Assembly (NCBI RefSeq): GCF_947387555.1
Contig: NZ_CANDNZ010000019.1
Coordinates: forward strand, 1 to 64,000
DNA: 64,000 nucleotides
Origin: Thalassomonas sp. RHCl1
GTDB taxonomy: Bacteria > Pseudomonadota > Gammaproteobacteria > Enterobacterales > Alteromonadaceae
Reading direction: 5' to 3'
Positions 1 through 64,000 of this stretch are shown here, piece by piece (position 1 is the first letter of the stretch; each line of letters begins with the position of its first letter). The notes under the pieces were generated by a model. It did not search any database. It worked only from the letters and a program-made list of their open reading frames with translations, and was not told where the DNA came from. The position numbers and the translations under genes are program-made.

Positions 1-7
1 TTTATGT

Positions 8-83
8 GGGTCGTTAGCTCAGTTGGTAGAGCAGTTGGCTTTTAACCAATTTGTCGAAGGTTCAAATCCTTCACGACCCACCA
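8..83 (+). tRNA. tRNA-Lys (UUU)
   Basis: A 76-nt cloverleaf can be folded by eye. The acceptor stem pairs GGGTCGT (8-14) with ACGACCC (73-79), the D-arm has the usual AGCTCAGTTGGTAGAGC, and the TTCAAATCC T-loop is present. The anticodon stem GTTGG/CCAAT closes loop CTTTTAA with anticodon TTT at 41-43, so this is tRNA-Lys. The CCA end is encoded at 81-83. Confidence 0.97.
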
Positions 84-393
84 CGTCTTCTTATTCCCTT
101 TTAAATATCTGAATTAAGCGATTTTCTAACCTTCTTAACATAGATTATCTCTGAAGATGCAAGCCTTTCATAAACCACCACTGCATTTACCTTTTGGGTT
201 TTTCTCCTTTTCTGCAATAGCCAAAAATTTAGAGAGTACTTGAAGCCTTATGGCCTGTCTCCTAATCATGCTTAACTTTATTGGGGGGATGAAAAACAGG
301 TAATCATTCCGGGCTTTAGATGCGGATAAAGCTGCAGCACCTGACTTGAGATGCAGCAGCTTTAATGCTTGCAGGTGTTTATAGGTCGCCAGC
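84..393. other. Intergenic stretch, nothing recognised
   Basis: About 310 bp between tRNA-Lys and the 3' end of the SymE-like gene. I see no convincing ORF, no strong hairpin with a T-run and no known RNA motif. It is A/T-rich and could hold the 3' processing region of the tRNA transcript. Confidence 0.5.
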
Positions 394-657
394 TTAATTG
401 ACTTGTTTAGGTTTGATGAGTATCTCCTCCGTGTTTATCACAATACTGACCTTACGGCCGATAGCAAAACCGGCCTGCCTGAGCCATTTCCCCCTGAGCA
501 CAATACAAGGCTCAAGGTTTACCGGGACATAGTTAATGCCGATGCCGCGGGTTTTGGCTGCCGACTCGCAGATAGTTTCCAGCACGGTAAACTGCCGATA
601 AATGGGATAATTTACTTTTGCCGGGGCGGGGTCTGACGTATGATTATAATCAGCCAT
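394..657 (-). CDS. SymE-family type I toxin-like protein
   Basis: An 87-residue protein whose C-terminal half carries the SymE pattern: PCIVLRGKWLRQAGFAIGR followed by KVSIVIN and a short hydrophobic strand. This is the swapped-hairpin AbrB-like fold of SymE toxins. In E. coli, SymE is an SOS-induced, nucleic-acid-associated toxin repressed by the antisense RNA SymR. The open frame runs upstream to a GTG at 783, but I chose ATG 657 because AAGGAG lies 6 nt before it and the GTG has no ribosome-binding site. SymE relatives in marine gammaproteobacteria are often not proven toxins. No antisense promoter or SymR-like RNA can be identified from sequence alone, so family membership is the claim, not toxicity. 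Confidence 0.75.
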   Translation of the reverse strand: MADYNHTSDPAPAKVNYPIYRQFTVLETICESAAKTRGIGINYVPVNLEPCIVLRGKWLRQAGFAIGRKVSIVINTEEILIKPKQVN

Positions 658-1077
658 GACGTACTCCTTGGGAAGTTCGTTGTGGTTAGCGACCTCTGGG
701 TGGTGTGAACACTCAGGGGTTGCGACTTTAGTTACGGCTTTAGTGCCGCAGGTGGTAACAAAGGGAACAGCTATTGTTGCCACCTTTAACTAAAGACTGC
801 GTGGCTGGGTAAATCAACACCGGGCAGGGCTCTTTTTAAAGGGAATAATGCTGGAGATGTCCGTTAAAATTTACAGTGTTGGCTTGCAGCTGATTTGTGT
901 AGAAGAGACAACCTTTCGCCACCTGGATGCTGGTGCTGTTTGATATATCAAACCCTAGAGTCTAATTACTTTTAGTTATTATGCTATCCCCTTAATTTTC
1001 CAGAACTTTACTTAGTACACTTTACCCTTGCTTTATCGTATAATTGCCCTGTTTTTAAAGCATTAACGAGATTTGTA
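658..1077. other. Intergenic region between symE-like gene and nadA
   Basis: This divergent spacer holds the upstream region of the SymE-like gene, a perfect 14-bp palindrome TTTGATATATCAAA at 939-952, and a good -10 hexamer for nadA at 1039-1044. No further gene is supported. Confidence 0.5.
1039..1044 (+). promoter_or_regulatory. Probable nadA -10 element
   Basis: TATAAT at 1039-1044 would place the transcription start near 1051, about 27 bp before the nadA ATG. The hexamer 17 bp upstream (TACACT) is a poor -35, so the promoter may need help or be weak. Confidence 0.45.
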
Positions 1078-2136
1078 ATGACGCAAGCCAATTTAGCCGT
1101 GGAATTTGATTTTCAATATCCTGCCAAACCTAAGCCCTTAACTAGCGAAGAAAAAGCACAATATAAAGAAGAAATCAAACAACTGCTAAAAGAGAAAAAT
1201 GCCGTATTAGTGGCACACTACTACACCGACCCTGAAATTCAGGCGTTAGCGGAAGAAACCGGTGGTTGTGTTGCCGACTCATTAGAAATGGCACGATTTG
1301 GTAATCAACATCCTGCCGATACCCTGATTGTTGCCGGTGTGAAATTTATGGGGGAAACCGCAAAAATCCTTACACCGGAAAAAACTGTTTTAATGCCTGA
1401 GCTGGAAGCGACCTGTTCATTAGACTTAGGTTGCCCGATTGAAGAGTTCTCTGCCTTTTGTGACCAGCACCCGGATCATACCGTAGTCGTGTATGCCAAT
1501 ACCTCGGCAGCGGTAAAAGCCCGTGCCGACTGGGTCGTAACCTCAAGTATCGCCCTTGAAATTGTCGATATGCTGGAAAGCGAAGGCAAACCGATCATCT
1601 GGGGCCCGGATCGTCACCTGGGTTCATACATAGAAAAACAAACAGGCGCCGAAATGCTGATGTGGCAGGGCGCTTGTATTGTGCATGACGAGTTTAAAGC
1701 CAAAGCGTTAAGAGACTTAAAAGTACAGTACCCGGACGCTGCCGTTCTGGTTCACCCGGAATCTCCGGCAAATGTTGTTGAAATTGCCGATGCCGTAGGC
1801 TCAACCAGTCAGCTGATCAAAGCCAGCCAGGAAATGGATAACGAAACCTTTATCGTCGCCACTGATAAGGGCATCTTCTATAAAATGGAACAGGCCAGCC
1901 CGCATAAAAAATTCATTGAAGCGCCAACCGGCGGCAACGGTGCCACCTGTCGCAGCTGTGCCTTATGCCCCTGGATGGCAATGAACGGCTTAGCTTCGAT
2001 TAAAGCGGCATTAGAAAGCCCGGCAGGCCGTGAAATCAATGTTGACCCGGCGCTGGCAGAAAAAGCTTTGATCCCGCTGCACCGCATGCTTAATTTTGCC
2101 GCAGAGAATAAACTGAAAGTAAAAGGCAACGCGTAA
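1078..2136 (+). CDS. nadA: Quinolinate synthase NadA
   Basis: A 352-residue protein, the normal length for bacterial NadA. NadA condenses iminoaspartate with dihydroxyacetone phosphate to quinolinate in de novo NAD synthesis, in the cytosol, using an oxygen-sensitive [4Fe-4S] cluster. Family signatures are clear: [18 protein letters not shown] near the N terminus, [22 protein letters not shown], and the C-terminal [10 protein letters not shown] segment (CxxCxxC), which with the conserved ATC and GAC cysteines supplies the cluster ligands. The start is preceded only by a weak ACGAG site, but the N terminus matches the family length. A rho-independent terminator follows within 65 bp, so it is probably monocistronic. 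Confidence 0.97.
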
Positions 2137-2199
2137 ATTTTCGCTAATAAGCCTAATTTATCAGCAAACAGTTAGTTTTTTTGATAAAAAGTTAAAAAT

Positions 2200-2224
2200 A
2201 GCCTTGCACCCGCAAGGCTTTTTT
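2200..2224 (+). terminator. Rho-independent terminator after nadA
   Basis: Stem AGCCTTGC (2200-2207), loop ACCC, stem GCAAGGCT (2212-2219), then a T-run. It lies 64 bp after the nadA stop. Confidence 0.85.
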
Positions 2225-2279
2225 CCTACCATAGCGCAGCTTTCAGCGAACGAGCAAATTCAGCTAAAAGTAACAATCT

Positions 2280-2367
2280 GGTGAGGTGTCCGAGTGGCCG
2301 AAGGAGCACGCCTGGAAAGTGTGTATACCGCAAGGTATCGAGGGTTCGAATCCCTCCCTCACCGCCA
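2280..2367 (+). tRNA. tRNA-Ser (GGA)
   Basis: An 88-nt class II tRNA. Acceptor GGTGAGG (2280-2286) pairs with CCTCACC (2357-2363). The anticodon stem CACGC/GTGTG closes loop CTGGAAA with anticodon GGA at 2314-2316. The long variable arm (ATACCGCAAGGTAT) is typical of tRNA-Ser, and the GGTTCGAATCC T-arm and CCA end are present. Confidence 0.97.
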
Positions 2368-2380
2368 TATTTAAAACGAA

Positions 2381-2405
2381 AAGCCCTGCAATCGCAGGGC
2401 TTTTT
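2381..2405 (+). terminator. Terminator after tRNA-Ser
   Basis: AAGCCCTGC (2381-2389), loop AATC, GCAGGGCTT (2394-2402), followed by T residues. A strong short hairpin directly behind the tRNA. Confidence 0.85.
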
Positions 2406-2474
2406 GCTATCTGCAGACTTATTTCTTAAGAGTCTGTTAGGGTTAACAGCTCACTTTCCAAAAGAGGTAATAAT

Positions 2475-2852
2475 ATGCGTTTGTTTTCTATCTATTTCGC
2501 ATGTCTCTTTTTAATCTCGATTACTATTGCCTGCTACTTAGCCTACCTGCCTATAGCGCTAATAATAAGTTATTGGTTGCTAAGTCTCTGCACTTTTGCC
2601 ATATACGCAATTGATAAATCAAAGGCCAGGAAAGGAGAATGGCGCGTTAAAGAAAAACACCTGCACTTGTTGGCTTTAATTGGTGGCTGGCCAGGCGCAA
2701 TGATTGCTCAGCAGCTGTTACGACATAAATCCAAGAAATTATCTTTTCGCCTGGTGTTGGCACTAACTGTATTGGTAAATATCAGTGCTTTTATTTGGTT
2801 TAGTCCCCAGGTAAAAGAACTGTTAAACGAATTAGCTAAATTGTTTTATTAG
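2475..2852 (+). CDS. DUF1294 family membrane protein
   Basis: A 125-residue protein with the DUF1294 signature: IYAIDKSKARKGEWRVKE, then LHLLALIGGWPGAMIAQQLLRHKSKK and a final hydrophobic helix. Three to four membrane segments are visible (about residues 4-22, 26-44, 60-75 and 92-112). The function of DUF1294 is unknown; in other bacteria it is often fused to a cold-shock domain, absent here. An AAGAGG site sits 8 nt before the ATG. It follows the tRNA-Ser terminator and looks monocistronic. Confidence 0.85.
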   Translation: MRLFSIYFACLFLISITIACYLAYLPIALIISYWLLSLCTFAIYAIDKSKARKGEWRVKEKHLHLLALIGGWPGAMIAQQLLRHKSKKLSFRLVLALTVLVNISAFIWFSPQVKELLNELAKLFY

Positions 2853-3020
2853 CAGAGTTAATCTTGTCGCAATGTTTGACTTATAAGATTAGAAATGCAG
2901 ATTTATTCACATTTAAGTGCCTAATTCTTATCTGATTGTTAAGGTCTAAAATAAAGAAAGTGTTAGCCGGGGCGTTTTTTTAATTAGCCTTTGGGTATGC
3001 CTGGGGGCTAATGTCCCATT

Positions 3021-3359
3021 TTATAAAAGGTGATCAAAACTACCTTTCTGAAAAGCGGACTCTACGTAATAGAGGATTTTTTCATATATCCCCATCTGTA
3101 CGTCGTCAAATTTAAGCTCGTGTTCCTCATTAAATTTAGGATGCTCATCATCATAATACGGATACATCAGCCTGGCTTTTTTCTTTTCAATAACGGCTAA
3201 ATCAATGAGAGCTTCAGCTTCCTCTTGACTGAGAAATATCGGTGGTTTTGCCTTTGTATCAGGAAAAGCATCTTTTAAAATTTGATAGCCTTCTTTATGG
3301 ACTATTTGAGCGATGTCTTCGACAAGCTCAATTGGCATTAATACTTCACGTTTAATCAT
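3021..3359 (-). CDS. Conserved-looking hypothetical protein, 112 aa
   Basis: I do not recognise this family. The protein is soluble and acidic, with no signal peptide or membrane segment. It has a helical N-terminal half (ELVEDIAQIVHKEGYQILKD) and a charged middle with MYPYYDDEHPKF. The start is supported by AGGAAGG about 6 nt upstream of ATG 3359; a second ATG at codon 8 is possible. It lies upstream of and co-directional with no obvious operon partner. Confidence 0.65.
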   Translation of the reverse strand: MIKREVLMPIELVEDIAQIVHKEGYQILKDAFPDTKAKPPIFLSQEEAEALIDLAVIEKKKARLMYPYYDDEHPKFNEEHELKFDDVQMGIYEKILYYVESAFQKGSFDHLL

Positions 3360-3594
3360 AAACTTACCTTCCTCGATAGCGCACCAGAGAATTTTTCTAT
3401 TATCTTGCCTTGCCTGTCAATTTTGACATTATAAGGTTTCCTTATCGCTGCAGGTTTGTAAGTAATACGGTAAGGTTCAAGCACAGACATTCATTTCAGG
3501 GTGTAGAGAAACGGTTGAGCTTGGTATTCTTACCTGGCTTGAGTCTGTTTCTCTATTAGCTCCGTGTTGTGTGCTTGGGGCTGCTGATATCCGG

Positions 3595-3858
3595 TCATTG
3601 ATTTCTTTGGGAATTAATCGCATCAACTATTTTATTGGTTGAAAAGAGTTTCGTAATGCCTAGGGTTGAAGCCGCCTGGTTGGTGACATTTGCTTGCTGT
3701 TGGGCATATACCGCGTTGGCGGCGGCCATGGCTACAGAGTTACCTATGGTTTGATATAAACTGCCCATGGCCATAGCCGGGGCTTCTGCCACTACTTTTG
3801 TATTAGTGGTCGTTACTGTATCAATAACGGCTCCATTAATTGTTTCTGGTTGCGACAT
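3595..3858 (-). CDS. rebB: RebB-family R-body (killing trait) protein
   Basis: An 87-residue protein matching the Reb/'killing trait' family: a short N terminus, then IDTVTTTNTKVVAEAPAMAM, GSLYQTIGNSVAMAAANAVY and AQQQANVTNQAASTLGI. Reb proteins are the small helical subunits that polymerise into R-bodies, coiled ribbons that extend and rupture membranes, first described in Caedibacter and later in Azorhizobium and many proteobacteria. Characterised R-body loci carry several reb genes; here I see only one, with no second paralogue nearby. A purine-rich GGGAAGAAG precedes the ATG. Family assignment is firm by motif; assembly into an R-body is unproven. Confidence 0.8.
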   Translation of the reverse strand: MSQPETINGAVIDTVTTTNTKVVAEAPAMAMGSLYQTIGNSVAMAAANAVYAQQQANVTNQAASTLGITKLFSTNKIVDAINSQRNQ

Positions 3859-4052
3859 TTGGCTTCTTCCCTGATGTAGTTAGCTTAATATGAGTATTGT
3901 TGGGTAAGTAAAGGCTGTAAAGCTAGCTTATTCAATTCCCCCCTTGCTAACAGGGGGAAACTGAAAGGTGAAAGGCATTAAGTTAATGAGAAAACTCTGC
4001 TTATTTTGACTGGTTTTGAGAGTATTCGTTAACTTGAGCCGTGAGTTTTCCG

Positions 4053-4880
4053 TTAAGGGGCTGCCATAATTGAATCAATAACCGTTGAAAAGGTTTGATA
4101 GCCCTGAGCGCCGACGATCAGGCGGCCATTGACCAGTTTGTCCCCTTCGATGCGGCCGATAAAAAAGCTCGGTGTGCCGCTGATGCCGAGGGAGGCTGCC
4201 AGTCCCTGATCTTCACTGACTTCTTCTATGTGGCGTTTATCGCTGCTGCACAGTTTAAATTGCTCCAGGTCGAGCTTTAATTCGCCTGCCAGTTCCTGAT
4301 AGCGTTGGGGGCTTAACTCGCGGATATTGCTGAACAGGCTGTCACGCATTTGCCAGTAAGCGCCTTGTGCCAGGGCACAGTTGGCGGCCACAGCTGCGCC
4401 TTGTGCCTGGGGATGAAAGTCGAGCGGGAAGTCCCGGGCGATATAACGGACTTTGCCGGTTTTGATGTAATTTTTCTTGATGGCGGGGAAGGTTTGATCG
4501 GCAAAACGTTTGCAGTAGGGGCATTGAAAGTCGGAGAACTCGACAATGGCGATAGTGGCATCCTCACTGCCCAGTAAGGGGTCATTACCGTCTAAATCCA
4601 ATGCCAGCTGGGCGGGCAGGGGCTTGGCCACCGGCTCCGGGGTATCCATGGCGATTTTATGAATATCGGTGACCGCCTGGCGAATGGCGGCCACTTCCCG
4701 CTTTAATTGCTTTAAATCGTCCCGCATCGCCAGGATAGCTGCATTGGCCTCCTGGCTTTGCTGTTGCTGTGCCTGCTTTTGTTGTTGCGCCAAACTCGTG
4801 TTGGTTTTGCTGCATGCCGTTAAGGTGACTACTAGTGTTAGCACTATTATTAGCAATAAAGGGAGTTTGGTGCTGTTCAT
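4053..4880 (-). CDS. DsbA-family thiol-disulfide oxidoreductase lipoprotein
   Basis: A 275-residue protein. Residues 1-23 form a lipoprotein signal (LTLVVTLTAC lipobox), followed by a Gln-rich coiled-coil linker (about 28-75). The rest is a Thioredoxin_4/DsbA-like domain: VEFSDFQCPYCKRFADQTFP contains the CPYC redox motif, DFPLDFHPQA and CALAQGAYWQMRD follow, and SLGISGTPSFFIG carries the cis-Pro loop. It is probably an envelope-anchored disulfide oxidase or isomerase. The ATG lies 2 bp after the stop of the giant Big_5 gene, with GGAG inside that gene's end, so the two are almost certainly co-transcribed. Its likely clients are the cysteine-bearing exported proteins of the same operon (inference). 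Confidence 0.88.
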   Translation of the reverse strand: MNSTKLPLLLIIVLTLVVTLTACSKTNTSLAQQQKQAQQQQSQEANAAILAMRDDLKQLKREVAAIRQAVTDIHKIAMDTPEPVAKPLPAQLALDLDGNDPLLGSEDATIAIVEFSDFQCPYCKRFADQTFPAIKKNYIKTGKVRYIARDFPLDFHPQAQGAAVAANCALAQGAYWQMRDSLFSNIRELSPQRYQELAGELKLDLEQFKLCSSDKRHIEEVSEDQGLAASLGISGTPSFFIGRIEGDKLVNGRLIVGAQGYQTFSTVIDSIMAAP

Positions 4881-4882
4881 AT

Positions 4883-7800
4883 TTAAGGCTCCGTGGTGAA
4901 GTTACTGGGCACTGAGGTGCCGCTAAATGAATTATTAGCCAAATCCCGCAATCCCGAAAGTGTCCGCACCCGATAGCTGGTATTATTGACCAGATCTTCA
5001 TCGGGGGTGAAGGTCACCGTCATCTGGTCGGCGCTAAGACTGTAGCTGCCGCTGACCGCGGTGCAGCAGGGGGAAGTGCGCTCGATAAAGAAATTGCCGG
5101 GTAAGGTCAGGGCGTTGATCGGCTCACTAAATACGGCTACCGAGGTGGTGCCGACCGGGACATTGCTGCTGGAATTAACCGGGGTAATGGATATCAGGGT
5201 TGGCCTGGTGGTATCTGTGTTTGTTCCTGTGGTAAAGCTTGAGCTGACCGGTGCGGCAAGCACATTGGTCGCCAGATCTTCCACGCCGCTGATATCTATC
5301 GTATGCAGCTCAGAGCCGGTTAAATCGCTCATAGGTGTCAGGGTTACCCTGCGGTTACCGTTGCTTAAGCTTCTAGTGACGGCGACCAGGCCACTGGTAT
5401 CACTTAAGGTAATCCCCGCCAGACTTTCATTGCGGATGGCTTCATCAAATTCCACCATCACCTGGCTATTGACCGATACCCCGGAAAAACCGTCTGTCGG
5501 GCTGATGCCGGTCACCACCGGCGCTGTGTTGTCTTCTGCGTCGCTGGTGGTAAAGTTAGCCGGTACCGAGGTGCTGCCATAGGTATTATTGGCCAGATCA
5601 CGTACCCCGGTGAGCAAGCGGATACGGTAGCTGTGGGAAGTATCTAAGTTGCTGTCAGGGGTAAAGGTGGCGCTGAGGCGGTTACTGGCCACCTGTACCG
5701 TGCCGGCAACGGCGGGACAGCAGGGATTGGTACTTTCTATAAAGAAGCTGCTGGTGGTTACGGATAAGGGATTGACCCGCTCGGTGAAGGTGACTTGTGC
5801 TACCAGGTTGGTGGGGACATTGGTGGCATTGTTAAACGGATCTACCGATGCCAATAACGGCCGGCTAAAGTCAACGCTATCTTGTGTGGTAAACAAGCTG
5901 ACAACCGGTGCGGCGATAACATTATCGGCCAGGTCTTTTACGCCGTCTATGGTCAGGGTATGAAGCTCATTGGCATTTAACGGGTTGCGCGGGGTAATAA
6001 TTAAGTTGCGGTTACCGTTGCTTAAGGCAAACAAGAGATCGATATCGCCTGTACTGTCGCTCAAGGTGATACCGGTCAGGCCATCGCTTTGCACCGGCTC
6101 GTCAAAATGCACTTCCATTACTGCATTAATCGGCACGTCGGTTAAGTTATTATCCGGGCTGATCGCCACCACAGTCGGCGCGGTTAAGTCTTCAACCGCG
6201 CTGGTGGTAAAGCTGGTGGTTGGCATAAAGAAGCTGTTACCGGCATAGTCTGTGGGTACAGCTCCTGAGCGGAATACGCTATGGCTGGTGTTTAAGTTCA
6301 AACCGCTGTCGGGTACAAACATCATGGTACGGGCATCACCACTGAGGCTTTGGCTAAAGGGCAGGTTGGTGAAGGTGGTATTTTCCCGGAGCACTGCGCC
6401 GATATGGGCAAAAATGGCCGGATCGAGCGGTTCGTTAACCTCCATTTCAATCACGGCATTGACCGGTACATCGACGGAGCCGCTGACCGGGGTATTGCGT
6501 ACGAATACCGGTGATACGGTATCGGGCTGTACTCCCGTGGTAAAGGAGGTGGTTTGGCTGCTGACAATATTGCCTGCCAGATCTTCCACGCCGCTGACGG
6601 TTAAGTCATAAGCCGTGTTGGCACTTAGCGGATTGTGGGGCACGACAGAGACCAGGAACTGGCCGTCGCTAAAGCTTTGGCTGGAGATACTGCAGGAGAT
6701 GGCGCCGCCGCTGCCGTCATTGATCTCTATGTTACTGTCGCCTAGGGCGGTCATATTAATTGCTTCATCAAACAAGACCCGGATAAGGGCATTGATGGGA
6801 ATATCAACACTGCCATCAGGCGGTGAGACCGAAACTATACCCGGTGCGCTGTTATCTTCGCCGGTGCCGGTGGCGAAGAAGCGGGTAAAGTTACCAAAGG
6901 TTGGTTGCTGACCGTCGAGATCCCTCAACCCGTTAAATAAGCGGTAGAAGTAGTTGGTACTGTCACTGAGGTTGGCGTCCGGGGTGATGCGGATAATTCT
7001 GTCCCCGACCAGGGTGACGGTTGTGGCAACGAGATCGGCACTGCCGAAGTTTTCCCTGATTTCAACATTGGTATTATTGACTGTTGACGGGTCTAGCGCT
7101 TGGTTGAACTTAATATCAAACCGGCTGTTGACCAGGACATTATTGGTGCTTTGCTGGAACAGACTCTCATTAATGACCGCAGGGGCGATATTGGCATCAG
7201 CCAGTTCGGTGCGGAAAGAGCCCTGGTAATTGTTTAAGGCATTACCGCTGGTATCCTGGGCGCTTGGGTCAAGGAATATCTGGATCAGGGCGTTGTCGCT
7301 CCAGGGCGTATCCGGGGTAAAGGTAATGCTGCGGCCATCGCCGGTGATATCTGTGGTGCCGCTTACCAGGACGCCGTTTTGGGTGACATTTAAGGCATCG
7401 TTTATGGTCAGTTCATCCATGGGTTCGTTAATAAACAGGGTGAAATTGTTGTCAACCGGGACATTGCTGGCGCCATTATTGGGTCTTTGGCCAACCACTG
7501 AAGGCCTGCCGGTATCCAGTGCCGGTGCGGTGGTAAATTCCGAGCTGAAGTTGGCCAGGGCATTGCCCGACAGATCGCTGATACCGTCGGTGAGCATCAG
7601 GGTGATCAGGCTGTTGGCCGGTAAACTGTCATTGACGAACAGGGTGCGGTTATCGCTGGATAAACTGCGGGACGGGAATAAGCGGCTGCCGTTGGCGAAA
7701 AATTCCACGGTATTGCTGTTGACTGTATTCGGGCGCAGAGACTCGGAGAAAGTGATCACAACCGGGTTGTTGACTAAGCTGACGTCGGTGGCGCCGTCTG

Positions 7801-10800
7801 GCGGGGTGATCACTTGTACCGTTGGTGCCGTGGTATCCTGGAGCCCGGCGGGATCTATGGTGAAACTGGTCGGTACGCTGGTGCTGGCATAGGTATTGCC
7901 CGCCAGATCTTGCACGCTGTTAAACATTCTTAACCTGTAGGTTTGTCCGGCAACCAGCGGGTTTAACGGGGTAAAGCTGATGGTCTGGTCATTGTTGGAC
8001 AGGCTCAGGCTGCCGGCGATACGGGCGGTACCTCCCGAGGTTTGCTCAACAAAAACACTGCCCGAGGTAACCGTGAGCGGGTTGACCCTTTCGCTTAACG
8101 TTGCGGAGATCACCGCATTACTGGCGACAGTAGCGGCACCATTAACCGGGGAAGTGGAAACCAGGGTCGGACGGGTCGTGTCGGCATTGCTGTTGGTGAC
8201 TTCAAAATTGCTGCTAAAGGCGCCGCTGGTATTACCCGCCAGATCGGTTAAACCGCTGACATCAATCTGGTAGTTACCAATGGCCAGCAGTGCTGACGGG
8301 GTAAAGAAGATAGTGCGGCGGTCACTGCTTAAGCTGATAGTGCCGTCAAGTGGTACGCCGCCTGTGCTGACGACTATGGCATCGTCTGCTAAGTCCACCA
8401 GGGTTACGGCTTCATTGAGACGCACCGAGATCACGGCATTGGCGGGCACATTGCTGATGCCGTCGGTCAAGCTGTTACCGATAAAATCAGGTGCGCTGTT
8501 GTCTTCACCGTCACCGGTAATGAAATTTGCCGGTACCGAGGTACTGGAGTAGGTATTATCGGCAAAGTCACGTGCTCCGCTGAACATGCGGATGCGGTAA
8601 TTGGTTCTCGGTTTAAGCGGCTCGTCCGGGGTAAAGGAGGCATGGAGCAAGTCGGCGGAGACGGCTACCGTGCCGGTGACTTTTGGACAACAGGGTGAAG
8701 TCTGCTCAATAAAGAAAGTGTCGCTGTTAACGGATAACGGATTGAGGCGCTCGTTAAAGGAGATATGGGCCACCATATTGGTGGGTACATTGGTGCTGCT
8801 GTTGACCGGATCGGCAACCACTAAGGCCGGCCTGAAGAAATCAACGCCGTCTTCCGTGGTGAAGCTGGAGGTGACCGGGCCGGTGAGCAGGTTGTTGCTC
8901 AGGTCTTCTATATTGGCGATGCTGACGGTATGTAAGCTGTTTTCGGTCAGCAGGTTCTGCGGCACTAAAGTGACGGTACGGTTGCCGTTGCTAAATTGTT
9001 TGCTGACGGTCAGTGTGCCGCCGCTGTCGCTGAGGGTGATGCCCTCCAGGCTGGAGGTGCGTATCGGTTCATCAAAGTCTATTTGTACCCGGGCGTTTCT
9101 GGCAATGTCAGCCAGGCCATCTGACGGACTGATACCGGCCATCTGGGGCGCGGTGGTATCGGGATCAAATGAAGTGGTAAAGCTAAAGGTCCAGTTAAAG
9201 AGCTGGTTGTTGGCATAATCTGTCATGGTATTGCCGGAGCGGAATACGCTGTGGCTGCGGTTGACCAGCAGCGGATTATCCGGGGCGACGGTAACTTTAC
9301 GGGCATCGCTGCTTAAACTGCTGGTGACGGCCAAGTTCTGGAAGGTGGTGTTATCCCGTAATGTGGTACCGGCATGTTGGAACCTGGCCGGATCCAGGGC
9401 TTCGCTGACTTCAAAGTCGACCACGGAATTGACGGCAACATTGGTCGCGCCGTTAAAGGGGTTAGTGCGCACCAGGGCCGGTGATACCGTATCCGGCTGT
9501 ATGCCTGTGGTAAAGGAGGTGGTTTGTACGCTGATGCTGTTACCCACCAGATCTGTAATGCCGTCCAGGGTTAACTGGTGAACCGTGTTTTCTTTGAGCG
9601 GCGCATGGGGCACGATCAAAATTTCCTGTTGGCCGTCAGTAAAGTTCTGGCTGGAGATGGTACAGGCGATGGCATTGCCTGAGCCGTCATTAAGCTGCAC
9701 GTTAGTGTCATTAACTGAGCTTAAGTCGGTCAGCTCATCGACAAGCAGGCGGATCACGGCATTGGTGGGGATGTCTATCGCGGCATCCGGCGGTGATACT
9801 GCCAGTACATTCGGCGCGGTATTATCGCCGCCTGAGCCTGTTCTGAAGAAGCGGGTAAAGTTGCCGAAGTTGGGGGTCTGGCCGTCGAGGTCACGCAACC
9901 CCGGGAGTAAGCGGTAGAAATAGTTGGTACCTGTGGCAAGCGCTGCATTTGGGGTGATACGTATGGTATCGCCGCCAAGCAGGCTGACGGTCGCGCTGAT
10001 CAGGCCTCCGCCGCTGAAGTTTTCCTGTATAAAGGCATTGGTGCTGTTAACGGTTGTCGGATCGAGAGCTTCGCTAAATTCAATATCAAAAAAGCTGTTG
10101 GTTAAGAGCTCATTGGTGTTTTGCTGGAACAGGGATTCGCGGATCACAAACGGGCTGTCGCTGCTGCCGTCTGCCTGGGTCCTGAATGATCCCTGGTAGT
10201 TAAAGATGCTATTGCCTGAGGTATCTTTGGCATTGGTGTCTAAAAAGACCTGGATCAGGGCATTTGGCTGCCAATCGGCATCCGGGGTAAATTCGATATT
10301 ACGGCCATCACCGGTAATGGCTATGGTACCGGGTACGGCGTCGCCGTTTTGTGAAATATGCAGGGCGCCGGGCAGGGTGGTGATGTCCATAGGCTCGTTG
10401 GTAAAGAGCACCAGGCTTAAATCGGTGGCGACATTACTGGCGCCGTTACCAGGGCGCTGGCTAAACACCGAAGGCCTGCCGGTATCGGTCGGTGCGACCG
10501 TGGAGAATTCGCTGGTAAAGTTGTCCATGGCATTGCCGGCAAGATCGGTGACGTCATCGGTAATGATCACGGTTATGGTGCTGTTGCCGGGTAAGTTATC
10601 CCGCAGGGTCACGGTACGGTTGTCACTGGAGCGGGAAATAGACGGGAACAGCCGGATACTGTTGGCATAGAGCTCCATGGTTGAGCTGTTAACCGTACCC
10701 GGATTTAACGACTCGGTAAAGGTGACCACCACGGAAGTATTGATCACCCCGATATCGCTGGCGCCGTTATTGGGAGTGATCAGCTGTACCTGAGGTTTAG

Positions 10801-13800
10801 TGGTATCGGCTGGTTCGCCGCCCCCTATGGTAAAGTTACTTGGCACCGAGCTGCCGGAGAAGGCGTTGCCGGAAAGATCCTGGATGCTGTTAAAGGTGCG
10901 GATGCGGTAAGTGAATCCCGGCAGTAGCGGCGTCAATGGAGTAAAGGTGGCGGTCAAGCCGTCGGCTGAAAGGCTTAAATCTCCGGCAATACGTACCGTG
11001 CCGCCTGTGGTTTTTTCAACAAAGAAATTGCCGCTGTTGAGGGTCAGCGGATTGATACGCTCGGAGAAAGTAACCGACATGCTGGCATCGGCGGCCACTG
11101 AACTGCTGCCGTTAACAGGGGAAACCGAACTGGCGGTTGGCCGGGTGTTATCTACCGTATCCAGTGCGGTAAAGCTGCTGTTAAAGGCTATGCCGGTATT
11201 ACCGGCGATATCCGTCAGGCCGGTTAAGTTTAACTCGTACAACCCGGCGGCCAGCGGTGCATCCGGGGTAAAGATAATGGTTCTGCGATCACTGCTCAGG
11301 CTGACGGTGCCCGGTATGTCGGAGCCGCCCAGGGACAAGGTCATGCTGTCTGTTGGCAGGTTCACCAGGTTAACGGGTTCGGATAACCTTATCTGGATCC
11401 TGGCATTGGCGGGCACGCCGGTTAAGCCGTCTTCAAGGCTGAGGTTGTCTACTATCGGGGCGTTATTGTCTTCCCCCGCGCCGGTACTAAAGTTTGTCGG
11501 TACCGAAGTGCCGGTATAAAGGTTATTGGCGAGATCCCGGGCGCCGGTATTTAACCTGACCCGGTATGAGGTCAGGGGCTCAAGCGGGTTATCCGGGGTC
11601 AGGGTAGCACTTAACCTGTCGTTTGCCACCACTATGGTACTGGTCACCGGGAAGCAGCAGGGATTGGTTTTTTCAATAAAGAAGCTGCTGCTATTTAAGG
11701 TTAAGTCGTTAAACCTTTCGTTAAAGGTGATCCTGGCGGCCATATTGGTGGGCACATCCGAGCGGTTATTGACCGGATCTGCCTGGGTAAAGCTTGGCCT
11801 GACGACATCGCCGACATCATCGGTATCAAAACTGAAACTGATGGGGTTGTCTATCGGGTTACCCACCAGATCGGTGAGACCTGTGCTGACATTGACGGTA
11901 TGCGTGGTATTGGGGGCCAGGGCACTGGCCGAGGTAAAGCTGATGCGGCGGTTGGCATCTTCCAGGGCGATAGAGCCGTCTACTGTGCCTCCCGGCGTGG
12001 TCACTATGACCCCGCGTACGGCATCGACGATATTCATGGGTTCGTCGAACTGCAGTTGGATCAGGGCATTGACGGGAATGGTCGAATCAAAGTTTTTCGG
12101 ACTGCTGGCGATAAAGTTGGGCCGCTCGCTGTCCTGGACAAAGGCGGTGGTAAAGGAGAAGTTATGCTGGAACTGCAAGGCATTGCCGGACACATCCTGG
12201 GTATTGGTGGTCACAAAAACGCTGTGGCTGCGGCCGATGGCAAAGGTGCTGTCGGGCACGAAGGACGCCACCCGACCGTCGGGATCCACCTGTATCATCC
12301 CGGGAACGTTGCTAAAGGTGATGTTATCCCGGACGATGATATTGGCCGGGATCAGGGTGGCCGGATCCATAGGTTCGCTAAATTCCATGGTAAAGGGGGC
12401 ATTGACCGGCACATTCGAGCTGCTGCTGAGCGGGCTGGTGCGGATAACCGTCGGACGGATATCATCGACAAATTCTGCCGTGGTAAAGCTGCTGTTGAAG
12501 CTGCCCACCATCAGGTTTCCGGCAATATCCCGTATGCCTTGTACTTCAACGGCTAAAGTGGTCAGGCCCGGCAGCTGCTCATCCGGGGTAAAGGTGACCG
12601 ACAATAAATCGTTGGATAAACTCAGCTCGCCTGTGATCGGAACACCATTGGTGAGGCTGATCACGCCGTCGGTAATGGACGTGTCCAGCAGTTGTTCATT
12701 AAAACGCACCACGATTACTGAGTTGGTGGGCACATCGGAGGCGGTATCTAACGGCGTGATCTGGGAGACCGCTGGCGGCACGGTATCATTGTTAAAGGGA
12801 TCTGTACCCAGCTGTGATTCTTCCAGGTTGGTGAGGCCGTCATTATCCGGGTCGTCCAGGGCATCGTTGGGATCTGTGGGGTCTAGGCCAAACTGGGATT
12901 CATAACCGTCATCCATGCCGTCGCCGTCGGTATCGGCGCGCAGCGGATCGGTAATATGACCGTCTGCCCCCGGCAGCACTTCTTCACCGTCGAGCAAGCC
13001 GTCACCGTCGGTATCCGGATTAAGTGGGTCGGTGTTTTCCAGCACTTCTTCACTGTTGGGCAGGCCGTCGTTGTCACTGTCTTCACTGCCGTCAGGGATA
13101 CCGTTAAAGTTAGTGTCGGCGCGCAGCGGATCCAACCCCAGGGCAAGTTCGACGCCGTCGGGCAAGAGGTCATTGTCGCTGTCGGGGTCGAGCATATTGA
13201 TAATACCGTCGCCGTCGCTGTCCGAGGTCGGGTTGACTTCAGAGCCGTCGAGCAGGCCGTCACCGTCGGTATCCGATAATAGCGGGTTTGACCCTAAGGT
13301 ACCTTCCTGGGCATCATCGAGGCCGTCGCCGTCGGTATCGTTAAGGAAGATACTGGTACCTAAGTTAAATTCCTCGGTATTGTTCAGGCCGTCGAGATCA
13401 AAGTCGAGCAGGGCGTCGCCGTCGTCATTTAAATCTAAGCCTATGCCGCCGGGGCGGGATAAGATCTGGAATTCCGACAGTCCCGGGGTATTGCTTTCAT
13501 CGTCTGTGGCGGTAAAACGTATCCGGCGGATCATATCGACATCGAGCGGCACGGCCAAGTCACGGCTGGGCGCCGGCAGTAAAACTTCGCCTGAGTTAAA
13601 AACTTCATTATCGGCGACATCAAAGGCCTGGATGCGGCCGGCAAAAAAGTCGAAACCCACCGGGTTGGTGCGGTTGCCGAGCAGGCGTACCTGGGCGACA
13701 TCGACATCGTCCGGCAGTAAAACCTCAATAAAGGGGGCGCTGCGTTTGTTGGCGGCATCGCCGACACTGGTAAACCAGGAAGTGAAAATATTGCCGTCTA

Positions 13801-14626
13801 TGGCGCGATCCGGCACATTGCCACCGGAGAAGCTGCTGGCATCGACGGTGACGCCGGGCAAGCGGGATAAATTGGCGCCGCCGGGGTTGACTGCATTAAG
13901 GCTTTCAAAGTCATCCGGCAGGCCGTCATCATCCGCATCCAGGGTCAGGTTTACGGTGAGCTGGATAGTGGCGATAACCCCTTCGTGGGTGGCGGTGACC
14001 AGTAGCGTGCCACTGGAAACGGCGTTAATGAAGCCGTCGTCGCTGACGGTGGCAATGGCGGGGTTTGATACCAGATAAAAGGTGCCGGTATCTGCCAGGG
14101 TGATGTCAATCTCGGTACCGTCGGGTAAGGTGCCGGTGGTGACCAACTGGACGCCGTTGGCTTCCGGTGTGAGTTCCAGTGCCGGGGAGCTGATCTCGAT
14201 AGAGACAGGTACGGGGTCATCGTCGGCAAAGGAGATTTCATCAAACAGGGTTTCACCGTTGGGGTTGCCCAGCACAAAGGGTGACTGGCCGTTATCGACG
14301 CTGCCGTCGGCGCGGTCGCAAACTACCCGTACCCGGAAAGCCCCCTGTGGCACGGGGACATTGGGAATAATAAAGGTACCGTCGGCATTGACCTGGGTCT
14401 GGCGGTTTAAAATGGTGGCGATACAGTCTTCATTGAGTATCGGCCCGGCATCCGGGATGTCGATGATTTCCGGCGGGCCCGGCAGTTCATCGTCATCTTT
14501 ATTTTCGTTGGCATAGGGCAGTGATGTAAAGCTAAAACAAGTTAACAAAAACACCGCAGGGAGGTATTGCCGCAAGGTATCGAGAAATCCCTTGCTTGTA
14601 GTCTGAGAAAATCGTCCGGTCTTCAT
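4883..14626 (-). CDS. Giant secreted protein with 24 Big_5 Ig-like domains
   Basis: A 3247-residue protein. It has an N-terminal signal peptide (about 1-40), a Big_2-like Ig domain (about 150-228), a discoidin/F5-8-like segment (about 250-390), and a thrombospondin-type-3-like Ca2+-binding region rich in DTDGDGL/DSDNDGL (about 395-620). The rest is 24 Big_5-like domains of about 105 residues, each opening with a D.T.P.....SP.(D/N)G....P.N motif. No LPXTG, PEP-CTERM, RTX or autotransporter end is visible; it ends in SNFTTEP. Domains 4, 13, 22 and 24 carry a vicinal Cys pair (PCC). TGGAGG precedes the ATG. It is probably an adhesin-like or matrix protein. The operon context (DsbA-like lipoprotein 2 bp downstream) suggests assisted disulfide formation. 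The nine-domain block duplication is listed separately. Confidence 0.9.
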   Translation of the reverse strand: MKTGRFSQTTSKGFLDTLRQYLPAVFLLTCFSFTSLPYANENKDDDELPGPPEIIDIPDAGPILNEDCIATILNRQTQVNADGTFIIPNVPVPQGAFRVRVVCDRADGSVDNGQSPFVLGNPNGETLFDEISFADDDPVPVSIEISSPALELTPEANGVQLVTTGTLPDGTEIDITLADTGTFYLVSNPAIATVSDDGFINAVSSGTLLVTATHEGVIATIQLTVNLTLDADDDGLPDDFESLNAVNPGGANLSRLPGVTVDASSFSGGNVPDRAIDGNIFTSWFTSVGDAANKRSAPFIEVLLPDDVDVAQVRLLGNRTNPVGFDFFAGRIQAFDVADNEVFNSGEVLLPAPSRDLAVPLDVDMIRRIRFTATDDESNTPGLSEFQILSRPGGIGLDLNDDGDALLDFDLDGLNNTEEFNLGTSIFLNDTDGDGLDDAQEGTLGSNPLLSDTDGDGLLDGSEVNPTSDSDGDGIINMLDPDSDNDLLPDGVELALGLDPLRADTNFNGIPDGSEDSDNDGLPNSEEVLENTDPLNPDTDGDGLLDGEEVLPGADGHITDPLRADTDGDGMDDGYESQFGLDPTDPNDALDDPDNDGLTNLEESQLGTDPFNNDTVPPAVSQITPLDTASDVPTNSVIVVRFNEQLLDTSITDGVISLTNGVPITGELSLSNDLLSVTFTPDEQLPGLTTLAVEVQGIRDIAGNLMVGSFNSSFTTAEFVDDIRPTVIRTSPLSSSSNVPVNAPFTMEFSEPMDPATLIPANIIVRDNITFSNVPGMIQVDPDGRVASFVPDSTFAIGRSHSVFVTTNTQDVSGNALQFQHNFSFTTAFVQDSERPNFIASSPKNFDSTIPVNALIQLQFDEPMNIVDAVRGVIVTTPGGTVDGSIALEDANRRISFTSASALAPNTTHTVNVSTGLTDLVGNPIDNPISFSFDTDDVGDVVRPSFTQADPVNNRSDVPTNMAARITFNERFNDLTLNSSSFFIEKTNPCCFPVTSTIVVANDRLSATLTPDNPLEPLTSYRVRLNTGARDLANNLYTGTSVPTNFSTGAGEDNNAPIVDNLSLEDGLTGVPANARIQIRLSEPVNLVNLPTDSMTLSLGGSDIPGTVSLSSDRRTIIFTPDAPLAAGLYELNLTGLTDIAGNTGIAFNSSFTALDTVDNTRPTASSVSPVNGSSSVAADASMSVTFSERINPLTLNSGNFFVEKTTGGTVRIAGDLSLSADGLTATFTPLTPLLPGFTYRIRTFNSIQDLSGNAFSGSSVPSNFTIGGGEPADTTKPQVQLITPNNGASDIGVINTSVVVTFTESLNPGTVNSSTMELYANSIRLFPSISRSSDNRTVTLRDNLPGNSTITVIITDDVTDLAGNAMDNFTSEFSTVAPTDTGRPSVFSQRPGNGASNVATDLSLVLFTNEPMDITTLPGALHISQNGDAVPGTIAITGDGRNIEFTPDADWQPNALIQVFLDTNAKDTSGNSIFNYQGSFRTQADGSSDSPFVIRESLFQQNTNELLTNSFFDIEFSEALDPTTVNSTNAFIQENFSGGGLISATVSLLGGDTIRITPNAALATGTNYFYRLLPGLRDLDGQTPNFGNFTRFFRTGSGGDNTAPNVLAVSPPDAAIDIPTNAVIRLLVDELTDLSSVNDTNVQLNDGSGNAIACTISSQNFTDGQQEILIVPHAPLKENTVHQLTLDGITDLVGNSISVQTTSFTTGIQPDTVSPALVRTNPFNGATNVAVNSVVDFEVSEALDPARFQHAGTTLRDNTTFQNLAVTSSLSSDARKVTVAPDNPLLVNRSHSVFRSGNTMTDYANNQLFNWTFSFTTSFDPDTTAPQMAGISPSDGLADIARNARVQIDFDEPIRTSSLEGITLSDSGGTLTVSKQFSNGNRTVTLVPQNLLTENSLHTVSIANIEDLSNNLLTGPVTSSFTTEDGVDFFRPALVVADPVNSSTNVPTNMVAHISFNERLNPLSVNSDTFFIEQTSPCCPKVTGTVAVSADLLHASFTPDEPLKPRTNYRIRMFSGARDFADNTYSSTSVPANFITGDGEDNSAPDFIGNSLTDGISNVPANAVISVRLNEAVTLVDLADDAIVVSTGGVPLDGTISLSSDRRTIFFTPSALLAIGNYQIDVSGLTDLAGNTSGAFSSNFEVTNSNADTTRPTLVSTSPVNGAATVASNAVISATLSERVNPLTVTSGSVFVEQTSGGTARIAGSLSLSNNDQTISFTPLNPLVAGQTYRLRMFNSVQDLAGNTYASTSVPTSFTIDPAGLQDTTAPTVQVITPPDGATDVSLVNNPVVITFSESLRPNTVNSNTVEFFANGSRLFPSRSLSSDNRTLFVNDSLPANSLITLMLTDGISDLSGNALANFSSEFTTAPALDTGRPSVVGQRPNNGASNVPVDNNFTLFINEPMDELTINDALNVTQNGVLVSGTTDITGDGRSITFTPDTPWSDNALIQIFLDPSAQDTSGNALNNYQGSFRTELADANIAPAVINESLFQQSTNNVLVNSRFDIKFNQALDPSTVNNTNVEIRENFGSADLVATTVTLVGDRIIRITPDANLSDSTNYFYRLFNGLRDLDGQQPTFGNFTRFFATGTGEDNSAPGIVSVSPPDGSVDIPINALIRVLFDEAINMTALGDSNIEINDGSGGAISCSISSQSFSDGQFLVSVVPHNPLSANTAYDLTVSGVEDLAGNIVSSQTTSFTTGVQPDTVSPVFVRNTPVSGSVDVPVNAVIEMEVNEPLDPAIFAHIGAVLRENTTFTNLPFSQSLSGDARTMMFVPDSGLNLNTSHSVFRSGAVPTDYAGNSFFMPTTSFTTSAVEDLTAPTVVAISPDNNLTDVPINAVMEVHFDEPVQSDGLTGITLSDSTGDIDLLFALSNGNRNLIITPRNPLNANELHTLTIDGVKDLADNVIAAPVVSLFTTQDSVDFSRPLLASVDPFNNATNVPTNLVAQVTFTERVNPLSVTTSSFFIESTNPCCPAVAGTVQVASNRLSATFTPDSNLDTSHSYRIRLLTGVRDLANNTYGSTSVPANFTTSDAEDNTAPVVTGISPTDGFSGVSVNSQVMVEFDEAIRNESLAGITLSDTSGLVAVTRSLSNGNRRVTLTPMSDLTGSELHTIDISGVEDLATNVLAAPVSSSFTTGTNTDTTRPTLISITPVNSSSNVPVGTTSVAVFSEPINALTLPGNFFIERTSPCCTAVSGSYSLSADQMTVTFTPDEDLVNNTSYRVRTLSGLRDLANNSFSGTSVPSNFTTEP
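5880..11805 (-). repeat. Tandem duplication of a nine-domain Big_5 block (about 2.96 kb period)
   Basis: Within the giant gene, domains 4-12 (about 11805 down to 8850) and 13-21 (about 8850 down to 5880) show the same order of domain subtypes. Both begin with a PCC domain (FNERxNxLxxxSxxFFIE) and continue in matching order with openings such as DTGRPSV, (L)FQQxTN, DNxAPxxxxVSPPD and DTVSP. Domain 22 restarts the cycle with a third PCC domain, then 23 resembles 12 and 21. Unit boundaries are estimated from the protein motifs. Confidence 0.75.
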
Positions 14627-14710
14627 TTGTTTACGACCTCCACATCTAGTTTAACTTGCTAAAATCTTGTCTTGCTAGACAGTTAACTTGTTAAAATGCT
14701 GTTAAACGTT

Positions 14711-15256
14711 TTACTTCAATTCAGCTATGACTAACTGCTGGGCCTGTTCAGACCAGATTAGTCGATTTTTATTTCTTGAAAACCATAGGCTTAATCGACC
14801 ATGGTCTTCGAGGATCCTTTTCGATAACTGGGTATTTTTTTGCAGTATCTTTTTCAGGCTTGCCATATATTGTTTATTGGCATCATTGTCCGGTAGAAAG
14901 CCCGGCTCTAAAAATGCCACGATTTTTGCCACCGCCATGGTATAACCCTTGTTCCGTTTTCCGGCATTGTCCGCCTCCGTTTTCGGCAGCTGAAAATAGA
15001 TTTTTCGATCCCTTTCCTGAATTTCCCCGAGCAGTGTGCCGTTGGTGACGCTTTCGTTGGTAACTTTTTCCATCATCTTGTAATACCAATATTGCTCACC
15101 ATCAAAATCATAACGGTTGGCTTTGGAAAACTTGTGTTGCTCGGCCGGTTCTTCTGCCTCTGCTTTATGCATATGTTTGCCCGTGGTTAATCCCGCACCG
15201 GCATTGGCAAACAAGGCCGGTAACAGCAGCAACATTACCCATCCTTTTAATTTCAT
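14711..15256 (-). CDS. Secreted hypothetical protein, 181 aa
   Basis: I do not recognise the family. Residues 1-19 form a clear signal peptide (MKLKGWVMLLLLPALFANAG), followed by a His/Glu-rich linker and a soluble charged domain. A segment YDFDGEQYWYYKMMEKV and a basic C terminus with LSLWFSRNKNRLIW are visible. It contains no cysteine in the mature part. It sits 53 bp downstream of the HELVH/Ig protein and 84 bp upstream of the giant Big_5 gene, on the same strand, so it probably belongs to the same exported-protein operon. Its role there is unknown. Confidence 0.75.
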   Translation of the reverse strand: MKLKGWVMLLLLPALFANAGAGLTTGKHMHKAEAEEPAEQHKFSKANRYDFDGEQYWYYKMMEKVTNESVTNGTLLGEIQERDRKIYFQLPKTEADNAGKRNKGYTMAVAKIVAFLEPGFLPDNDANKQYMASLKKILQKNTQLSKRILEDHGRLSLWFSRNKNRLIWSEQAQQLVIAELK

Positions 15257-15309
15257 TTTTTCATCCTTTTTCTGTTCTTATGATTCGTCACGTAACACTA
15301 CCACATGTG

Positions 15310-18300
15310 TTATTTACAGGCCGATGCTTTACCGACTTTAGAGCCTGTGGTGGGGAAGCAGGATGCTTCACAGCCATAGGCCTTGTCGGTATTGGGATCG
15401 ACACAGGTTTTACAATCGGCCCCGACGGTACAGGCAATTTCCCCGAGCACGGTGCCGTCGGCTTTACATTTGCGATGACGATGGCCGCCGGCGGCATGCA
15501 CGAGTTCATGCAAGGTGCTGGAGGAGAGATCATCGCATTTAGAGGCATCAAGCGCCGCTTTACCTAAGGTTAGGGTATTGGATCCCGGTGCGGCGCCGCC
15601 GCAGTTGGGATTGGTGGCACTGCACTTGATTTTAAAGTTTTTGTCCTTGAGGAAATCGGTCATTTTCTTCTTCAGTGGATCTTTAACACAGCTGGAGAAG
15701 GCCTTGTCACCGGCGGTTTTTAAGGCATCCAGCAGTTTTTTGACATTAAAGCCGTCTTTGTCTTTACAGGTGCCGTTATCGCACACCCCTTTACAGGAAT
15801 CGTCCACCGAGTAGGTGACGCCGTTGGACTTGGTTTCCTGAGAGCCGTCGGCACAGGCCTGGCCGTTTTTCGAGGTATCGGCGACACAGGCATTGTTTTC
15901 ACATTTCTGGCAAGGGCCACATTTGGCGGCGCAGGTGGTCGGCGGTTGCGGCTGACCACAGCCGCCCCAGCCGGCGCGGGTAATGCCAAAACCTGGGTCT
16001 GAGATGATGACAGAAGCGTCTTCCGATACCGTGCCTTTACCGACATTGATAAACTCGTTCAGCGCATGGTCAAACTGGAAGATGTCGATCACCCGGCCCG
16101 GGGGCAGGCCATCGTTGGGAATGCTGATCCTGGCCGGCGGATCAAAGATGACCCCGGCGGGCTGCACCGTCCAGGCTGGCGGCATAAAGAAGGTGCCACT
16201 TGGCGGCGGCATAGGTACTTTATCCAGGTGCACCTGGCTGATGGTGACCTGTCCTGTGCTACTGCCGTTGGGGAAAGTGGCGGAGTTGGCAAAGACGGTC
16301 AGTTCCAGTCCGGCAACCCCTACCATTTGCAGGGTGACATCTTCATCGCCACCGACCAGTTTGGAGTCCTGGGTTTGGATCGGCGGCAGGATAATGGGCA
16401 TGCCGAGATCGTTTTGCTGGCCAGCGACGGTTACCGTTTCAAAATGCAGCGCCGGGAACGTTTCCGGACGCGGACTGCCTGAGGGGTCTATTTCCAGATC
16501 GATTTTGCCCGTAGGCACATTTTCAAGCAGGAAGAAGCCTTCATCATTGGTGACCCCGGTTGCCGGGCTGTTGGGGATAAATACCACGGCGCCGGGGATG
16601 GCGGTCAAACCGCTGTCGAGTACCACGCCGGAGAAGGTGGTTTCTTCCGGGTTGCCCGGTGACAGGCCTGAGGAGGTAAAGGTCGCGGGCAAGCCGGTCA
16701 GGCCGGGGAACGTGGCATTGACGACATTGTTATTGATGCCGGGTTCCAGTCCTAAGGTTAACACTGCCCGGGCAACACCGTCATTGCCGGTTTGCTTGAC
16801 GATAGTGTCGCTGCCGTCGAGATTACCGCCGCCCTTAGTGACCTGGAAGGTGATCTGTATACCCTGAATGGGGTTGCCGCCCCTGTCCACCACCAGGGCT
16901 TCAAGAGGATTGGGCAGCGGGCTGCTCACCAGGCCGCGCTGGTTGTCGCCGCTGGTCATTAAGATCTTATCCGCCGGGCGGGTCAGGGCGGTGGCGCAAA
17001 ACTCCACTTCACCGACTACGCCGACGGCGGAAGCTATCACCCGGTTGTTACCTTCCCCTGCGGTATCGCCCAAGGTGAAGAACACCTGGGCCTTGCCGGA
17101 GCCGTCGGTGGGTACCTGAATGATACGTTGTAGCTCGGCGGAGGCATCCGGAGCAACGCCGCCGTTGTTGCGGCTGACTTCAAATTTCACCAAACGTCCG
17201 GTTACCGGATTGCCTAAACTGTCGAGTACCTGGGCGATAAGGGGCTGTGATAGCTGGGTAGTCACTTCGCTGGCCTGGCCGCTGCCGGAGAACTGGCTCA
17301 TACGGGCGCCGGCAGGCTGGGTGAAGGTCACCTCGATTTGGTGGCTGCCCTGGTTGCCTACCTGGTCGGTGGCAACCGCTTCTATGGTATTAGGGCCGTT
17401 TACCAGGGGCACGGCGGTGGCTAAAAAGTTACCGGCTGAGACTGTGGCTTCAATGCCGTTGATAAACACGCTGGCATTGACGGCGCCGTTGACTATGTCA
17501 TTGACCTGGCCGGTGACATCTATGGTGTCGTTGACCGAGACCAGGCCGTCGGAGGGGGAGGTGATCTGCACGATCGGGGCGATATTATCCCGGGTGATAT
17601 CCACCGAGTCGGTGGCGGTGCGTCCCGAAGCTTTGGTGCCGACTGCCACCAACATGTTTTTGCCTTCACGCAGGGGCACCAGGGCGGAGAACTGGCCGTC
17701 GGTGATACTGGCGTCTACGCCATTGACGGTCACGGTTTGTGCATTGTCGCTGACATCGCCTTCGACATTGATTTGTGCAAGGTCAGTGATCAAACGGTCT
17801 AAGGGCTCGTTAATATCGATGGTGACCGGCTCGACATCCACCAGTACCGTTACCTGGTCACTGGTACTGTTGCCGGCCAGGTCGCTGATCTGCGCTGCTA
17901 TGGTGACATCGCCGTCCGGCAACGGCGCAGTCAGGCTGCAAAAGGCATCTGTGGTATCGGCATTACAATCCGGGGAAATGGCTTCGCCGTTGACGCTGAT
18001 GAGCAAAGAGCCTTCGTTGATACCGACATTGTCGTCGTAGATGATTTCCAGCTCCGGGGTGTTATCGATTAACAGCGCGCCGTCTGTCGGCGCCAAGATG
18101 CTGATGGTCGGCGGCGTGATATCTCCCAGGGATAAATCCAGGGTGACCTCTATGCTGTCGGAGTTGCTGTTGCCCGAGGTGTCGGTGGCGACTGCCGTTA
18201 ACGTATTGCTGCCTTCATCCAGCGGTATGCTGGCGATAAAATTGCTGCCGTCAAAACTGGTGGGCAGACCATTGATGGTGACGGTTTCCAGGGCAACATC

Positions 18301-19557
18301 ATCGTCGGCGGCAATGGAGACATCCACCGGGCTTTCTGCCAGCACCTCGCCGTCTGTCGGGGAGAGGATTTGCACCGAAGGCGCGGTTAAATCCAGTGCC
18401 ACCAGCTCTATGTCTATGGTATCGGAATTAGAGTTGCCGGAAGTATCTGTGGCCACTGCCGTCAGGCTGTTGTTACCGGGTTCTATCGGCACGCTGGCAA
18501 AAAAGTTGCTGCCGTCAAAGCTGGCCGGTACGCCGTTAACGGTAACGGTATCAAGGGCGACATCATCGCTTGCTTCCACCAGAACGCTGACCGGACTTTC
18601 ATTGACGATATCACCGTCCAGCGGCGAGAGAATGTTGACCGAGGGCGCGGTTAAATCCAGTGCCACCAGCTCAATATCTATGGTATCTGAGTTGCTGTTG
18701 CCCGAGGTATCGGTGGCCACGGCCGTCAGGCTGTTGGTGCCGGGAACGATGGCCACACTGGCGATAAAGTTACTGCCGTCAAAGCTTGCCGGTGTGCCGT
18801 TGACGGTGACGGTATCTAAGGCGACATCGTCACTGGCGGCCACCACCACGCTGACCGGACTCTCATTGACGGTATCGCCGTTTAACGGGGAGAGGATCTC
18901 CACCGAGGGCGCGGTTAAATCGAGCGCCACCAGCTCAATATCTATGGTGTCCGAGCTGGAGTTGCCTGAGGTGTCTGTGGCCACCGCCGTTAAGCTGTTG
19001 AGTCCGGAGCTCAGGGGAACATCGGCGCTAAAGTTGCTGCCGTCAAAGCTTGCCGGGATGCCGTTGACGGTAACGGTATCCAGGGCAACATTATCGCTTG
19101 CCGCCACCAGCACCTGCACCGGAGAGTTATTGACGATATCGCCGTCTTGCGGCGATAAAATGGCGACAGCCGGGGGCAGGATATCCACTTCCTCAAAGGC
19201 GATATCAAATTGCAGATCGTCCGGATTAAAGGGGGCGCTGCGGTTTTGGCGAAAGGAAAAAGTGTCTGTGGTGGTTAAACTGCCGGGGGATAACATCTCG
19301 TCCACCAATACCTGGTTATCGGTGATCACTGTATTGGGCGATGTACTGGAGACGGTAATGACGATATTGGTAAAGGCACCGCCGGTATTGGAGATATCTA
19401 AGGTGTTGATATATTCGATTTCCACCCGGGAAACACGGGAAGAGCTGACGACATTTCTGTCGTCGATAACAATATCGGCAAAGGCTGCGGGGAGCCAACA
19501 AGCGAATAGGTAAAAGCTTATAAGGCTAATGCGATGTAAAGCTTGCCTGATATTCAT
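15310..19557 (-). CDS. Secreted Ig-repeat protein with C-terminal Cys-rich HELVH (zincin-like) domain
   Basis: A 1415-residue protein. The signal peptide is at 1-27 (SLISFYLFACWLPAAFA). Four near-identical Ig-like repeats of about 93 residues begin with DLTAPSV.ILSP and contain TVNGxPASFDGSNF. More divergent Ig-like repeats, Big_1-like segments (QVLDSLGNPVTGR) and a carboxypeptidase-regulatory-like fold (SGVVLDSGLTAIPGAVVFI) follow. The last 180 residues are Cys-rich, with a knottin-like CxxKCGPCQKCENNACV stretch and SSSTLHELVHAAGGH. The HExxH motif at residues 1350-1354 plus the nearby HRH suggest a zinc metallopeptidase domain; no third ligand is proven. I chose ATG 19557, not the upstream ATG 19638, because AAGGGGG precedes it and the signal peptide starts there. 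Confidence 0.85.
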   Translation of the reverse strand: MNIRQALHRISLISFYLFACWLPAAFADIVIDDRNVVSSSRVSRVEIEYINTLDISNTGGAFTNIVITVSSTSPNTVITDNQVLVDEMLSPGSLTTTDTFSFRQNRSAPFNPDDLQFDIAFEEVDILPPAVAILSPQDGDIVNNSPVQVLVAASDNVALDTVTVNGIPASFDGSNFSADVPLSSGLNSLTAVATDTSGNSSSDTIDIELVALDLTAPSVEILSPLNGDTVNESPVSVVVAASDDVALDTVTVNGTPASFDGSNFIASVAIVPGTNSLTAVATDTSGNSNSDTIDIELVALDLTAPSVNILSPLDGDIVNESPVSVLVEASDDVALDTVTVNGVPASFDGSNFFASVPIEPGNNSLTAVATDTSGNSNSDTIDIELVALDLTAPSVQILSPTDGEVLAESPVDVSIAADDDVALETVTINGLPTSFDGSNFIASIPLDEGSNTLTAVATDTSGNSNSDSIEVTLDLSLGDITPPTISILAPTDGALLIDNTPELEIIYDDNVGINEGSLLISVNGEAISPDCNADTTDAFCSLTAPLPDGDVTIAAQISDLAGNSTSDQVTVLVDVEPVTIDINEPLDRLITDLAQINVEGDVSDNAQTVTVNGVDASITDGQFSALVPLREGKNMLVAVGTKASGRTATDSVDITRDNIAPIVQITSPSDGLVSVNDTIDVTGQVNDIVNGAVNASVFINGIEATVSAGNFLATAVPLVNGPNTIEAVATDQVGNQGSHQIEVTFTQPAGARMSQFSGSGQASEVTTQLSQPLIAQVLDSLGNPVTGRLVKFEVSRNNGGVAPDASAELQRIIQVPTDGSGKAQVFFTLGDTAGEGNNRVIASAVGVVGEVEFCATALTRPADKILMTSGDNQRGLVSSPLPNPLEALVVDRGGNPIQGIQITFQVTKGGGNLDGSDTIVKQTGNDGVARAVLTLGLEPGINNNVVNATFPGLTGLPATFTSSGLSPGNPEETTFSGVVLDSGLTAIPGAVVFIPNSPATGVTNDEGFFLLENVPTGKIDLEIDPSGSPRPETFPALHFETVTVAGQQNDLGMPIILPPIQTQDSKLVGGDEDVTLQMVGVAGLELTVFANSATFPNGSSTGQVTISQVHLDKVPMPPPSGTFFMPPAWTVQPAGVIFDPPARISIPNDGLPPGRVIDIFQFDHALNEFINVGKGTVSEDASVIISDPGFGITRAGWGGCGQPQPPTTCAAKCGPCQKCENNACVADTSKNGQACADGSQETKSNGVTYSVDDSCKGVCDNGTCKDKDGFNVKKLLDALKTAGDKAFSSCVKDPLKKKMTDFLKDKNFKIKCSATNPNCGGAAPGSNTLTLGKAALDASKCDDLSSSTLHELVHAAGGHRHRKCKADGTVLGEIACTVGADCKTCVDPNTDKAYGCEASCFPTTGSKVGKASACK
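18120..19200 (-). repeat. Tandem Ig-like repeats of about 279 bp
   Basis: At least four consecutive copies in the 5' part of the Ig/HELVH gene encode the phrase VTVNGxPASFDGSNFxAxVP and then NSLTAVATDTSGNSxSDTI. DNA similarity between copies is high, so recent duplication or homogenisation is likely. Boundaries are approximate. Confidence 0.75.
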
Positions 19558-19581
19558 AACATTCCCCCTTGGCCGATGGAC

Positions 19582-19599
19582 ACAGATCCATGGATCTGT
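19582..19599. promoter_or_regulatory. Perfect 18-bp palindrome upstream of the Ig/HELVH gene
   Basis: ACAGATCCATGGATCTGT is its own reverse complement with no spacer. It lies 25-42 bp upstream of the gene's ATG, inside the probable 5' leader or promoter. A dimeric repressor operator is a reasonable guess; no known family consensus is matched. Confidence 0.45.
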
Positions 19600-20252
19600 A
19601 ACCGTTCGGTTGAAACTGACTGAGTGATCATTTTTCAAATCATTCTCAAAAATGAGCGTATGTCATCAAATGCTGGACTAAAGCTGGATCATGTGAAGAG
19701 TTGTTTGGAAACGATACAACACTGATATATTGCAGAGTCAGCAGCTTATTCCACCAACTTTCGCTGGCGGGTTCATTATTGCTGACAAGAAAGTCGTCAG
19801 TGAGTACATCAAGTAAATCAAATACAACAAAGCTGGTTTCAGGTGCCCAGAGGTAGCGTATCAACGGCTCCCGGTGTGCACCGGCTTCCCTGCATCTAAT
19901 TTTGGTAAAAAAGAATAGTTAACAGATTTTGAAAATTCAAGACGGAAAAGGCGTCAATTTCTGTCAGAATTTTTTACTCCGGCAAAGCTTGTTGTAATGA
20001 TTGAAAAATCATTTTTACAGCCGGGGGATAATTATTTTTTGGGGCGAACATTGCATTACTTTGGCAAGATTTTAAAGTTATTGTCTTAAGCTGTTGAATG
20101 ATAATGATGAATTTAATGGTGGTATCGAACTGTTAACAACCGCTGCTAAGGAGGGGGATTGCTGGCGGCAAAAAGAAAAGCACTGAAAATATGGACCCTA
20201 TATTAAGGGGCCATATTTTCAGGGGGAACACTATTATTCAGCTTTGTTGACT
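19600..20252. other. Long spacer between the Ig/HELVH gene and the PEP-CTERM gene
   Basis: It contains a minus-strand 72-codon open frame (19646-19864) without a ribosome-binding site, which I do not call, and a terminator-like inverted repeat at 20183-20222. The A/T-rich part near 19900-20130 probably holds the promoter for the exported-protein operon, but no clear -35/-10 pair stands out. Confidence 0.4.
20183..20222 (-). terminator. Hairpin downstream of the PEP-CTERM gene
   Basis: CTGAAAATATGG (20183-20194) pairs perfectly with CCATATTTTCAG (20211-20222) and further GGG/CCC pairs can form inside. It lies 30 bp past the stop of the PEP-CTERM gene. Confidence 0.65.
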
Positions 20253-20780
20253 TTATTTTCGCCGTCTTACACCGAGCAGACCCAGGGCCAGTAAGCCTAA
20301 GGTGGCGGGAGCAGGCACGGGTAATTCGGTTATCGAAGTAAAGATCACTTCACCGCTGTCGAGCAGGTCAAAAGTAAAGGGATCTAAGATCTCAAAAGGC
20401 ATGGCCGGCGGCAGGTCAAGCCCGAGATAATCAAACTCAATCATAAAGCCGGATAACATATTGCCGGGAATAACCCCGACCGCAAGTGCCAGTGCATCGT
20501 AGAAGCCGTCGTCGGGCAGGCCGATATCCGGTTGAATAACTAAAGGATCCCAGTCAGGCGGCGCGCCTGTGGCAGCAAGGTTTTCAAACAGGCTAAAATC
20601 AAAATAGATACTGAATTCTTCAATATCAAAGGGTAAGGTGTTATTGGTGATTTTATAACTTCCTTGCCAGGTATTGGCGTCCAGTTGCACTAAGTCTGAG
20701 GTGATCAGCGTAGCGTGTGTGGAAAAGGAGCTAGTTAAGAATAGCGCGGCAATCAGGGTGTAAAGCTTTATTTTATACAT
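20253..20780 (-). CDS. PEP-CTERM sorting domain protein
   Basis: A 175-residue exported protein. It has a signal peptide (about 1-24, LIAALFLTSSFSTHA) and a beta-rich middle without cysteine. The C terminus is a typical PEP-CTERM signal: VPAPATLGLLALGLLGVRRR, meaning a Pro-rich motif, one hydrophobic helix and an Arg cluster. Such proteins are processed by an exosortase and linked to exopolysaccharide production in Gram-negative bacteria. No exosortase gene lies in this window. GAGGA lies about 10 nt before the ATG. Confidence 0.88.
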   Translation of the reverse strand: MYKIKLYTLIAALFLTSSFSTHATLITSDLVQLDANTWQGSYKITNNTLPFDIEEFSIYFDFSLFENLAATGAPPDWDPLVIQPDIGLPDDGFYDALALAVGVIPGNMLSGFMIEFDYLGLDLPPAMPFEILDPFTFDLLDSGEVIFTSITELPVPAPATLGLLALGLLGVRRRK

Positions 20781-21106
20781 CGGGATGTTGTCCTCTTAGC
20801 CGGGATCTATTTAAACTTATTATCTTTAAATGGATCATCCCTTACCCAACGGACAGGTTTCATGTCTTGCGTAAAAATAAATCACAGAAAGTAGCAGTTA
20901 GGGATTTAAGTAAAGTTCACTTTTATTGATAATTCAAATTAATAAAAACGGGTTTTGACGTAGCTGTTTGCTTTGTTGCCAGGGGACTGGTTTTACGGGA
21001 AACTAAACCAGGATTTATGGCAAGCTCTTGATTTTACAAGGTGATTGACCGGGTTGTTCTCCTGTAAAATCAAGGGCGATGGTCTGCTGAGCTACAGCGG
21101 GAGTGC
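20781..21106. other. Spacer between PEP-CTERM and acyltransferase genes
   Basis: This is the upstream region of the PEP-CTERM gene and the 3' flank of the acyltransferase gene. It contains one imperfect hairpin (21027-21074). No gene is supported. Confidence 0.4.
21027..21074 (-). terminator. Imperfect inverted repeat downstream of acyltransferase
   Basis: CTTGATTTTACAAGG (21027-21041) pairs with CCTGTAAAATCAAG (21061-21074) with one bulged base, around a 19-nt loop. It lies about 30 bp after the acyltransferase stop on the minus strand. Confidence 0.5.
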
Positions 21107-22378
21107 TTAGTTAAGCGCGTTTTTTTCTGTCGCTGCTGCCGGGGAACTCAAAGGGGGGCGACTGGTTTTGCTGTTCACCTTTAAGCCAAACATAAAGCGT
21201 GTCAGCGTAAAACGTTTAATGACTTCATAACCGATAAAGCAGCCGGCAAAGGTCATCAGGATCAGCAGCAGCGGCTCAAGCACAGGCCCTAAGGCAAATT
21301 TGGCCAGGTAGGCGGCAAAAATAATGATCAGGGTTTGATGCAAGATATACCAGGGTAAAACGGCTTGATTCATATAGGTTAACAGCGGATGCTTCCTGTT
21401 GAGGTAAGCACCGGCATAACCGATAACGGCCAGCAGCCAAAAGACCTTATTGGCGCACCAGATAAACTGGATGACCACCTGGGTTAACAGCGAACCATTG
21501 ATATAGTCGATGTCAAAGCCCAGGGCGCGGTTATAGCGGACAATCACCAGCAGGTAGTTGCAAATAGCCAGTATCAACCAGGTTTTCCGATAGTGGATAA
21601 TGCTTTGCCAGACAGACGGTGCTTTTGCCAGCATATAACCAAACAGGAAAACGGTAAAATAAAGGGCATGATTGTACCAGTCATTTACCAAGGCATTGGT
21701 GGACGGGTAAAGGGGCTCTATTACCAGACCATAGAAAATAAACAGGCTTACCGGTATCAAGACTAAAGCCGGCGGGGAAACCTTGTTGATGCGCGAGAAG
21801 TTTATCCGCCTTAATAGCGGTTTTAATACCAGGTAAATCAGGGTGTAATGCCATAAATAGCCAAGGTACCATAAGTGATTCCAGGTTAATAACCCCAGAG
21901 GACTATGCTGGTGATCGGCAAACATGGCGGTACCGGCATCAATATAAAAGCGAAAAAAGCGGAAATAATCACCGCTAAATCCTTCTTTTTGTATCAGTTC
22001 AAAATACAACTGGGGAGGCACAATCAAATACATGCCGATCACTAAGGGGATAAAGATACGGACAAAGCGGGTTTTTAATAAAGCCCGGTTAGTGATTTTT
22101 GGCTCAAGCAATGCCAGGGCGGTGCCGGAAATCAAAAAAAGCAGCGGCATACGCCATTGGTTTACCAGGAGCATGATGTTTTGCAAAAACTCACTTTGGT
22201 AAGTGCTTTTAATATGCCAGTCCCATCCGAATACATAAAACTGACCTATGTGGTAAAAAATTAATATGAGAAAGGCCAGGGATCTGAGCCAGTCGATGTC
22301 GTAACGTCTGTCGTTGATGGCGGTTTGGGTTTTCGGCAGATTTCCCGGATGTTGTGCGGGAGAGTTTTCGGTTATCAT
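21107..22378 (-). CDS. Acyltransferase 3 family membrane protein
   Basis: A 423-residue integral membrane protein with about ten helices. It has the acyltransferase-3 signatures: RRYDIDWLRSLAFLILIFYH near the N terminus, the QWRMPLLFLISG stretch with a following RFVRIFIPL, and a late VLPWYILHQTLI. The family (OpgC/OafA relatives) transfers acetyl, succinyl or similar groups to envelope glycans or lipids; the substrate here is unknown. ATG 22378 has AGAGG about 6 nt upstream. It is divergent, with 151 bp between, from a membrane-bound LytTR regulator, a common arrangement for regulator and target. Confidence 0.9.
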   Translation of the reverse strand: MITENSPAQHPGNLPKTQTAINDRRYDIDWLRSLAFLILIFYHIGQFYVFGWDWHIKSTYQSEFLQNIMLLVNQWRMPLLFLISGTALALLEPKITNRALLKTRFVRIFIPLVIGMYLIVPPQLYFELIQKEGFSGDYFRFFRFYIDAGTAMFADHQHSPLGLLTWNHLWYLGYLWHYTLIYLVLKPLLRRINFSRINKVSPPALVLIPVSLFIFYGLVIEPLYPSTNALVNDWYNHALYFTVFLFGYMLAKAPSVWQSIIHYRKTWLILAICNYLLVIVRYNRALGFDIDYINGSLLTQVVIQFIWCANKVFWLLAVIGYAGAYLNRKHPLLTYMNQAVLPWYILHQTLIIIFAAYLAKFALGPVLEPLLLILMTFAGCFIGYEVIKRFTLTRFMFGLKVNSKTSRPPLSSPAAATEKNALN

Positions 22379-22529
22379 ATTGGCCTCTGATGGTGTGTCC
22401 TTGAGTCTTTTTCATGTTCGCTTTAACATGATTTTATAAGGCCAGCGTAGCGATTTTGCTGAAGACAAAAAAGTCAAAAAGGCTTAAATAACAAGGGATA
22501 GGGATAAGCGGTGGTATCCGGGGATAAAA

Positions 22530-23429
22530 ATGTTTACTGGTGAGCCTTCAATAAAGAACGAAATGATGACTTTATTAACCGAGATTGAAAAACGACCGCA
22601 ATTTTATGAATTGTGCTTCCTGATAGGCTATCTGTTTATCAACAATACCATCAATGCCACTTCTATTCTTATGGAGGCCGGGCGGGAAATGCAGGGCATA
22701 GACTTCCCTCTCTGGCAACCTTTTGTACTTGAATATACCAGTGCCGTCAGTTTTATTTTACTCTTGCCCTTATTAATGCTTTTTTTAAAAAAAGTGCCGC
22801 TGACCTGGTTAAAGTTGAAAAACAATATTGGCTGGCATGTATTGGCTTCGGTGGCCTTTTCCCTGATGCATGTCGGCCTGATGGTTTTTTTGCGCAAGCT
22901 GATCTTTCTCAGTCAGGACATGCAATATCAATTTGGCGAGTTGCCGATAGAGCTGATATACGAATACCGTAAAGATGCCTGGAGCTATGTCTTTTTTGTG
23001 ATGGTGATCTATTGTTTTCGCTTTGTTATCAGCCGCCTTATCGGCGAAGCCCGCCTGGTGCCCGATGGAGAAGAGGTGAGTGAAGAAAATAGCAAAGCGC
23101 AGGAATGTGATCGCCTGCTGGTGAAAAAACTGGGTAAAGAATTTATTATCAAGGTAGAAGATATCGAGTGGCTGGAGTCATGCGGCAACTATGTTAATTT
23201 GCATATCAAGGACAGGGTTTATCCGTTGCGTTCCACTTTAAGCGGCCTGATTGAGCAGATATCGGAGAAAGGTTTTTGCCGTATTCACCGCTCATATGGC
23301 GTCAATCTCGATGCCGTCGACTCTATCAGCCCCCAACCGAGCGGTGATTGCGAAGTTATGCTGAAAAACGGTAAGCAGTTAAACTTATCCCGCCGTTACC
23401 GGGATGAATTTAAAGTCAGGTTAAGTTAG
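22530..23429 (+). CDS. Membrane-anchored LytTR DNA-binding regulator
   Basis: A 299-residue protein. The N-terminal half holds four hydrophobic helices (about residues 27-45, 66-86, 103-124 and 151-170). The C-terminal LytTR domain (about 195-299) shows the usual KKLGKEFIIKVEDIEWLES, GNYVNLHIKDRVYPLRSTL, FCRIHRSYGVN and a final LNLSRRYRDEF. LytTR proteins bind direct repeats in promoters; membrane-anchored forms without a receiver domain probably sense membrane or envelope signals directly. It is divergent from the acyltransferase gene. ATG 22563 is an alternative start. Its target is inferred only from position. Confidence 0.88.
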   Translation: MFTGEPSIKNEMMTLLTEIEKRPQFYELCFLIGYLFINNTINATSILMEAGREMQGIDFPLWQPFVLEYTSAVSFILLLPLLMLFLKKVPLTWLKLKNNIGWHVLASVAFSLMHVGLMVFLRKLIFLSQDMQYQFGELPIELIYEYRKDAWSYVFFVMVIYCFRFVISRLIGEARLVPDGEEVSEENSKAQECDRLLVKKLGKEFIIKVEDIEWLESCGNYVNLHIKDRVYPLRSTLSGLIEQISEKGFCRIHRSYGVNLDAVDSISPQPSGDCEVMLKNGKQLNLSRRYRDEFKVRLS

Positions 23430-23698
23430 TGAGGCTGAGCAATTGTCATACGCCTAAATGCGTCTGAATTTATATTTGCATGACTTACCTTTGGCCGGTG
23501 AACGAGAAGATGTTGCCTTTGGACCGGTAAAAAGGAAAGGTAATGACGTCTTAATCTTTGCAAATTCCTTAAAGTGGGCAGAGCGATTGATTCTCCCTTG
23601 TTGAGGCTTTATTGATAAGCCTAAAGTCTGCTAAAATTGCCGCCATTATCAGGCAGTCGTCAAAATGACCAGGCTGCAATTTTATTCAGGAAACATCT

Positions 23699-24160
23699 GT
23701 GACCAATAACGACGTACTTCGCCGCATCCGCTATATCTTCAATTATAACGATGACAAAATGGTGGCTATCATGGCTTTGGCCGATCATCAGATAGCCAGG
23801 AAGCAGATAACTTGCTGGCTGAAAAAAGATGACGATCCTGATTACAAAGCCTGCGGCGATACCGAGCTGGCGATTTTCCTTCATGGCCTGATCAATGAAA
23901 AGCGGGGTAAAAAAGACGGTCCGCAACATCCGCCGGAAAAACGCTTAACCAATAACTTGATCTTGATGAAGCTCAAAATTGCCTTGAATATGAAAGCCGA
24001 AGATATCATCGATACCTTGAAGCTGGCGGACCTTAGGGTCAGCAAACCGGAGTTAAGTGCTTTTTTCCGCAAGCCGGAGCATAAACATTATCGCCAGTGT
24101 AAAGATCAAATCCTGCGCAACTTCCTCCAGGGTGTACAAATCAAATACCGTGGCGAATAA
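23699..24160 (+). CDS. DUF1456 (YehS-like) protein
   Basis: A 153-residue soluble protein made of two copies of the DUF1456 helical unit. The first starts NNDVLRRIRYIFNYNDDKMV (about 2-70), the second NNLILMKLKIALNMKAEDII (about 80-150). E. coli YehS has the same two-domain form; the biochemical function is unknown. The start is GTG at 23699, supported by CAGGAA 7 nt upstream and by the family N terminus. No operon partner is evident: the next gene is convergent. Confidence 0.88.
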   Translation: MTNNDVLRRIRYIFNYNDDKMVAIMALADHQIARKQITCWLKKDDDPDYKACGDTELAIFLHGLINEKRGKKDGPQHPPEKRLTNNLILMKLKIALNMKAEDIIDTLKLADLRVSKPELSAFFRKPEHKHYRQCKDQILRNFLQGVQIKYRGE

Positions 24161-24241
24161 TTCCCTGGCCAATCATGCGAATATTCTCCCGGCAAATTGC
24201 ATCTGCGTATCAGTTGCTCTTCCTGGTCTGCAGCAGGGGGG

Positions 24242-25096
24242 TTAGTCCAGCGTTTGTGTGGCCAGGCGCTCTTGGCGGGCCTCTTGCTCGGCAAAGGCGG
24301 CCTTGATTTCCTCTAACACCGTATCCACATCGGCGGCGCGTTTGTCTTCCTGATAATTGCCGCTGAGTTCGGTATAGGGGGTCAGCAGCCCTTGCTGGTA
24401 CAGCCGCCAGATTTCCTTGCCATAACGGGTTTTTCGCAGCTGGGGGGCAAACTGGGCATAGTAGCTGGTCATATTATCGACATCGCGAAAAAGCATGCTT
24501 TTGGCATTGTTGTTGGCGGCGGCATCGACGGCCTGGGGAAAGTCGATGATCACCGGGCCGTATTCGTCCACCAGCACATTAAACTCCGATAAGTCGCCGT
24601 GGATTAAACCGGCACATAACATACGCATAATATAGGTCATGACAATGGCGTGATCTTCTATCGCCTGCTGCGCCGACATTACTACGTCGTTTAACCTGGG
24701 GGCGACATCGCCTTCTTCATCGGTGATCAGCTCCATCAAGAGCACGCCATCGAAACAGCCATAAGCCTCAGGCACCCGCACACCGGCATCAGCGATCCGG
24801 TATAGGGCATCTACTTCGGCATTTTGCCAGGCCTGCTCCTGTTGTTCCCGGCCAAATTTTGAGCCTTTTTCCATGGCTCTTGCACGGCGGCTGTTACGTA
24901 CTTTGCGTCCTTCCCGGTATTGTACGGCTTTTTTAAAGCTGCGTTTAACGGCATCTTTATAGACTTTGGCGCAGCGAATTTCATCGCCGCAACGCACTGT
25001 ATAAACAGTGGCTTCTTTACCACTCATTAACTGGCCGAGGACTTCATCGATCAGGCCGTCTTCGACCAGGGGTTGTATTCTTTTTGGTATTTTCAT
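24242..25096 (-). CDS. RIO1-family serine protein kinase
   Basis: A 284-residue protein with RIO kinase motifs. The nucleotide loop is GKEATVYTVRCGDEIRCAKV with the catalytic Lys. The catalytic loop is LIHGDLSEFNVLV and the metal site is PVIIDFPQAVD. The N-terminal helices (IQPLVEDGLIDEVLGQLM) are typical of the bacterial PA4780-like group. Proteobacterial RIO proteins are cytosolic and their substrates are mostly unknown. The C-terminal 40 residues are charged helix. It is convergent with the DUF1456 gene. Confidence 0.92.
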   Translation of the reverse strand: MKIPKRIQPLVEDGLIDEVLGQLMSGKEATVYTVRCGDEIRCAKVYKDAVKRSFKKAVQYREGRKVRNSRRARAMEKGSKFGREQQEQAWQNAEVDALYRIADAGVRVPEAYGCFDGVLLMELITDEEGDVAPRLNDVVMSAQQAIEDHAIVMTYIMRMLCAGLIHGDLSEFNVLVDEYGPVIIDFPQAVDAAANNNAKSMLFRDVDNMTSYYAQFAPQLRKTRYGKEIWRLYQQGLLTPYTELSGNYQEDKRAADVDTVLEEIKAAFAEQEARQERLATQTLD

Positions 25097-25444
25097 TGGC
25101 TTCTTATACCTTAGAAAAGCGCAGGATGGAATAAGCAGGCTAAAAATTGTGTAACTGAATTTATTTTCTTCGCCGGTTTTTTAACCGGATAAATCAGCTG
25201 ATAGCTCGGAAGTTGGCCGGAATTTTATTTTAATGCCAGGTGCTTAGTGCAGATGTGTTACCCGGGAGCATGATCGCCGGAGCCAAGGATAAAAAACTTA
25301 CTGATTTAACTGTTGTCTTTTAGGTTTGTTAGTTTTGATGTCGGGTTTATAGAGCGCTTATTGCATTTAGCGCTTTATATTCGTCACCAGGAAAGCCATC
25401 AGATGGTTTTCCTGGCGCGTTATTTTTCGCTAATTTCAGGCGAC
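25097..25444. other. Spacer between RIO kinase and CPBP genes
   Basis: This 348-bp stretch contains the RIO upstream region and a hairpin at 25386-25414. I see no gene. Confidence 0.4.
25386..25414 (-). terminator. Hairpin downstream of CPBP gene
   Basis: CCAGGAAAGCCAT (25386-25398) pairs with ATGGTTTTCCTGG (25402-25414) with one G-T wobble and a 3-nt loop. There is no T-run, so it may stabilise the 3' end instead of terminating efficiently. Confidence 0.5.
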
Positions 25445-26032
25445 TTACGGGCTGTGGTCTGAGCTTATCGTTTTTGACTGAAAAACAGGATAAGCCAAGA
25501 TGCCGGCGTAGATATCAAGGATGACATGGAGCAAAATACACATAATAATGCTGTCGGTAACTAGATATAACAGGGCAAAGATCACTCCCATGATAAAGGT
25601 GCGTATGGCTGGTATAATTCCCTGGTAAATATGTGGTAACGCAAACAGTATTGCCGAGAGGGTGACCGCGGCATATTCAGGTAACCATCCTGAGAGTAAA
25701 TTAAGCAAATAGCCTCGAAAGAGTAACTCTTCGCAAATACCGGCAGAGACTGAAACAGCACATATAAAATAGCGGGCTTCCCTGGGAGTGGTTGGCATAA
25801 ACCATTGAGACTGAGCTAGCTGAGCGTTTAAGTTTTTTTGCAGCTGACGATCATCCCGGATGCGCTTCTTTACTTGTCCTAAAGAAAAAAGCAGGTAAGC
25901 CACGGTGAATAATAACAGCAACAGGCAGCTTGCCGTAACCCAATTCCAGTACCAGCTTACGCCCAAATCGGTGACACTGATTTGCCCTAAATAATCTAAT
26001 GCCAGGGTAAAAAGTGTTGGCAGCCATAACAA
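25445..26032 (-). CDS. CPBP family intramembrane metalloprotease, start uncertain
   Basis: About 195 residues with five to six membrane helices. The CAAX-protease/Abi motifs are present: ICEELLFRGYLL (EExxxR), FALPH with the second-motif His, and CILLHVILD with the third-motif His and Asp. Bacterial members cleave or process membrane proteins or act in bacteriocin immunity; the substrate is unknown. There is no ATG at the 5' end: 26032 is TTG and the frame stays open to a stop at 26099-26101 with only ATT, CTG and TTG as possible starts. Because a LysR remnant abuts directly upstream, the true N terminus may have been lost in a rearrangement. Confidence 0.7.
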   Translation of the reverse strand: MLWLPTLFTLALDYLGQISVTDLGVSWYWNWVTASCLLLLLFTVAYLLFSLGQVKKRIRDDRQLQKNLNAQLAQSQWFMPTTPREARYFICAVSVSAGICEELLFRGYLLNLLSGWLPEYAAVTLSAILFALPHIYQGIIPAIRTFIMGVIFALLYLVTDSIIMCILLHVILDIYAGILAYPVFQSKTISSDHSP

Positions 26033-26136
26033 GAGCAGTGTCCATCGATATAGCGTAATTTTTTTAGCCGGATTTTCTGTTACTGTTTTTTTATCTTTTT
26101 AAAACCGGTAATCCGGCTAAAGATCAACCGGAATAT

Positions 26137-26391
26137 ATGACGCTTCGTTCGCCGGTCAAAACTGTGACCGGGTTTGTTGAATTAGCCGCCCAGGGGCTTG
26201 GCTTGATTAACCTTGCCGCCGATGATCCATTATTACAACAGCACCTTAAGGCCAAAACCCTGTTGCCTGTGCTGGAAAATTACTGGTGGCCGGGTGCAGA
26301 AGTGTTCCTTTATTATCAGCAGGTCAAATTCGAGCAAGCTAAAGTACGTGCTTTTATTGATTTTTTTATGTCAAAAAAAGCTTGCTGGTAA
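26137..26391 (+). pseudogene. LysR-type regulator remnant (C-terminal end only)
   Basis: About 84 codons resemble the end of a LysR substrate-binding domain: VTGFVELAAQGLGLINLAAD, then LLPVLENYWWPGAEVFLYY and KVRAFIDFFMSKK. The DNA-binding half and most of the effector domain are missing. The frame is open a little further upstream (to about 26100) but without LysR-like sequence or a ribosome-binding site. I read it as the decayed 3' end of a regulator gene truncated by deletion at about 26.1 kb. Confidence 0.7.
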
Positions 26392-26475
26392 AAGCATATT
26401 CCCGGTTGTTTATGGATCTTCGTTTCTTTTTCCTTTGTTGATTCAGGGGAAGCCCGCCGGTTTCTTTACGAGTTA

Positions 26476-26533
26476 TTGCAAAGGTAGACAGATGTGTCTA
26501 TCATTCATTTCGGAATGTAGACTAACTTGTCTC
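26476..26533 (+). promoter_or_regulatory. HPP gene promoter with two TetR-type operators
   Basis: TTGCAA (26476-26481) and TATCAT (26499-26504) form a -35/-10 pair with 17-bp spacing. The 16-bp dyad TAGACAGATGTGTCTA (26485-26500) sits in the spacer, and a second copy, TAGACTAACTTGTCTC (26518-26533), follows with a 33-bp centre-to-centre distance. TAGAC-N6-GTCTA is the kind of site used by TetR-family repressors such as NemR. No TetR gene is nearby, so the regulator is unknown. Confidence 0.65.
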
Positions 26534-26597
26534 CTTTGGCCGCTTGTACGGTGAAAGTCAGCCGTGCTGGAGAAAGCCTGACAAAGAATGGTTAAAA

Positions 26598-27074
26598 ATG
26601 AACAAGAGTGAAGTGATGGAAACGAAATATTTTTCCCTGTTGGCGGGACTGGGGGCGACCCTTACCCTGGCAATATTATCTTACCTGGAGGTATTCACCC
26701 AAAGCGGGTTATGGTTGATGGCACCCTTTGGTGCTACAACAGTGTTGGTTTTTGGCGTGCCGGCAAGTCCGCTGGCACAGCCAAAAAATGTTATCTTAGG
26801 GCATTTGTTGTCGGCAAGCGTCGGCCTGGTTTTTGTCACTTATGTCGGGGTTTATCCCTGGTCGCTGGCATTGGCGACCGGGCTGGCAATCACCTTGATG
26901 CTGGCCACGAAAACGACCCATCCGCCGGCAGGCGCCAATCCTATGCTGATTATGATGACAGGGCAAAGCTGGTCCTTTTTGCTGTCTCCTGTGCTGAGCG
27001 GGGTTTTGATCATTGTTGCTATGGGTTATCTGGTGAATAAAAGCCTGCAGCGGTATTTGCCTGTTAAGCCGTAA
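26598..27074 (+). CDS. HPP family integral membrane protein
   Basis: A 158-residue protein with four to five membrane helices. It carries the family-naming motif in KTTHPPAGANPMLIMM, as well as the conserved APFGATTVLVFG and PLAQPKNVILGH. HPP proteins are poorly known; relatives in plastids and cyanobacteria have been linked to nitrite transport. I chose ATG 26598 over an upstream GTG (26544), which would add a hydrophilic tail outside the family; ATG 26616 is also possible. A promoter with two palindromic operators lies 65-120 bp upstream, so expression is probably repressor-controlled. Confidence 0.85.
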   Translation: MNKSEVMETKYFSLLAGLGATLTLAILSYLEVFTQSGLWLMAPFGATTVLVFGVPASPLAQPKNVILGHLLSASVGLVFVTYVGVYPWSLALATGLAITLMLATKTTHPPAGANPMLIMMTGQSWSFLLSPVLSGVLIIVAMGYLVNKSLQRYLPVKP

Positions 27075-27213
27075 CCGGCTGTTTCATGGCTTTTGCTTGA
27101 TGGGGATGGCCCGGGATTAAGCAAGGGAAGTTCAGGGGATATAGCATCAAAGCCTGCTTTTTATCGGCTTTGATGCCCGCTATGCTTTATTGCAGTAAGT
27201 GCCCGCCTCTTAA

Positions 27214-27441
27214 TCAGCCCGCTTGGCTGCATATTTCATCTATCGATACCTGATAATACGAGGCCAGTGCGGCGGCAGTGCGATATAGTACCTGTTTACC
27301 GGTCTCCGCGCGTTTAATAGAGGCAATTGATAACTGGATGCGGTGATCTTTACATTCCTGGGCTAACTTTTCCTGGCTGAGCCCTTTAATTTTTCTTAAT
27401 TTTTTTAAGTTTTTGCTATTGAGTAACATACGGCCGTCCAT
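27214..27441 (-). CDS. Small XRE-type helix-turn-helix regulator
   Basis: A 75-residue protein that is essentially one Cro/C1-type HTH domain: LKKLRKIKGLSQEKLAQEC, then SIASIKRAETGKQVLYRTAA and LASYYQVSIDEI. No dimerisation or effector domain is attached. AAGGA lies 8 nt before ATG 27441. It is divergent from the Aer-like receptor gene, 450 bp away. Its targets are unknown. Confidence 0.82.
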   Translation of the reverse strand: MDGRMLLNSKNLKKLRKIKGLSQEKLAQECKDHRIQLSIASIKRAETGKQVLYRTAAALASYYQVSIDEICSQAG

Positions 27442-27891
27442 GCAGGGGGTTCCTTATAAGTTTGTGGTCATTCACTTGACCTGTTGGTAAGTAAACTCTT
27501 TAGGGTCATTTTCAGCTGCTGCTCATTGATACAAATTGAAATGTTATGCAGCACATGTATTTACAGCATAGTATAGCTTGGAAAATATAAGCAGTTGCTG
27601 TTGGAATATTTACGCCCGTTTTTGTCGAAAAGCAAAGGCATCGGTGACGGGGGAAGTGCGGGGTACAGGGTCTGCCACTACGAAGAATTTCTTATTGAAA
27701 AAGGTAAATTTTATTAAAAATCAGATTGATGCAGATCAACTTAACTTGCCCGGCTATCTAGGATAATAGCGATATTATAGTGCTATGATAGTCTGGTAAT
27801 TGCCCGGGAAAGGCTTTTTCTCACTTTTCCCCGAGCAATGGCTATGTCTATGATGGAAGTTTACTATCCCCCCATTAGTAAAAGGCATTTT
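27442..27891. other. Divergent regulatory region, XRE gene / chemoreceptor gene
   Basis: This 450-bp spacer contains an FNR-type site and matching -10 for the chemoreceptor gene (27726-27767) and an apparently untranslated leader of about 118 nt before its ATG. I saw no matching riboswitch consensus in the leader. Confidence 0.5.
27726..27767 (+). promoter_or_regulatory. FNR-type class II promoter of the chemoreceptor gene
   Basis: TTGATGCAGATCAA (27726-27739) is a perfect match to the FNR consensus TTGAT-N4-ATCAA. GATAAT at 27762-27767 is a suitable -10. A start site 7 bp further (about 27774) puts the FNR site centre at -41.5, the exact position of class II FNR-activated promoters. Confidence 0.75.
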
Positions 27892-29463
27892 ATGACAGTT
27901 AACAAGCAGGTTACGCAAACCGAAAAGACATTTTCTTCTTCCTCCATTTTGCTCTCCACCACAGATCTGAAAGGTAAAATCACCTATGCCAATCATGATT
28001 TTTGTGAGATTGCCGGTTATGAGCTCGATGAACTTATTGGCCACGGACACAATATTGTCCGTCACCCGGATATGCCAAAAGCCGCTTTTGCCGATTTATG
28101 GGACACCTTGAAGCAAGGGCGCTCCTGGATGGGCCCGGTAAAAAACCGCTGTAAAAACGGTGATTATTATTGGGTGAATGCCTATGTCACCCCGATTAAG
28201 GACGACCAGGGCAAAGTGGTTGAGTACCAGTCGGTCAGAACCGTGCCCGAAGAGAAGGTGGTGCGCCGGGCGAAAAAACTTTACCGCCAGCTTAATGAAG
28301 GGAAAACCCCGGTGCGGTTGAGGTTTTCCCGGCTTGACTATACCACCTATATGCAGTCTCTGCTGATGATGCTGACGCTGTTTTTAGGCATGGCCATGGC
28401 CTATAGGCAGGATTCGCTGCTGATGACTTTACCGGGTTTTATTATCAGTCTGGCGTGCAGTATTCTATTTGCCTTGTGGCGAAAACGGTATCAGCAGGTG
28501 GTGCACCAGGCGGAGCAGGTGTTTGATAATAACTTGATGAGTATCCTCTACTCCGGCTGCCCCGATAAACTCGGCCGGGTGGAGCTGGCGTTAAAGATGC
28601 GTAAATCCGAGTTAAATGCCGTGATTGGCCGGGTCCGTGACTTGTCGGAAAATGTCAATGGTATCGCCGAAGATACTGCGGCCAACGGCAATGATGTTTC
28701 GAAAATGTTGTCAGAGCAGAGCAGCGAAATAGACCTGGTGGCTACCGCCATGAACCAGATGGTGGGCACCATTAATGAATTATCCTCAAGTGTGCTCAGT
28801 GCCGCCGACGCATCTACCCAGGGGCAGAGCATCAGTAACAGCGGTATGGCGGTGGTGACCAATACCGTAGATTCTATCCACACCTTGTCGGGACAGCTGC
28901 AGGAAGTGGATGAGGTGATCACGCATCTGGTGCAGGGCAGCCAGTCCATCGAAACCATTTCCGATGAAATCAGCTCTATTGCCGATCAAACCAATTTACT
29001 GGCGCTCAATGCTGCCATTGAAGCGGCGCGGGCGGGAGAGCAGGGACGGGGTTTTGCCGTGGTTGCCGAGGAAGTCAGGGCACTGGCGCAACGTACCCAG
29101 CAGTCTACCGAAGAAATCAAAACCATGCTGGCGCAGCTTAATAAAGAGTCGGGAGAGGCGATTGCCGCGATGTCGAAAAGCCGGGATCTGGCCCGGGATT
29201 GTGTGCGTTTTGCCAATGATACCGGTAATACTTTGGGGGATGTTAACGGCGAAGTGGATAAAATTTCCGTGCTTAACCAGCAAATTGCCACCGCGGTGGA
29301 AGAGCAGTCGGTAGTGGCAGAGCAGGTCAGCCAGAATACCCACAGGATCAATGATATCGCCAATATCGGGGTCGGCCACGGTGAAGACTCCAAGCAGCTC
29401 AGCCATGATTTGCTCGATGAATTAAAAACCCTGCACAGTTTGATTGTACAGTTTAAAAGTTAA
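27892..29463 (+). CDS. Aer-like PAS-domain methyl-accepting chemotaxis protein
   Basis: A 523-residue receptor. A PAS domain comes first (about residues 15-120), with the Aer-like [20 protein letters not shown] and the [20 protein letters not shown] segment. Two adjacent membrane helices (about 155-195) follow. The cytoplasmic signalling domain has the invariant hairpin [20 protein letters not shown] / [17 protein letters not shown]. Aer proteins bind FAD in the PAS domain and mediate energy taxis or aerotaxis through CheW-CheA. The open frame starts at 27838, but ATG 27892 has AAAGG about 7 nt upstream and matches the family N terminus. The FNR-type promoter upstream fits a redox-taxis role. 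Confidence 0.93.
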
Positions 29464-29634
29464 CTCCGGGCGGCTGGTGCGGGGGAAAGATAGTTTTCTC
29501 TGCTTCTGCATTTGGCAGCCTGCTTTGTTTGATCACCAGCAAGGGGTTGTCTTGCTTTGATGTGTCGGCAGTAAATACTCAATTGCAGAGCAAACGGGAT
29601 GCTTAGCAGGACTGTAAGCTGAGATGTTGTTAAA

Positions 29635-29660
29635 CGGCCAGCCTGTTATCAGACTGGCCG
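29635..29660. terminator. Bidirectional hairpin between chemoreceptor and S8 protease genes
   Basis: CGGCCAG (29635-29641) pairs with CTGGCCG (29654-29660), with CTG/CAG pairs continuing inside around loop TTAT. The genes on both sides converge on it. Confidence 0.6.
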
Positions 29661-29692
29661 GCAACTGAGCTGGGGGCGTGCTCAGTTTGAAA

Positions 29693-31447
29693 TCATTCCT
29701 GATCTACCCAGGCATTAACATCAATATTGTCAGACAAGCCTTCGTTCCACACTGAGCCTTCGTTCCAGATCACCCCTTCATTCCACACTGAACCTTCGTT
29801 CCAGATCCCCCCTTCATTCCATACTGAGCCTTCGTTCCACAGCGAGCCTTCATTCCACACCGAGCCTTCGTTCCAGAGCGAACCTTCATTCCATACCGTG
29901 CCTTCGTTCCAGAACGAGCCTTCATTCCACATTGAGCCTTCGTTCCAGATATTGCCGTCAGCATCAAGCAGGTAGAAATTGTCATGTTCATCGACCCGGG
30001 CAGGTCCTTGAAAATGCTGGTTACCGTCAAGGTCTGCCGCGATATCCAGGCCATTGTTGGCACAACCGGATGCCGTGCTTTGCACCGCCCCCCAGGCATT
30101 GACTTTACCGGCTCCCTGGGTAAAAGGGCTGTAGGCGGCTTTGCCGTCGGCGGCGATTGCCATCTGCGCCGAAGTCATTAAACGACATTTAACATCATCC
30201 GGTGACAGGCCGGGATCATTTTGCAACATCAAGGCAACTGTGCCGGCAACCACGGCCGATGCCTGTGAAGTGCCGGATATTTCAAAATAACTTTGCCCCA
30301 GTATTGCTTCCGGATGTTGCTGGGCCAGGGTCGGTAAATAGGTATCATGTATTTTCCCCATCATATGGCCGCCCCAGGCGATTAAATCCGGCTTGATAAA
30401 GCCGGCATGGGTCGGACCGGCAGCGGAAAAGGTGGTGATGCGGTCATCGCTTTGGTCGTCTGGGGTATAATGATCGGTAAGCGCCCCGACGGTGATCACA
30501 TAAGGCACATTGCCGGGTACGCTGACAGTCATGGGATCCGGACCCAGGTTACCGGCGGATGTTACTACGACTATGCCCGCCTGCCATGCCCGCATGACCG
30601 CCTGATTAAGGGGATCATTCCAATAATAAGAGCGGGGTAAGGCGCCAAAGGAGAGATTTAACACTTTGATATTATAGGTGTCTTTATTGGCGACTAGCCA
30701 ATCCAGGCCGTTGATAACTTTCAAATAGGTGCCCTGGCCATTTTCATCAAAGGCCCTGACCGATACCAGGTTGGCATCGGGGGCCATACCGTTATATTCG
30801 CCGTTTTCATCAAGTACGCTGCTCAGGGCTATGCCGGCAACATGGCTGCCGTGGCCGTGATCATCTGAGTTTTTATGGACAAAATACATATTGCCGGTTT
30901 CGGCGTTATATTGGGCCAGGATACGCTCTTGCCCCTGGCTGTCCAGCCTTAAAAAACGGCCCTTTTTTGTTTTCACCGAAATACCGCTGTCAATAAAGGC
31001 AATGGTTACCCCTTGTCCTGTGATGCCCAGCTGGTGGAGCTGGTCTGCGCCGGTCTGGCGGGCGATATGGGTAGAGGTGGAAAAACTGCTGGTGGTCAGG
31101 GTTGCATCGGCAAAAGCCGTCAACTGGGTTGTGGCGGTAATTTGTGTTAACTGGCTTGGGGTTAATTGTGCGCCGATGGCATTAATAATGGCCAATTGAT
31201 GTGATATTTTGCCTCCGACCCGTTCTACCTGAGCTGTCATGGCTGCCAGGCTATCTCCCTGGAGTATATAGCTATTGCTTCTTTCCTTGTGTTCACTTGC
31301 CGGTAAGTTTTTATTGGCAGAGAGATGATCTACTTGCGCGGGACTTGAATGATACCCTATGATTGCCGTCATGGTTAATACCAGAGCCAAAGCTGTGGTG
31401 CTGATCATTGTCCTTAACGTTATTCGTTTCATTTTACAAAATTTCAT
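29693..31447 (-). CDS. S8 serine protease with C-terminal WNEG hexapeptide repeats (isolated paralogue)
   Basis: A 584-residue protein. It has an N-terminal membrane or signal segment (about 12-31), an I9-like propeptide (about 58-118) and a subtilisin domain with Asp153 (IAFIDSG), His199 (DDHGHGSHVAG), oxyanion Asn300 (TSAGN) and Ser394 (SGTSQASAVVAG). Two Cys follow (VKCRLM and GCANNGLDI), shared by all six paralogues. Twelve WNEG units occupy residues 501-570, and the end is NAWVDQE. Unlike the other five, it has no extra domain between propeptide and catalytic domain, so it is the simplest form. The ATG is preceded by GGAG. A canonical sigma54 element lies 46 bp upstream. It lies 15 kb from the other copies. 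Confidence 0.92.
   Translation of the reverse strand: MKFCKMKRITLRTMISTTALALVLTMTAIIGYHSSPAQVDHLSANKNLPASEHKERSNSYILQGDSLAAMTAQVERVGGKISHQLAIINAIGAQLTPSQLTQITATTQLTAFADATLTTSSFSTSTHIARQTGADQLHQLGITGQGVTIAFIDSGISVKTKKGRFLRLDSQGQERILAQYNAETGNMYFVHKNSDDHGHGSHVAGIALSSVLDENGEYNGMAPDANLVSVRAFDENGQGTYLKVINGLDWLVANKDTYNIKVLNLSFGALPRSYYWNDPLNQAVMRAWQAGIVVVTSAGNLGPDPMTVSVPGNVPYVITVGALTDHYTPDDQSDDRITTFSAAGPTHAGFIKPDLIAWGGHMMGKIHDTYLPTLAQQHPEAILGQSYFEISGTSQASAVVAGTVALMLQNDPGLSPDDVKCRLMTSAQMAIAADGKAAYSPFTQGAGKVNAWGAVQSTASGCANNGLDIAADLDGNQHFQGPARVDEHDNFYLLDADGNIWNEGSMWNEGSFWNEGTVWNEGSLWNEGSVWNEGSLWNEGSVWNEGGIWNEGSVWNEGVIWNEGSVWNEGLSDNIDVNAWVDQE
29738..29950 (-). repeat. 18-bp coding repeats, 12 x WNEG(S)
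   Basis: Twelve consecutive 18-bp units encode xWNEGx, with variable residues at position 1 (M, F, V, L, I) and mostly Ser after Gly. The units are diverged at the DNA level compared with the arrays at 49.3 and 57.4 kb. Confidence 0.9.
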
Positions 31448-31492
31448 TGAACATCTCCGCGAATATATTTTAAGTAAACCTGGCGCTAATAG

Positions 31493-31509
31493 AGCATTTC
31501 CTGTGCCAA
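31493..31509 (-). promoter_or_regulatory. Sigma54 (-24/-12) promoter of isolated S8 protease
   Basis: Read on the minus strand, TTGGCACAGGAAATGCT matches the sigma54 consensus TGGCAC-N5-TTGCW, with GG and GC at the required spacing. It lies 46 bp upstream of the ATG. Confidence 0.78.
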
Positions 31510-31610
31510 TCGATAAAAAATCTTCTAACGTTTGATTTTTATGAAATTATTCTTTAGTTAATCTGCTTCGCTTTATACTTTGAAAAATTTGACGAAAGAA
31601 CTCACGAAGC

Positions 31611-31627
31611 TTTTCGCCAGTTGTTTC
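31611..31627 (+). promoter_or_regulatory. Shared 17-bp upstream motif, copy 1
   Basis: TTTTCGCCAGTTGTTTC matches 15 of 17 positions of the motif found upstream of the other S8 transcription units. It lies 102-118 bp upstream of this gene's -24 element, in the opposite orientation relative to transcription. Confidence 0.55.
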
Positions 31628-32239
31628 ATCGTCGGATTTATCGGTGAATTCACCCGGTATGGCGAGCGTCATTTTTTACTTCGCTCGGGCAGGTATTCAT
31701 GGTTTTTTAAACATCTATTTGATTTTACAGGTAGGTTTTTGGCCTAAGTGCCAGGAAATGGCTCGTCAAAATTTTCGTTGGTCACTGTTAGTGCTGGTGT
31801 AGGGTGATGGCTTTTTGCTGATATCTCCTTTACTATAACGGCTTTTATATTGCTCGTCCGGTTGAGGCTAAAATACTTGGTTAATGGCAAAACCTTAAAG
31901 CGCTTAGCGCAGTCGAGATCAGTACTGGCTTGTTTGCTGGTGCTTTTTCTTTGTCGTGAACTTTTTTCCATCTGAAGTCAGCGGGAACCCGGATATTTGC
32001 TATCAAGCTTGTCGTTATTCGCCTCCCCATCCGCCTCCTACCCAAGGCGGGCAAGTATTTATTTAATCGTCCCAAGGGACTCGTGCGATGATTTTGATGC
32101 CGATTTCGCTGTTTGTCCGCCAGTTATCTGATGGTTTTTTGATAGCGGTGCGGTATGCGCGCTTTGTTTAAAGCAAAGTACAGCTAAAAGCGAAGCTGTG
32201 TAGCAAAACATCGCATTATTTTAATATGGAGTATTTTAC

Positions 32240-32935
32240 ATGAGCCAATTTATGGCGAGAGGCTTTAAGGTTTTATTGGTGTTTACCGCCTTATGTGCCT
32301 CGTTTTCATTGTTTGCCCACGGCGTTGATGAAGACACCAAGCAATTTTTAACCCAGAATCAGGGGGTATCCATTATCCCTTTTATTTATATCGGGGCGAA
32401 ACATATGGTGACAGGTTACGATCACCTGCTGTTTTTATTCGGTGTAATTTTTTTCCTGTTCAAAAGTAAAGATATTTTACTTTATGTCAGCCTCTTTACC
32501 TTAGGCCACAGTATTACCTTATTGTACGGTGTGCTCGGCAATATCGCGGTAAACCCCTATTTAATCGATGCCATTATCGGTTTGTCCGTGGTTTATAAAG
32601 GGTTTGATAATATCGGGGGCTTTAAGGCCCTGCTGGGTTTCCAGCCCAACCCCAGGGCGGCGGTGATGATTTTTGGCCTGTTCCACGGTTTTGGGTTAGC
32701 GACTAAAATTCAGGAATTTAACCTGCCGGAGCAGGGATTAGTCGCCAATATGCTGGCCTTTAATTTAGGAGTTGAGCTCGGGCAGTTTATGGCATTGGCA
32801 CTGGTGCTGATCGGGATAAGTTTCTGGCGCAGGCACAGCAGTTATTTTCGTTTTTCACTGGCAAGCAATACGCTGCTGATGAGTTGTGGTTTGATGCTGA
32901 CAGGGTTTCAGTTAACGGGCTTTTTTGTTAACTAG
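32240..32935 (+). CDS. HupE/UreJ family membrane protein
   Basis: A 231-residue membrane protein. An N-terminal signal-like helix is followed by six hydrophobic helices. Family motifs are present: YIGAKHMVTGYDHLLFLFGV, FTLGHSITL, GLSVVYKG and FGLFHGFGLA with conserved His and Asp. HupE/UreJ proteins are linked to nickel or cobalt entry at hydrogenase and urease loci, but many, as here, occur without these enzymes. GGAG lies 9 nt before the ATG. The next gene, a single-span membrane protein, is 127 bp downstream and probably co-transcribed. Confidence 0.85.
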   Translation: MSQFMARGFKVLLVFTALCASFSLFAHGVDEDTKQFLTQNQGVSIIPFIYIGAKHMVTGYDHLLFLFGVIFFLFKSKDILLYVSLFTLGHSITLLYGVLGNIAVNPYLIDAIIGLSVVYKGFDNIGGFKALLGFQPNPRAAVMIFGLFHGFGLATKIQEFNLPEQGLVANMLAFNLGVELGQFMALALVLIGISFWRRHSSYFRFSLASNTLLMSCGLMLTGFQLTGFFVN

Positions 32936-33062
32936 TGTTAGCCGAACGAGCGCTATTTAGTTATTACCGGTTAAGCTCATCTTGATGATGAGATAAATTT
33001 TATTCATTACTTCAGCTCTTTATTTATTGGTGAAGTAAAACAAGTATTTTTAAGGATATGTT

Positions 33063-33587
33063 ATGAACTCAGTCACCACACCGGTGCACTCCACCACCAG
33101 TCTGGTCAAAGCCAGTGTTTTGGCGGCGGTACTTGCCGCACTTGTTTTAGTTATCTGTATCTTGCCGTCGGAATACAATATCGACCCGACCGGCATGGGC
33201 GAAGCGTTAGGCCTGACGCAGTTAGCCGGGACACAACCGTTGCAGGAGCAAAGTGCTGCCGTTGATGAGAGTAAACGCACAGATACTGTTAAAATAGAGA
33301 TCCCCGCCGGCAAAGGTCTGGAATATAAACTGCTGATGGAAAAGTATGCCCATCTGGAATATGAATGGCATACCGGCGGTGAGGCGCTTTATTTTGACTT
33401 TCACGGTGAGCCCGAAGGGGATACCACAGGTTATTTTGAAAGTTTTGCCATCACCACTTCACATCAGATGAAAGGCTCTTTAACCACGCCGTTTGCAGGC
33501 TCCCATGGCTGGTACTGGAAAAACACCGGTGATGCCCCTGTGGTCGTGACCTTATCCATCAAAGGGGATTATACCATTAAGGGCTAG
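33063..33587 (+). CDS. Transmembrane anchor protein paired with HupE
   Basis: A 174-residue protein with one membrane helix (about residues 16-36, ASVLAAVLAALVLVICIL) and a large periplasmic domain. The domain contains VKIEIPAGKGLEYKLLMEKY, YEWHTGGEALYFDFHGEP and FAGSHGWYWKN. It resembles the 'transmembrane anchor protein' usually found beside HupE-like genes in marine gammaproteobacteria. The function is unknown; a role in metal uptake together with HupE is inferred. An AAGGATAT site precedes the ATG. Confidence 0.75.
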   Translation: MNSVTTPVHSTTSLVKASVLAAVLAALVLVICILPSEYNIDPTGMGEALGLTQLAGTQPLQEQSAAVDESKRTDTVKIEIPAGKGLEYKLLMEKYAHLEYEWHTGGEALYFDFHGEPEGDTTGYFESFAITTSHQMKGSLTTPFAGSHGWYWKNTGDAPVVVTLSIKGDYTIKG

Positions 33588-33841
33588 TGATTTTCCCCAA
33601 GTTGGGGCTGCTGCTCAGCCCCCTTGATGCCTTTTATCCGGGGGAATTTTGACCTGAGGCAAGTTTGGGCCTGTTTTCCTGCAGCTTTATCTCAATTCCC
33701 TACCTTAATTAAAAGAACAAACATACCCTTAGGCCCGGCAAGCTGGTATGATTTTGCCGGAAAACTGATCCACAGATAAAAATAGTCCGTTTATTGCTAC
33801 TTTATTGCCATTAAGCAGGACAAAATCAGGAATTATAAATA

Positions 33842-35962
33842 ATGAAATTAACAAAAATTGCAGCGGCACTAAGCTTTGCCCTTGCTCTTTCTGGCTGCTC
33901 TGAGCCACAAGAATCACAAACGTCTGCTGCGGTGCAAACACAAGCATCTGCCGGCCATGACCACGATAGCAAAGCGGCACATGATAGCGCGCAAAGTGCT
34001 AAAGACTTTCAGTGGCAGGCGGACCGCTTTGCCGATATCCGGGTTTTAAGGTATCAGGTACCCGGCTTTGAAGAGCTGCCGTTAAAAACCAAAGAATTAT
34101 TATTTTATCTTTATAAAGCGGCGTTATCCGGCCGTGATATGACCTGGGATCAAAACAACAAGTACAACCTGACCGTACGTCATACTTTGGAAGCTATTAT
34201 GGCGGATTACCCCGGTGATCGCAGCAGTGAAGAGTTTGCTAAATTTACCGAGTATACCAAGCGGGTGTGGTTCTCTAACGGTATCCACCACCATTATATG
34301 TCGGGTAAGATTTTACCTGAGTTTAGCAGCGACACTTTTGCCGGGTATGTCAAAGCCGTGGCCGGCAAAGGTAAATTACCCCTGACGGACAAGCAAAGCG
34401 CCGATGACTTACTGGCGATGTTAACGCCTGTGATGTTTGACCCTAAAGTTGCCGCTAAAATGGTGGACCAAAGCGCGGGCATCGATAACGTTGTTGCTTC
34501 TTCAGTCAACTTTTATGAAGGGGTTACCGAGCAGGAAGTGACCGACTTTTATAAAGCGAAAGTTAATGTAGATGATAAGCGCCCGGTATCCTGGGGCTTG
34601 AACTCCAAGCTGGTGAAAAAAGACGGCAAGCTGACCGAGCAGGTGTGGAAAGTCGGCGGCATGTATGACAAGGCCATCAGCGAAATCGTGCACTGGCTGG
34701 ATAAGGCGGCTGCTGTTGCAGAAAATGAGCAGCAGCGTAAAGCCTTAACCTTGCTGGCGAAATACTACCGCAGCGGTGACTTAAAAGACTTTGATGATTA
34801 CTCCATCGAGTGGGTAAAAGATATTAACTCCGATGTTGATGTGGTTAACGGCTTTATCGAAGTGTATGACGACCCGCTGGCCTATCGCGGTGCATTCGAG
34901 TCTGTGGTTTCGGTGAAAGATCATCACGCCACGAAAGTGATTGCTGCTATTGCTAAGCAGGCGCAATGGTTTGAAGATAACTCGCCCTTAATTGACGCCC
35001 ATAAAAAGAAAAGCGTTAAAGGCATTACCGGTAAGGCGATTACGGTTGTGGTTGAATCAGGGGATGCTTCGCCGTCGACACCTATTGGTATCAACCTGCC
35101 TAACGCCAACTGGATCCGCGCCGAGCACGGCTCTAAATCTGTCAGCTTAACCAATATAGTAAACGCCTACGACAATGTCCGTGGCGGCTCTTTGGCCGAA
35201 TTTGCCTGGGATGAAGCCGAGCTTAACCGCGGTAAAGAATTCGGGCCGTTAGGCTCTCATTTACATACCGACTTACATGAAGTGGTAGGCCATGCTTCCG
35301 GGCAAATCAATCCGGGTGTCGGCACGCCTAAGGAAACCCTGAAGCAATATTCGTCTGCACTGGAAGAAGGCCGCGCCGACTTGGTGGCCCTGTATTACCT
35401 GATGGACGAGAAACTGGTAGAGATGGGCGTCATGCCTAGCCTGGAAGTGGGTAAAGCCAGTTATGATCAATATATCCGTAACGGTATGATGTTGCAGCTG
35501 CGCCGCTTGAAATTGGGTGAAGAAATTGAAGAAGCCCATATGCGCAACCGTCAGCTGGTAGCCAGCTGGGTGTTTGAAAAAGGCGCTGCCGATAATGTCA
35601 TTGAAAAACGCGTACGTGACGGCAAAACCTACTTTGTGATCAATGATTATATCAAGCTGCGCGGTTTGTTCGGTGATTTACTGCGTGAATTACAGCGTAT
35701 CAAGTCAGAAGGTGATTTTGCTGCCGGTCAGGCGTTGATTGAAAACTACGCGGTTAAGGTTGACGAGAAGCTGCACAAAGAAGTGCTTAGCCGTTATGAA
35801 AAACTTAACCTTGCCCCTTACTCCGGTTTTATTAACCCGAAACTGGAAGCGGTATACAAGGACGGCAAGATGGTTGATGTCACTATCTCTTACCCGGATA
35901 ATTTCCAGCAGCAAATGATGGAATACGGACAGGATTACAGCCTGCTGCCGGTAATGAATTAA
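33842..35962 (+). CDS. Dipeptidyl-peptidase III-like (M49) metallopeptidase lipoprotein
   Basis: A 706-residue protein with a lipoprotein signal (LSFALALSGCSEP, lipobox Cys at about residue 19). It has the M49 zinc site: HEVVGH at 479-484 and EEGRAD at 508-513, corresponding to HExxGH and EExRAD of dipeptidyl peptidase III. The family removes dipeptides from the N terminus of short peptides. The lipobox suggests an envelope location, unlike the mainly cytosolic eukaryotic enzyme. Its length is normal for the family. AGGA lies a few nt before the ATG. A strong terminator follows, so it is monocistronic. Confidence 0.9.
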   Translation: MKLTKIAAALSFALALSGCSEPQESQTSAAVQTQASAGHDHDSKAAHDSAQSAKDFQWQADRFADIRVLRYQVPGFEELPLKTKELLFYLYKAALSGRDMTWDQNNKYNLTVRHTLEAIMADYPGDRSSEEFAKFTEYTKRVWFSNGIHHHYMSGKILPEFSSDTFAGYVKAVAGKGKLPLTDKQSADDLLAMLTPVMFDPKVAAKMVDQSAGIDNVVASSVNFYEGVTEQEVTDFYKAKVNVDDKRPVSWGLNSKLVKKDGKLTEQVWKVGGMYDKAISEIVHWLDKAAAVAENEQQRKALTLLAKYYRSGDLKDFDDYSIEWVKDINSDVDVVNGFIEVYDDPLAYRGAFESVVSVKDHHATKVIAAIAKQAQWFEDNSPLIDAHKKKSVKGITGKAITVVVESGDASPSTPIGINLPNANWIRAEHGSKSVSLTNIVNAYDNVRGGSLAEFAWDEAELNRGKEFGPLGSHLHTDLHEVVGHASGQINPGVGTPKETLKQYSSALEEGRADLVALYYLMDEKLVEMGVMPSLEVGKASYDQYIRNGMMLQLRRLKLGEEIEEAHMRNRQLVASWVFEKGAADNVIEKRVRDGKTYFVINDYIKLRGLFGDLLRELQRIKSEGDFAAGQALIENYAVKVDEKLHKEVLSRYEKLNLAPYSGFINPKLEAVYKDGKMVDVTISYPDNFQQQMMEYGQDYSLLPVMN

Positions 35963-35983
35963 TCATTCACTTCTGGTGAGATA

Positions 35984-36021
35984 AAAAAACCGCGGTGATA
36001 GCAATATCACCGCGGTTTTTT
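35984..36021. terminator. Strong terminator after M49 peptidase
   Basis: AAAAAACCGCGGTGATA pairs perfectly with TATCACCGCGGTTTTTT around a GCAA loop. The A-run and T-run make it work in both directions; it separates the convergent M49 and nrdD genes. Confidence 0.9.
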
Positions 36022-36146
36022 ATGTTCAGGACGAACGGCCAACTTACTTGTTCCAGACGTCAGTTAGACCCTACAGTCCCTGTAGGCAATGCTGCGGCAG
36101 CACGGATATCAAAGAGCAGCGATGTTCAGGATCAGTGATATCAGTA

Positions 36147-37928
36147 TTATGCCTGTTTCCTGTGGTAGTGACGCAGGCCGTGTTCTTTTTGCCGCCCCTG
36201 GCTAAAGGCCGTTACCCGCTTTAAATAACCTATCACCCGGGTGCCGTGGTCGATATCTTCACTGCCGCAATGCCGGCAATGGTGGCGGGTTTGCTTATCA
36301 ATTTTTTCACATTCATTACAGATGGTGATTTTGACATTGACGCAGAAATAGTTGCAGCCGGTGCTGGCGGCGACATCGAATAGTTTGACATAGGCATCAG
36401 CCGATAAGCTTTCATCGAGATTCAGATGTAATGCCGAGCCGCCATCGAGGTATTGGGTAATTTCCCTGCCGTGTAAAATAAACTTATCCAGGTGGTTGGT
36501 GCTTTCATCCTCCACCAGGTAAAAGTAGGAGTTATAACAGTCCCGGTTAACCCGGTAGCCGTCTTTACTGTCCCACTTGGCATTTTTTACCCCGAGATTT
36601 TCCGCCGGGACAAACTCGGTATTAAACATATAACCATATTCTTGTTTGGCCGCCTGGTTGGCCTGGTAGATTACTTTTAAATGATCGCTGACAAAGTGCT
36701 TATAATCTGAGTTGTTGCCAACCTTAAGTCCTGAGAATTCGGCGGCTTCTGCCATACCGTTAATGCCTATGGTAAGAAATTGCTTATCCAGGGAAATAAA
36801 GCCGGCGTTATAGACAGACAGTGCCCCTTTGGCAAAATAATCTTCCATCAGCTTACGGTACGCCACCTGATATTGCTGGATTTTTGTGATTTCACTCGCC
36901 AACTCCCTGCCGTCTTGTACCAGGCGGTTCATATTGATGGTGATGACATTAATCGAACCGGTGGCGACGCCGCCTGCCCCTAAGGTATAAGAGAAGGTAT
37001 TGTCGCTGATCTCATTGCGTAACCGGCAGCAGGAGGCCAGGGAATCGGCGCTGTCTGACAGATAAATAAAGAAGGAGTTGCCGCGGGCTTTTTCTTCGGC
37101 AAGCTGACCGGCAAAGTGCTGGTCTTTACATTGACCGTCTTGGGTGAGAATGGCGGCAGTGATCACCGGAAAGGTTAGTACCGCTTTTTCCCGCTCATGG
37201 TTTATCCAGTTCAGGAAAAACATCTGCAGTTTATCGACACTTTGCCAGCTGGGCTTGGAAAAATCAGGGAAGACAAAGTCTTCAAACATGGAAGCAAAGT
37301 AATATTGATCAAAAACGGAAATATTCCAAAACACGCTCTGATAACCGCGAGCCGCTGCCGGCTGATTGATGGCATACACCACATGTTGCAGGTGATTTTC
37401 AATGGCTTTCTTGTGGGTGGTTAAATAGTCGTCGCCATATTCTTTACGGGCAAAATAATCGAAATAGGTAAGAAACTCTACCGTGGCCACCGCCCCGGCA
37501 AACTGGGCAGAAATGGCAAAAATCAAATTGACGAACGAGCCGCAAAAAGATTCCAGGTGTTTTGGCGCTTTTGATTCGCCACCGAGTTTGGTCAGGCCGT
37601 CAAGCAGGAAAGGGTACATGCTGATCGAGGTGCAATAGGGTTTTAAGCTGGTTTCATCATGCACATAAATTTCATGTGTCTCGATTTGTCTTTGGTATTC
37701 ATCCGCCAGGGCAGGGGAGAATAATTCGCTGATTTTATCTTTCACCAGGGTGCGGTTGATTTGGATAAAACAGTCTTTGAGCAGCTCGGCTTCGAGGGTG
37801 GCGATGTTTTTCTCGGTGACATTGGCATTGGCATCGAGCTTGGAGCCGTCGGCGGCATTTTGCGCAAAAAAGTAGTCGCTGATGAACGCTTTTTTAGTAT
37901 TAAGTTGTTGTTCACTAAGCTGCAGCAT
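36147..37928 (-). CDS. nrdD: Anaerobic (class III) ribonucleoside-triphosphate reductase
   Basis: A 593-residue protein of the shorter NrdD type, without an ATP-cone. It reduces ribonucleotides to deoxyribonucleotides under anoxia using a glycyl radical. Visible signatures are YVHDETSLKPYCTSISMYPF, GSFVNLIFAIS and SCCRLRNEISDNTFSYTLGA. The zinc-binding CNEC and CRHC pairs sit near residues 540-560, and RVIGYL at 564-569 provides Gly567 as the radical site. It overlaps nrdG by 14 bp in the same operon. Control by FNR and NrdR is suggested by sites upstream of nrdG. Confidence 0.94.
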   Translation of the reverse strand: MLQLSEQQLNTKKAFISDYFFAQNAADGSKLDANANVTEKNIATLEAELLKDCFIQINRTLVKDKISELFSPALADEYQRQIETHEIYVHDETSLKPYCTSISMYPFLLDGLTKLGGESKAPKHLESFCGSFVNLIFAISAQFAGAVATVEFLTYFDYFARKEYGDDYLTTHKKAIENHLQHVVYAINQPAAARGYQSVFWNISVFDQYYFASMFEDFVFPDFSKPSWQSVDKLQMFFLNWINHEREKAVLTFPVITAAILTQDGQCKDQHFAGQLAEEKARGNSFFIYLSDSADSLASCCRLRNEISDNTFSYTLGAGGVATGSINVITINMNRLVQDGRELASEITKIQQYQVAYRKLMEDYFAKGALSVYNAGFISLDKQFLTIGINGMAEAAEFSGLKVGNNSDYKHFVSDHLKVIYQANQAAKQEYGYMFNTEFVPAENLGVKNAKWDSKDGYRVNRDCYNSYFYLVEDESTNHLDKFILHGREITQYLDGGSALHLNLDESLSADAYVKLFDVAASTGCNYFCVNVKITICNECEKIDKQTRHHCRHCGSEDIDHGTRVIGYLKRVTAFSQGRQKEHGLRHYHRKQA

Positions 37929-38466
37929 GAAGGTTTCCTTTTGTTTCTTGTAAAGTGTTTGTTTGTAAAGGTTTTTTATTTATCGGCGTTAAATTGGCAT
38001 TGTGCTTATCTGCCGGCTTAACAAATAAATGATTGAGTTTTTTGCCTGTGGTGAGGTCAAAGAAGACCTGGTTGGTGCCCGGATTGTCCAGTCCGCCCCT
38101 TTGGGGATCCCATTTACCGGTTTTCAGGTAGGTCAGGTGCTCGCTGATGCCGATATCTATATGCTCCTGTCCGGAGTACAGGCAGGTTTTTAGTCCCAGT
38201 TGCCGGGCAATTTTGAGCTTTTCTATCAGCTCGGGCGCCTGCCATTCACCGCCGAAAAAAACAATGCAACTGAGCAGGCCGGCATATTGTGCCAGGTAAT
38301 GGCGAAAACTTTGGTTGCTTAAGTATTGTCCATTGTTCTCATTCCATAATTCTGTGCTGTGACAGCCGCGGCAACCGAGTTTACAGCCGGTGATGCTAAA
38401 GCACAGGCTGATCTCCCCCGGAACTTCCTGAAAGACTATGGTGGGCGCAAGACAGTTAAAGGTCAT
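37915..38466 (-). CDS. nrdG: Anaerobic ribonucleotide reductase activating protein (radical SAM)
   Basis: A 183-residue protein. CKLGCRGC (Cys28, Cys32, Cys35) is the radical-SAM [4Fe-4S] motif CxxxCxxC, preceded by IVFQEVPGEISLCFSITG, typical of NrdG. It generates the glycyl radical on NrdD. Upstream GTG 38505 is in frame, but the predicted transcription start (about 38500) lies inside that extension, so I chose ATG 38466. The 3' end overlaps nrdD by 14 bp, implying coupled translation. The order nrdG-nrdD is the reverse of E. coli nrdDG. Confidence 0.9.
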   Translation of the reverse strand: MTFNCLAPTIVFQEVPGEISLCFSITGCKLGCRGCHSTELWNENNGQYLSNQSFRHYLAQYAGLLSCIVFFGGEWQAPELIEKLKIARQLGLKTCLYSGQEHIDIGISEHLTYLKTGKWDPQRGGLDNPGTNQVFFDLTTGKKLNHLFVKPADKHNANLTPINKKPLQTNTLQETKGNLHAAA

Positions 38467-38502
38467 AAATGTCCATATGTAGTTGTTGTTGGTTTTTATA
38501 GG

Positions 38503-38548
38503 CACAATATAGTGTGTTTTTGTTGTCTTTTACCTTGATTGAGATCAA
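38503..38548 (-). promoter_or_regulatory. FNR-type class II promoter of nrdGD
   Basis: TTGATTGAGATCAA (38535-38548) is a perfect FNR consensus. Read on the minus strand, TATATT at 38506-38511 is the -10, giving a start near 38500 with the FNR site centred at about -41.5. A dyad CACAATATAGTG (38503-38514), similar to an NrdR box, overlaps the -10, so NrdR could occlude it. Confidence 0.75.
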
Positions 38549-38565
38549 GTTTTCGCTAGAAAGGA

Positions 38566-38612
38566 AAACTATATATAGTGCCTTGGCTTTTATATCCATC
38601 TATATATTGTGG
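38566..38612. promoter_or_regulatory. Pair of NrdR boxes upstream of nrdGD
   Basis: AAACTATATATAGTGC (38566-38581) and CATCTATATATTGTGG (38597-38612) both resemble the NrdR box ACACWATATATWGTGT. Their centres are 31 bp apart, three helical turns, the spacing expected for NrdR. They lie upstream of the FNR site. Confidence 0.65.
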
Positions 38613-38907
38613 TCTTTAGGTTTAGCCGCTCAGGAGAGGCGCTTCTGTGGAGAGCAAGACAGGGCCGGTAAAATGTAAAGGCCTGTCAATTTATGTAAAC
38701 CCTTTAAGACCCTGATGTAAAGAAAGGTAATCTAATGTAAAGGTGGCGAACTTTGCTTTAATTTCGTGTTCTATTTGCATTACCCTATGCGCTCAATCAA
38801 GCCCTGGACACCTTAAGATATCAATGTGATGTTGAGGACTTTTTGTACCTGAAATTTGTCCCGGATTTGCTTGGGTTTAGTTACTTTTATTTATTAAGGA
38901 TACTTTA
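38613..38907. other. Upstream region of the DUF4397 gene
   Basis: This spacer contains four phased ATGTAAA repeats (listed separately). From 38742 to the ATG at 38908 no clear sigma70 promoter stands out. No gene is seen. Confidence 0.4.
38673..38741 (+). promoter_or_regulatory. Four phased ATGTAAA direct repeats
   Basis: ATGTAAA occurs at 38673, 38693, 38715 and 38735, with spacings of 20, 22 and 20 bp (about two helical turns). Such one-face direct repeats are typical binding arrays of OmpR/PhoB- or LytTR-type regulators. The next downstream gene on this strand is the DUF4397 lipoprotein. Confidence 0.55.
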
Positions 38908-40371
38908 ATGAGACAAGAAGATCGGCGTGAAAGATTAACGGCTAAACCGCTGTTGCCCGCCTCCCTTTGCGCTATAACACTGGCTTTGTTAACCGGCTGC
39001 GGCTCCGGAGGTTCGAGCTCTGCTGATGATTCAGGCACGATTCAGTTATATAACGTCTCATCCAATGCCCCGGCAATTTTGATGACCATAGATGATGTCA
39101 GCCGCTCTTCTGCCAGTTTCGGGGAAACCACCTCCAATTATACCTATGAGACAGATGACGAATATGAGCTGGAGTTATCCTGGCAGGAAGATGACGACAA
39201 TGAGCAGGTGATTTATGAAGACCTGTTGGAAATTGTCAAAGACGAGCGCAAGTTGCTGGTGGTGGCCGGGGATATTCAACAGCCGGATATTATTTTTTAC
39301 CAGTTTGAAGAAGAAGATTTAGTTGATCTTAAAGATGCCGATGATGATGAGGACGACCAGTTTGTATTGAAGTTTCTCAATATGCAGGCGGGTTTTTCCG
39401 GCGTTGATGTTTACCTTTCGGAAAATAATGAAACCTTTGAAGAGGCGGTATTGTTAGGGCAGCTCAGTTACAGCGAGATGTCGCAGGCGTTTAACTATGA
39501 TACCGGGGATTATAAAATTTATCTTACCGAAGCGGGCAATACCGAGGTGTTGTTTGAAACAGACACCCTGGAATTTCCCTATTCCAGCCAGTATATTATG
39601 GCGCTGAGGGAGAATACCGGCCCGGGTGAGTCTCCTTTTGCCATGGATAAGATTTCCAAGTCTTCGTCAACGGTAGAATATACCAATGTTGAGTCCAGCG
39701 CCGAATTCAGGGTCTATAACGGTCTGATAGGGCACGGTACTGTCGATTTATATTTAGATGAAATCGATGACAGTGCAGAAATGTCCGCCATTGCCGAGGG
39801 AGCGTTCAGTGAAAGTGTGCTGCTTGAAAATGGCGATTATGCCATGCACCTGACGGCGGAAAATACCACTGAGGTGGTGACGGAAAATCACCTGCTGACG
39901 TTGAATTCCAATAATGACAAAACCGTGTTTTTCTACGAAACCGAAGTGGATGAAGATGAAAATGATGAAGATTGCCATATCCATGATGACTGCACCGAGG
40001 TAGAGTATGAAACCAATACTTTAACCGTGGATAACAGTTACGGTCATAGCTTGTATGATCACCAGGTCCAGATGATCCACCTTACCGATGAATATTCTGC
40101 CGTCGATGTCTATTTTGTCCGTCATGATGAAACCATAGACACCGCCCAGTACAGCTTGTACAGCAAAGTGTTTGACTCTACCTCGGTGACCTTGCCCAAT
40201 GACAGTTACGATATTTATGTCACCACCACACAAAATGAAGGTGAACTGATCCTGGCCAGTCTTTCCGTTACTTTAGACGAGGACAGCGGTGACTTGTTTC
40301 TGGTGCTGCAAGATGACGGCACCCCGGACAGTGAGCAATTTACCCTGACATTAACGTCGCAGGCAGATTAA
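38908..40371 (+). CDS. DUF4397-type acidic lipoprotein
   Basis: A 487-residue exported protein. A lipoprotein signal ends in LTGCGSGGSSSA (lipobox Cys at about 31). The mature part contains repeated DUF4397-like beta units: IQLYNVSSNAPAILMTIDD, VLKFLNMQAGFSGVDVYLSE, FRVYNGLIGHGTVDLYLDE and VQMIHLTDEYSAVDVYFV. It is strongly acidic, with stretches such as VDEDENDEDCHIHDDCTEVE that could bind cations. The function is unknown; it is probably an envelope or surface lipoprotein. AAGGA lies 8 nt before the ATG. A terminator at 40438 follows. Confidence 0.8.
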   Translation: MRQEDRRERLTAKPLLPASLCAITLALLTGCGSGGSSSADDSGTIQLYNVSSNAPAILMTIDDVSRSSASFGETTSNYTYETDDEYELELSWQEDDDNEQVIYEDLLEIVKDERKLLVVAGDIQQPDIIFYQFEEEDLVDLKDADDDEDDQFVLKFLNMQAGFSGVDVYLSENNETFEEAVLLGQLSYSEMSQAFNYDTGDYKIYLTEAGNTEVLFETDTLEFPYSSQYIMALRENTGPGESPFAMDKISKSSSTVEYTNVESSAEFRVYNGLIGHGTVDLYLDEIDDSAEMSAIAEGAFSESVLLENGDYAMHLTAENTTEVVTENHLLTLNSNNDKTVFFYETEVDEDENDEDCHIHDDCTEVEYETNTLTVDNSYGHSLYDHQVQMIHLTDEYSAVDVYFVRHDETIDTAQYSLYSKVFDSTSVTLPNDSYDIYVTTTQNEGELILASLSVTLDEDSGDLFLVLQDDGTPDSEQFTLTLTSQAD

Positions 40372-40433
40372 GCTTTTTTCGGGATATAACACAGACAGAA
40401 AGTCTTGTGCCGGTACTATAAAAAGTGTCGATA

Positions 40434-40865
40434 TCAGGAGGTCTTACTTTGGCGGGTAAGGCCTCTTTTTTTTGCCTGTCCCTTACTGAGCCAGCCTTTA
40501 ATAATGATGGCGGTTAACTGCGGATGTTCATTTGCCCGCAGCCTGACCCGTTTCAGCAACTTTTCTTTGTGGACATGGTTAAGTAAGGTCAAGGTTTTTT
40601 GATAGGACTTGGTTTGCCTAAGGGGATTTTTTTTGTTGCTCTTTTTACTTTTTGAGTTGCTTTTGGCTGTTGTCGCCTTGTTCTTTTTTGGGGACTTGCT
40701 TAAGGGCTTTTTTGCCTGGTCACTTGTTGTGGCTGGGGTTGTTTGAGCCGGTGGCTGTGCTTTTTTCACCCGGGCAGAAGCGCGGGGGACTTTACCGGAT
40801 TTAGCCGGTGCTGTTTGCCGTTGCCGGTTAAATAACCAGTCCAGGATTTGGGTCAGTATCTTCAT
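40434..40865 (-). CDS. Lys-rich basic hypothetical protein, 143 aa
   Basis: I do not recognise it. The N terminus is a short amphipathic helix (MKILTQILDWLFNRQ). Residues 20-85 are low-complexity Lys/Ser/Ala/Pro, histone-H1-like. The C-terminal 55 residues look folded (KTLTLLNHVHKEKLLKRVRL, LTAIIIKGWLSKGQAKK). Nucleic-acid binding is plausible from the charge only. No clear ribosome-binding site is seen. Its last codons overlap the terminator hairpin of the convergent DUF4397 gene. Confidence 0.6.
   Translation of the reverse strand: MKILTQILDWLFNRQRQTAPAKSGKVPRASARVKKAQPPAQTTPATTSDQAKKPLSKSPKKNKATTAKSNSKSKKSNKKNPLRQTKSYQKTLTLLNHVHKEKLLKRVRLRANEHPQLTAIIIKGWLSKGQAKKRGLTRQSKTS
40438..40473 (+). 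terminator. Terminator of the DUF4397 gene
   Basis: GAGGTCTTAC (40438-40447) pairs with GTAAGGCCTC (40456-40465) with one wobble, followed by eight T residues. It lies inside the 3' end of the convergent Lys-rich gene. Confidence 0.75.
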
Positions 40866-41047
40866 GCTATTATTGCTTGGTTTTATTGACCGGCTTTATG
40901 CCGGCCAGCTTTGGCTAGCGTTTTTTGCCGCTACTCTCTGTCCGGATATTTTGGCTAAATGAACAAAAACTCCCGGTCATTATATCAGGTAAAATATTGT
41001 TTTATAGCCTATATTCAATAACAGCTAACTTATATAAGGAACCTGTT

Positions 41048-41257
41048 ATGTCAGATCATACCTATAAAAAAGTAGAAATTGTCGGCTCGTCCAAAATCAG
41101 CAGTGATGACGCTATTCGCAATGCCATCGCCCAGTGCAGTAAAACCATGCGTAACCTTGACTGGTATGAAGTTACGGAATCCCGGGGACATTTAGTCAAT
41201 GGCGAAATCGCACATTTTCAGGTAACGCTTAAGGTCGGTTTCAGGATAGAAGATTAA
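41048..41257 (+). CDS. Dodecin family flavin-binding protein
   Basis: A 69-residue protein of normal dodecin length: YKKVEIVGSSKISSDDAIRN, then AQCSKTMRNLDWYEVTESRG with the flavin-stacking Trp, and GEIAHFQVTLKVGFRIED. Dodecins form hollow dodecamers that store or buffer flavins in the cytosol. An in-frame extension upstream to 40925 is open but lacks a ribosome-binding site; AAGGAAC precedes ATG 41048. A terminator follows at once. Confidence 0.92.
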   Translation: MSDHTYKKVEIVGSSKISSDDAIRNAIAQCSKTMRNLDWYEVTESRGHLVNGEIAHFQVTLKVGFRIED

Positions 41258-41299
41258 CGAAAATATTTCCCGGTAAAGCACTTATATAACGCCCTTAGT

Positions 41300-41331
41300 A
41301 AAGGTTATCTGCTGCCAGATAACCTTTTTAT
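41300..41331 (+). terminator. Terminator after dodecin gene
   Basis: AAAGGTTATCTG (41300-41311), loop CTGC, CAGATAACCTTT (41316-41327), then T residues. A perfect 12-bp stem. Confidence 0.88.
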
Positions 41332-41350
41332 CTAAGGGGTTTAATGGCGG

Positions 41351-41593
41351 TTATCGTTTAAGTTCATGGTCCCGGTAGTGTAAATCTTGCCAGCACTGGG
41401 GCAAGGCTTCACCGGAAGGGAAGATCAGATCTGCCTTATTAAAGCTTTCAGGATCCTGCTCTTCTTCACCATGTTGATAGCGGCCGATGATATTGGCTTT
41501 TGCTGGATTGACCAGGCCAAACATTTCGACGATGGCGACCAGATCGCCACTCTTTCTGTGTCTTAAAAACATCAGAAACTCCGATATTTTCAT
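41351..41593 (-). CDS. Small hypothetical protein, 80 aa
   Basis: Not recognised. The protein begins MKISEFLMFLRHRKSGDLVA and includes VNPAKANIIGRYQHGEEEQD and FPSGEALPQCWQDLHYRD. It is soluble, with no signal peptide. The composition and even codon use look genuine, but the ribosome-binding site is weak (AGCAGCTGG). It lies between the dodecin terminator and the cNMP-binding gene on the minus strand. Confidence 0.55.
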   Translation of the reverse strand: MKISEFLMFLRHRKSGDLVAIVEMFGLVNPAKANIIGRYQHGEEEQDPESFNKADLIFPSGEALPQCWQDLHYRDHELKR

Positions 41594-41746
41594 GCCAGCT
41601 GCTGTTTATAAGCCGGTAGCGGCCTTCCCGGTAATTTTAGTATGGTAGCTGCCGGCCCCTAGTGCAAGGACTGAAAGGGTTATAGGAGCATCAAGCGTGG
41701 GCCTCTGCCTTGCAGGCAAAAATTTCATCTCCCTGGTGTGTAACCT

Positions 41747-42238
41747 TTAGCCAAGCAGGGGGGGGGCCGGGATTGGCTGTTGCTGGTGCCGGGCATTGAT
41801 ATCATTGAGCTTTACTATGCGTTTCGCCATGCCGCTGATAATCGCGTCTTTGACTTTTTCGCGAATTTTTGCCGATAATTGTGAGAGTTTTTCCCGGTCC
41901 AGGCAAAGTAAAATGACATCGCTTTCGGCCAAAGCTGAGGTGCTTCTGGGTTTATTGGCAATAAAGCTGCCTTCACCGATAAATTCGCCCGGTTTGACCC
42001 GCCCAAGGGGGGTTTTATCTTTGGCGCGTTTGATACTGACTTCTCCGGATAAAATCAGGAAGAAATTATTGTCGTATTCTCCTTCCCTTTGCAGGTGTTG
42101 TCCTTTTTTGCAGATATAGCAACGGGCTTTTTCATCCAGCAAAGATTTTCTCTCGTCCAGGGAGAACTGTTCAAAAAAATCCAATCGGTTGGCTATTTCC
42201 ATTAAACGCAGCAACGGGATCTTATCAAGTGGCAGCAT
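41747..42238 (-). CDS. Cyclic nucleotide-binding domain protein without HTH
   Basis: A 163-residue protein that is a single cNMP-binding beta-roll: CKKGQHLQREGEYDNNFFLI, LSGEVSIKRA, LGRVKPGEFIGEGSFIANKP with RSTSALAESDVILLCL. The phosphate-binding cassette is present as GEFIGEGSFIANKPRSTSA. Unlike CRP/FNR regulators there is no C-terminal helix-turn-helix; it ends with a helix and a Gln/Pro tail. It probably acts as a stand-alone cyclic-nucleotide sensor; no partner is visible beside it. Confidence 0.85.
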   Translation of the reverse strand: MLPLDKIPLLRLMEIANRLDFFEQFSLDERKSLLDEKARCYICKKGQHLQREGEYDNNFFLILSGEVSIKRAKDKTPLGRVKPGEFIGEGSFIANKPRSTSALAESDVILLCLDREKLSQLSAKIREKVKDAIISGMAKRIVKLNDINARHQQQPIPAPPLLG

Positions 42239-42658
42239 ATGCTTGTGACTTCTTGCTTTAAGGTGATCGGGAAGAGGGCAGAATAATGGCTATTGCGGCG
42301 AATGTCTATCCGTTGGCCCAAATTAGCTAACAGCAGTGATGTCTGACAGTAATATCATCATAAGATTAAGTTTTTCAGGTGTTTTTTCTCTGCAAATGGC
42401 ATAGGTAAACGGGCTATTTATGTGTTTATGTTCTTTTGGGGTTTTATGGTAACGGGCATTGGCCTCATGGAATTTGGCCGCCGAAAGATAAAAAGGGTGG
42501 ATAAGGCAAGGAGAGTTGCCGGGGAAAACCGGGGGAGTAGCGTAAACTTGTATTTTCATGCGCTGTAACCCCTGGTCAGGCATTTACTTGCTTACTGGAT
42601 GTTTTTTACTATGGTTATATCAGTAAACGAGATTCATTGGTTTGAAAAGGATGCGGTA
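42239..42658. other. Spacer upstream of NADAR-RibA gene
   Basis: About 420 bp. It contains a minus-strand 86-codon open frame (42323-42583) of unconvincing composition, not called, and the upstream region of the NADAR fusion. No promoter stands out. Confidence 0.4.
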
Positions 42659-43750
42659 ATGGACAACGAACTTTGGTTTTACGAGCCGGAAGACAGAGAC
42701 GGCTATCTTTCTAATTTTGCCAGTTATCCTTTATATATTGACGGGAGCAAATGGCAAACCAGTGAACACTACTATCAAGCCCATAAGTTCACTGAACAAG
42801 CGATTATTACCGAGATACAACAAGCCCCGACCCCGGATGATGCCTTTCGTTTAAGCCGGGAGCATCAAAGTCAAATGCGCCAGGACTGGGATAGCATTAA
42901 ATGGCAAACCATGTTTACTGTGGTCAGCGAGAAGTTCCGGCAACACCCCTTGCTTGCCCATAAATTAATTGCTACCGGCAATTGTATTATCAAAGAGCAC
43001 TCCCATAAGGATGCCTATTGGGGGGATGGCGGAGACGGTAAAGGTGAAAATCACCTGGGAAAAATATTAATGGAGGTGAGAAGTTTATTAAAAAAACAGC
43101 TCCCTTATAAGTTCTTGCATTATGTCGAAACGGCCAAGCTGCCAACCCCCTGGGGAACTTTTGCCATGCACGGTTTTGTTGAGCCTGAGTCAGGTAAAGA
43201 GCATCTGGCGCTGAGCTACGGGCAGTGGCGTAAAGATGAACCGGTACTGATGCGTATCCACTCGGAATGTCTTACCGGTGATGCCTTGTTTAGTATGCGC
43301 TGTGACTGTGGTTTTCAGCTGCAAAAAGCCCTGCAAAATATTGTTAAAAATGGCAGCGGCGTTTTGCTTTATTTGCGCCAGGAAGGGCGCGGTATTGGCC
43401 TGCTCAATAAAATACGCGCCTATCAGCTTCAGGATCAGGGGGCCGATACCGTAGAAGCCAATGAACAATTGGGCTTTGCTGCGGATCTGCGTAAATATCA
43501 TTTTTGTGAAAGCATGCTGAGTTTTCTCGGCATCAACGAAGTTAAATTGATGACCAACAATCCCAGGAAAGTGAAAGCGTTGAAAAAAATTGGCATTAAC
43601 ATCGTCGAGCGGGTGAAATTGCAGGAAGGGCATAATCGCCATAATCATTTTTATCTTTCGACCAAGGCCGATAAATTAGGCCATATGTTTGAAGTGCCCA
43701 GCAGTAGCTCATTCGCTATCCATGAGATTAAAAAAGGGCACGGGTTATAA
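42659..43750 (+). CDS. NADAR-GTP cyclohydrolase II fusion protein
   Basis: A 363-residue fusion. The N-terminal NADAR/YbiA domain (about 1-145) shows [33 protein letters not shown] and [20 protein letters not shown]. The C-terminal GTP cyclohydrolase II domain (about 160-360) has [29 protein letters not shown] with the zinc cysteines, and [17 protein letters not shown] cyclohydrolase II makes the first riboflavin precursor. NADAR N-glycosidases are known to break down the reactive pyrimidine intermediates of this pathway, and such fusions have been described. I chose ATG 42659, preceded by AAAAGGA, over ATG 42599, which would add about 20 residues outside the domain. Confidence 0.93.
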
Positions 43751-43943
43751 CCATAACGTTTATCTGCTGCAAGGTTTTCTTCCTCAATATTCGCCGGCAA
43801 ATGCCGGCGTTTGCTTGCTTTTGCGATTGCCTGTAGAGACGGCTGTTCAAGTTATTACGCACAAACTTTATTTAAGCGCTGGTCTAGGCGGAGATATTTA
43901 AGTTATAATTTCATCTTTGTTTCTCTGAAGATTTTATCAGCTC

Positions 43944-45248
43944 ATGAAGTTTCCTGGTCGTCGCCAACATAAGCATTATTTTCCCGTTGAAGATAAAGAT
44001 CCCCTTACTAATCAAATCAACCGCAATTCCCGGCTTGAGCGCAGCTATATTGTCGGTATCGATCAAACCCTGGTAGATATCGAAGCCAAAGTGGACAATG
44101 CCTTTCTTGAAGAATTTAATTTGAAAAGAGGTATGTCCCAGGTGATTGATGATGAGGTGACCCACGCCCTTTATCAGCGCTTAAAATCGGAAGACTTGGT
44201 GGATTATGAATATGCCGGTGGCACCATTGCCAATACCATGCATAACTATTCCGTGCTGGCGGACGATCGTTCGGTGCTGCTGGGGGTGATGTCAGAAGAC
44301 ATTAAAATCGGTGGTTATGCCTACCGCTTTATCAGCAACACTTCCAGCCGGGTAGATTTGAATTATCTGCAACCCATCAATGGCCCTATCGGTCGTTGTT
44401 TCACGCTGATCGACGATACCGGTGAGCGGACTTTTGCCCTCAATTACGGCTTGATCAACCGTTTGAAGCCGGAATCCATTGATGAGCAGTTAATTGCCGA
44501 ATCTTCGGCGTTAGTGATCAGCTCGTATTTAATGCGCACCGAAGGTGAAGATACCATGACTGAAGCGGCGATCAAGGCCGTGGAATGCGCCAATGAGCAC
44601 GGTGTGCCTGTGGTATTGACCTTAGGAACGAAATTTCTGATCGAAGAAGATCCCAAGTGGTGGCAGGATTTTGTCAAAAAACATGTCGATATTCTGGCGA
44701 TGAATGAAGAAGAAGGGCTGGCGATTTCCGGTTTTGACGATCCTTTGCTTGCTGCCGATGCTGCCCTGGACTGGGTAGACTTAGTCATTTGTACCGCCGG
44801 TGCCCAGGGACTCTTTATGGCGGGTTATGTTGATGAAGAGTTTAAGCGCGCCACCGAGCACCAGTTACTGCCGGGTAAAATTCCTGATTTTAACCGCTAT
44901 GAGTTTTCCCGGGCGATGCGCTATAAAGATTGTAAGAACCCTATCCGGGCCTACACCCATACCGCGCCTTATATGGGCGGACCGGAAAGCATTAAAAATA
45001 CCAATGGCGCCGGAGACGGCGCCTTATCTGCGTTATTACATGATTTATGCGCGAATGTATATCATAAGCTTAATGTTGATAATTCCAGTAAGCACAGGCA
45101 AAAAGCCCTGACGTATTCCTCGTTATCGCAGATCAGTAAATACGCCAACCGGGTCAGCTATGAAGTGCTGGTACAGCACTCACCGAGACTTTCCCGTGGT
45201 TTACCGGAAAGAGAAGATAGCCTGGAACAGGCGTACTGGGCGTTATAG
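43944..45248 (+). CDS. gsk: Inosine-guanosine kinase
   Basis: A 434-residue PfkB/ribokinase-fold kinase that phosphorylates inosine and guanosine for purine salvage. Family features are MKFPGRRQHKHYFPVEDKDP at the start, YEYAGGTIANTMHNYSVLAD for the nucleoside site, GPIGRCFTLIDDTGERTFAL in the middle, and the catalytic NTNGAGDGALSALLHDL anion hole with its Asp. Its length equals E. coli Gsk. A terminator follows 25 bp after the stop. Confidence 0.96.
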   Translation: MKFPGRRQHKHYFPVEDKDPLTNQINRNSRLERSYIVGIDQTLVDIEAKVDNAFLEEFNLKRGMSQVIDDEVTHALYQRLKSEDLVDYEYAGGTIANTMHNYSVLADDRSVLLGVMSEDIKIGGYAYRFISNTSSRVDLNYLQPINGPIGRCFTLIDDTGERTFALNYGLINRLKPESIDEQLIAESSALVISSYLMRTEGEDTMTEAAIKAVECANEHGVPVVLTLGTKFLIEEDPKWWQDFVKKHVDILAMNEEEGLAISGFDDPLLAADAALDWVDLVICTAGAQGLFMAGYVDEEFKRATEHQLLPGKIPDFNRYEFSRAMRYKDCKNPIRAYTHTAPYMGGPESIKNTNGAGDGALSALLHDLCANVYHKLNVDNSSKHRQKALTYSSLSQISKYANRVSYEVLVQHSPRLSRGLPEREDSLEQAYWAL

Positions 45249-45272
45249 CCGCCGGCTGTTATCGTAAGGATT

Positions 45273-45309
45273 AACCAGGCTGAAAATATATTTCAGCCTG
45301 GTTTTTTTG
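45273..45309. terminator. Terminator after gsk
   Basis: AACCAGGCTGAAA (45273-45285) pairs perfectly with TTTCAGCCTGGTT (45291-45303) and is followed by T residues. It lies between convergent genes. Confidence 0.9.
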
Positions 45310-45317
45310 TAGCTGAA

Positions 45318-45758
45318 TTAGGCGGAAGGACGCGAAAAGAGTTGCTTTATCCGGCTAAATAAGCCGTTTTGCCCGGAAGTTTGTGCCATGGCATAACTTT
45401 CCGGTAATGGTTTTATACGCAAAGAGATGGTGCCGCCATGTCCCCAGGGCCACCAGACGGCGACGCCGCCCGGTTGATCGGCTTGTGCCGGTTGGGTGAA
45501 TAACTTCTGCTCTTTATATAAAACCGCCAGATCTCCCAACTGCTGTTTTAAGGCTTTAGGGGCTTTCTTGATATTTTTCCTATCCCACTCATGGGGATAA
45601 TTTTCCCTGAGTACCTCCAGGGTGGTTGCTATTTTATCTTTAGAAAACTCAGACAATAAGACTTCCCTTTGATCTTCCCATTGCCATTGATGTTGCTCAC
45701 CTAATTGCCGGGTTAGGGCTTGGCTCAAGGTTTCCACCTGCTCCTGGGTATATGACAT
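45318..45758 (-). CDS. Hypothetical soluble protein, 146 aa
   Basis: Family not recognised. The helical N-terminal half (QEQVETLSQALTRQLGEQHQ, then SKDKIATTLEVLRENYPHEW) is followed by a Lys-rich helix, a glycine/Trp segment GGVAVWWPWGHGGTISLRIK and a basic tail. No signal peptide or membrane helix is present. An AAGG site is 9 nt before the ATG. It is convergent with gsk. Confidence 0.65.
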   Translation of the reverse strand: MSYTQEQVETLSQALTRQLGEQHQWQWEDQREVLLSEFSKDKIATTLEVLRENYPHEWDRKNIKKAPKALKQQLGDLAVLYKEQKLFTQPAQADQPGGVAVWWPWGHGGTISLRIKPLPESYAMAQTSGQNGLFSRIKQLFSRPSA

Positions 45759-45911
45759 TTTGCTGGCCTTAATAGAAGTGATAATTAGCTATTATATAAG
45801 TAAATAACTGATCTTGTTATGTTATTGTTGATATTATTCTCAAGTAAGCGTTAATGACGGCAAACGGCGGCGTGAATTGTGTCAATAAGCCTGATATTGC
45901 CTTAAGCGGAG

Positions 45912-46280
45912 TTAATCAAGACCTTCGAGTTCATCGATGACGGTTCTTGCCTGTGCCAGGGTGCAATCTGTCCGGGTTAATAATTCATTTACCGTGATCC
46001 CGGGTTTGCGCCGGGCGATAGCCAATAGTTCATCATGAGTGATATCTTCACTGTGGCTTTTTAATAACTTGGCCAGCCATAACCAGGTCTGTTCATCCTC
46101 CTGGTGAATAATGTCAATAATCTCGAGTAATTGCTGGCGGTTTGCCTTTAATTGCCAGTTTCTTGAACGGCCGATGCGCTGCAGATCACTGCCGGTGCTT
46201 CTTATATGCGCCTTTAAGGCGTAGGCCTTCATGGTTCTCCTTAAAAATGAGGGTAAGGTAACGGGTTTGAGATCTGGCAA
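45912..46280 (-). CDS. RRF_GI family ('ribosome recycling factor family') protein
   Basis: A 122-residue protein resembling the gammaproteobacterial RRF_GI family: LPSFLRRTMKAYALKAHI, LQRIGRSRNWQLKANRQQ, WLAKLLKS and a final winged-helix-like PGITVNELLTRTDCTLAQAR. The name is historical; a role in ribosome recycling is not established. The best start is TTG 46280, because LPSFLRR belongs to the family. ATG 46232 has a perfect-looking AAGGAG, but those bases also encode Leu-Arg-Arg of the conserved motif, so I regard it as possibly fortuitous. Confidence 0.7.
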   Translation of the reverse strand: MPDLKPVTLPSFLRRTMKAYALKAHIRSTGSDLQRIGRSRNWQLKANRQQLLEIIDIIHQEDEQTWLWLAKLLKSHSEDITHDELLAIARRKPGITVNELLTRTDCTLAQARTVIDELEGLD

Positions 46281-46516
46281 AACTTACTCGGCAAAGCTGG
46301 ACGATAAAAGCTGATCTTATAAGAAACAAGCCCAGATGAAAATGATCAATTTTCTCTGACTGAGGTAAAGATAACTCCCCAGCCGTCAGATTTTTTTGTA
46401 TTTATTCAGAGGGAGCAAGGGGGGCACTGTCTCGTTGGCGGTGCGGGGGCTGGCTGTTCGGGATTAACCCTGAGGTTCGCCGGATATTTCAATCATTATT
46501 TTCTCCGCGGTGAATT

Positions 46517-46533
46517 TTTTCGCAGCTTCTTTC
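46517..46533 (+). promoter_or_regulatory. Shared 17-bp upstream motif, copy 2
   Basis: TTTTCGCAGCTTCTTTC matches the consensus at 15 of 17 positions and starts 156 bp upstream of the -24 element of this operon. Confidence 0.55.
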
Positions 46534-46672
46534 TTTCTTGTCTCCATTTTTTTCTTTTGCCGTATTTTTCGCGGGCAGGAAATCTTTTATTTTTTGCTGC
46601 TCTCCGATAAAACCTATCTATTAAATCAATAGATACAAGTGGTTATAACTTGGAAAAAGTAAATCTCTTCTT

Positions 46673-46689
46673 TTGGCATAAAGCATGTA
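46673..46689 (+). promoter_or_regulatory. Sigma54-like promoter, operon of 46728 and 47222
   Basis: TTGGCATAAAGCATGTA has the -24 GG and -12 G at sigma54 spacing, with GT instead of GC at -12. It lies 39 bp before the ATG, and an AAGGTGG ribosome-binding site follows. Confidence 0.65.
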
Positions 46690-46727
46690 TTAGTCATGAC
46701 GGTGTAACTCGATATAAGGTGGTAACG

Positions 46728-47222
46728 ATGCAGTTTTCTGTTAACAACAAACAATCGACATCGAATACTTGTATGCTCAAAAGTTTGATAGAGGTCTTTT
46801 TTTTCAGTGCCGGGTTTTTGGCCCTTTGCTATTTTATGATCAAGCATGTGCAATATGATCAGGATGAAGCTGATAAGTTCGCGCATCATCCTGCAGTGTC
46901 TTCGGAAATGAAAAACGTGCAGAACGAACAAAGGCCAGCATGGCAGCTGGGATTTGGTCAGAAACTGACGGATATTGTCTTTCCGGTACCAGCCAAGCGC
47001 AGCGCAGAAACTGGTGTTTCCGCTCAGTTGGGCCTTTTACCTTTAAGTCTTTTGGCGGGAAAGGAACATTTTCGTGAATACCTTGGCAGTCAGGCATGCC
47101 TGGGCAAGACGGACACGCAGAGCTGTTTTATACAGAGCAGCTTTTCCCCATTGATCGCGGGATATTTATGGGAAAACAAGCATTTGGAAGCAAGTTTTGG
47201 GCTGATCCGGGAGTCACTATAA
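46728..47222 (+). CDS. Single-span membrane protein co-transcribed with an S8 protease
   Basis: A 164-residue protein of unknown family. A short basic N terminus and one membrane helix (about 22-38, IEVFFFSAGFLALCYFMI) are followed by a soluble domain with two cysteines (SQACLGKTDTQSCF). The first residues (MQFS) and upstream DNA resemble those of the S8 paralogues, as if their promoter and leader had been joined to a different protein. The in-frame extension to 46650 covers promoter DNA and is not a real start; AAGGTGG precedes ATG 46728. Its stop overlaps the protease start in TAATG (47220-47224), so translation is coupled. A chaperone, inhibitor or partner role is only inferred. Confidence 0.75.
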   Translation: MQFSVNNKQSTSNTCMLKSLIEVFFFSAGFLALCYFMIKHVQYDQDEADKFAHHPAVSSEMKNVQNEQRPAWQLGFGQKLTDIVFPVPAKRSAETGVSAQLGLLPLSLLAGKEHFREYLGSQACLGKTDTQSCFIQSSFSPLIAGYLWENKHLEASFGLIRESL

Positions 47223-49606
47223 TGAAACCAAATGTATCCAGAGCTTTTGAACATTTCTTTATAGTGAGAGTTCTCTTGGCGTTTCTGCTGATCGGCGCTT
47301 TTATCTTACTCGCATTGCAACAAAAAACAGAGCATATGTTAACCGAAGCCGAAGCGCCTTTGGGGGGAGCTGTATCACAACCGGCCCCGGCACAGGGTGT
47401 TCAGGAGAAGGCCTGGGAAGGGCGCAGCTACCTGGTGCAGGGGAATTTAAATGAGCTTAAGACCCTGCTGTTAAAAGAAAATATTGAAATAAAACGGGAG
47501 CTGGCGATTATCAGTGCGTTAAGCGTGGTATTAAATAAGCAGCAAAAAAACTGGCTGCAGCGTCAGCCCCAGGTGAAACGCATTTATATCGATCAGAGAA
47601 TGGTTTTAGCGACGGGAGGCAGTAATCTTGAGGAGGTGGCGCCGCAAACCTGTCAGGAATTCTCCATGTTAGACAGCTTCAGCTCAGGTGCCTTTAGCAA
47701 TAATGACGGCACACATCCTTTTGATGGCGACTGGCAGGAGCAGGATCTCAATAGCGGTATGATCAGCGGCGCCTTGAGTGGCAATATCAAGATCAACAAC
47801 CAGGCATTGGAAATCCGTGGTCCTTTCAATCTGGCCGATCCCCAGATCCAACGGGACTTTAGTGTTGCCAATGAAACCTATTTAGAGTTGGGGTTTGATC
47901 TCCAGGCCAGTGCTACCGCCACGGTGAATGATGTGATGCAGCTTTTTCTTATTACCGAAACCGGCACCGTTAAGGTTTTGCAAAGCTTTACCGGGGATAC
48001 CCTGGCTGAAAAACGAAGAATATCTGTTGACTTAACCGGCGATCATCAAAACTATAAAACCTTAGGTTTTCGATTTCCCGGAGGCTTTACCAGCAGAGAG
48101 TCGGCTTTTTTTATCGATAATGTCCAGCTGGTGGTTGATACCGAACATCCCGGAAATTATGCCAGACAACATGCCGGTTTGACTGCGTCCGAAGAGCTTG
48201 ACGGCGCGGGGGTGGGGATTGCCTTTATCGATACCGGCTTATATCTGGGCTATCTGGATGCCATGACGGGCACTGGCGGCATAGGGGCTGTTGGAGAGGT
48301 GAATACTAATGCCGGTGTGATCGAAACCGATGTAAAGCAAATTATTCGCCATAGCGTGATTACCGATGCCAATGCTGATCCTTATAACGATCAGCATGGC
48401 CATGGCTCCCATGTTATTGGCATCGCCACAGGTGATTTTTCCGGCCCCAATAAGTGTGTCGGTAACTTGCAATTCGGGGTGGCGCCTGCTGCGGATGTGA
48501 TCAGTGTTAAGGCATTTGATGCTAACGGCATAGCCAGTTACGGTGATGTGATTGCCGCCCTTGACTGGATATTAACCAACCGGGAGCAATACAATATCAG
48601 GGTGTTAAACTTATCTTTTGGCGGTAAGGTACAGTCCAATTATTGGGATGATCCGGTCAACCAGGCGGTAATGAAACTTTGGCAGGCGGGAGTGACTGTG
48701 GTCGCCTCTGCGGGAAATACTGGTCCGGCTCCCATGACCATTACTGTCCCTGCCAACCTTCCCTATATCATCAGTGTCGGGGCGATCACCAATAATTATA
48801 CCAAGTCATTGACCAGGGATGACAGAATTACCCGGTTTTCTTCTTCCGGGCCCACATATGAAGGTTTTATCAAGCCTGAAATTGTCGCTCCCGGCGGGCA
48901 TATGCTGTCCAATGCCGTACCCGACAGTTATCTTAGCCAGTTATATCCGAAATTTCTCGACCGGGATAATGAGCATTTTATGGTGATGTCGGGAACCAGC
49001 CAGGCGGCCGCGGTTGTTAGCGGGGCGGCAGCCTTGTTATTACAGCAAGACCCGAGCCTGCAACCGGATGATATAAAATGTCGCCTGATGCACAGCGCAA
49101 AGCTGGCGACGCTGGATGACAATAACCTGGCCTACAGCCCTATGCGTCAGGGAGCCGGTAGCTTAAACCTGGCTGCAGCCCTGACCGATACCAGCTATGC
49201 CTGTGCTAATCAGGGCTTGGATATTGAAGCGGACCTTGCCGGATCCGTCCATTATACCGGGCCGGTACGTGCGAATGAGCACGGGGAGTTTTATATCATA
49301 AAGGGTGATGGCAGTATTTGGCACCAGGGGTCGATTTGGAATGAGGGCTCTATCTGGAATGAGGGCTCTATCTGGAATGAGGGGTCTATCTGGAATGAGG
49401 GTTCTATCTGGAATGAAGGTTCTATCTGGAATGAGGGTTCTATCTGGAATGAGGGTTCTATCTGGAATGAAGGCTCTATCTGGAATGAGGGCTCTATCTG
49501 GAATGAGGGCTTTATCTGGAATGAGGGTTTTATCTGGAATGAAGGTTCACTGTGGAATGAAACTGTGCTCCCTATGAGCCTGCAACAGATACCTGAGCAG
49601 GAATAA
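47222..49606 (+). CDS. S8 serine protease with jelly-roll-like insert and WNEG repeats
   Basis: A 794-residue protein. Membrane anchor or signal at 12-32; I9-like propeptide at about 68-130 (RSYLVQGNLNELKTLLLKEN). A beta-rich domain at about 144-306, starting CQEFSMLDSFSSGAFSNNDG and ending SAFFIDNVQLVVD, resembles MAM/jelly-roll modules. The subtilisin domain has Asp337 (FIDTG), His394 (HGHGSHVIG), Asn499 (SAGN) and Ser593 (SGTSQAAAVVSG). The KCRLM/CANQGLDI cysteine pair is present. Fourteen W-hexads fill about 700-783 (one WHQG, twelve WNEG, one WNET). The end is PEQE, lacking the Trp-Val of the other paralogues. Translation is coupled to the upstream gene. It is probably exported and self-processed. 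Confidence 0.93.
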   Translation: MKPNVSRAFEHFFIVRVLLAFLLIGAFILLALQQKTEHMLTEAEAPLGGAVSQPAPAQGVQEKAWEGRSYLVQGNLNELKTLLLKENIEIKRELAIISALSVVLNKQQKNWLQRQPQVKRIYIDQRMVLATGGSNLEEVAPQTCQEFSMLDSFSSGAFSNNDGTHPFDGDWQEQDLNSGMISGALSGNIKINNQALEIRGPFNLADPQIQRDFSVANETYLELGFDLQASATATVNDVMQLFLITETGTVKVLQSFTGDTLAEKRRISVDLTGDHQNYKTLGFRFPGGFTSRESAFFIDNVQLVVDTEHPGNYARQHAGLTASEELDGAGVGIAFIDTGLYLGYLDAMTGTGGIGAVGEVNTNAGVIETDVKQIIRHSVITDANADPYNDQHGHGSHVIGIATGDFSGPNKCVGNLQFGVAPAADVISVKAFDANGIASYGDVIAALDWILTNREQYNIRVLNLSFGGKVQSNYWDDPVNQAVMKLWQAGVTVVASAGNTGPAPMTITVPANLPYIISVGAITNNYTKSLTRDDRITRFSSSGPTYEGFIKPEIVAPGGHMLSNAVPDSYLSQLYPKFLDRDNEHFMVMSGTSQAAAVVSGAAALLLQQDPSLQPDDIKCRLMHSAKLATLDDNNLAYSPMRQGAGSLNLAAALTDTSYACANQGLDIEADLAGSVHYTGPVRANEHGEFYIIKGDGSIWHQGSIWNEGSIWNEGSIWNEGSIWNEGSIWNEGSIWNEGSIWNEGSIWNEGSIWNEGSIWNEGFIWNEGFIWNEGSLWNETVLPMSLQQIPEQE
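49319..49564 (+). repeat. 18-bp coding repeats, 14 W-hexads
   Basis: Fourteen units of 18 bp, core TGGAATGAGGGYTCTATC, nearly identical to one another. Two units have Phe for Ser (TTT for TCT). High DNA identity implies recent expansion or gene conversion. Confidence 0.93.
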
Positions 49607-49630
49607 GCGGTTGTCAGGATAAAAGATGGT

Positions 49631-49657
49631 ATTAAAGAGCCCACAGGGCTCTTTAAT
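49631..49657. terminator. Perfect 12-bp hairpin after S8 protease
   Basis: ATTAAAGAGCCC and GGGCTCTTTAAT form a perfect stem around loop ACA. Only A/T base pairs flank it, with no separate T-run after it. It may terminate or partly attenuate transcription into the small gene that follows. Confidence 0.7.
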
Positions 49658-49694
49658 ACCCGGGTTAAGGCTGTTTAAGCAAGCGGGAGTTATT

Positions 49695-49859
49695 ATGCTA
49701 AAACATAACAGACTGCGTCTATGCCAGTTTTTAGACGAAGAAGATGATGCAATAATGTCCGGGATAAGCCGGCTCATTTATTCATTCGTTATCTTCGCCA
49801 TCTTTTTTATGATTGGTGCGACCATTTTTTTCCATAAAAAGTTTCACTACCTGACATAA
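49695..49859 (+). CDS. Small single-span membrane protein, 54 aa
   Basis: A short protein: basic N terminus (MLKHNRLRLCQFL), an acidic patch DEEDD, one membrane helix (about 25-43, LIYSFVIFAIFFMIGATIFF) and a basic end. GGGAG lies 5 nt before ATG 49695, which I prefer over ATG 49626 because the latter starts inside the hairpin region. Not recognised. It lies between two S8 genes on the same strand and may be expressed by read-through. Confidence 0.6.
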   Translation: MLKHNRLRLCQFLDEEDDAIMSGISRLIYSFVIFAIFFMIGATIFFHKKFHYLT

Positions 49860-49881
49860 CTTTCAATTTATTCATCAATAA

Positions 49882-49898
49882 TTTCAACCACTTTTTTC
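49882..49898 (+). promoter_or_regulatory. Shared 17-bp upstream motif, copy 3
   Basis: TTTCAACCACTTTTTTC matches the consensus at 13 of 17 positions, the weakest copy. It starts 146 bp upstream of the -24 element at 50028. Confidence 0.4.
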
Positions 49899-50027
49899 AT
49901 TTTATCGGTGGCCCGCCGGTAAAGTCAGCATAGCGTACAGTTACCTTGCTCGGGTAAGTTCTTGTATTGTGTGATATATCAATCACTTAGTTTTGCTTAT
50001 TGCCAATAGCATTGTTTTTATTCTTTA

Positions 50028-50044
50028 TTGGCATAAAGCGTGTA
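50028..50044 (+). promoter_or_regulatory. Sigma54-like promoter of the 50083 protease
   Basis: TTGGCATAAAGCGTGTA differs from the 46673 element at one base. It lies 39 bp before the ATG, with AAGGTGG following. Confidence 0.65.
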
Positions 50045-50082
50045 TTAGCCATGGAGACGTAAACTCAACAAAGGTGGTTAGT

Positions 50083-52581
50083 ATGTTTTTTTCACTTGAT
50101 AAAAATACGTTGTTACTGATTAAAAATAATAAATTACTCTTTGCTATTGGTCTTATTTGTTTGCTCGGTTGCGCCTTGTTGCTTTTTGATACCAGTTCGG
50201 GGATGCATGGTAAAGCAAATAAGCTGGAATCCTATCAGGTGAAAGTGCCGATATTTGAAGATACCGGCGGAGGTACTGACAGGAGCTCCTACCTTATTCA
50301 GGGCCACAGCCTGGACGAAATAATGGCAATTGCTGCTAGGTTCCAACTTGATGTGACCCACAAACTAGGTTCGATCAATGCCCTGGCGGTGACCATGGAT
50401 TTAGCTACTTATAAACAGTTGCAACAGCTGCCGGGTATTATCCGTATGCAGAAAAATACTAAAAATCTGAGTGTTACGGCTAAAGGTGACAGGAAAGGCG
50501 ACGGCAAAGGTGACAGAAAAGGCGACGGCAAAGATGACAGGAAAGGCGACGGCAAAGGTGACAGGAAAGGCGACGGCAAAGATGACAGGAAAGGCGGCGG
50601 CAAAGATGACAGGAAAGGCGGCGGCAAAGATGACAGGAAAGGCGGCGGCAAAGGTGACAGGAAAGGTGGCGGCAAAGATGACAGGAAAGGCGACGGCAAA
50701 GATGACAGGAAAGGTGGCGGCAAAGATGACAGGAAAGGCGGCGGCAAAGGTGATGATGACGGAAACGTACATGCGATGTTTTTGGGGTCTTCAGAGGCTG
50801 AAAATATCGGTGGTGAGCCCTTTTTACTTTTTAGCGGTAACAGCAGCAGCTGGAAAGTGATTAACCGTGCCGGCGTCAGTTTTGCTTTAAGCTCGATAGA
50901 ACTGGCCTGGCCGCTGGAAAACGGCTCTTTGATGCAGTTTAGTACCAGTAATGGCCTGCAGCTGGATACCTCTGCTTTAACTTTTGGCAGTGACAGCAGC
51001 CATATGTACCTGACTTTAACCCCGTCGATGCTGGGCAGTGATGCCTCCCTGGCTGCAAATCATAGTTTTACCTACGATTTGTCATTTCAACATGTACCTT
51101 CGAGTGCTTCCGCACAATATCAGTTTAAATTAACTTTTGCCGGAGACAGCTCGGTGAAAGAGTATATTGACGGTCAGGGGAGTTTGCTGCCAAACGATAA
51201 CAGTGTTTACCGCGATACTTTTTATACCGGTATGGTCAATGCCGATATTTTACAGCAGCAAGGGATCACTGGGCTCGGGGTGACCGTGGCGGTGCTTGAC
51301 ACCGGCTTACGTGCAGATCCTGAATGGTCAATACAATATCTGGCACAAGGGGGCAATCGCATCAAAGCTTTTTATAATGCCATAGACGATACCCTGGTTG
51401 ATACTGCTGCCTTTGATCTCAGTGATGCCGAGCAGGGCAATCTTTTGCAGGACGGGCATGGACACGGTACCCATGTCAGCTCTATTATCGCCCGGGCATT
51501 ACCTGAGCTGGATATCAACACCGGTGAATTCACCGGTACTTATAACGGTATCGCACCTAATGTCAACCTGGTATCGGTGAAAGCACTTGACAGCAGTGGT
51601 CAGGGCACGTACGCCGATGTGATCCGCGGTATCGATTTTGTTATCGCCAATAAAGATCTGTACAACATCCGGGTGTTGAATATGTCGCTCAGTGCCGGGG
51701 TACAATCCCATTACTGGGATGATTTCCTTAATCAGGCGGTAATGCGCGCCTGGCAGGCGGGAATAGTCGTGGTTGCATCTGCCGGTAACAGCGGACCAGA
51801 TGCCATGACCATAGGCGTACCGGGCAATGTACCTTATGTGGTGACTGTAGGGGCAGTGTCAGACAACTATTCTGTTACCGATAACAGTGATGATTTTCTT
51901 GCCACTTTTTCTGCCGCAGGACCGACTTATGAAGGCTTTGTTAAACCTGAGCTGGTTGCCCCCGGTGGCCATATACTCGGCTATATGCACCCGAGCGCCT
52001 ACATACCGGGTAATTATCCCAGTTTTGCTGACGGCCAGGGCTGGTTTATGATGTCGGGCACTTCACAGGCGGCGGCGGTTGTGTCCGGTATTGCTGCCCT
52101 GGTGTTGGAGCAAGACCCGAGTTTAACTCCGGATGAGGTGAAATGTCGCTTGATCAGTGCCGGTAATCCGGCATTAAACGGCCAGGGGGATCTGGCGGTA
52201 AGCATTTTCCAGCAGGGCAGCGGATTAATTGATGCTTATGAGGCGGTTTATTCTTCGGCAACTGCTTGTGCCAATCAGGGACTGGATATTGATGCCGACC
52301 TTGCCGGTACCAGTCATTTTGGCGGCCGGGCCAACCAGGATGCCGATGGTAATTATTATATTGATGGTGTCGAAGGCAGTGGTTACTTATGGGCGGATGG
52401 CTATCTGTGGGCAGATGGTTATTTGTGGGTTGACGGGTATCTGTGGGTTGACGGTTACTTGTGGGCAGACGGTTATTTATGGGCTGACGGTTATTTATGG
52501 GCTGATGGCTATCTGTGGGTAGATGGTAATATTCAGGCCAGTGGCAGTATACAACCGAATGTTTGGGTAGGCCAAGAGTAA
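50083..52581 (+). CDS. S8 serine protease with YLWADG repeats and long charged linker
   Basis: An 832-residue protein. Membrane helix at about 18-36; I9-like propeptide at about 68-128. A DRKG(D/G)GK(D/G) octapeptide array (136-223) is followed by a beta-rich insert at about 240-370 (EPFLLFSGNSSSWKVINRAG, ALSSIELAWPLENG). The catalytic domain has Asp406, His461 (HGHGTHVSS), the SAGNSGPDAM oxyanion segment and Ser661 (MSGTSQAAAVVSG). The KCRLI/CANQGLDI cysteine pair is present. Eight YLW(A/V)DG units span 768-815 and the end is PNVWVGQE. I start at ATG 50083: the frame upstream runs through the promoter DNA. It differs from its relatives mainly in the octapeptide linker. Confidence 0.93.
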   Translation: MFFSLDKNTLLLIKNNKLLFAIGLICLLGCALLLFDTSSGMHGKANKLESYQVKVPIFEDTGGGTDRSSYLIQGHSLDEIMAIAARFQLDVTHKLGSINALAVTMDLATYKQLQQLPGIIRMQKNTKNLSVTAKGDRKGDGKGDRKGDGKDDRKGDGKGDRKGDGKDDRKGGGKDDRKGGGKDDRKGGGKGDRKGGGKDDRKGDGKDDRKGGGKDDRKGGGKGDDDGNVHAMFLGSSEAENIGGEPFLLFSGNSSSWKVINRAGVSFALSSIELAWPLENGSLMQFSTSNGLQLDTSALTFGSDSSHMYLTLTPSMLGSDASLAANHSFTYDLSFQHVPSSASAQYQFKLTFAGDSSVKEYIDGQGSLLPNDNSVYRDTFYTGMVNADILQQQGITGLGVTVAVLDTGLRADPEWSIQYLAQGGNRIKAFYNAIDDTLVDTAAFDLSDAEQGNLLQDGHGHGTHVSSIIARALPELDINTGEFTGTYNGIAPNVNLVSVKALDSSGQGTYADVIRGIDFVIANKDLYNIRVLNMSLSAGVQSHYWDDFLNQAVMRAWQAGIVVVASAGNSGPDAMTIGVPGNVPYVVTVGAVSDNYSVTDNSDDFLATFSAAGPTYEGFVKPELVAPGGHILGYMHPSAYIPGNYPSFADGQGWFMMSGTSQAAAVVSGIAALVLEQDPSLTPDEVKCRLISAGNPALNGQGDLAVSIFQQGSGLIDAYEAVYSSATACANQGLDIDADLAGTSHFGGRANQDADGNYYIDGVEGSGYLWADGYLWADGYLWVDGYLWVDGYLWADGYLWADGYLWADGYLWVDGNIQASGSIQPNVWVGQE
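50488..50751 (+). repeat. 24-bp minisatellite, 11 copies
   Basis: Eleven units of GACAGGAAAGGCGRCGGCAAAGRT encode DRKG(D/G)GK(D/G) between the propeptide and the insert domain. The paralogue at 58122 has only a short GKGGGKGGGK stretch at the same place, so this array expanded in one copy. Confidence 0.93.
52384..52527 (+). repeat. 18-bp coding repeats, 8 x YLW(A/V)DG
   Basis: Eight units of 18 bp encode TyrLeuTrp(Ala/Val)AspGly. Third-position variation (TTA/TTG/CTG for Leu) shows moderate divergence. Confidence 0.92.
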
Positions 52582-52890
52582 GCTTTCGTTTTTAATGGTT
52601 CGTGCAACTAAGGTGTCCCGGATTTAAAGGAGTAAATGAAAGCAGTAAAGTGCGGTAAATGTTAACGGAATTAATTTTCGGACTTATTTGGTTTTCTGAT
52701 TTAGTTTTAAGCATGTGCCGTACTTTTCCCTCCCTTTGAGCTTTCTCCTGAAATAAGAAAGCTGACCCGCAATTTCCTTGCATGCCTTATTAAGTTTGTG
52801 CTCTGCTAATGAGTGACTGTTATTACATTCTATTAAGCGCAATTTTTTAAATGTCTAGAGTAAATTTTTGATTTTCATCCGCATTTATCT

Positions 52891-52907
52891 TGTTCGCCAC
52901 ATCTTTC
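52891..52907 (+). promoter_or_regulatory. Shared 17-bp upstream motif, copy 4
   Basis: TGTTCGCCACATCTTTC matches the consensus at 15 of 17 positions and starts 174 bp upstream of the -24 element at 53065. More TTTCG-type stretches follow to about 52975. Confidence 0.55.
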
Positions 52908-53064
52908 ACTGCACTCATCTGTTTCGTAATTCTTTTCGTAGTTTTTTTCGTTATTTTTTTCATTATTTTTTAAGCACCGGAGATACATTTCCTTGCGGCA
53001 TTGCTTGATGGTATAAGTTCTTTAAAAACAGGTTGCTATGTGTTTTTTATGTTTCTGTAAGTAA

Positions 53065-53081
53065 TTGGCGTAAAACCTGTA
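53065..53081 (+). promoter_or_regulatory. Sigma54-like promoter of the 53119-55368 operon
   Basis: TTGGCGTAAAACCTGTA keeps the -24 TTGGC and -12 TGTA of the other copies. It lies 37 bp before ATG 53119. Confidence 0.62.
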
Positions 53082-53118
53082 TTACCTCCTTTAGATGTAA
53101 ATAATTGAGGTCATCATT

Positions 53119-55362
53119 ATGGAATTATTTGATAGCAGCAAACGGTTGATTTTTAATAGATCTGTTTTTAAGGCGGGCATGGGCGTTTTTTTGTTCACTA
53201 TGTTGTTGTATATGCTGGCAATATATAATCAAAAGTCTCAGGAGGAAGGTGCTTTTTTACCGTCAGCAGCAACTGCTGAGCAGGCATCCTTTATCATTCA
53301 GGGGAGCAGTATGGCCGAACTGCTGACGATAGCTGAGAAATTGCAATTAGCTGTCAGCCATGAGCTGGTAATGATCAATAGTCTGGCTGCAGATCTCACT
53401 TATAGTCAGTTTATACAATTGAAACAGCTGCCGCAGGTCACCGCCTTAATCCGTAATGGCCAGGTGCGGGCGAGCGGAAAGGTCAAGGGAGGCGGCGAAT
53501 ATGCAGATGATAGTATTTCAGCTATGCAGGGATTTAGCGGGTTATCAGTGACAGCCACTGAGATAAGCGGCAATATCTCAGCTTATCTGAAAACAGAGCC
53601 TTTCCTGACGTTCATTCATAAAAAAATGGATTTAGGCGTACGTAATACCGGTAATGACAAATTAGAGATTGACCGTATTGAAATGCGCTGGCCGAAGAAA
53701 AATGGCCGCATGCTTAAATTTTCTGTATTAAACAGTCCTTTGACTAATGGCGTGGTCGAGCCGGGTGAACTCAGCGCCGATGGCTTATATTACACCAATG
53801 TGATCCCGGGGACGGCTTTAAAGAAACAAAAAGCGCTGCGAGCCGGCGTGGATAAATATTTTCAATGGACGTTTGAGCACAGGCCTGCGAATAACATGAC
53901 CAAATATCAGGTTCGCTTTCACCTGAGTGATGGCAGCTATGGCCAATATACGTTTGGCGAAGGCATGATGTTACAGGGACGTGATCGGGATACTTTCTTT
54001 CCTACTGTAGTGGCTGCCGATAAGGTGCACCGTGAGGGGCTTACCGGTGCCGGTGTAACCATTGCGGTGATCGACAGCGGTTTATCCCGGGATAACAATT
54101 TGCAGTTTGATATCGGCGGTAATAACCGCCTGGCAGCGGTTTATGATGCGGTTGGTGATAAATTAACCGACACTGCTTTGTTGGATACGAACACGTTTAG
54201 CGCCCTTGTCCGTTCCGGTATTGTCGACGATGACGGCTTTGGTCACGGCGCCCATATCGCTTCGGTGATGGCCCATTCAAAGGAAGGCCTGGACATTGCC
54301 ACAGGGGAGAGCAGTGGTTCATTTAATGGTATCGCCCCCAATGCCCGGCTGTTAGTGATCAAAGCCCTTGACGATAACGGTAACGGCAGTTATGCCGATG
54401 TGATCCGCGGTATCGAATTCATTATTAACAACAAAGATAAATATAATATCCGGGTACTCAACCTTTCTCTCAGTGCCCCGGTTAAATCCCATTACTGGCA
54501 AGATCCTTTAAACCAGGCGGTAATGCGCGCCTGGGCTGAAGGCATAGTGGTAGTGGCGTCTGCCGGTAATAATGGCCCGGATCCCATGTCGATCGGCGTG
54601 CCGGGCAATGTCCCTTATGTGATCACGGTCGGGGCGATGACAGATAGTTTCACGCCGACAGATACCAGCGATGACAAGCTGGCAAGTTTTTCATCATCAG
54701 GCCCTACCTATGAAGGTTTTGTCAAACCGGAAGTGATGGCCCCCGGAGGGCATATTCTCGGTAGCATGAATAAAAACTCCTATCTGGCAACCGCTCACCC
54801 TGAATATCATGATCTCAACCGGTGGTTCATGATGTCGGGCACTTCCCAGTCGGCGGCGGTTGTCTCGGGCAGTGTTGCCCTGATGTTGGAGCGCAATCCG
54901 GAGCTCACCCCGGATGATGTGAAATGCCGCTTGATGATGAGCGCTAATCCGGCACTTGATGAGCAAGGCCAGCTGGCAATCAGTATTTTTCAGCAAGGCA
55001 GCGGCTTAATTGATGTCTCTAAGGCGATAGATAACCTGGCCTTTGGCTGTGCCAACCAGGGGCTGGATATCAATGCGGATATTGCCGGAGAGCAGCATTT
55101 TGGCGGCAGGAGCCGTCAGGATGAAAATGGCGACTTTTATATTAGCGGCCTTGAGGGCACGGGCTATGTCTGGGCAGACGGTTATGTCTGGGCGGACGGT
55201 TATGTCTGGGCGGACGGTTATGTCTGGGCGGACGGTTATGTCTGGGCGGACGGTTATGTCTGGGCAGACGGTTATGTCTGGGCGGACGGTTATGTCTGGG
55301 CGGACGGTTATGTCTGGGCAGATAGTCAAATCTCTTCCAATATCTGGGTGTCACAGGAGTAA
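53119..55362 (+). CDS. S8 serine protease with YVWADG repeats
   Basis: A 747-residue protein. N-terminal membrane helix (about 20-36); propeptide at about 53-118 (ASFIIQGSSMAELLTIAEKL); Gly/Lys linker; beta-rich insert at about 150-275 (EPFLTFIHKKMDLGVRNTGN, IDRIEMRWPKKNG). The catalytic domain has Asp319 (VIDSG), His376 (DGFGHGAHIAS, with Ala in place of the usual Thr/Ser), SAGNNGPDPM and Ser576 (MSGTSQSAAVVSG). The VKCRLM/GCANQGLDI pair is present. Nine YVWAD(G) units fill 683-736 and the end is NIWVSQE. It is followed after 5 bp by another S8 gene, so the two form an operon. Confidence 0.92.
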   Translation: MELFDSSKRLIFNRSVFKAGMGVFLFTMLLYMLAIYNQKSQEEGAFLPSAATAEQASFIIQGSSMAELLTIAEKLQLAVSHELVMINSLAADLTYSQFIQLKQLPQVTALIRNGQVRASGKVKGGGEYADDSISAMQGFSGLSVTATEISGNISAYLKTEPFLTFIHKKMDLGVRNTGNDKLEIDRIEMRWPKKNGRMLKFSVLNSPLTNGVVEPGELSADGLYYTNVIPGTALKKQKALRAGVDKYFQWTFEHRPANNMTKYQVRFHLSDGSYGQYTFGEGMMLQGRDRDTFFPTVVAADKVHREGLTGAGVTIAVIDSGLSRDNNLQFDIGGNNRLAAVYDAVGDKLTDTALLDTNTFSALVRSGIVDDDGFGHGAHIASVMAHSKEGLDIATGESSGSFNGIAPNARLLVIKALDDNGNGSYADVIRGIEFIINNKDKYNIRVLNLSLSAPVKSHYWQDPLNQAVMRAWAEGIVVVASAGNNGPDPMSIGVPGNVPYVITVGAMTDSFTPTDTSDDKLASFSSSGPTYEGFVKPEVMAPGGHILGSMNKNSYLATAHPEYHDLNRWFMMSGTSQSAAVVSGSVALMLERNPELTPDDVKCRLMMSANPALDEQGQLAISIFQQGSGLIDVSKAIDNLAFGCANQGLDINADIAGEQHFGGRSRQDENGDFYISGLEGTGYVWADGYVWADGYVWADGYVWADGYVWADGYVWADGYVWADGYVWADGYVWADSQISSNIWVSQE
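55165..55326 (+). repeat. 18-bp coding repeats, 9 x YVWADG
   Basis: Nine units TATGTCTGGGCRGACGGT, almost identical at DNA level; only one A/G position varies, and the last unit has AGT for GGT. This is the most homogeneous of the six arrays. Confidence 0.95.
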
Positions 55363-55367
55363 CTTTT

Positions 55368-57785
55368 ATGAAATTCATTTTACCTGAGTTTTTCTGCCGA
55401 AAACGCCGCTTTTCCCGGGGCAGTTGTTTATTTGCAAGCTTGTTAGCTGGTTTTGCTCTATTTTGCCTGTTGCAACCTGGGCAGGGAAAAGGGCTGATTC
55501 AAGAGCTCAATACTCAAGTGTCTAAGTTTGCTTCTTTGACGGTTACTGGAGCTGATAGTGCAGTAAAGAAAACACAGCGCTATCTGGTGCAGGGAAAAAG
55601 TGTCGATCGCATTACCCGTTTGCTCAGGGAAAGCGAGTTACCTGTGCTCAAAACCCTGGGCATTATTAATGCGGTTGGCACTGAGCTGACCGCGGCGCAA
55701 AAAAACAAGCTGGCGCAACTCAGTCCAGGATTGGTTTTTTATCAGGATCGGCTACTGGCTTTGGCGGGTAAAGGTAATGGTGGAGCATCAGTTTCCGGGG
55801 GCAGTTGCGAACTCGATTTTGATGTGTTCGACAGCTTTAGCAGTATCAGTTATGGTAATCATGATGGTGTTGATCGCTGGCAAAGCAAATGGTGGGAATG
55901 GGAGCCGGATAATAGCTATGGTGCCGACAATGGCCATATCCGTATTGATAACGGTGCTCTGGCATTTATCCCTAACCAGGGGGGCGGTTGGATCAGCCGT
56001 CAGGTAGCCTTGCCGAGAAACACCGAGTCTTTGATGTTAACCTTTGATTTTGTACTGGCGGGGCTGGCGGAGGATGAAGAGTTAACCGTACTGTTTAGCG
56101 CTGATAGTGTTAATTTTGATGAGCTTGATACCCTGACCCCGAAAAAGAGCGGCTTATCGGGGAAACGTACTTACCATGTCAGCCGCTATGCGGGTATTGG
56201 CGGCCAGTTACGTTTTGAGCTGGCATCTGAGCCGCAAAGCGCTGACCAGGGCTATTTTGCCATAGATAACGTGCACTTTTATAAAGATCCCGGCCATATG
56301 CCGGCTTATCTGACCATGCAAACCGGTGCCAATAAGTTGCATCAGCAGGGAATTACCGGGCAGGGCATTAATATTGCCATACTTGATACCGGTAGTTTTA
56401 GCAATGAAAGCATAGGCGGCCAAGGTGATAACAGGATCATCGATAGCTTAAATCTTTTAGGTGATGACAGAGAAGATGTGCAGGATCTACATGGGCATGG
56501 CAGTCATGTTGCCAGTGTTATCGCCAGCAGTTATGCCAGCTCTGAGTTTGATTTAACAAGCTGCACCGGCCAGGTCAATGCCCAGGGTATGGCGCCGGGA
56601 GCTGGCCTGGTTTTGGTGCGCGCCTTTGATGATTTAGGACAGGGCAGTTATATGGATGTTATTGCCGGTATTGATTATGTGGTCAATAATGCCGAGCAGC
56701 TTAATATCCGGGTATTGAATCTGTCATTTGGCGCACAGCCCCGCTCCCATTACTGGGATGACCCCTTGAACCAGGCTGTGATGAAGGCCTGGCAGGCGGG
56801 GATTGTGGTGGTGACCTCTGCCGGCAATACCGGTCCGGTACCGGGTTCTATCACGGTACCGGGAAATGTGCCCTATGTGATCACAGTAGGTGCTACCACC
56901 AATGCCTATACGCCTTATGATAACAGCGATGATCACCTGACATCCTTTTCGGCGTCGGGGCCGACGCTGGAAGCCTTTGTTAAGCCGGATCTCCTGGCGC
57001 CGGGGGGCCATTTGCTGGGGATGATGCACAGCAAATCAACCTTTGCCAGTGAGCACCCGGGTTTTAGTGACGGTAAAAAATTTTTTGTGATGTCGGGTAC
57101 TTCACAGGCGGCTGCCGTTGTCAGTGGTGCTGCCGCGTTATTATTGCAAGCCGAGCCTGAACTTACCCCGGATGATGTTAAGTGCCGGTTGATGCATAGC
57201 GCCAAGCTGGCGGTGGCAGAGAATGGCTTATTGCGTTATTCGCCGTTTCAGCAGGGGGCGGGATTGGTGGATATTTACGCCGCCAGCCAGAGTGATATCT
57301 CCGGCTGTGCCAACCAGGGATTAGCTATTAATGCCGATCTTGACGGCAGGGAGCATTTTCAGGGGCCGGCGCTGATTGATGAAAACGGTCGCTTTGCCCT
57401 GCCTGCTCCGGATGGCAGCGTATGGAACGAAGGTTCGATGTGGAACGAAGGTTCGATGTGGAACGAAGGTTCGATGTGGAACGAAGGTTCGATGTGGAAC
57501 GAAGGTTCGATGTGGAACGAAGGTTCGATATGGAACGATGGTTCGATGTGGAACGAAGGTTCGATGTGGAACGAAGGTTCGATATGGAACGATGGTTCGA
57601 TATGGAACGAAGGTAGTATTTGGTATGAGGGATCTGTTTGGAATGAGGGCAGTATCTGGTATGAAAGTTCATTGTGGAACGAAGGCTCTATCTGGTATGA
57701 AGGCTCGTTTTGGAACGAAGGCTCAGTTTGGAATGAGAGCAGCTCCGGTGTTATGGGGGTTAACTCCTGGGTAGATCAGGAATAA
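55368..57785 (+). CDS. S8 serine protease with jelly-roll-like insert and long WNEG array
   Basis: An 805-residue protein. N-terminal hydrophobic segment (about 20-36); propeptide at about 70-130 (RYLVQGKSVDRITRLLRESE). A jelly-roll-like insert at about 145-305 starts CELDFDVFDSFSSISYGNHD and ends GYFAIDNVHFYKD, clearly related to that of the 47222 protein. The catalytic domain has Asp340 (ILDTG), His377 (HGHGSHVAS), TSAGNTGPVPG and Ser579 (MSGTSQAAAVVSG). The VKCRLM/GCANQGLAI pair is present. Eighteen W-hexads (WNEG, WNDG, WYEG, WNES, WYES) fill 685-792, and the end is NSWVDQE. AGGAG in the tail of the upstream gene serves as ribosome-binding site, 5 bp gap. Confidence 0.93.
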   Translation: MKFILPEFFCRKRRFSRGSCLFASLLAGFALFCLLQPGQGKGLIQELNTQVSKFASLTVTGADSAVKKTQRYLVQGKSVDRITRLLRESELPVLKTLGIINAVGTELTAAQKNKLAQLSPGLVFYQDRLLALAGKGNGGASVSGGSCELDFDVFDSFSSISYGNHDGVDRWQSKWWEWEPDNSYGADNGHIRIDNGALAFIPNQGGGWISRQVALPRNTESLMLTFDFVLAGLAEDEELTVLFSADSVNFDELDTLTPKKSGLSGKRTYHVSRYAGIGGQLRFELASEPQSADQGYFAIDNVHFYKDPGHMPAYLTMQTGANKLHQQGITGQGINIAILDTGSFSNESIGGQGDNRIIDSLNLLGDDREDVQDLHGHGSHVASVIASSYASSEFDLTSCTGQVNAQGMAPGAGLVLVRAFDDLGQGSYMDVIAGIDYVVNNAEQLNIRVLNLSFGAQPRSHYWDDPLNQAVMKAWQAGIVVVTSAGNTGPVPGSITVPGNVPYVITVGATTNAYTPYDNSDDHLTSFSASGPTLEAFVKPDLLAPGGHLLGMMHSKSTFASEHPGFSDGKKFFVMSGTSQAAAVVSGAAALLLQAEPELTPDDVKCRLMHSAKLAVAENGLLRYSPFQQGAGLVDIYAASQSDISGCANQGLAINADLDGREHFQGPALIDENGRFALPAPDGSVWNEGSMWNEGSMWNEGSMWNEGSMWNEGSMWNEGSIWNDGSMWNEGSMWNEGSIWNDGSIWNEGSIWYEGSVWNEGSIWYESSLWNEGSIWYEGSFWNEGSVWNESSSGVMGVNSWVDQE
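57420..57743 (+). repeat. 18-bp coding repeats, 18 W-hexads
   Basis: Eighteen units of 18 bp. The first eleven are nearly identical (TGGAACGAAGGTTCGATG, some with GAT for GAA) and the last seven are more diverged. This suggests expansion at the 5' side of the array. Confidence 0.94.
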
Positions 57786-57817
57786 TTTCCTTAATCTTTC
57801 TTCATCAATTATTGGAT

Positions 57818-57843
57818 GAGCCCCCGCTGATGAGCGGGGGCTC
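57818..57843 (+). terminator. Terminator after the two-gene S8 operon
   Basis: GAGCCCCCGCT (57818-57828), loop GATG, AGCGGGGGCTC (57833-57843): a perfect GC-rich 11-bp stem, followed by TATTGTT. Confidence 0.8.
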
Positions 57844-57910
57844 TATTGTTGATTTTCAGCGCTGTTAACAGTGCATGTTTTGTTTTCGTCGTATGTTTCA
57901 GTTCCATTTG

Positions 57911-57947
57911 TTTTCGCCACTTCTTTCGCCACTTCTTTCGCCACTTT
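57911..57947 (+). promoter_or_regulatory. Shared 17-bp upstream motif, copy 5, in a 12-bp tandem triplet
   Basis: TTTTCGCCACTTCTTTC (57911-57927) is taken as the consensus. The core TTTCGCCACTTY is repeated three times in tandem at 12-bp intervals (57912, 57924, 57936), 157 bp upstream of the -24 element at 58068. Confidence 0.6.
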
Positions 57948-58067
57948 TTTATGATTGGCTTGCTTGAGGGGTTATGCGTGATCTGAGCCTTAAAATTTCA
58001 ATTCAAACAAAGGTGAATAGTCTTTTAAATCAAGTTGCTATCATTTTGCGCTAATAGCTTACTGTTA

Positions 58068-58084
58068 TTGGCATAAAAAGTGTA
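58068..58084 (+). promoter_or_regulatory. Sigma54-like promoter of the 58122 protease
   Basis: TTGGCATAAAAAGTGTA, same layout as the other copies, 38 bp before the ATG with GGAGGTGG in between as ribosome-binding site. Confidence 0.65.
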
Positions 58085-58121
58085 CAACCTTTGCTGATGA
58101 AAATTCAATGGAGGTGGAAGT

Positions 58122-60428
58122 ATGAATTTTTCTTTGGTAAAGGCTACTTGGCTTATTGCGTTAAATGTGGTGATTAAGCATAGACTGACCAGCATTATCG
58201 GAGGGATAACTTTAATTGGCTTTGGCTTATTATTGTTTGATATCAGCAATGCCGGGGATGGAAGAAACGGGGAAGCGGAAAACCCGCCGACGGTGATAAC
58301 TGATAATCAGCGGGTAGCAAATACCCGGCTACAGGCCTTTCCTGAGGTCCTATCCGAAAATACCCGCCATTCTTACCTGGTTCAGGGGCAAAATATGGAG
58401 AGCCTGATGGCGATAGCCGAGCAGTTTAATCTGGAGGTCAGCCACAAGCTTGAAGCGATTAATGCCCTGGCGGTGATGCTGGATGATGCGACCCGCAACA
58501 GGCTAAAGCAAACCCCGGGCATTATCCGTATTCAAAAAAACAGTAAAAGCCTGGCAATTACCAAAAATAATAACGGCAAAGGTGGAGGAAAAGGGGGCGG
58601 CAAGGGTGGAGGTAAGACTATTCCGACCCTTAATACCCCGGTATCGAATTATATTGATGCCGAGCCTTTTTTAACTTTTGATGCTAACTATACCCGCTGG
58701 AAACTGGTTAACCGGGCAAATAGTAATTTTGCTTTAAGCACGATCGAACTGGCCTGGCCCATAGTTAATGGTCCTTTGGCCCAGTTTACCGTGAACAACT
58801 CTGGCAGTGTGGATACCCGCAATTTAACTGCCACCAGCGACGGTGTGTATATGTACCTGACCTTAACCCCACAAATGTTGGGGGGGGACGCTGATTTGAG
58901 AAAAAATAAGATCACCGAATACGGCCTGGTGTTTACCCATGAACCGGCAACGGATGCCGGCTTATACCAGATCAAGTTAACTTTTGCCCTGGATGACTCC
59001 ACCAAAGCGTTTGTCGAGGGTCAGGGCAGCTTGATCCAAAGCCTCAACGATGCCTACCGGGACAGTTTTTATCCTGCCATGGTTAAGGCCGATATTTTAC
59101 ATGAACAGGGGATCACCGGTGATGGCGTAACCGTTGCCGTGCTTGATTCTGGCCTGCGGGGGGATTTCGACTGGTCGATGCAATATAAGGTTAACGGCGG
59201 TAACCGCATCAAGGCTTTTTATAATGCCATCAGTGATACCTTAGTTGATACTCACGTCTTTGATAAATTTGATGCCGAGCGCCACGGTTACCTGGAGGAC
59301 GGCAACGGTCACGGCAGCCATATCAGCTCAATAATCGTGCGCTCCCTGCCTAAAGTAGATGCCATGACCGGTGATTATGAAAACAGTTATAACGGCATTG
59401 CCCCCAATGCCAACCTGGTGGCGGTAAAAGCCCTGGATACCAATGGCCAGGGCACTTATGCCGATGTGATCCGCGGCATAGATTTTGTGATCGCCAACAA
59501 GGAAAAATACAATATCCGTATTTTAAACCTGTCATTAAGTACTTCAGTCCAGTCCCATTACTGGGATGACTTATTAAACCAGGCGGTGATGAAAGCCTGG
59601 CAGGCGGGTATCTTTGTTGTAGCCTCCGCCGGTAATACCGGCCCCGATGCCATGACTATAGGGGTGCCGGGTAATGTACCTTATGTGATGACGGTTGGTG
59701 CGGTATCGGATAATTATTCGGTGACCAATAGCAGCGATGACTTTCTGGCCCGTTTTTCTGCTGCCGGTCCGACCTATGAAGGGTTTGTCAAACCTGAGCT
59801 GGTGGCACCCGGCGGTCATATTCTCGGCTTTATGCCCAGTGATGCCAAGCTGGCACAGGATCATCCCGAATTCTTTGACGGTATCGGCTGGTTTATGATG
59901 TCCGGCACTTCCCAGGCGGCGGCGATAGTTTCCGGTATTGCCGCACTGGTACTCGAGCAAGATGTCAACTTATCTCCCGATGAGCTCAAATGCCGACTGC
60001 TCAGTGCCGGCCAGCCTGCGCTCAATGAGCAGGGCCAGCTGGCGGTCAGTATCTTCCAGCAGGGGAGTGGCTTAATTGATGCCTACCGGGCGGTTTATTC
60101 TTCTGCCGCCGGCTGTGCCAACCAGGGATTGGATGTTGATGCCGACCTGGCCGGAACCAGCCATTTTGGCGGCCGGGCCAACCAGGATGAAAACGGCCAA
60201 TATTATATCAGCGGCCTCGAAGGCAGCGGTTATCTCTGGCAAGACGGTTATTTGTGGGTAGACGGTTACCTGTGGACGGATGGTTATTTATGGGCGGACG
60301 GTTATTTATGGGCGGACGGCTATTTATGGGCGGACGGTTATTTATGGGCGGACGGTTATTTATGGGTGGATAGTCATTCGACAATGGCCGATAAAATCGA
60401 AGCGAATGTTTGGGTGTCTCAGGAGTAA
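58122..60428 (+). CDS. S8 serine protease with YLWADG repeats
   Basis: A 768-residue protein, closest to the 50083 paralogue. Membrane helix at about 24-42; propeptide at about 85-148 (SYLVQGQNMESLMAIAEQFN). A short GKGGGKGGGKGGGK linker is followed by a beta-rich insert at about 170-305 (EPFLTFDANYTRWKLVNRAN, STIELAWPIVNG). The catalytic domain has Asp342 (VLDSG), His397 (DGNGHGSHISS), SAGNTGPDAM and Ser597 (MSGTSQAAAIVSG). The KCRLL/GCANQGLDV pair is present. Eight YLW(Q/V/T/A)D(G/S) units fill 704-751, and the end is ANVWVSQE. It is followed by a terminator and then by the sigma54-type activator gene on the same strand. Confidence 0.93.
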   Translation: MNFSLVKATWLIALNVVIKHRLTSIIGGITLIGFGLLLFDISNAGDGRNGEAENPPTVITDNQRVANTRLQAFPEVLSENTRHSYLVQGQNMESLMAIAEQFNLEVSHKLEAINALAVMLDDATRNRLKQTPGIIRIQKNSKSLAITKNNNGKGGGKGGGKGGGKTIPTLNTPVSNYIDAEPFLTFDANYTRWKLVNRANSNFALSTIELAWPIVNGPLAQFTVNNSGSVDTRNLTATSDGVYMYLTLTPQMLGGDADLRKNKITEYGLVFTHEPATDAGLYQIKLTFALDDSTKAFVEGQGSLIQSLNDAYRDSFYPAMVKADILHEQGITGDGVTVAVLDSGLRGDFDWSMQYKVNGGNRIKAFYNAISDTLVDTHVFDKFDAERHGYLEDGNGHGSHISSIIVRSLPKVDAMTGDYENSYNGIAPNANLVAVKALDTNGQGTYADVIRGIDFVIANKEKYNIRILNLSLSTSVQSHYWDDLLNQAVMKAWQAGIFVVASAGNTGPDAMTIGVPGNVPYVMTVGAVSDNYSVTNSSDDFLARFSAAGPTYEGFVKPELVAPGGHILGFMPSDAKLAQDHPEFFDGIGWFMMSGTSQAAAIVSGIAALVLEQDVNLSPDELKCRLLSAGQPALNEQGQLAVSIFQQGSGLIDAYRAVYSSAAGCANQGLDVDADLAGTSHFGGRANQDENGQYYISGLEGSGYLWQDGYLWVDGYLWTDGYLWADGYLWADGYLWADGYLWADGYLWVDSHSTMADKIEANVWVSQE
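60231..60374 (+). repeat. 18-bp coding repeats, 8 x YLWxDG
   Basis: Eight units; positions 1-3 vary at residue 4 (Gln, Val, Thr), and units 4-7 (YLWADG) are nearly identical at DNA level (TTATTTATGGGCGGACGG). Confidence 0.92.
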
Positions 60429-60777
60429 AGGCTGAAATCATCTGTGCGTTAGCTGTGACTGATGCTTGTCGTCAGTGATGACACCAGTGCTTTTATATTG
60501 TAAAAGCAGCTACATTTTTTGGGAGCAACAGACCTTAAGGGCTGTTGCTCCTTTTTTGGCCTTTTTCCGCTTGAGTGGCTTATTTGTCAGGATTTCTTCC
60601 CTTTGGGGATATAGCAAGTGCTGGAAATAGCAAACAAAGTGTTAAATAAAATTTATTGGCGCCAGTAAAACGCAAAATCTCTACATCTGCACTACACTCT
60701 TGTTAGCAGACGAATAATAAACTTTTTCATGCGAATCAATCTTTAATCACGTACTAATTATCGTTAAATAACGGACT
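60429..60777. other. Spacer between last S8 gene and activator gene
   Basis: 349 bp containing a strong terminator at 60522-60557. I do not see a sigma54 element or the 17-bp motif here; TTGGCGCCAGTAAAACGC near 60656 has the wrong -24/-12 spacing. Confidence 0.5.
60522..60557 (+). terminator. Terminator after last S8 gene
   Basis: GGAGCAACAG (60522-60531) pairs with CTGTTGCTCC (60542-60551) around a 10-nt loop, followed by TTTTTT. Confidence 0.9.
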
Positions 60778-63700
60778 ATGACACATAGAATTTATATCAT
60801 TGAAGATGAAGCAATAGTTGCACATGATTTAAAGGTCAACCTTGAATCTCTCGGTTTTCAAGTACTTGGTGTTGCCCACGATAGTCTCAAAGCGCTGCAG
60901 GAGATCCCTGTGGTCAAACCGGATATTGTCTTGTCTGATATCCGGCTGCGTGACGGCTGCGATGGCATCGAAATTTTGCGTGAGCTCAATAAAGTCATGT
61001 CGGTGGCGGTGATTTTTATTTCCGCTTATTCCGATAAAGAAACCCTAAGAAGAGTCAAGGAAATCAATCCCCAGGGTTATATTCTTAAACCCATTAATCG
61101 TCGGGAGCTGGAAATTGCCATCGACCTGGCGGTGGATGAATTTGCCAGGCAGCAGAAACTCCTTAATAATCAGTACATTCTAAAAACAGCTTTGAGCTGT
61201 ATCGGTGACTGTATCTTATTAACCGATATTAACGGTTTTATCGACGGTATCAACTCCAATGCCTGCCAACTGCTGACCTTTGAAAGCGCCAATGTCATCC
61301 TGAAACCCTGGCATACCGCACTGGTCTGTACCACCCCTGAATCTAAACTGCGTCTGACTCGTTTGATTGAAAATACCGTCAGGACCCAGTCGGTCAGCAG
61401 GATCTTACCGGTTGAAATTGAAGTTAAAAATGGCATTTCCCTGGTAGACGGTATCGTCGGCCCCATTATCAATGAACAACAAGAGTGCACCGGGGCATCC
61501 ATTATGCTCAGGTGCCTGGCGGATTTGTCGGACTTTAAAATGCCTGAATATAAAAACCGGGTATCTGACCGCCAGAGGGAAGAGAAAAGCCAGGCCTGTT
61601 TATTATTGATCAACCCGGATAATTTTGACTGGGTCAATGAGAAATGGGGCGAGAAGGTCGGGGATGTCATCATCGGTGAAATCAGCGAGGTGATCAATAA
61701 AGAAATCCGGGTGATAGATCTGGCTACCCGTTATGGCGGCGCAGTATTTAGCACGACTTTACCCAATACCTGCCTGCAGGGGGGCATGGTGGTGGCCAGG
61801 CGTATTCATGAGCGCTTGAATAATCACAGGTATTATAGCGACAAGGTGTCGCTGACCTTCAGCATAGGTATTGCTGAATTAGAGCAAGGTAATGATGCCA
61901 GCGGCATTAATTTACCGATCACCCTGTTCAGACATGCTACCTGGGCGTTAAATACCGCCCATGAAGCCGGGGGGGATTGTATTCGTTGCTGGGAGGAAGA
62001 CAAACAGCATCATTTTCTCGCTGATATTGACCGTATGAGCGGTAAGTTTTCCCCTGATATCAATAATGACATTAAGGGCTTGATGTTGTTGTGGAATTCG
62101 GTAAATACCGTTGTCCACTGTACTGATATCCACTCCTTATCCGAAGGCATAGTCAGCAATTTGATGCAGTCTCTGCAGCTTGTCGCCGGCGCCTTCTGGT
62201 TGAAACTCGATAATGAACCGGTGGAGTTGATTGTCAAGGATATCAATACCGAGTTATATCCCCTTGATCCAGAAGACTTTAGTTTTAAACTTACCCCGCA
62301 AATCAATGAGCTGGCCTTTAGCGGCGAAACGAAACTTTTTTCCGTCGACAGCGACAACCCGGAGCATATCTGCTGTTATGGATTGCCGCTCAGCGTCGAG
62401 CACAGGGGGTTGGGTTTGTTGCTGTTATACCGCAAGAGCGGGCATCTGTTGGATAAAAAACAGATTTCGGCGCTGGAGACTTTGTCGGGTTATTTAGGGG
62501 TCGCCGTTGACCGGGTGATTTTAGCCTCGAAAGAGCAGTTGCGTATTCAAAAAGAATTACAGGGATTTGAAGAAAATGTACTCGACAGCGAGTTGATATT
62601 CGAGTCTACAATCATGGAGTCCTTAATGCAGGAGGTCAGGACGCTGGCGCCTACCGATGCACCTGTGATGATTTCCGGCGAATCGGGCACAGGCAAAGAG
62701 TTGCTGGCGCGCATGATACACAAGGTCAGTTTACGCAAACATAAGCCTTATGTGGTGGTGGACTGTGGGGCGATAGTACCGAGTTTGATTGCCAGTGAGC
62801 TCTTTGGCCACAAAAAGGGGTCATTTACCAACGCCAATGAATCCCATTTAGGAAAATTTAAAGAAGCGGATACCGGTACGCTGTTTTTAGATGAAATCGG
62901 TGAATTGCCGTTGGAGCTGCAAATTCACTTGCTGCGTTTTGCCCAGGAAGGCACTTTTTCTCCGGTGGGCAGCAACCAGGTGGAAACGGTGGATGTCCGC
63001 CTGATTGTCGCCACCAACCGGGATTTAGCCACCGAAGTAGAAAAAGGGCGTTTTCGTAAGGATTTGTTCTACCGTCTTAATGTTTTTTCACTGCACAGTC
63101 CTAATTTACGGCAAAGGGCGATGGATATTATGCCGATAGCCGAGCATTACCTGCGTCAGTTCAACCAGCATTATAACAAAGAAATTAAAGGTTTTACCGA
63201 AACGGCAAGCCGGGCGATGCGCCAGCACGACTGGCCGGGCAATGTCCGCGAGCTTAGAAACCAGTTGATGCGGGCGGTGATTATTTGCAACAGCCCTTAT
63301 ATCGATGCCACCCATCTGACGCTGCGGGAGCCGAGTCATCGCTGGGAATGTTCTTTTAATGACAATGCCGAGGGAGGAAGCGGACAGTCAGCAGTAAGCA
63401 ATATGGCAGATTTTTCTGCTGCTGAAGCACAGGGACATAAAGTCGCCGATATCGGCGTACAGCCACAGGATAAAATGGTGCAGGCACTGACCTCTTGCAT
63501 CAATATTTTAAAAGACAGTGATGCTATTTTTGAATGCGGTAAATGGCTTGAAGCGGAAGTGATCCGCTTAGCCAAGGTACAAGGTAAAGGCAATATCAGT
63601 AAGTCAGCCCGTATCCTGGGGTTACCGGAAGCCACTTTACGGCGCCGTATCGAGGCCTTATCCCAAAGTGCCTTGCCGCCGGTTTTGCAGGTTCAGGAGT

Positions 63701-63882
63701 TTTTGTTGGTGGAGGCGTTAACCGACTGGCTTGAACTGCCGCCAACGCCCGGCATCAACCGCCTGCAACAGTTAAGGCAAATATTAAGCCGCTTGGCGGA
63801 GCAGGGGGGGATGAACCGGCAGGATATTGCAACCTTTGTCGGGGTTTCCGCCCCGACCTTGCGCAAGATATTAGCCAGTTGA
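60778..63882 (+). CDS. Sigma54-type activator with REC, PAS-like, degenerate GGDEF, GAF and AAA+ domains
   Basis: A 1034-residue cytosolic regulator. The receiver (1-120) has the acidic pair at 9-10, phospho-acceptor Asp54 (VLSDIRL) and Lys104 (ILKP). A PAS-like segment (about 135-245) is followed by a GGDEF-fold region (about 270-410) with YGGAVF for the active site, hence probably inactive. A GAF-like domain (about 430-590) precedes the AAA+ domain (about 605-850): Walker A GESGTGKE (634-641), GSFTNA (681-686) in place of GAFTGA, Walker B LFLDE (Asp705-Glu706), and RFRKDLFYRLN with the arginine finger. A Fis-like HTH (about 937-965) and a second HTH at the extreme C terminus (RQDIATFVGVSAPTLRKIL) follow. 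No histidine kinase is adjacent. It is a candidate controller of the neighbouring sigma54-like promoters (inference). Confidence 0.9.
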   Translation: MTHRIYIIEDEAIVAHDLKVNLESLGFQVLGVAHDSLKALQEIPVVKPDIVLSDIRLRDGCDGIEILRELNKVMSVAVIFISAYSDKETLRRVKEINPQGYILKPINRRELEIAIDLAVDEFARQQKLLNNQYILKTALSCIGDCILLTDINGFIDGINSNACQLLTFESANVILKPWHTALVCTTPESKLRLTRLIENTVRTQSVSRILPVEIEVKNGISLVDGIVGPIINEQQECTGASIMLRCLADLSDFKMPEYKNRVSDRQREEKSQACLLLINPDNFDWVNEKWGEKVGDVIIGEISEVINKEIRVIDLATRYGGAVFSTTLPNTCLQGGMVVARRIHERLNNHRYYSDKVSLTFSIGIAELEQGNDASGINLPITLFRHATWALNTAHEAGGDCIRCWEEDKQHHFLADIDRMSGKFSPDINNDIKGLMLLWNSVNTVVHCTDIHSLSEGIVSNLMQSLQLVAGAFWLKLDNEPVELIVKDINTELYPLDPEDFSFKLTPQINELAFSGETKLFSVDSDNPEHICCYGLPLSVEHRGLGLLLLYRKSGHLLDKKQISALETLSGYLGVAVDRVILASKEQLRIQKELQGFEENVLDSELIFESTIMESLMQEVRTLAPTDAPVMISGESGTGKELLARMIHKVSLRKHKPYVVVDCGAIVPSLIASELFGHKKGSFTNANESHLGKFKEADTGTLFLDEIGELPLELQIHLLRFAQEGTFSPVGSNQVETVDVRLIVATNRDLATEVEKGRFRKDLFYRLNVFSLHSPNLRQRAMDIMPIAEHYLRQFNQHYNKEIKGFTETASRAMRQHDWPGNVRELRNQLMRAVIICNSPYIDATHLTLREPSHRWECSFNDNAEGGSGQSAVSNMADFSAAEAQGHKVADIGVQPQDKMVQALTSCINILKDSDAIFECGKWLEAEVIRLAKVQGKGNISKSARILGLPEATLRRRIEALSQSALPPVLQVQEFLLVEALTDWLELPPTPGINRLQQLRQILSRLAEQGGMNRQDIATFVGVSAPTLRKILAS

Positions 63883-64000
63883 GGTTCGGTTATGCTGGCT
63901 TAAGGGTGGTGATAATTTGTTATTTGTTGATGTACCAGGCTGAAGTAAAAGTATTAAGGATGTGAATATTCGTTATGATCATGATTAATTTAACAATACC
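63883..64000. other. 3' end of the window
   Basis: 118 bp after the activator stop. No gene, terminator or other feature is recognised. Confidence 0.4.

Follow-up and report, generated by a model that had tools for sequence, protein, structure and literature searches.

A putative sigma54 regulon of W-repeat S8 proteases and its probable activator in Thalassomonas sp. RHCl1

Sigma54 promoters carry GG at −24 and GC at −12 with ten bases between them, and their transcription depends on RpoN together with an activator. Bacterial enhancer-binding proteins are recognised by their GAFTGA loop. Hybrid two-component systems with Reg_prop and Y_Y_Y sensor domains are known from Bacteroidetes. NorR variants in which Asn replaces the second glycine of GAFTGA are reported to be constitutive, yet to form open complexes (PMC2941729). 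In the PEP-CTERM PrsK/PrsR system, the phylogenetic profile of a DNA element matches one sigma54 activator and a kinase (PMC1569441).

Here we propose, with a probability of about 80%, a dedicated sigma54 regulon in Thalassomonas sp. RHCl1, in which the activator encoded at 60778 would act with −24/−12 elements on W-repeat S8 proteases and a few other genes. The window is the 64,000-nucleotide stretch of contig NZ_CANDNZ010000019.1 that was analysed; for the regulon, the sequences with their statistics, the order of genes and the co-occurrence were computed directly. By analogy, our best reading is that it is built like the PrsK/PrsR system. As in the PEP-CTERM system (PMC1569441), scattered genes of surface or secreted proteins each have an upstream stretch of their own with a putative activator motif and a −24/−12 element, and the profile of the DNA element tracks a single sigma54 activator, here 60778. 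In contrast to PrsR, 60778 reaches only 305.9 bits with the PrsR model TIGR02915, whose cut-off is 502.6; the targets here are S8 proteases with W-hexad tails, and the sensors are beta-propeller proteins. No NCBIfam or Pfam match to a PEP-CTERM sorting signal occurs in the two S8 proteins scanned, and our searches of an open-access library listed no description of the W-hexad-tail secreted protease family.

Table 1 Regulon features in the window, in order of position.
Feature	Position	Strand	Basis or remark
W-repeat S8 protease, 584 aa	29693..31447	−	Peptidase_S8 1.4e-46; hexad W tail, WVDQE end
−24/−12 element TTGGCACAGGAAATGCT	31493..31509	−	sequence match
Upstream site TTCGTCAAATTTTTCA	31581..31596	−	same strand as 29693 promoter
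Second upstream site of 29693 promoter TTCGCCAGTTGTTTCA	31613..31628	+	orientation opposite to promoter
Upstream site TTCGCCGGATATTTCA	46476..46491	+	weaker site of the initial annotation at 46517-46533
−24/−12 element TTGGCATAAAGCATGTA	46673..46689	+	sequence match
164-residue frame, first gene of 46673 unit	46728..47222	+	open frame
W-repeat S8 protease	47096..49606	+	likelier start 47222
Upstream site TTCGCCATCTTTTTTA	49794..49809	+	weaker site of the initial annotation at 49882-49898
−24/−12 element TTGGCATAAAGCGTGTA	50028..50044	+	sequence match
W-repeat S8 protease	50083..52581	+	sequence comparison
Upstream site TTCGCCACATCTTTCA	52893..52908	+	de novo motif
−24/−12 element TTGGCGTAAAACCTGTA	53065..53081	+	sequence match
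W-repeat S8 protease	53119..55362	+	sequence comparison
W-repeat S8 protease	55368..57785	+	5 bp behind 53119 gene, same unit
Upstream site array	57885..57951	+	sites 57885; 57911, 57923, 57935 (17-mer register), spaced 12 bp
−24/−12 element TTGGCATAAAAAGTGTA	58068..58084	+	sequence match
W-repeat S8 protease, 768 aa	58122..60428	+	Peptidase_S8 1.7e-43
Sigma54 activator	60778..63882	+	REC, weak PAS, degenerate GGDEF, AAA+ (loop GSFTNA), two C-terminal HTH segments
Beta-propeller/Y_Y_Y/GGDEF protein gene, start	63975..64000	+	continues past the window (L071 976-4326)

The initial annotation had counted five protease transcription units. Five promoters are indeed present, but they serve six protease genes, because the 53119 and 55368 genes lie only 5 bp apart. 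The element at 46673 had also been placed correctly, but the first gene behind it is the 164-residue frame, with the protease following from about 47222. The Peptidase_S8 domain that defines S8 subtilases was found in the 29693 and 58122 proteins. The predicted structure of the former, based on 25 sequences, has a mean pLDDT of 68.7, with the catalytic region mostly at 75–98 and the W tail (503–584) at about 24.

A 17-mer had been noticed upstream of the elements, and its best matches, at 31611, 46517, 49882, 52891 and 57911, agree in 15, 15, 13, 15 and 17 positions, as counted then. On both strands of the window there are six matches of at least 14/17, every one in these promoters, and shuffling the same stretches in two-base blocks (300 trials each) reached the observed match value in 0 to 2% of cases. 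Two of the sites needed amending: the one at 31611 is present but faces against its promoter, a same-strand site lying at 31581-31596, and the one at 49882 is present but weak, with a better site at 49794. In a de novo search the refined form TTCGYCANNTNTTTCA emerged. All 12 of 12 promoters hold it, and it reaches 17.7 bits, whereas four shuffles gave 11.5–11.9 bits.

The 60778 protein resembles NorR and NtrC in its Sigma54_activat domain, Walker motifs, lid and HTH. It differs from them by a degenerate GGDEF domain ahead of the AAA+ domain and by its two C-terminal HTH segments, and it reaches none of the cut-offs set for the named NCBIfam activators compared. As expected of an enhancer-binding protein, it has an AAA+ sigma54-interaction domain (PF00158, 9.7e-66) with Walker A and B motifs, GESGTGKE and LFLDEIGE, which vary little or not at all among relatives (n = 14). 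Active diguanylate cyclases carry a GG(D/E)EF catalytic motif. The GGDEF domain of 60778, still recognised by Pfam, lacks that motif and reads YGGAVF, or FGGALF and similar in relatives. The GSFTNA loop is shared by 60778 and its counterparts in G001–G003; those of G012, G025, G049, G054 and G055 have GAFTGA. Among own-genome activators, 20 loops could be read: GAFTGA (11), GAYTGA (3), GAFTDA (3) and GAFSGA, GSFTGA and GSFTNA (1 each). The Asn of GSFTNA is the residue present in the reported NorR variants (PMC2941729).

Co-occurrence with orthologues of 60778 across genomes, which the initial annotation had proposed as a check, holds for the elements before protease genes. Among 22 related protease-family genomes, counted with kinship ignored, all nine that possess the GGDEF-AAA+ activator have one or more protease genes preceded by an element (four of these nine come from one genus), and no such element was found in the 13 genomes without the activator. 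A wider scan agrees, more weakly. With the L313 fusion and L329 counted as loci without activator, and kinship again ignored, an element was found at 8/13 protease genes in activator loci, the other five lacking it, against 12/71 elsewhere; other genes gave 20/576. Aliiglaciecola supplies three loci of this wider set, and the contigs of L329 and L335 equal G012:C4 and G035:C21 in length.

It is this co-occurrence that links 60778 to the regulon, and we infer that its protein binds the upstream motif. Alternatively, the elements could be real and a different protein could bind the motif, be it a second activator, a repressor or a bending protein, with 60778 serving other targets. The genome encodes at least 23 strong sigma54 activator domains, and G012, G049 and G055 have activator and elements with no motif above shuffles, both in line with such a division of roles. 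Nevertheless, we regard it as unlikely: 60778 is the activator that neighbours the protease cluster throughout the four genomes of the genus, its relatives lie less than 10 kb from a protease gene in the five others, and genomes devoid of a 60778-type activator lack the elements despite having other activators.

The five elements listed in Table 1 lie exactly where the initial annotation had put them, and their ends precede the first ATG by 38 (46673), 38 (50028), 37 (53065), 37 (58068) and 45 bp (31493). Exact matches to TTGGCRYAAANNNTGTA number seven genome-wide, six before W-repeat S8 genes and one before another gene; with up to one mismatch allowed the count is 20, the reversed pattern giving 7. 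GG and spacing are kept in 10/10 own-genome regulon promoters, while position −12 reads GC in 3/10 and GT in 7/10. Elements of the window mostly have GT rather than GC at −12. Those of non-genus genomes have GC, and GT occurs in 0/20 elements scoring at least 13 in the wider scan, whose scoring favours C there.

The frequent GT, together with the paralogy of several proteases (40–70% identity), could suggest that the TTGGC...TGTA blocks are some other conserved element, alike through duplication of the protease genes with their upstream DNA. This we find very improbable, given the canonical GC at 31493, C9, C20 and in other genomes, the same pair of motif and element before unrelated genes (C6, C9 and C20), the 50 matches of a generic sigma54 pattern against 16 reversed, and the co-occurrence of the elements with a sigma54 activator. 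The dedicated regulon would depend on RpoN, for which the genome has a single gene.

When the whole genome was scanned, as had been proposed, the pair of motif and element was concentrated at S8/W-repeat genes among the matches listed. Exact matches to TTCGYCANNTNTTTC number 19, of which 11 fall in regions of sigma54 promoters and 8 within open frames; nine lie 87–186 bp before an element (seven promoters), and a further two share those intergenic regions. The regulon extends somewhat beyond the proteases, with the pair also present at three other promoters, those of a haem-oxygenase/cupin-like enzyme, a small protein and an adaptor/LEPR-XLL operon. Among 30 TTGGCAYN6TGYW sites examined, the motif scores at least 13 only at two protease promoters and the C6 promoter. 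A looser motif pattern gave 38 matches against 28 reversed, and six of the 30 matches examined are intergenic without an element (L197, L200, L203, L206, L209 and L210). Although the motif is T-rich and shows no global excess at up to one mismatch (179 matches against 243 reversed), its origin by chance from T-rich upstream DNA is extremely improbable, since composition-keeping shuffles score far lower and, of 231 other upstream windows, seven reach a score of 11, three being regulon promoters and the other four staying at or below 13.7, against mostly 17–22 at regulon sites.

The motif can be relied on only inside the genus. Three sister genomes have 18 of 43 exact matches before an element, and some genus promoters score weakly (8.6 at L075 6543; 11.3 at L086 9067). 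In G054, of another genus, 0/5 exact matches lie at an element, and its promoter has only variant sites (14.2); the G025 promoter scores 9.3. A replacement motif sought for G012, G049 and G055 was rejected (12.4 bits against 12.0–13.1 shuffled; 15.5 against 14.2–15.8). Where the activator is lacking, protease promoters have weaker patterns of another kind in common (13.99 bits; 11.1–12.0 shuffled).

Downstream of the propeller/GGDEF gene lies one for a propeller histidine kinase (L071 4323-7937), and a REC-GGDEF-EAL protein is encoded there as well. In their propeller and Y_Y_Y sensors with kinase output, beside genes of secreted enzymes, these loci resemble the Bacteroidetes hybrid systems. 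They differ in that the sensors adjoin proteases and have GGDEF, HisKA_2, hybrid kinase or sigma54 AAA+ outputs, the last in L313, where propeller sensor and AAA+ domain are fused in one protein after a W-repeat protease. An AraC-type hybrid regulator was checked for its domains in L092; six loci of the wider set, one of which (L335) is seemingly the same contig, were labelled by similarity to this regulator.

In the mechanism we propose, RNA polymerase with RpoN would wait at the −24/−12 elements, and the 60778 protein would bind one to several TTCGYCANNTNTTTCA sites about 85–235 bp upstream, its AAA+ ring then opening the W-repeat S8 protease promoters and those of a few other genes. The receiver domain is probably switched by a beta-propeller/Y_Y_Y histidine kinase from the gene run just downstream, and the GGDEF domain probably serves in sensing or dimerisation; both this kinase partner and the signal sensed are putative.

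A more speculative scheme, on the whole rather unlikely, would have the W-hexad proteases or their products read by the adjoining propeller sensors, with output through the GGDEF-AAA+ activator in some lineages and the AraC-type hybrid regulator in others, the GSFTNA loop of the genus co-adapted with GT at −12, and the circuit rewired in evolution. Co-adaptation of loop and −12 base stays a guess because the scoring favours C, the genus counts as a single lineage and three further activators of the own genome have GAFTDA.

Altogether, secreted proteases with W-rich tails in this marine-type bacterium appear to be under one dedicated sigma54 switch protein, probably fed by beta-propeller sensors encoded nearby. 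For the widespread W-hexad-tail secreted protease family, a likely regulator can now be proposed, together with its candidate binding motif and likely sensors. The dedicated regulon would be a second clear case, alongside PEP-CTERM, of scattered surface or secreted proteins forming a one-activator sigma54 regulon, and would offer a natural test case for the interplay of activator loop and −12 base.

The five -24/-12 (sigma54-type) elements and the upstream 17-bp motif reported by the initial annotation were checked directly, and their positions, letters and match counts agree. On both strands of the 64-kb window there are six matches of at least 14/17, every one within the five protease promoters, and when these stretches were shuffled in two-base blocks, 0-2% of 300 trials reached the best 17-bp match observed. 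Some details of the proposed arrangement have to be amended. The motif at 31611 is present, in the orientation opposite to its own promoter; that at 49882 is present too, with a better site at 49794. The element at 46673 does precede a protease, but a 164-residue frame comes first. As to separate transcription units, 53119 and 55368 lie on one common promoter. Many promoters contain several sites.

Features of the window and of the loci discussed
Feature	Location	Strand	Description
Promoters with exact TTCGYCANNTNTTTC and element	window 31493, 53065, 58068; one each in contigs C2, C6, C9, C20		
Multiple sites	window 57911-57951		three copies, spaced 12 bp
Activator gene	window 60778-63882	+	
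Very long frame	window 4883-14626	-	3247 residues
Very long frame	window 15310-19638	-	1442 residues; six Glucodextran_B stretches, Ig-like domains
Two-domain frame	window 42599-43750		GTP cyclohydrolase II and NADAR domains in a single frame
C20 operon	L217 6972-12604 and 13048 onward		RND_mfp adaptor, giant LEPR-XLL/VCBS proteins
Protease copy	G002:C1:4284989-4285651 (in L080)		internal stop
Fusion gene	L313 4449-8894		beta-propeller, Y_Y_Y, PAS and sigma54 AAA+ in one protein; loop GAFAGA

Across the 7.56 Mb genome, the expected concentration at W-repeat S8 genes is borne out: six of the seven exact matches of TTGGCRYAAANNNTGTA lie upstream of such genes, and the seventh, in C6, upstream of a haem-oxygenase-like/cupin gene. 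Of 19 exact TTCGYCANNTNTTTC matches, nine lie 87-186 bp upstream of an element, in seven promoters; two are reversed, within the C6 and 31493 intergenic stretches, and eight fall within open frames, one (L111) with a poor element-like match. The C9 match overlaps a 208-residue frame, apparently spurious. There is no overall excess of the motif in the genome (179 matches with at most one mismatch versus 243 for the reversed pattern); the excess is positional only. A looser pattern gave 38 matches versus 28 reversed; among the 30 examined, seven (L191-L194, L204, L208, L216) are promoters already named, poor element-like matches accompany three (L189, L195, L214), and six intergenic ones lack any element. 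The element pattern TTGGCAYN6TGYW occurs at 50 sites versus 16 reversed. Scoring for the motif covered 30 of the 50, the other 20 including four window elements; among the 30, a score of at least 13 was reached only at the C6 promoter and at two protease promoters of C2, and one promoter, upstream of a gene whose letters read as FliE-like, scored 12.0. In the sister genomes G001, G002 and G003, 18 of 43 exact matches lie upstream of an element, two further G001 matches with poor element-like sequences being left out; the genes behind them encode proteases, a C6-type enzyme (G002), a small C9-type protein (all three) and a 110-residue protein of unknown kind (G001). None of five exact matches in G054, from another genus, is at an element.

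Seven motif-plus-element promoters serve eight of the nine W-repeat S8 genes of the genome. The ninth (C1, L073) has neither element nor site upstream, and neither have its similar copies in G001-G003. Additional members are the C6 enzyme, a small protein in C9, whose G002 counterpart has 80 residues, and the C20 operon, preceded by a motif array and an element. CADD-, BesC- and cupin-like models matched the C6 enzyme, each under its cut-off. Structure prediction for one protease gave no confident fold for its W tail. In the wider set of loci, the tail hexads are near-identical inside one protease and different between proteases (GYLWTD, GTSWNE, SMLWAD and others; L270-L348), which suggests that the repeats may be homogenised within each gene; a C-terminal NxWVxQE is common to the proteases of these loci.

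Gibbs sampling on 12 promoters (seven own-genome, two from G001, two from G002, one from G054) recovered TTCGYCANNTNTTTCA in all of them, at 17.7 bits versus 11.5-11.9 bits in four shuffled sets. With a matrix built from the seven own-genome sites, promoters elsewhere score 20.5 (L076), 17.0 (L077), 19.2 (L082), 17.0 (L087) and 20.3 (L088, 4543), followed by 14.2 (L068 of G054) and 12.7 (L083). Low scores were found at L086 9067 (11.3) and L075 6543 (8.6) and, outside the genus, at L070 (10.9), L067 of G025 (9.3), L105 (6.4), and L069 and L104 (2.3-3.5). Upstream windows of other genes score at least 11 in 7 of 231 cases; three are regulon promoters and the remaining four score at most 13.7.

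The anticipated co-occurrence with orthologues of the 60778 activator holds for the elements (9/9 genomes versus 0/13); the motif itself is mostly low-scoring outside the genus. Counting our own, 22 of 98 genomes contain the protease family at E<=1e-40, and the activator was found in eight at E<=1e-100, plus G049 at 5e-93. In each of these nine, at least one protease gene has an element close to its start (at -107 in G025 and -52 in G054), and none was accepted in the 13 genomes without the activator (14 loci) or at the second G054 copy. Best scores at the element-less loci are 0-11.0, accepted elements elsewhere scoring 11.0-15.0; since the two ranges touch at 11.0, the decision there was based on sequence and place, the element-less 11.0 being a TGGG match across the start codon. 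Over the 22 genomes, the association gives Fisher p = 2e-6, uncorrected for kinship. In all five positive genomes outside the genus the activator lies less than 10 kb from a protease gene. Protease promoters of activator-free genomes (L090-L103, L106) have other common patterns, GCTGGATNTTTTT far upstream and, in several, ACCCTAATGTTTTTAAA near -50, perhaps candidate sites of another regulator.

In a wider scan, the best 80 of 440 matches gave 79 loci in named records, mostly from Gammaproteobacteria, with several Acidobacteriota and three Chloroflexota MAGs. Within this best-80 set, a protease frame was called in 75 loci, a propeller-sensor protein is nearby in 44 of these 75, and 11 loci have a GGDEF-type activator. 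Elements scoring at least 13 precede 8/13 protease genes at activator loci versus 12/71 at the remaining loci (p = 0.0017), or 7/11 versus 12/59 counted by locus (p = 0.0066); upstream of other genes of the set they number 20/576. The L313 fusion gene directly follows a W-repeat protease, and the contig stops inside it.

The 60778 product has 1034 residues, with REC, GGDEF and AAA+ sigma54 domains and the lid above cut-off, PAS and Fis-type HTH slightly under it, and an additional last HTH; the domain search recognised a GAF domain in L307 and none here. Its GGDEF domain has a degenerate site, and across 14 aligned relatives two HTH segments are kept. The activator loop reads GSFTNA in G000-G003 and GAFTGA in G012, G025, G049, G054 and G055; in the wider set it is GAFTGA in 9/11 and GAYTGA in 2/11. 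Of the 23 strong activator domains of our genome (three loops unreadable), one has GSFTNA and three have GAFTDA. The GAFTGA loop is positioned to touch DNA bases near -12, according to a review (PMC7057263). By analogy, GSFTNA need not mean lost function, because NorR with Asn at the same loop glycine is reported to be fully constitutive and still to form open complexes, with lower ATPase activity (PMC2941729).

Among the entries listed in searches of the open-licence literature, none describes the W-repeat S8 protease family or its regulator. The closest design is PEP-CTERM/PrsK-PrsR (PMC1569441); one PEP-CTERM gene was later reported as RpoN-regulated (PMC9850573).

Potential sensors are encoded nearby. 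In L067 of G025, a protease, a propeller hybrid kinase, a REC-GGDEF-EAL protein and the activator are consecutive on one strand. Downstream of 60778 (L071) there is a run of genes for a propeller-GGDEF protein, a propeller-HisKA_2 kinase and a REC-PAS-GGDEF-EAL protein; given this gene order, the kinase probably pairs with the receiver domain of 60778. In sigma54 systems generally, activator sites placed 80-200 bp before a -24/-12 element point to looping of the DNA and to opening driven by ATP. The putative sites upstream of the protease elements would likewise act through DNA looping, leading to ATP-driven opening of these promoters.
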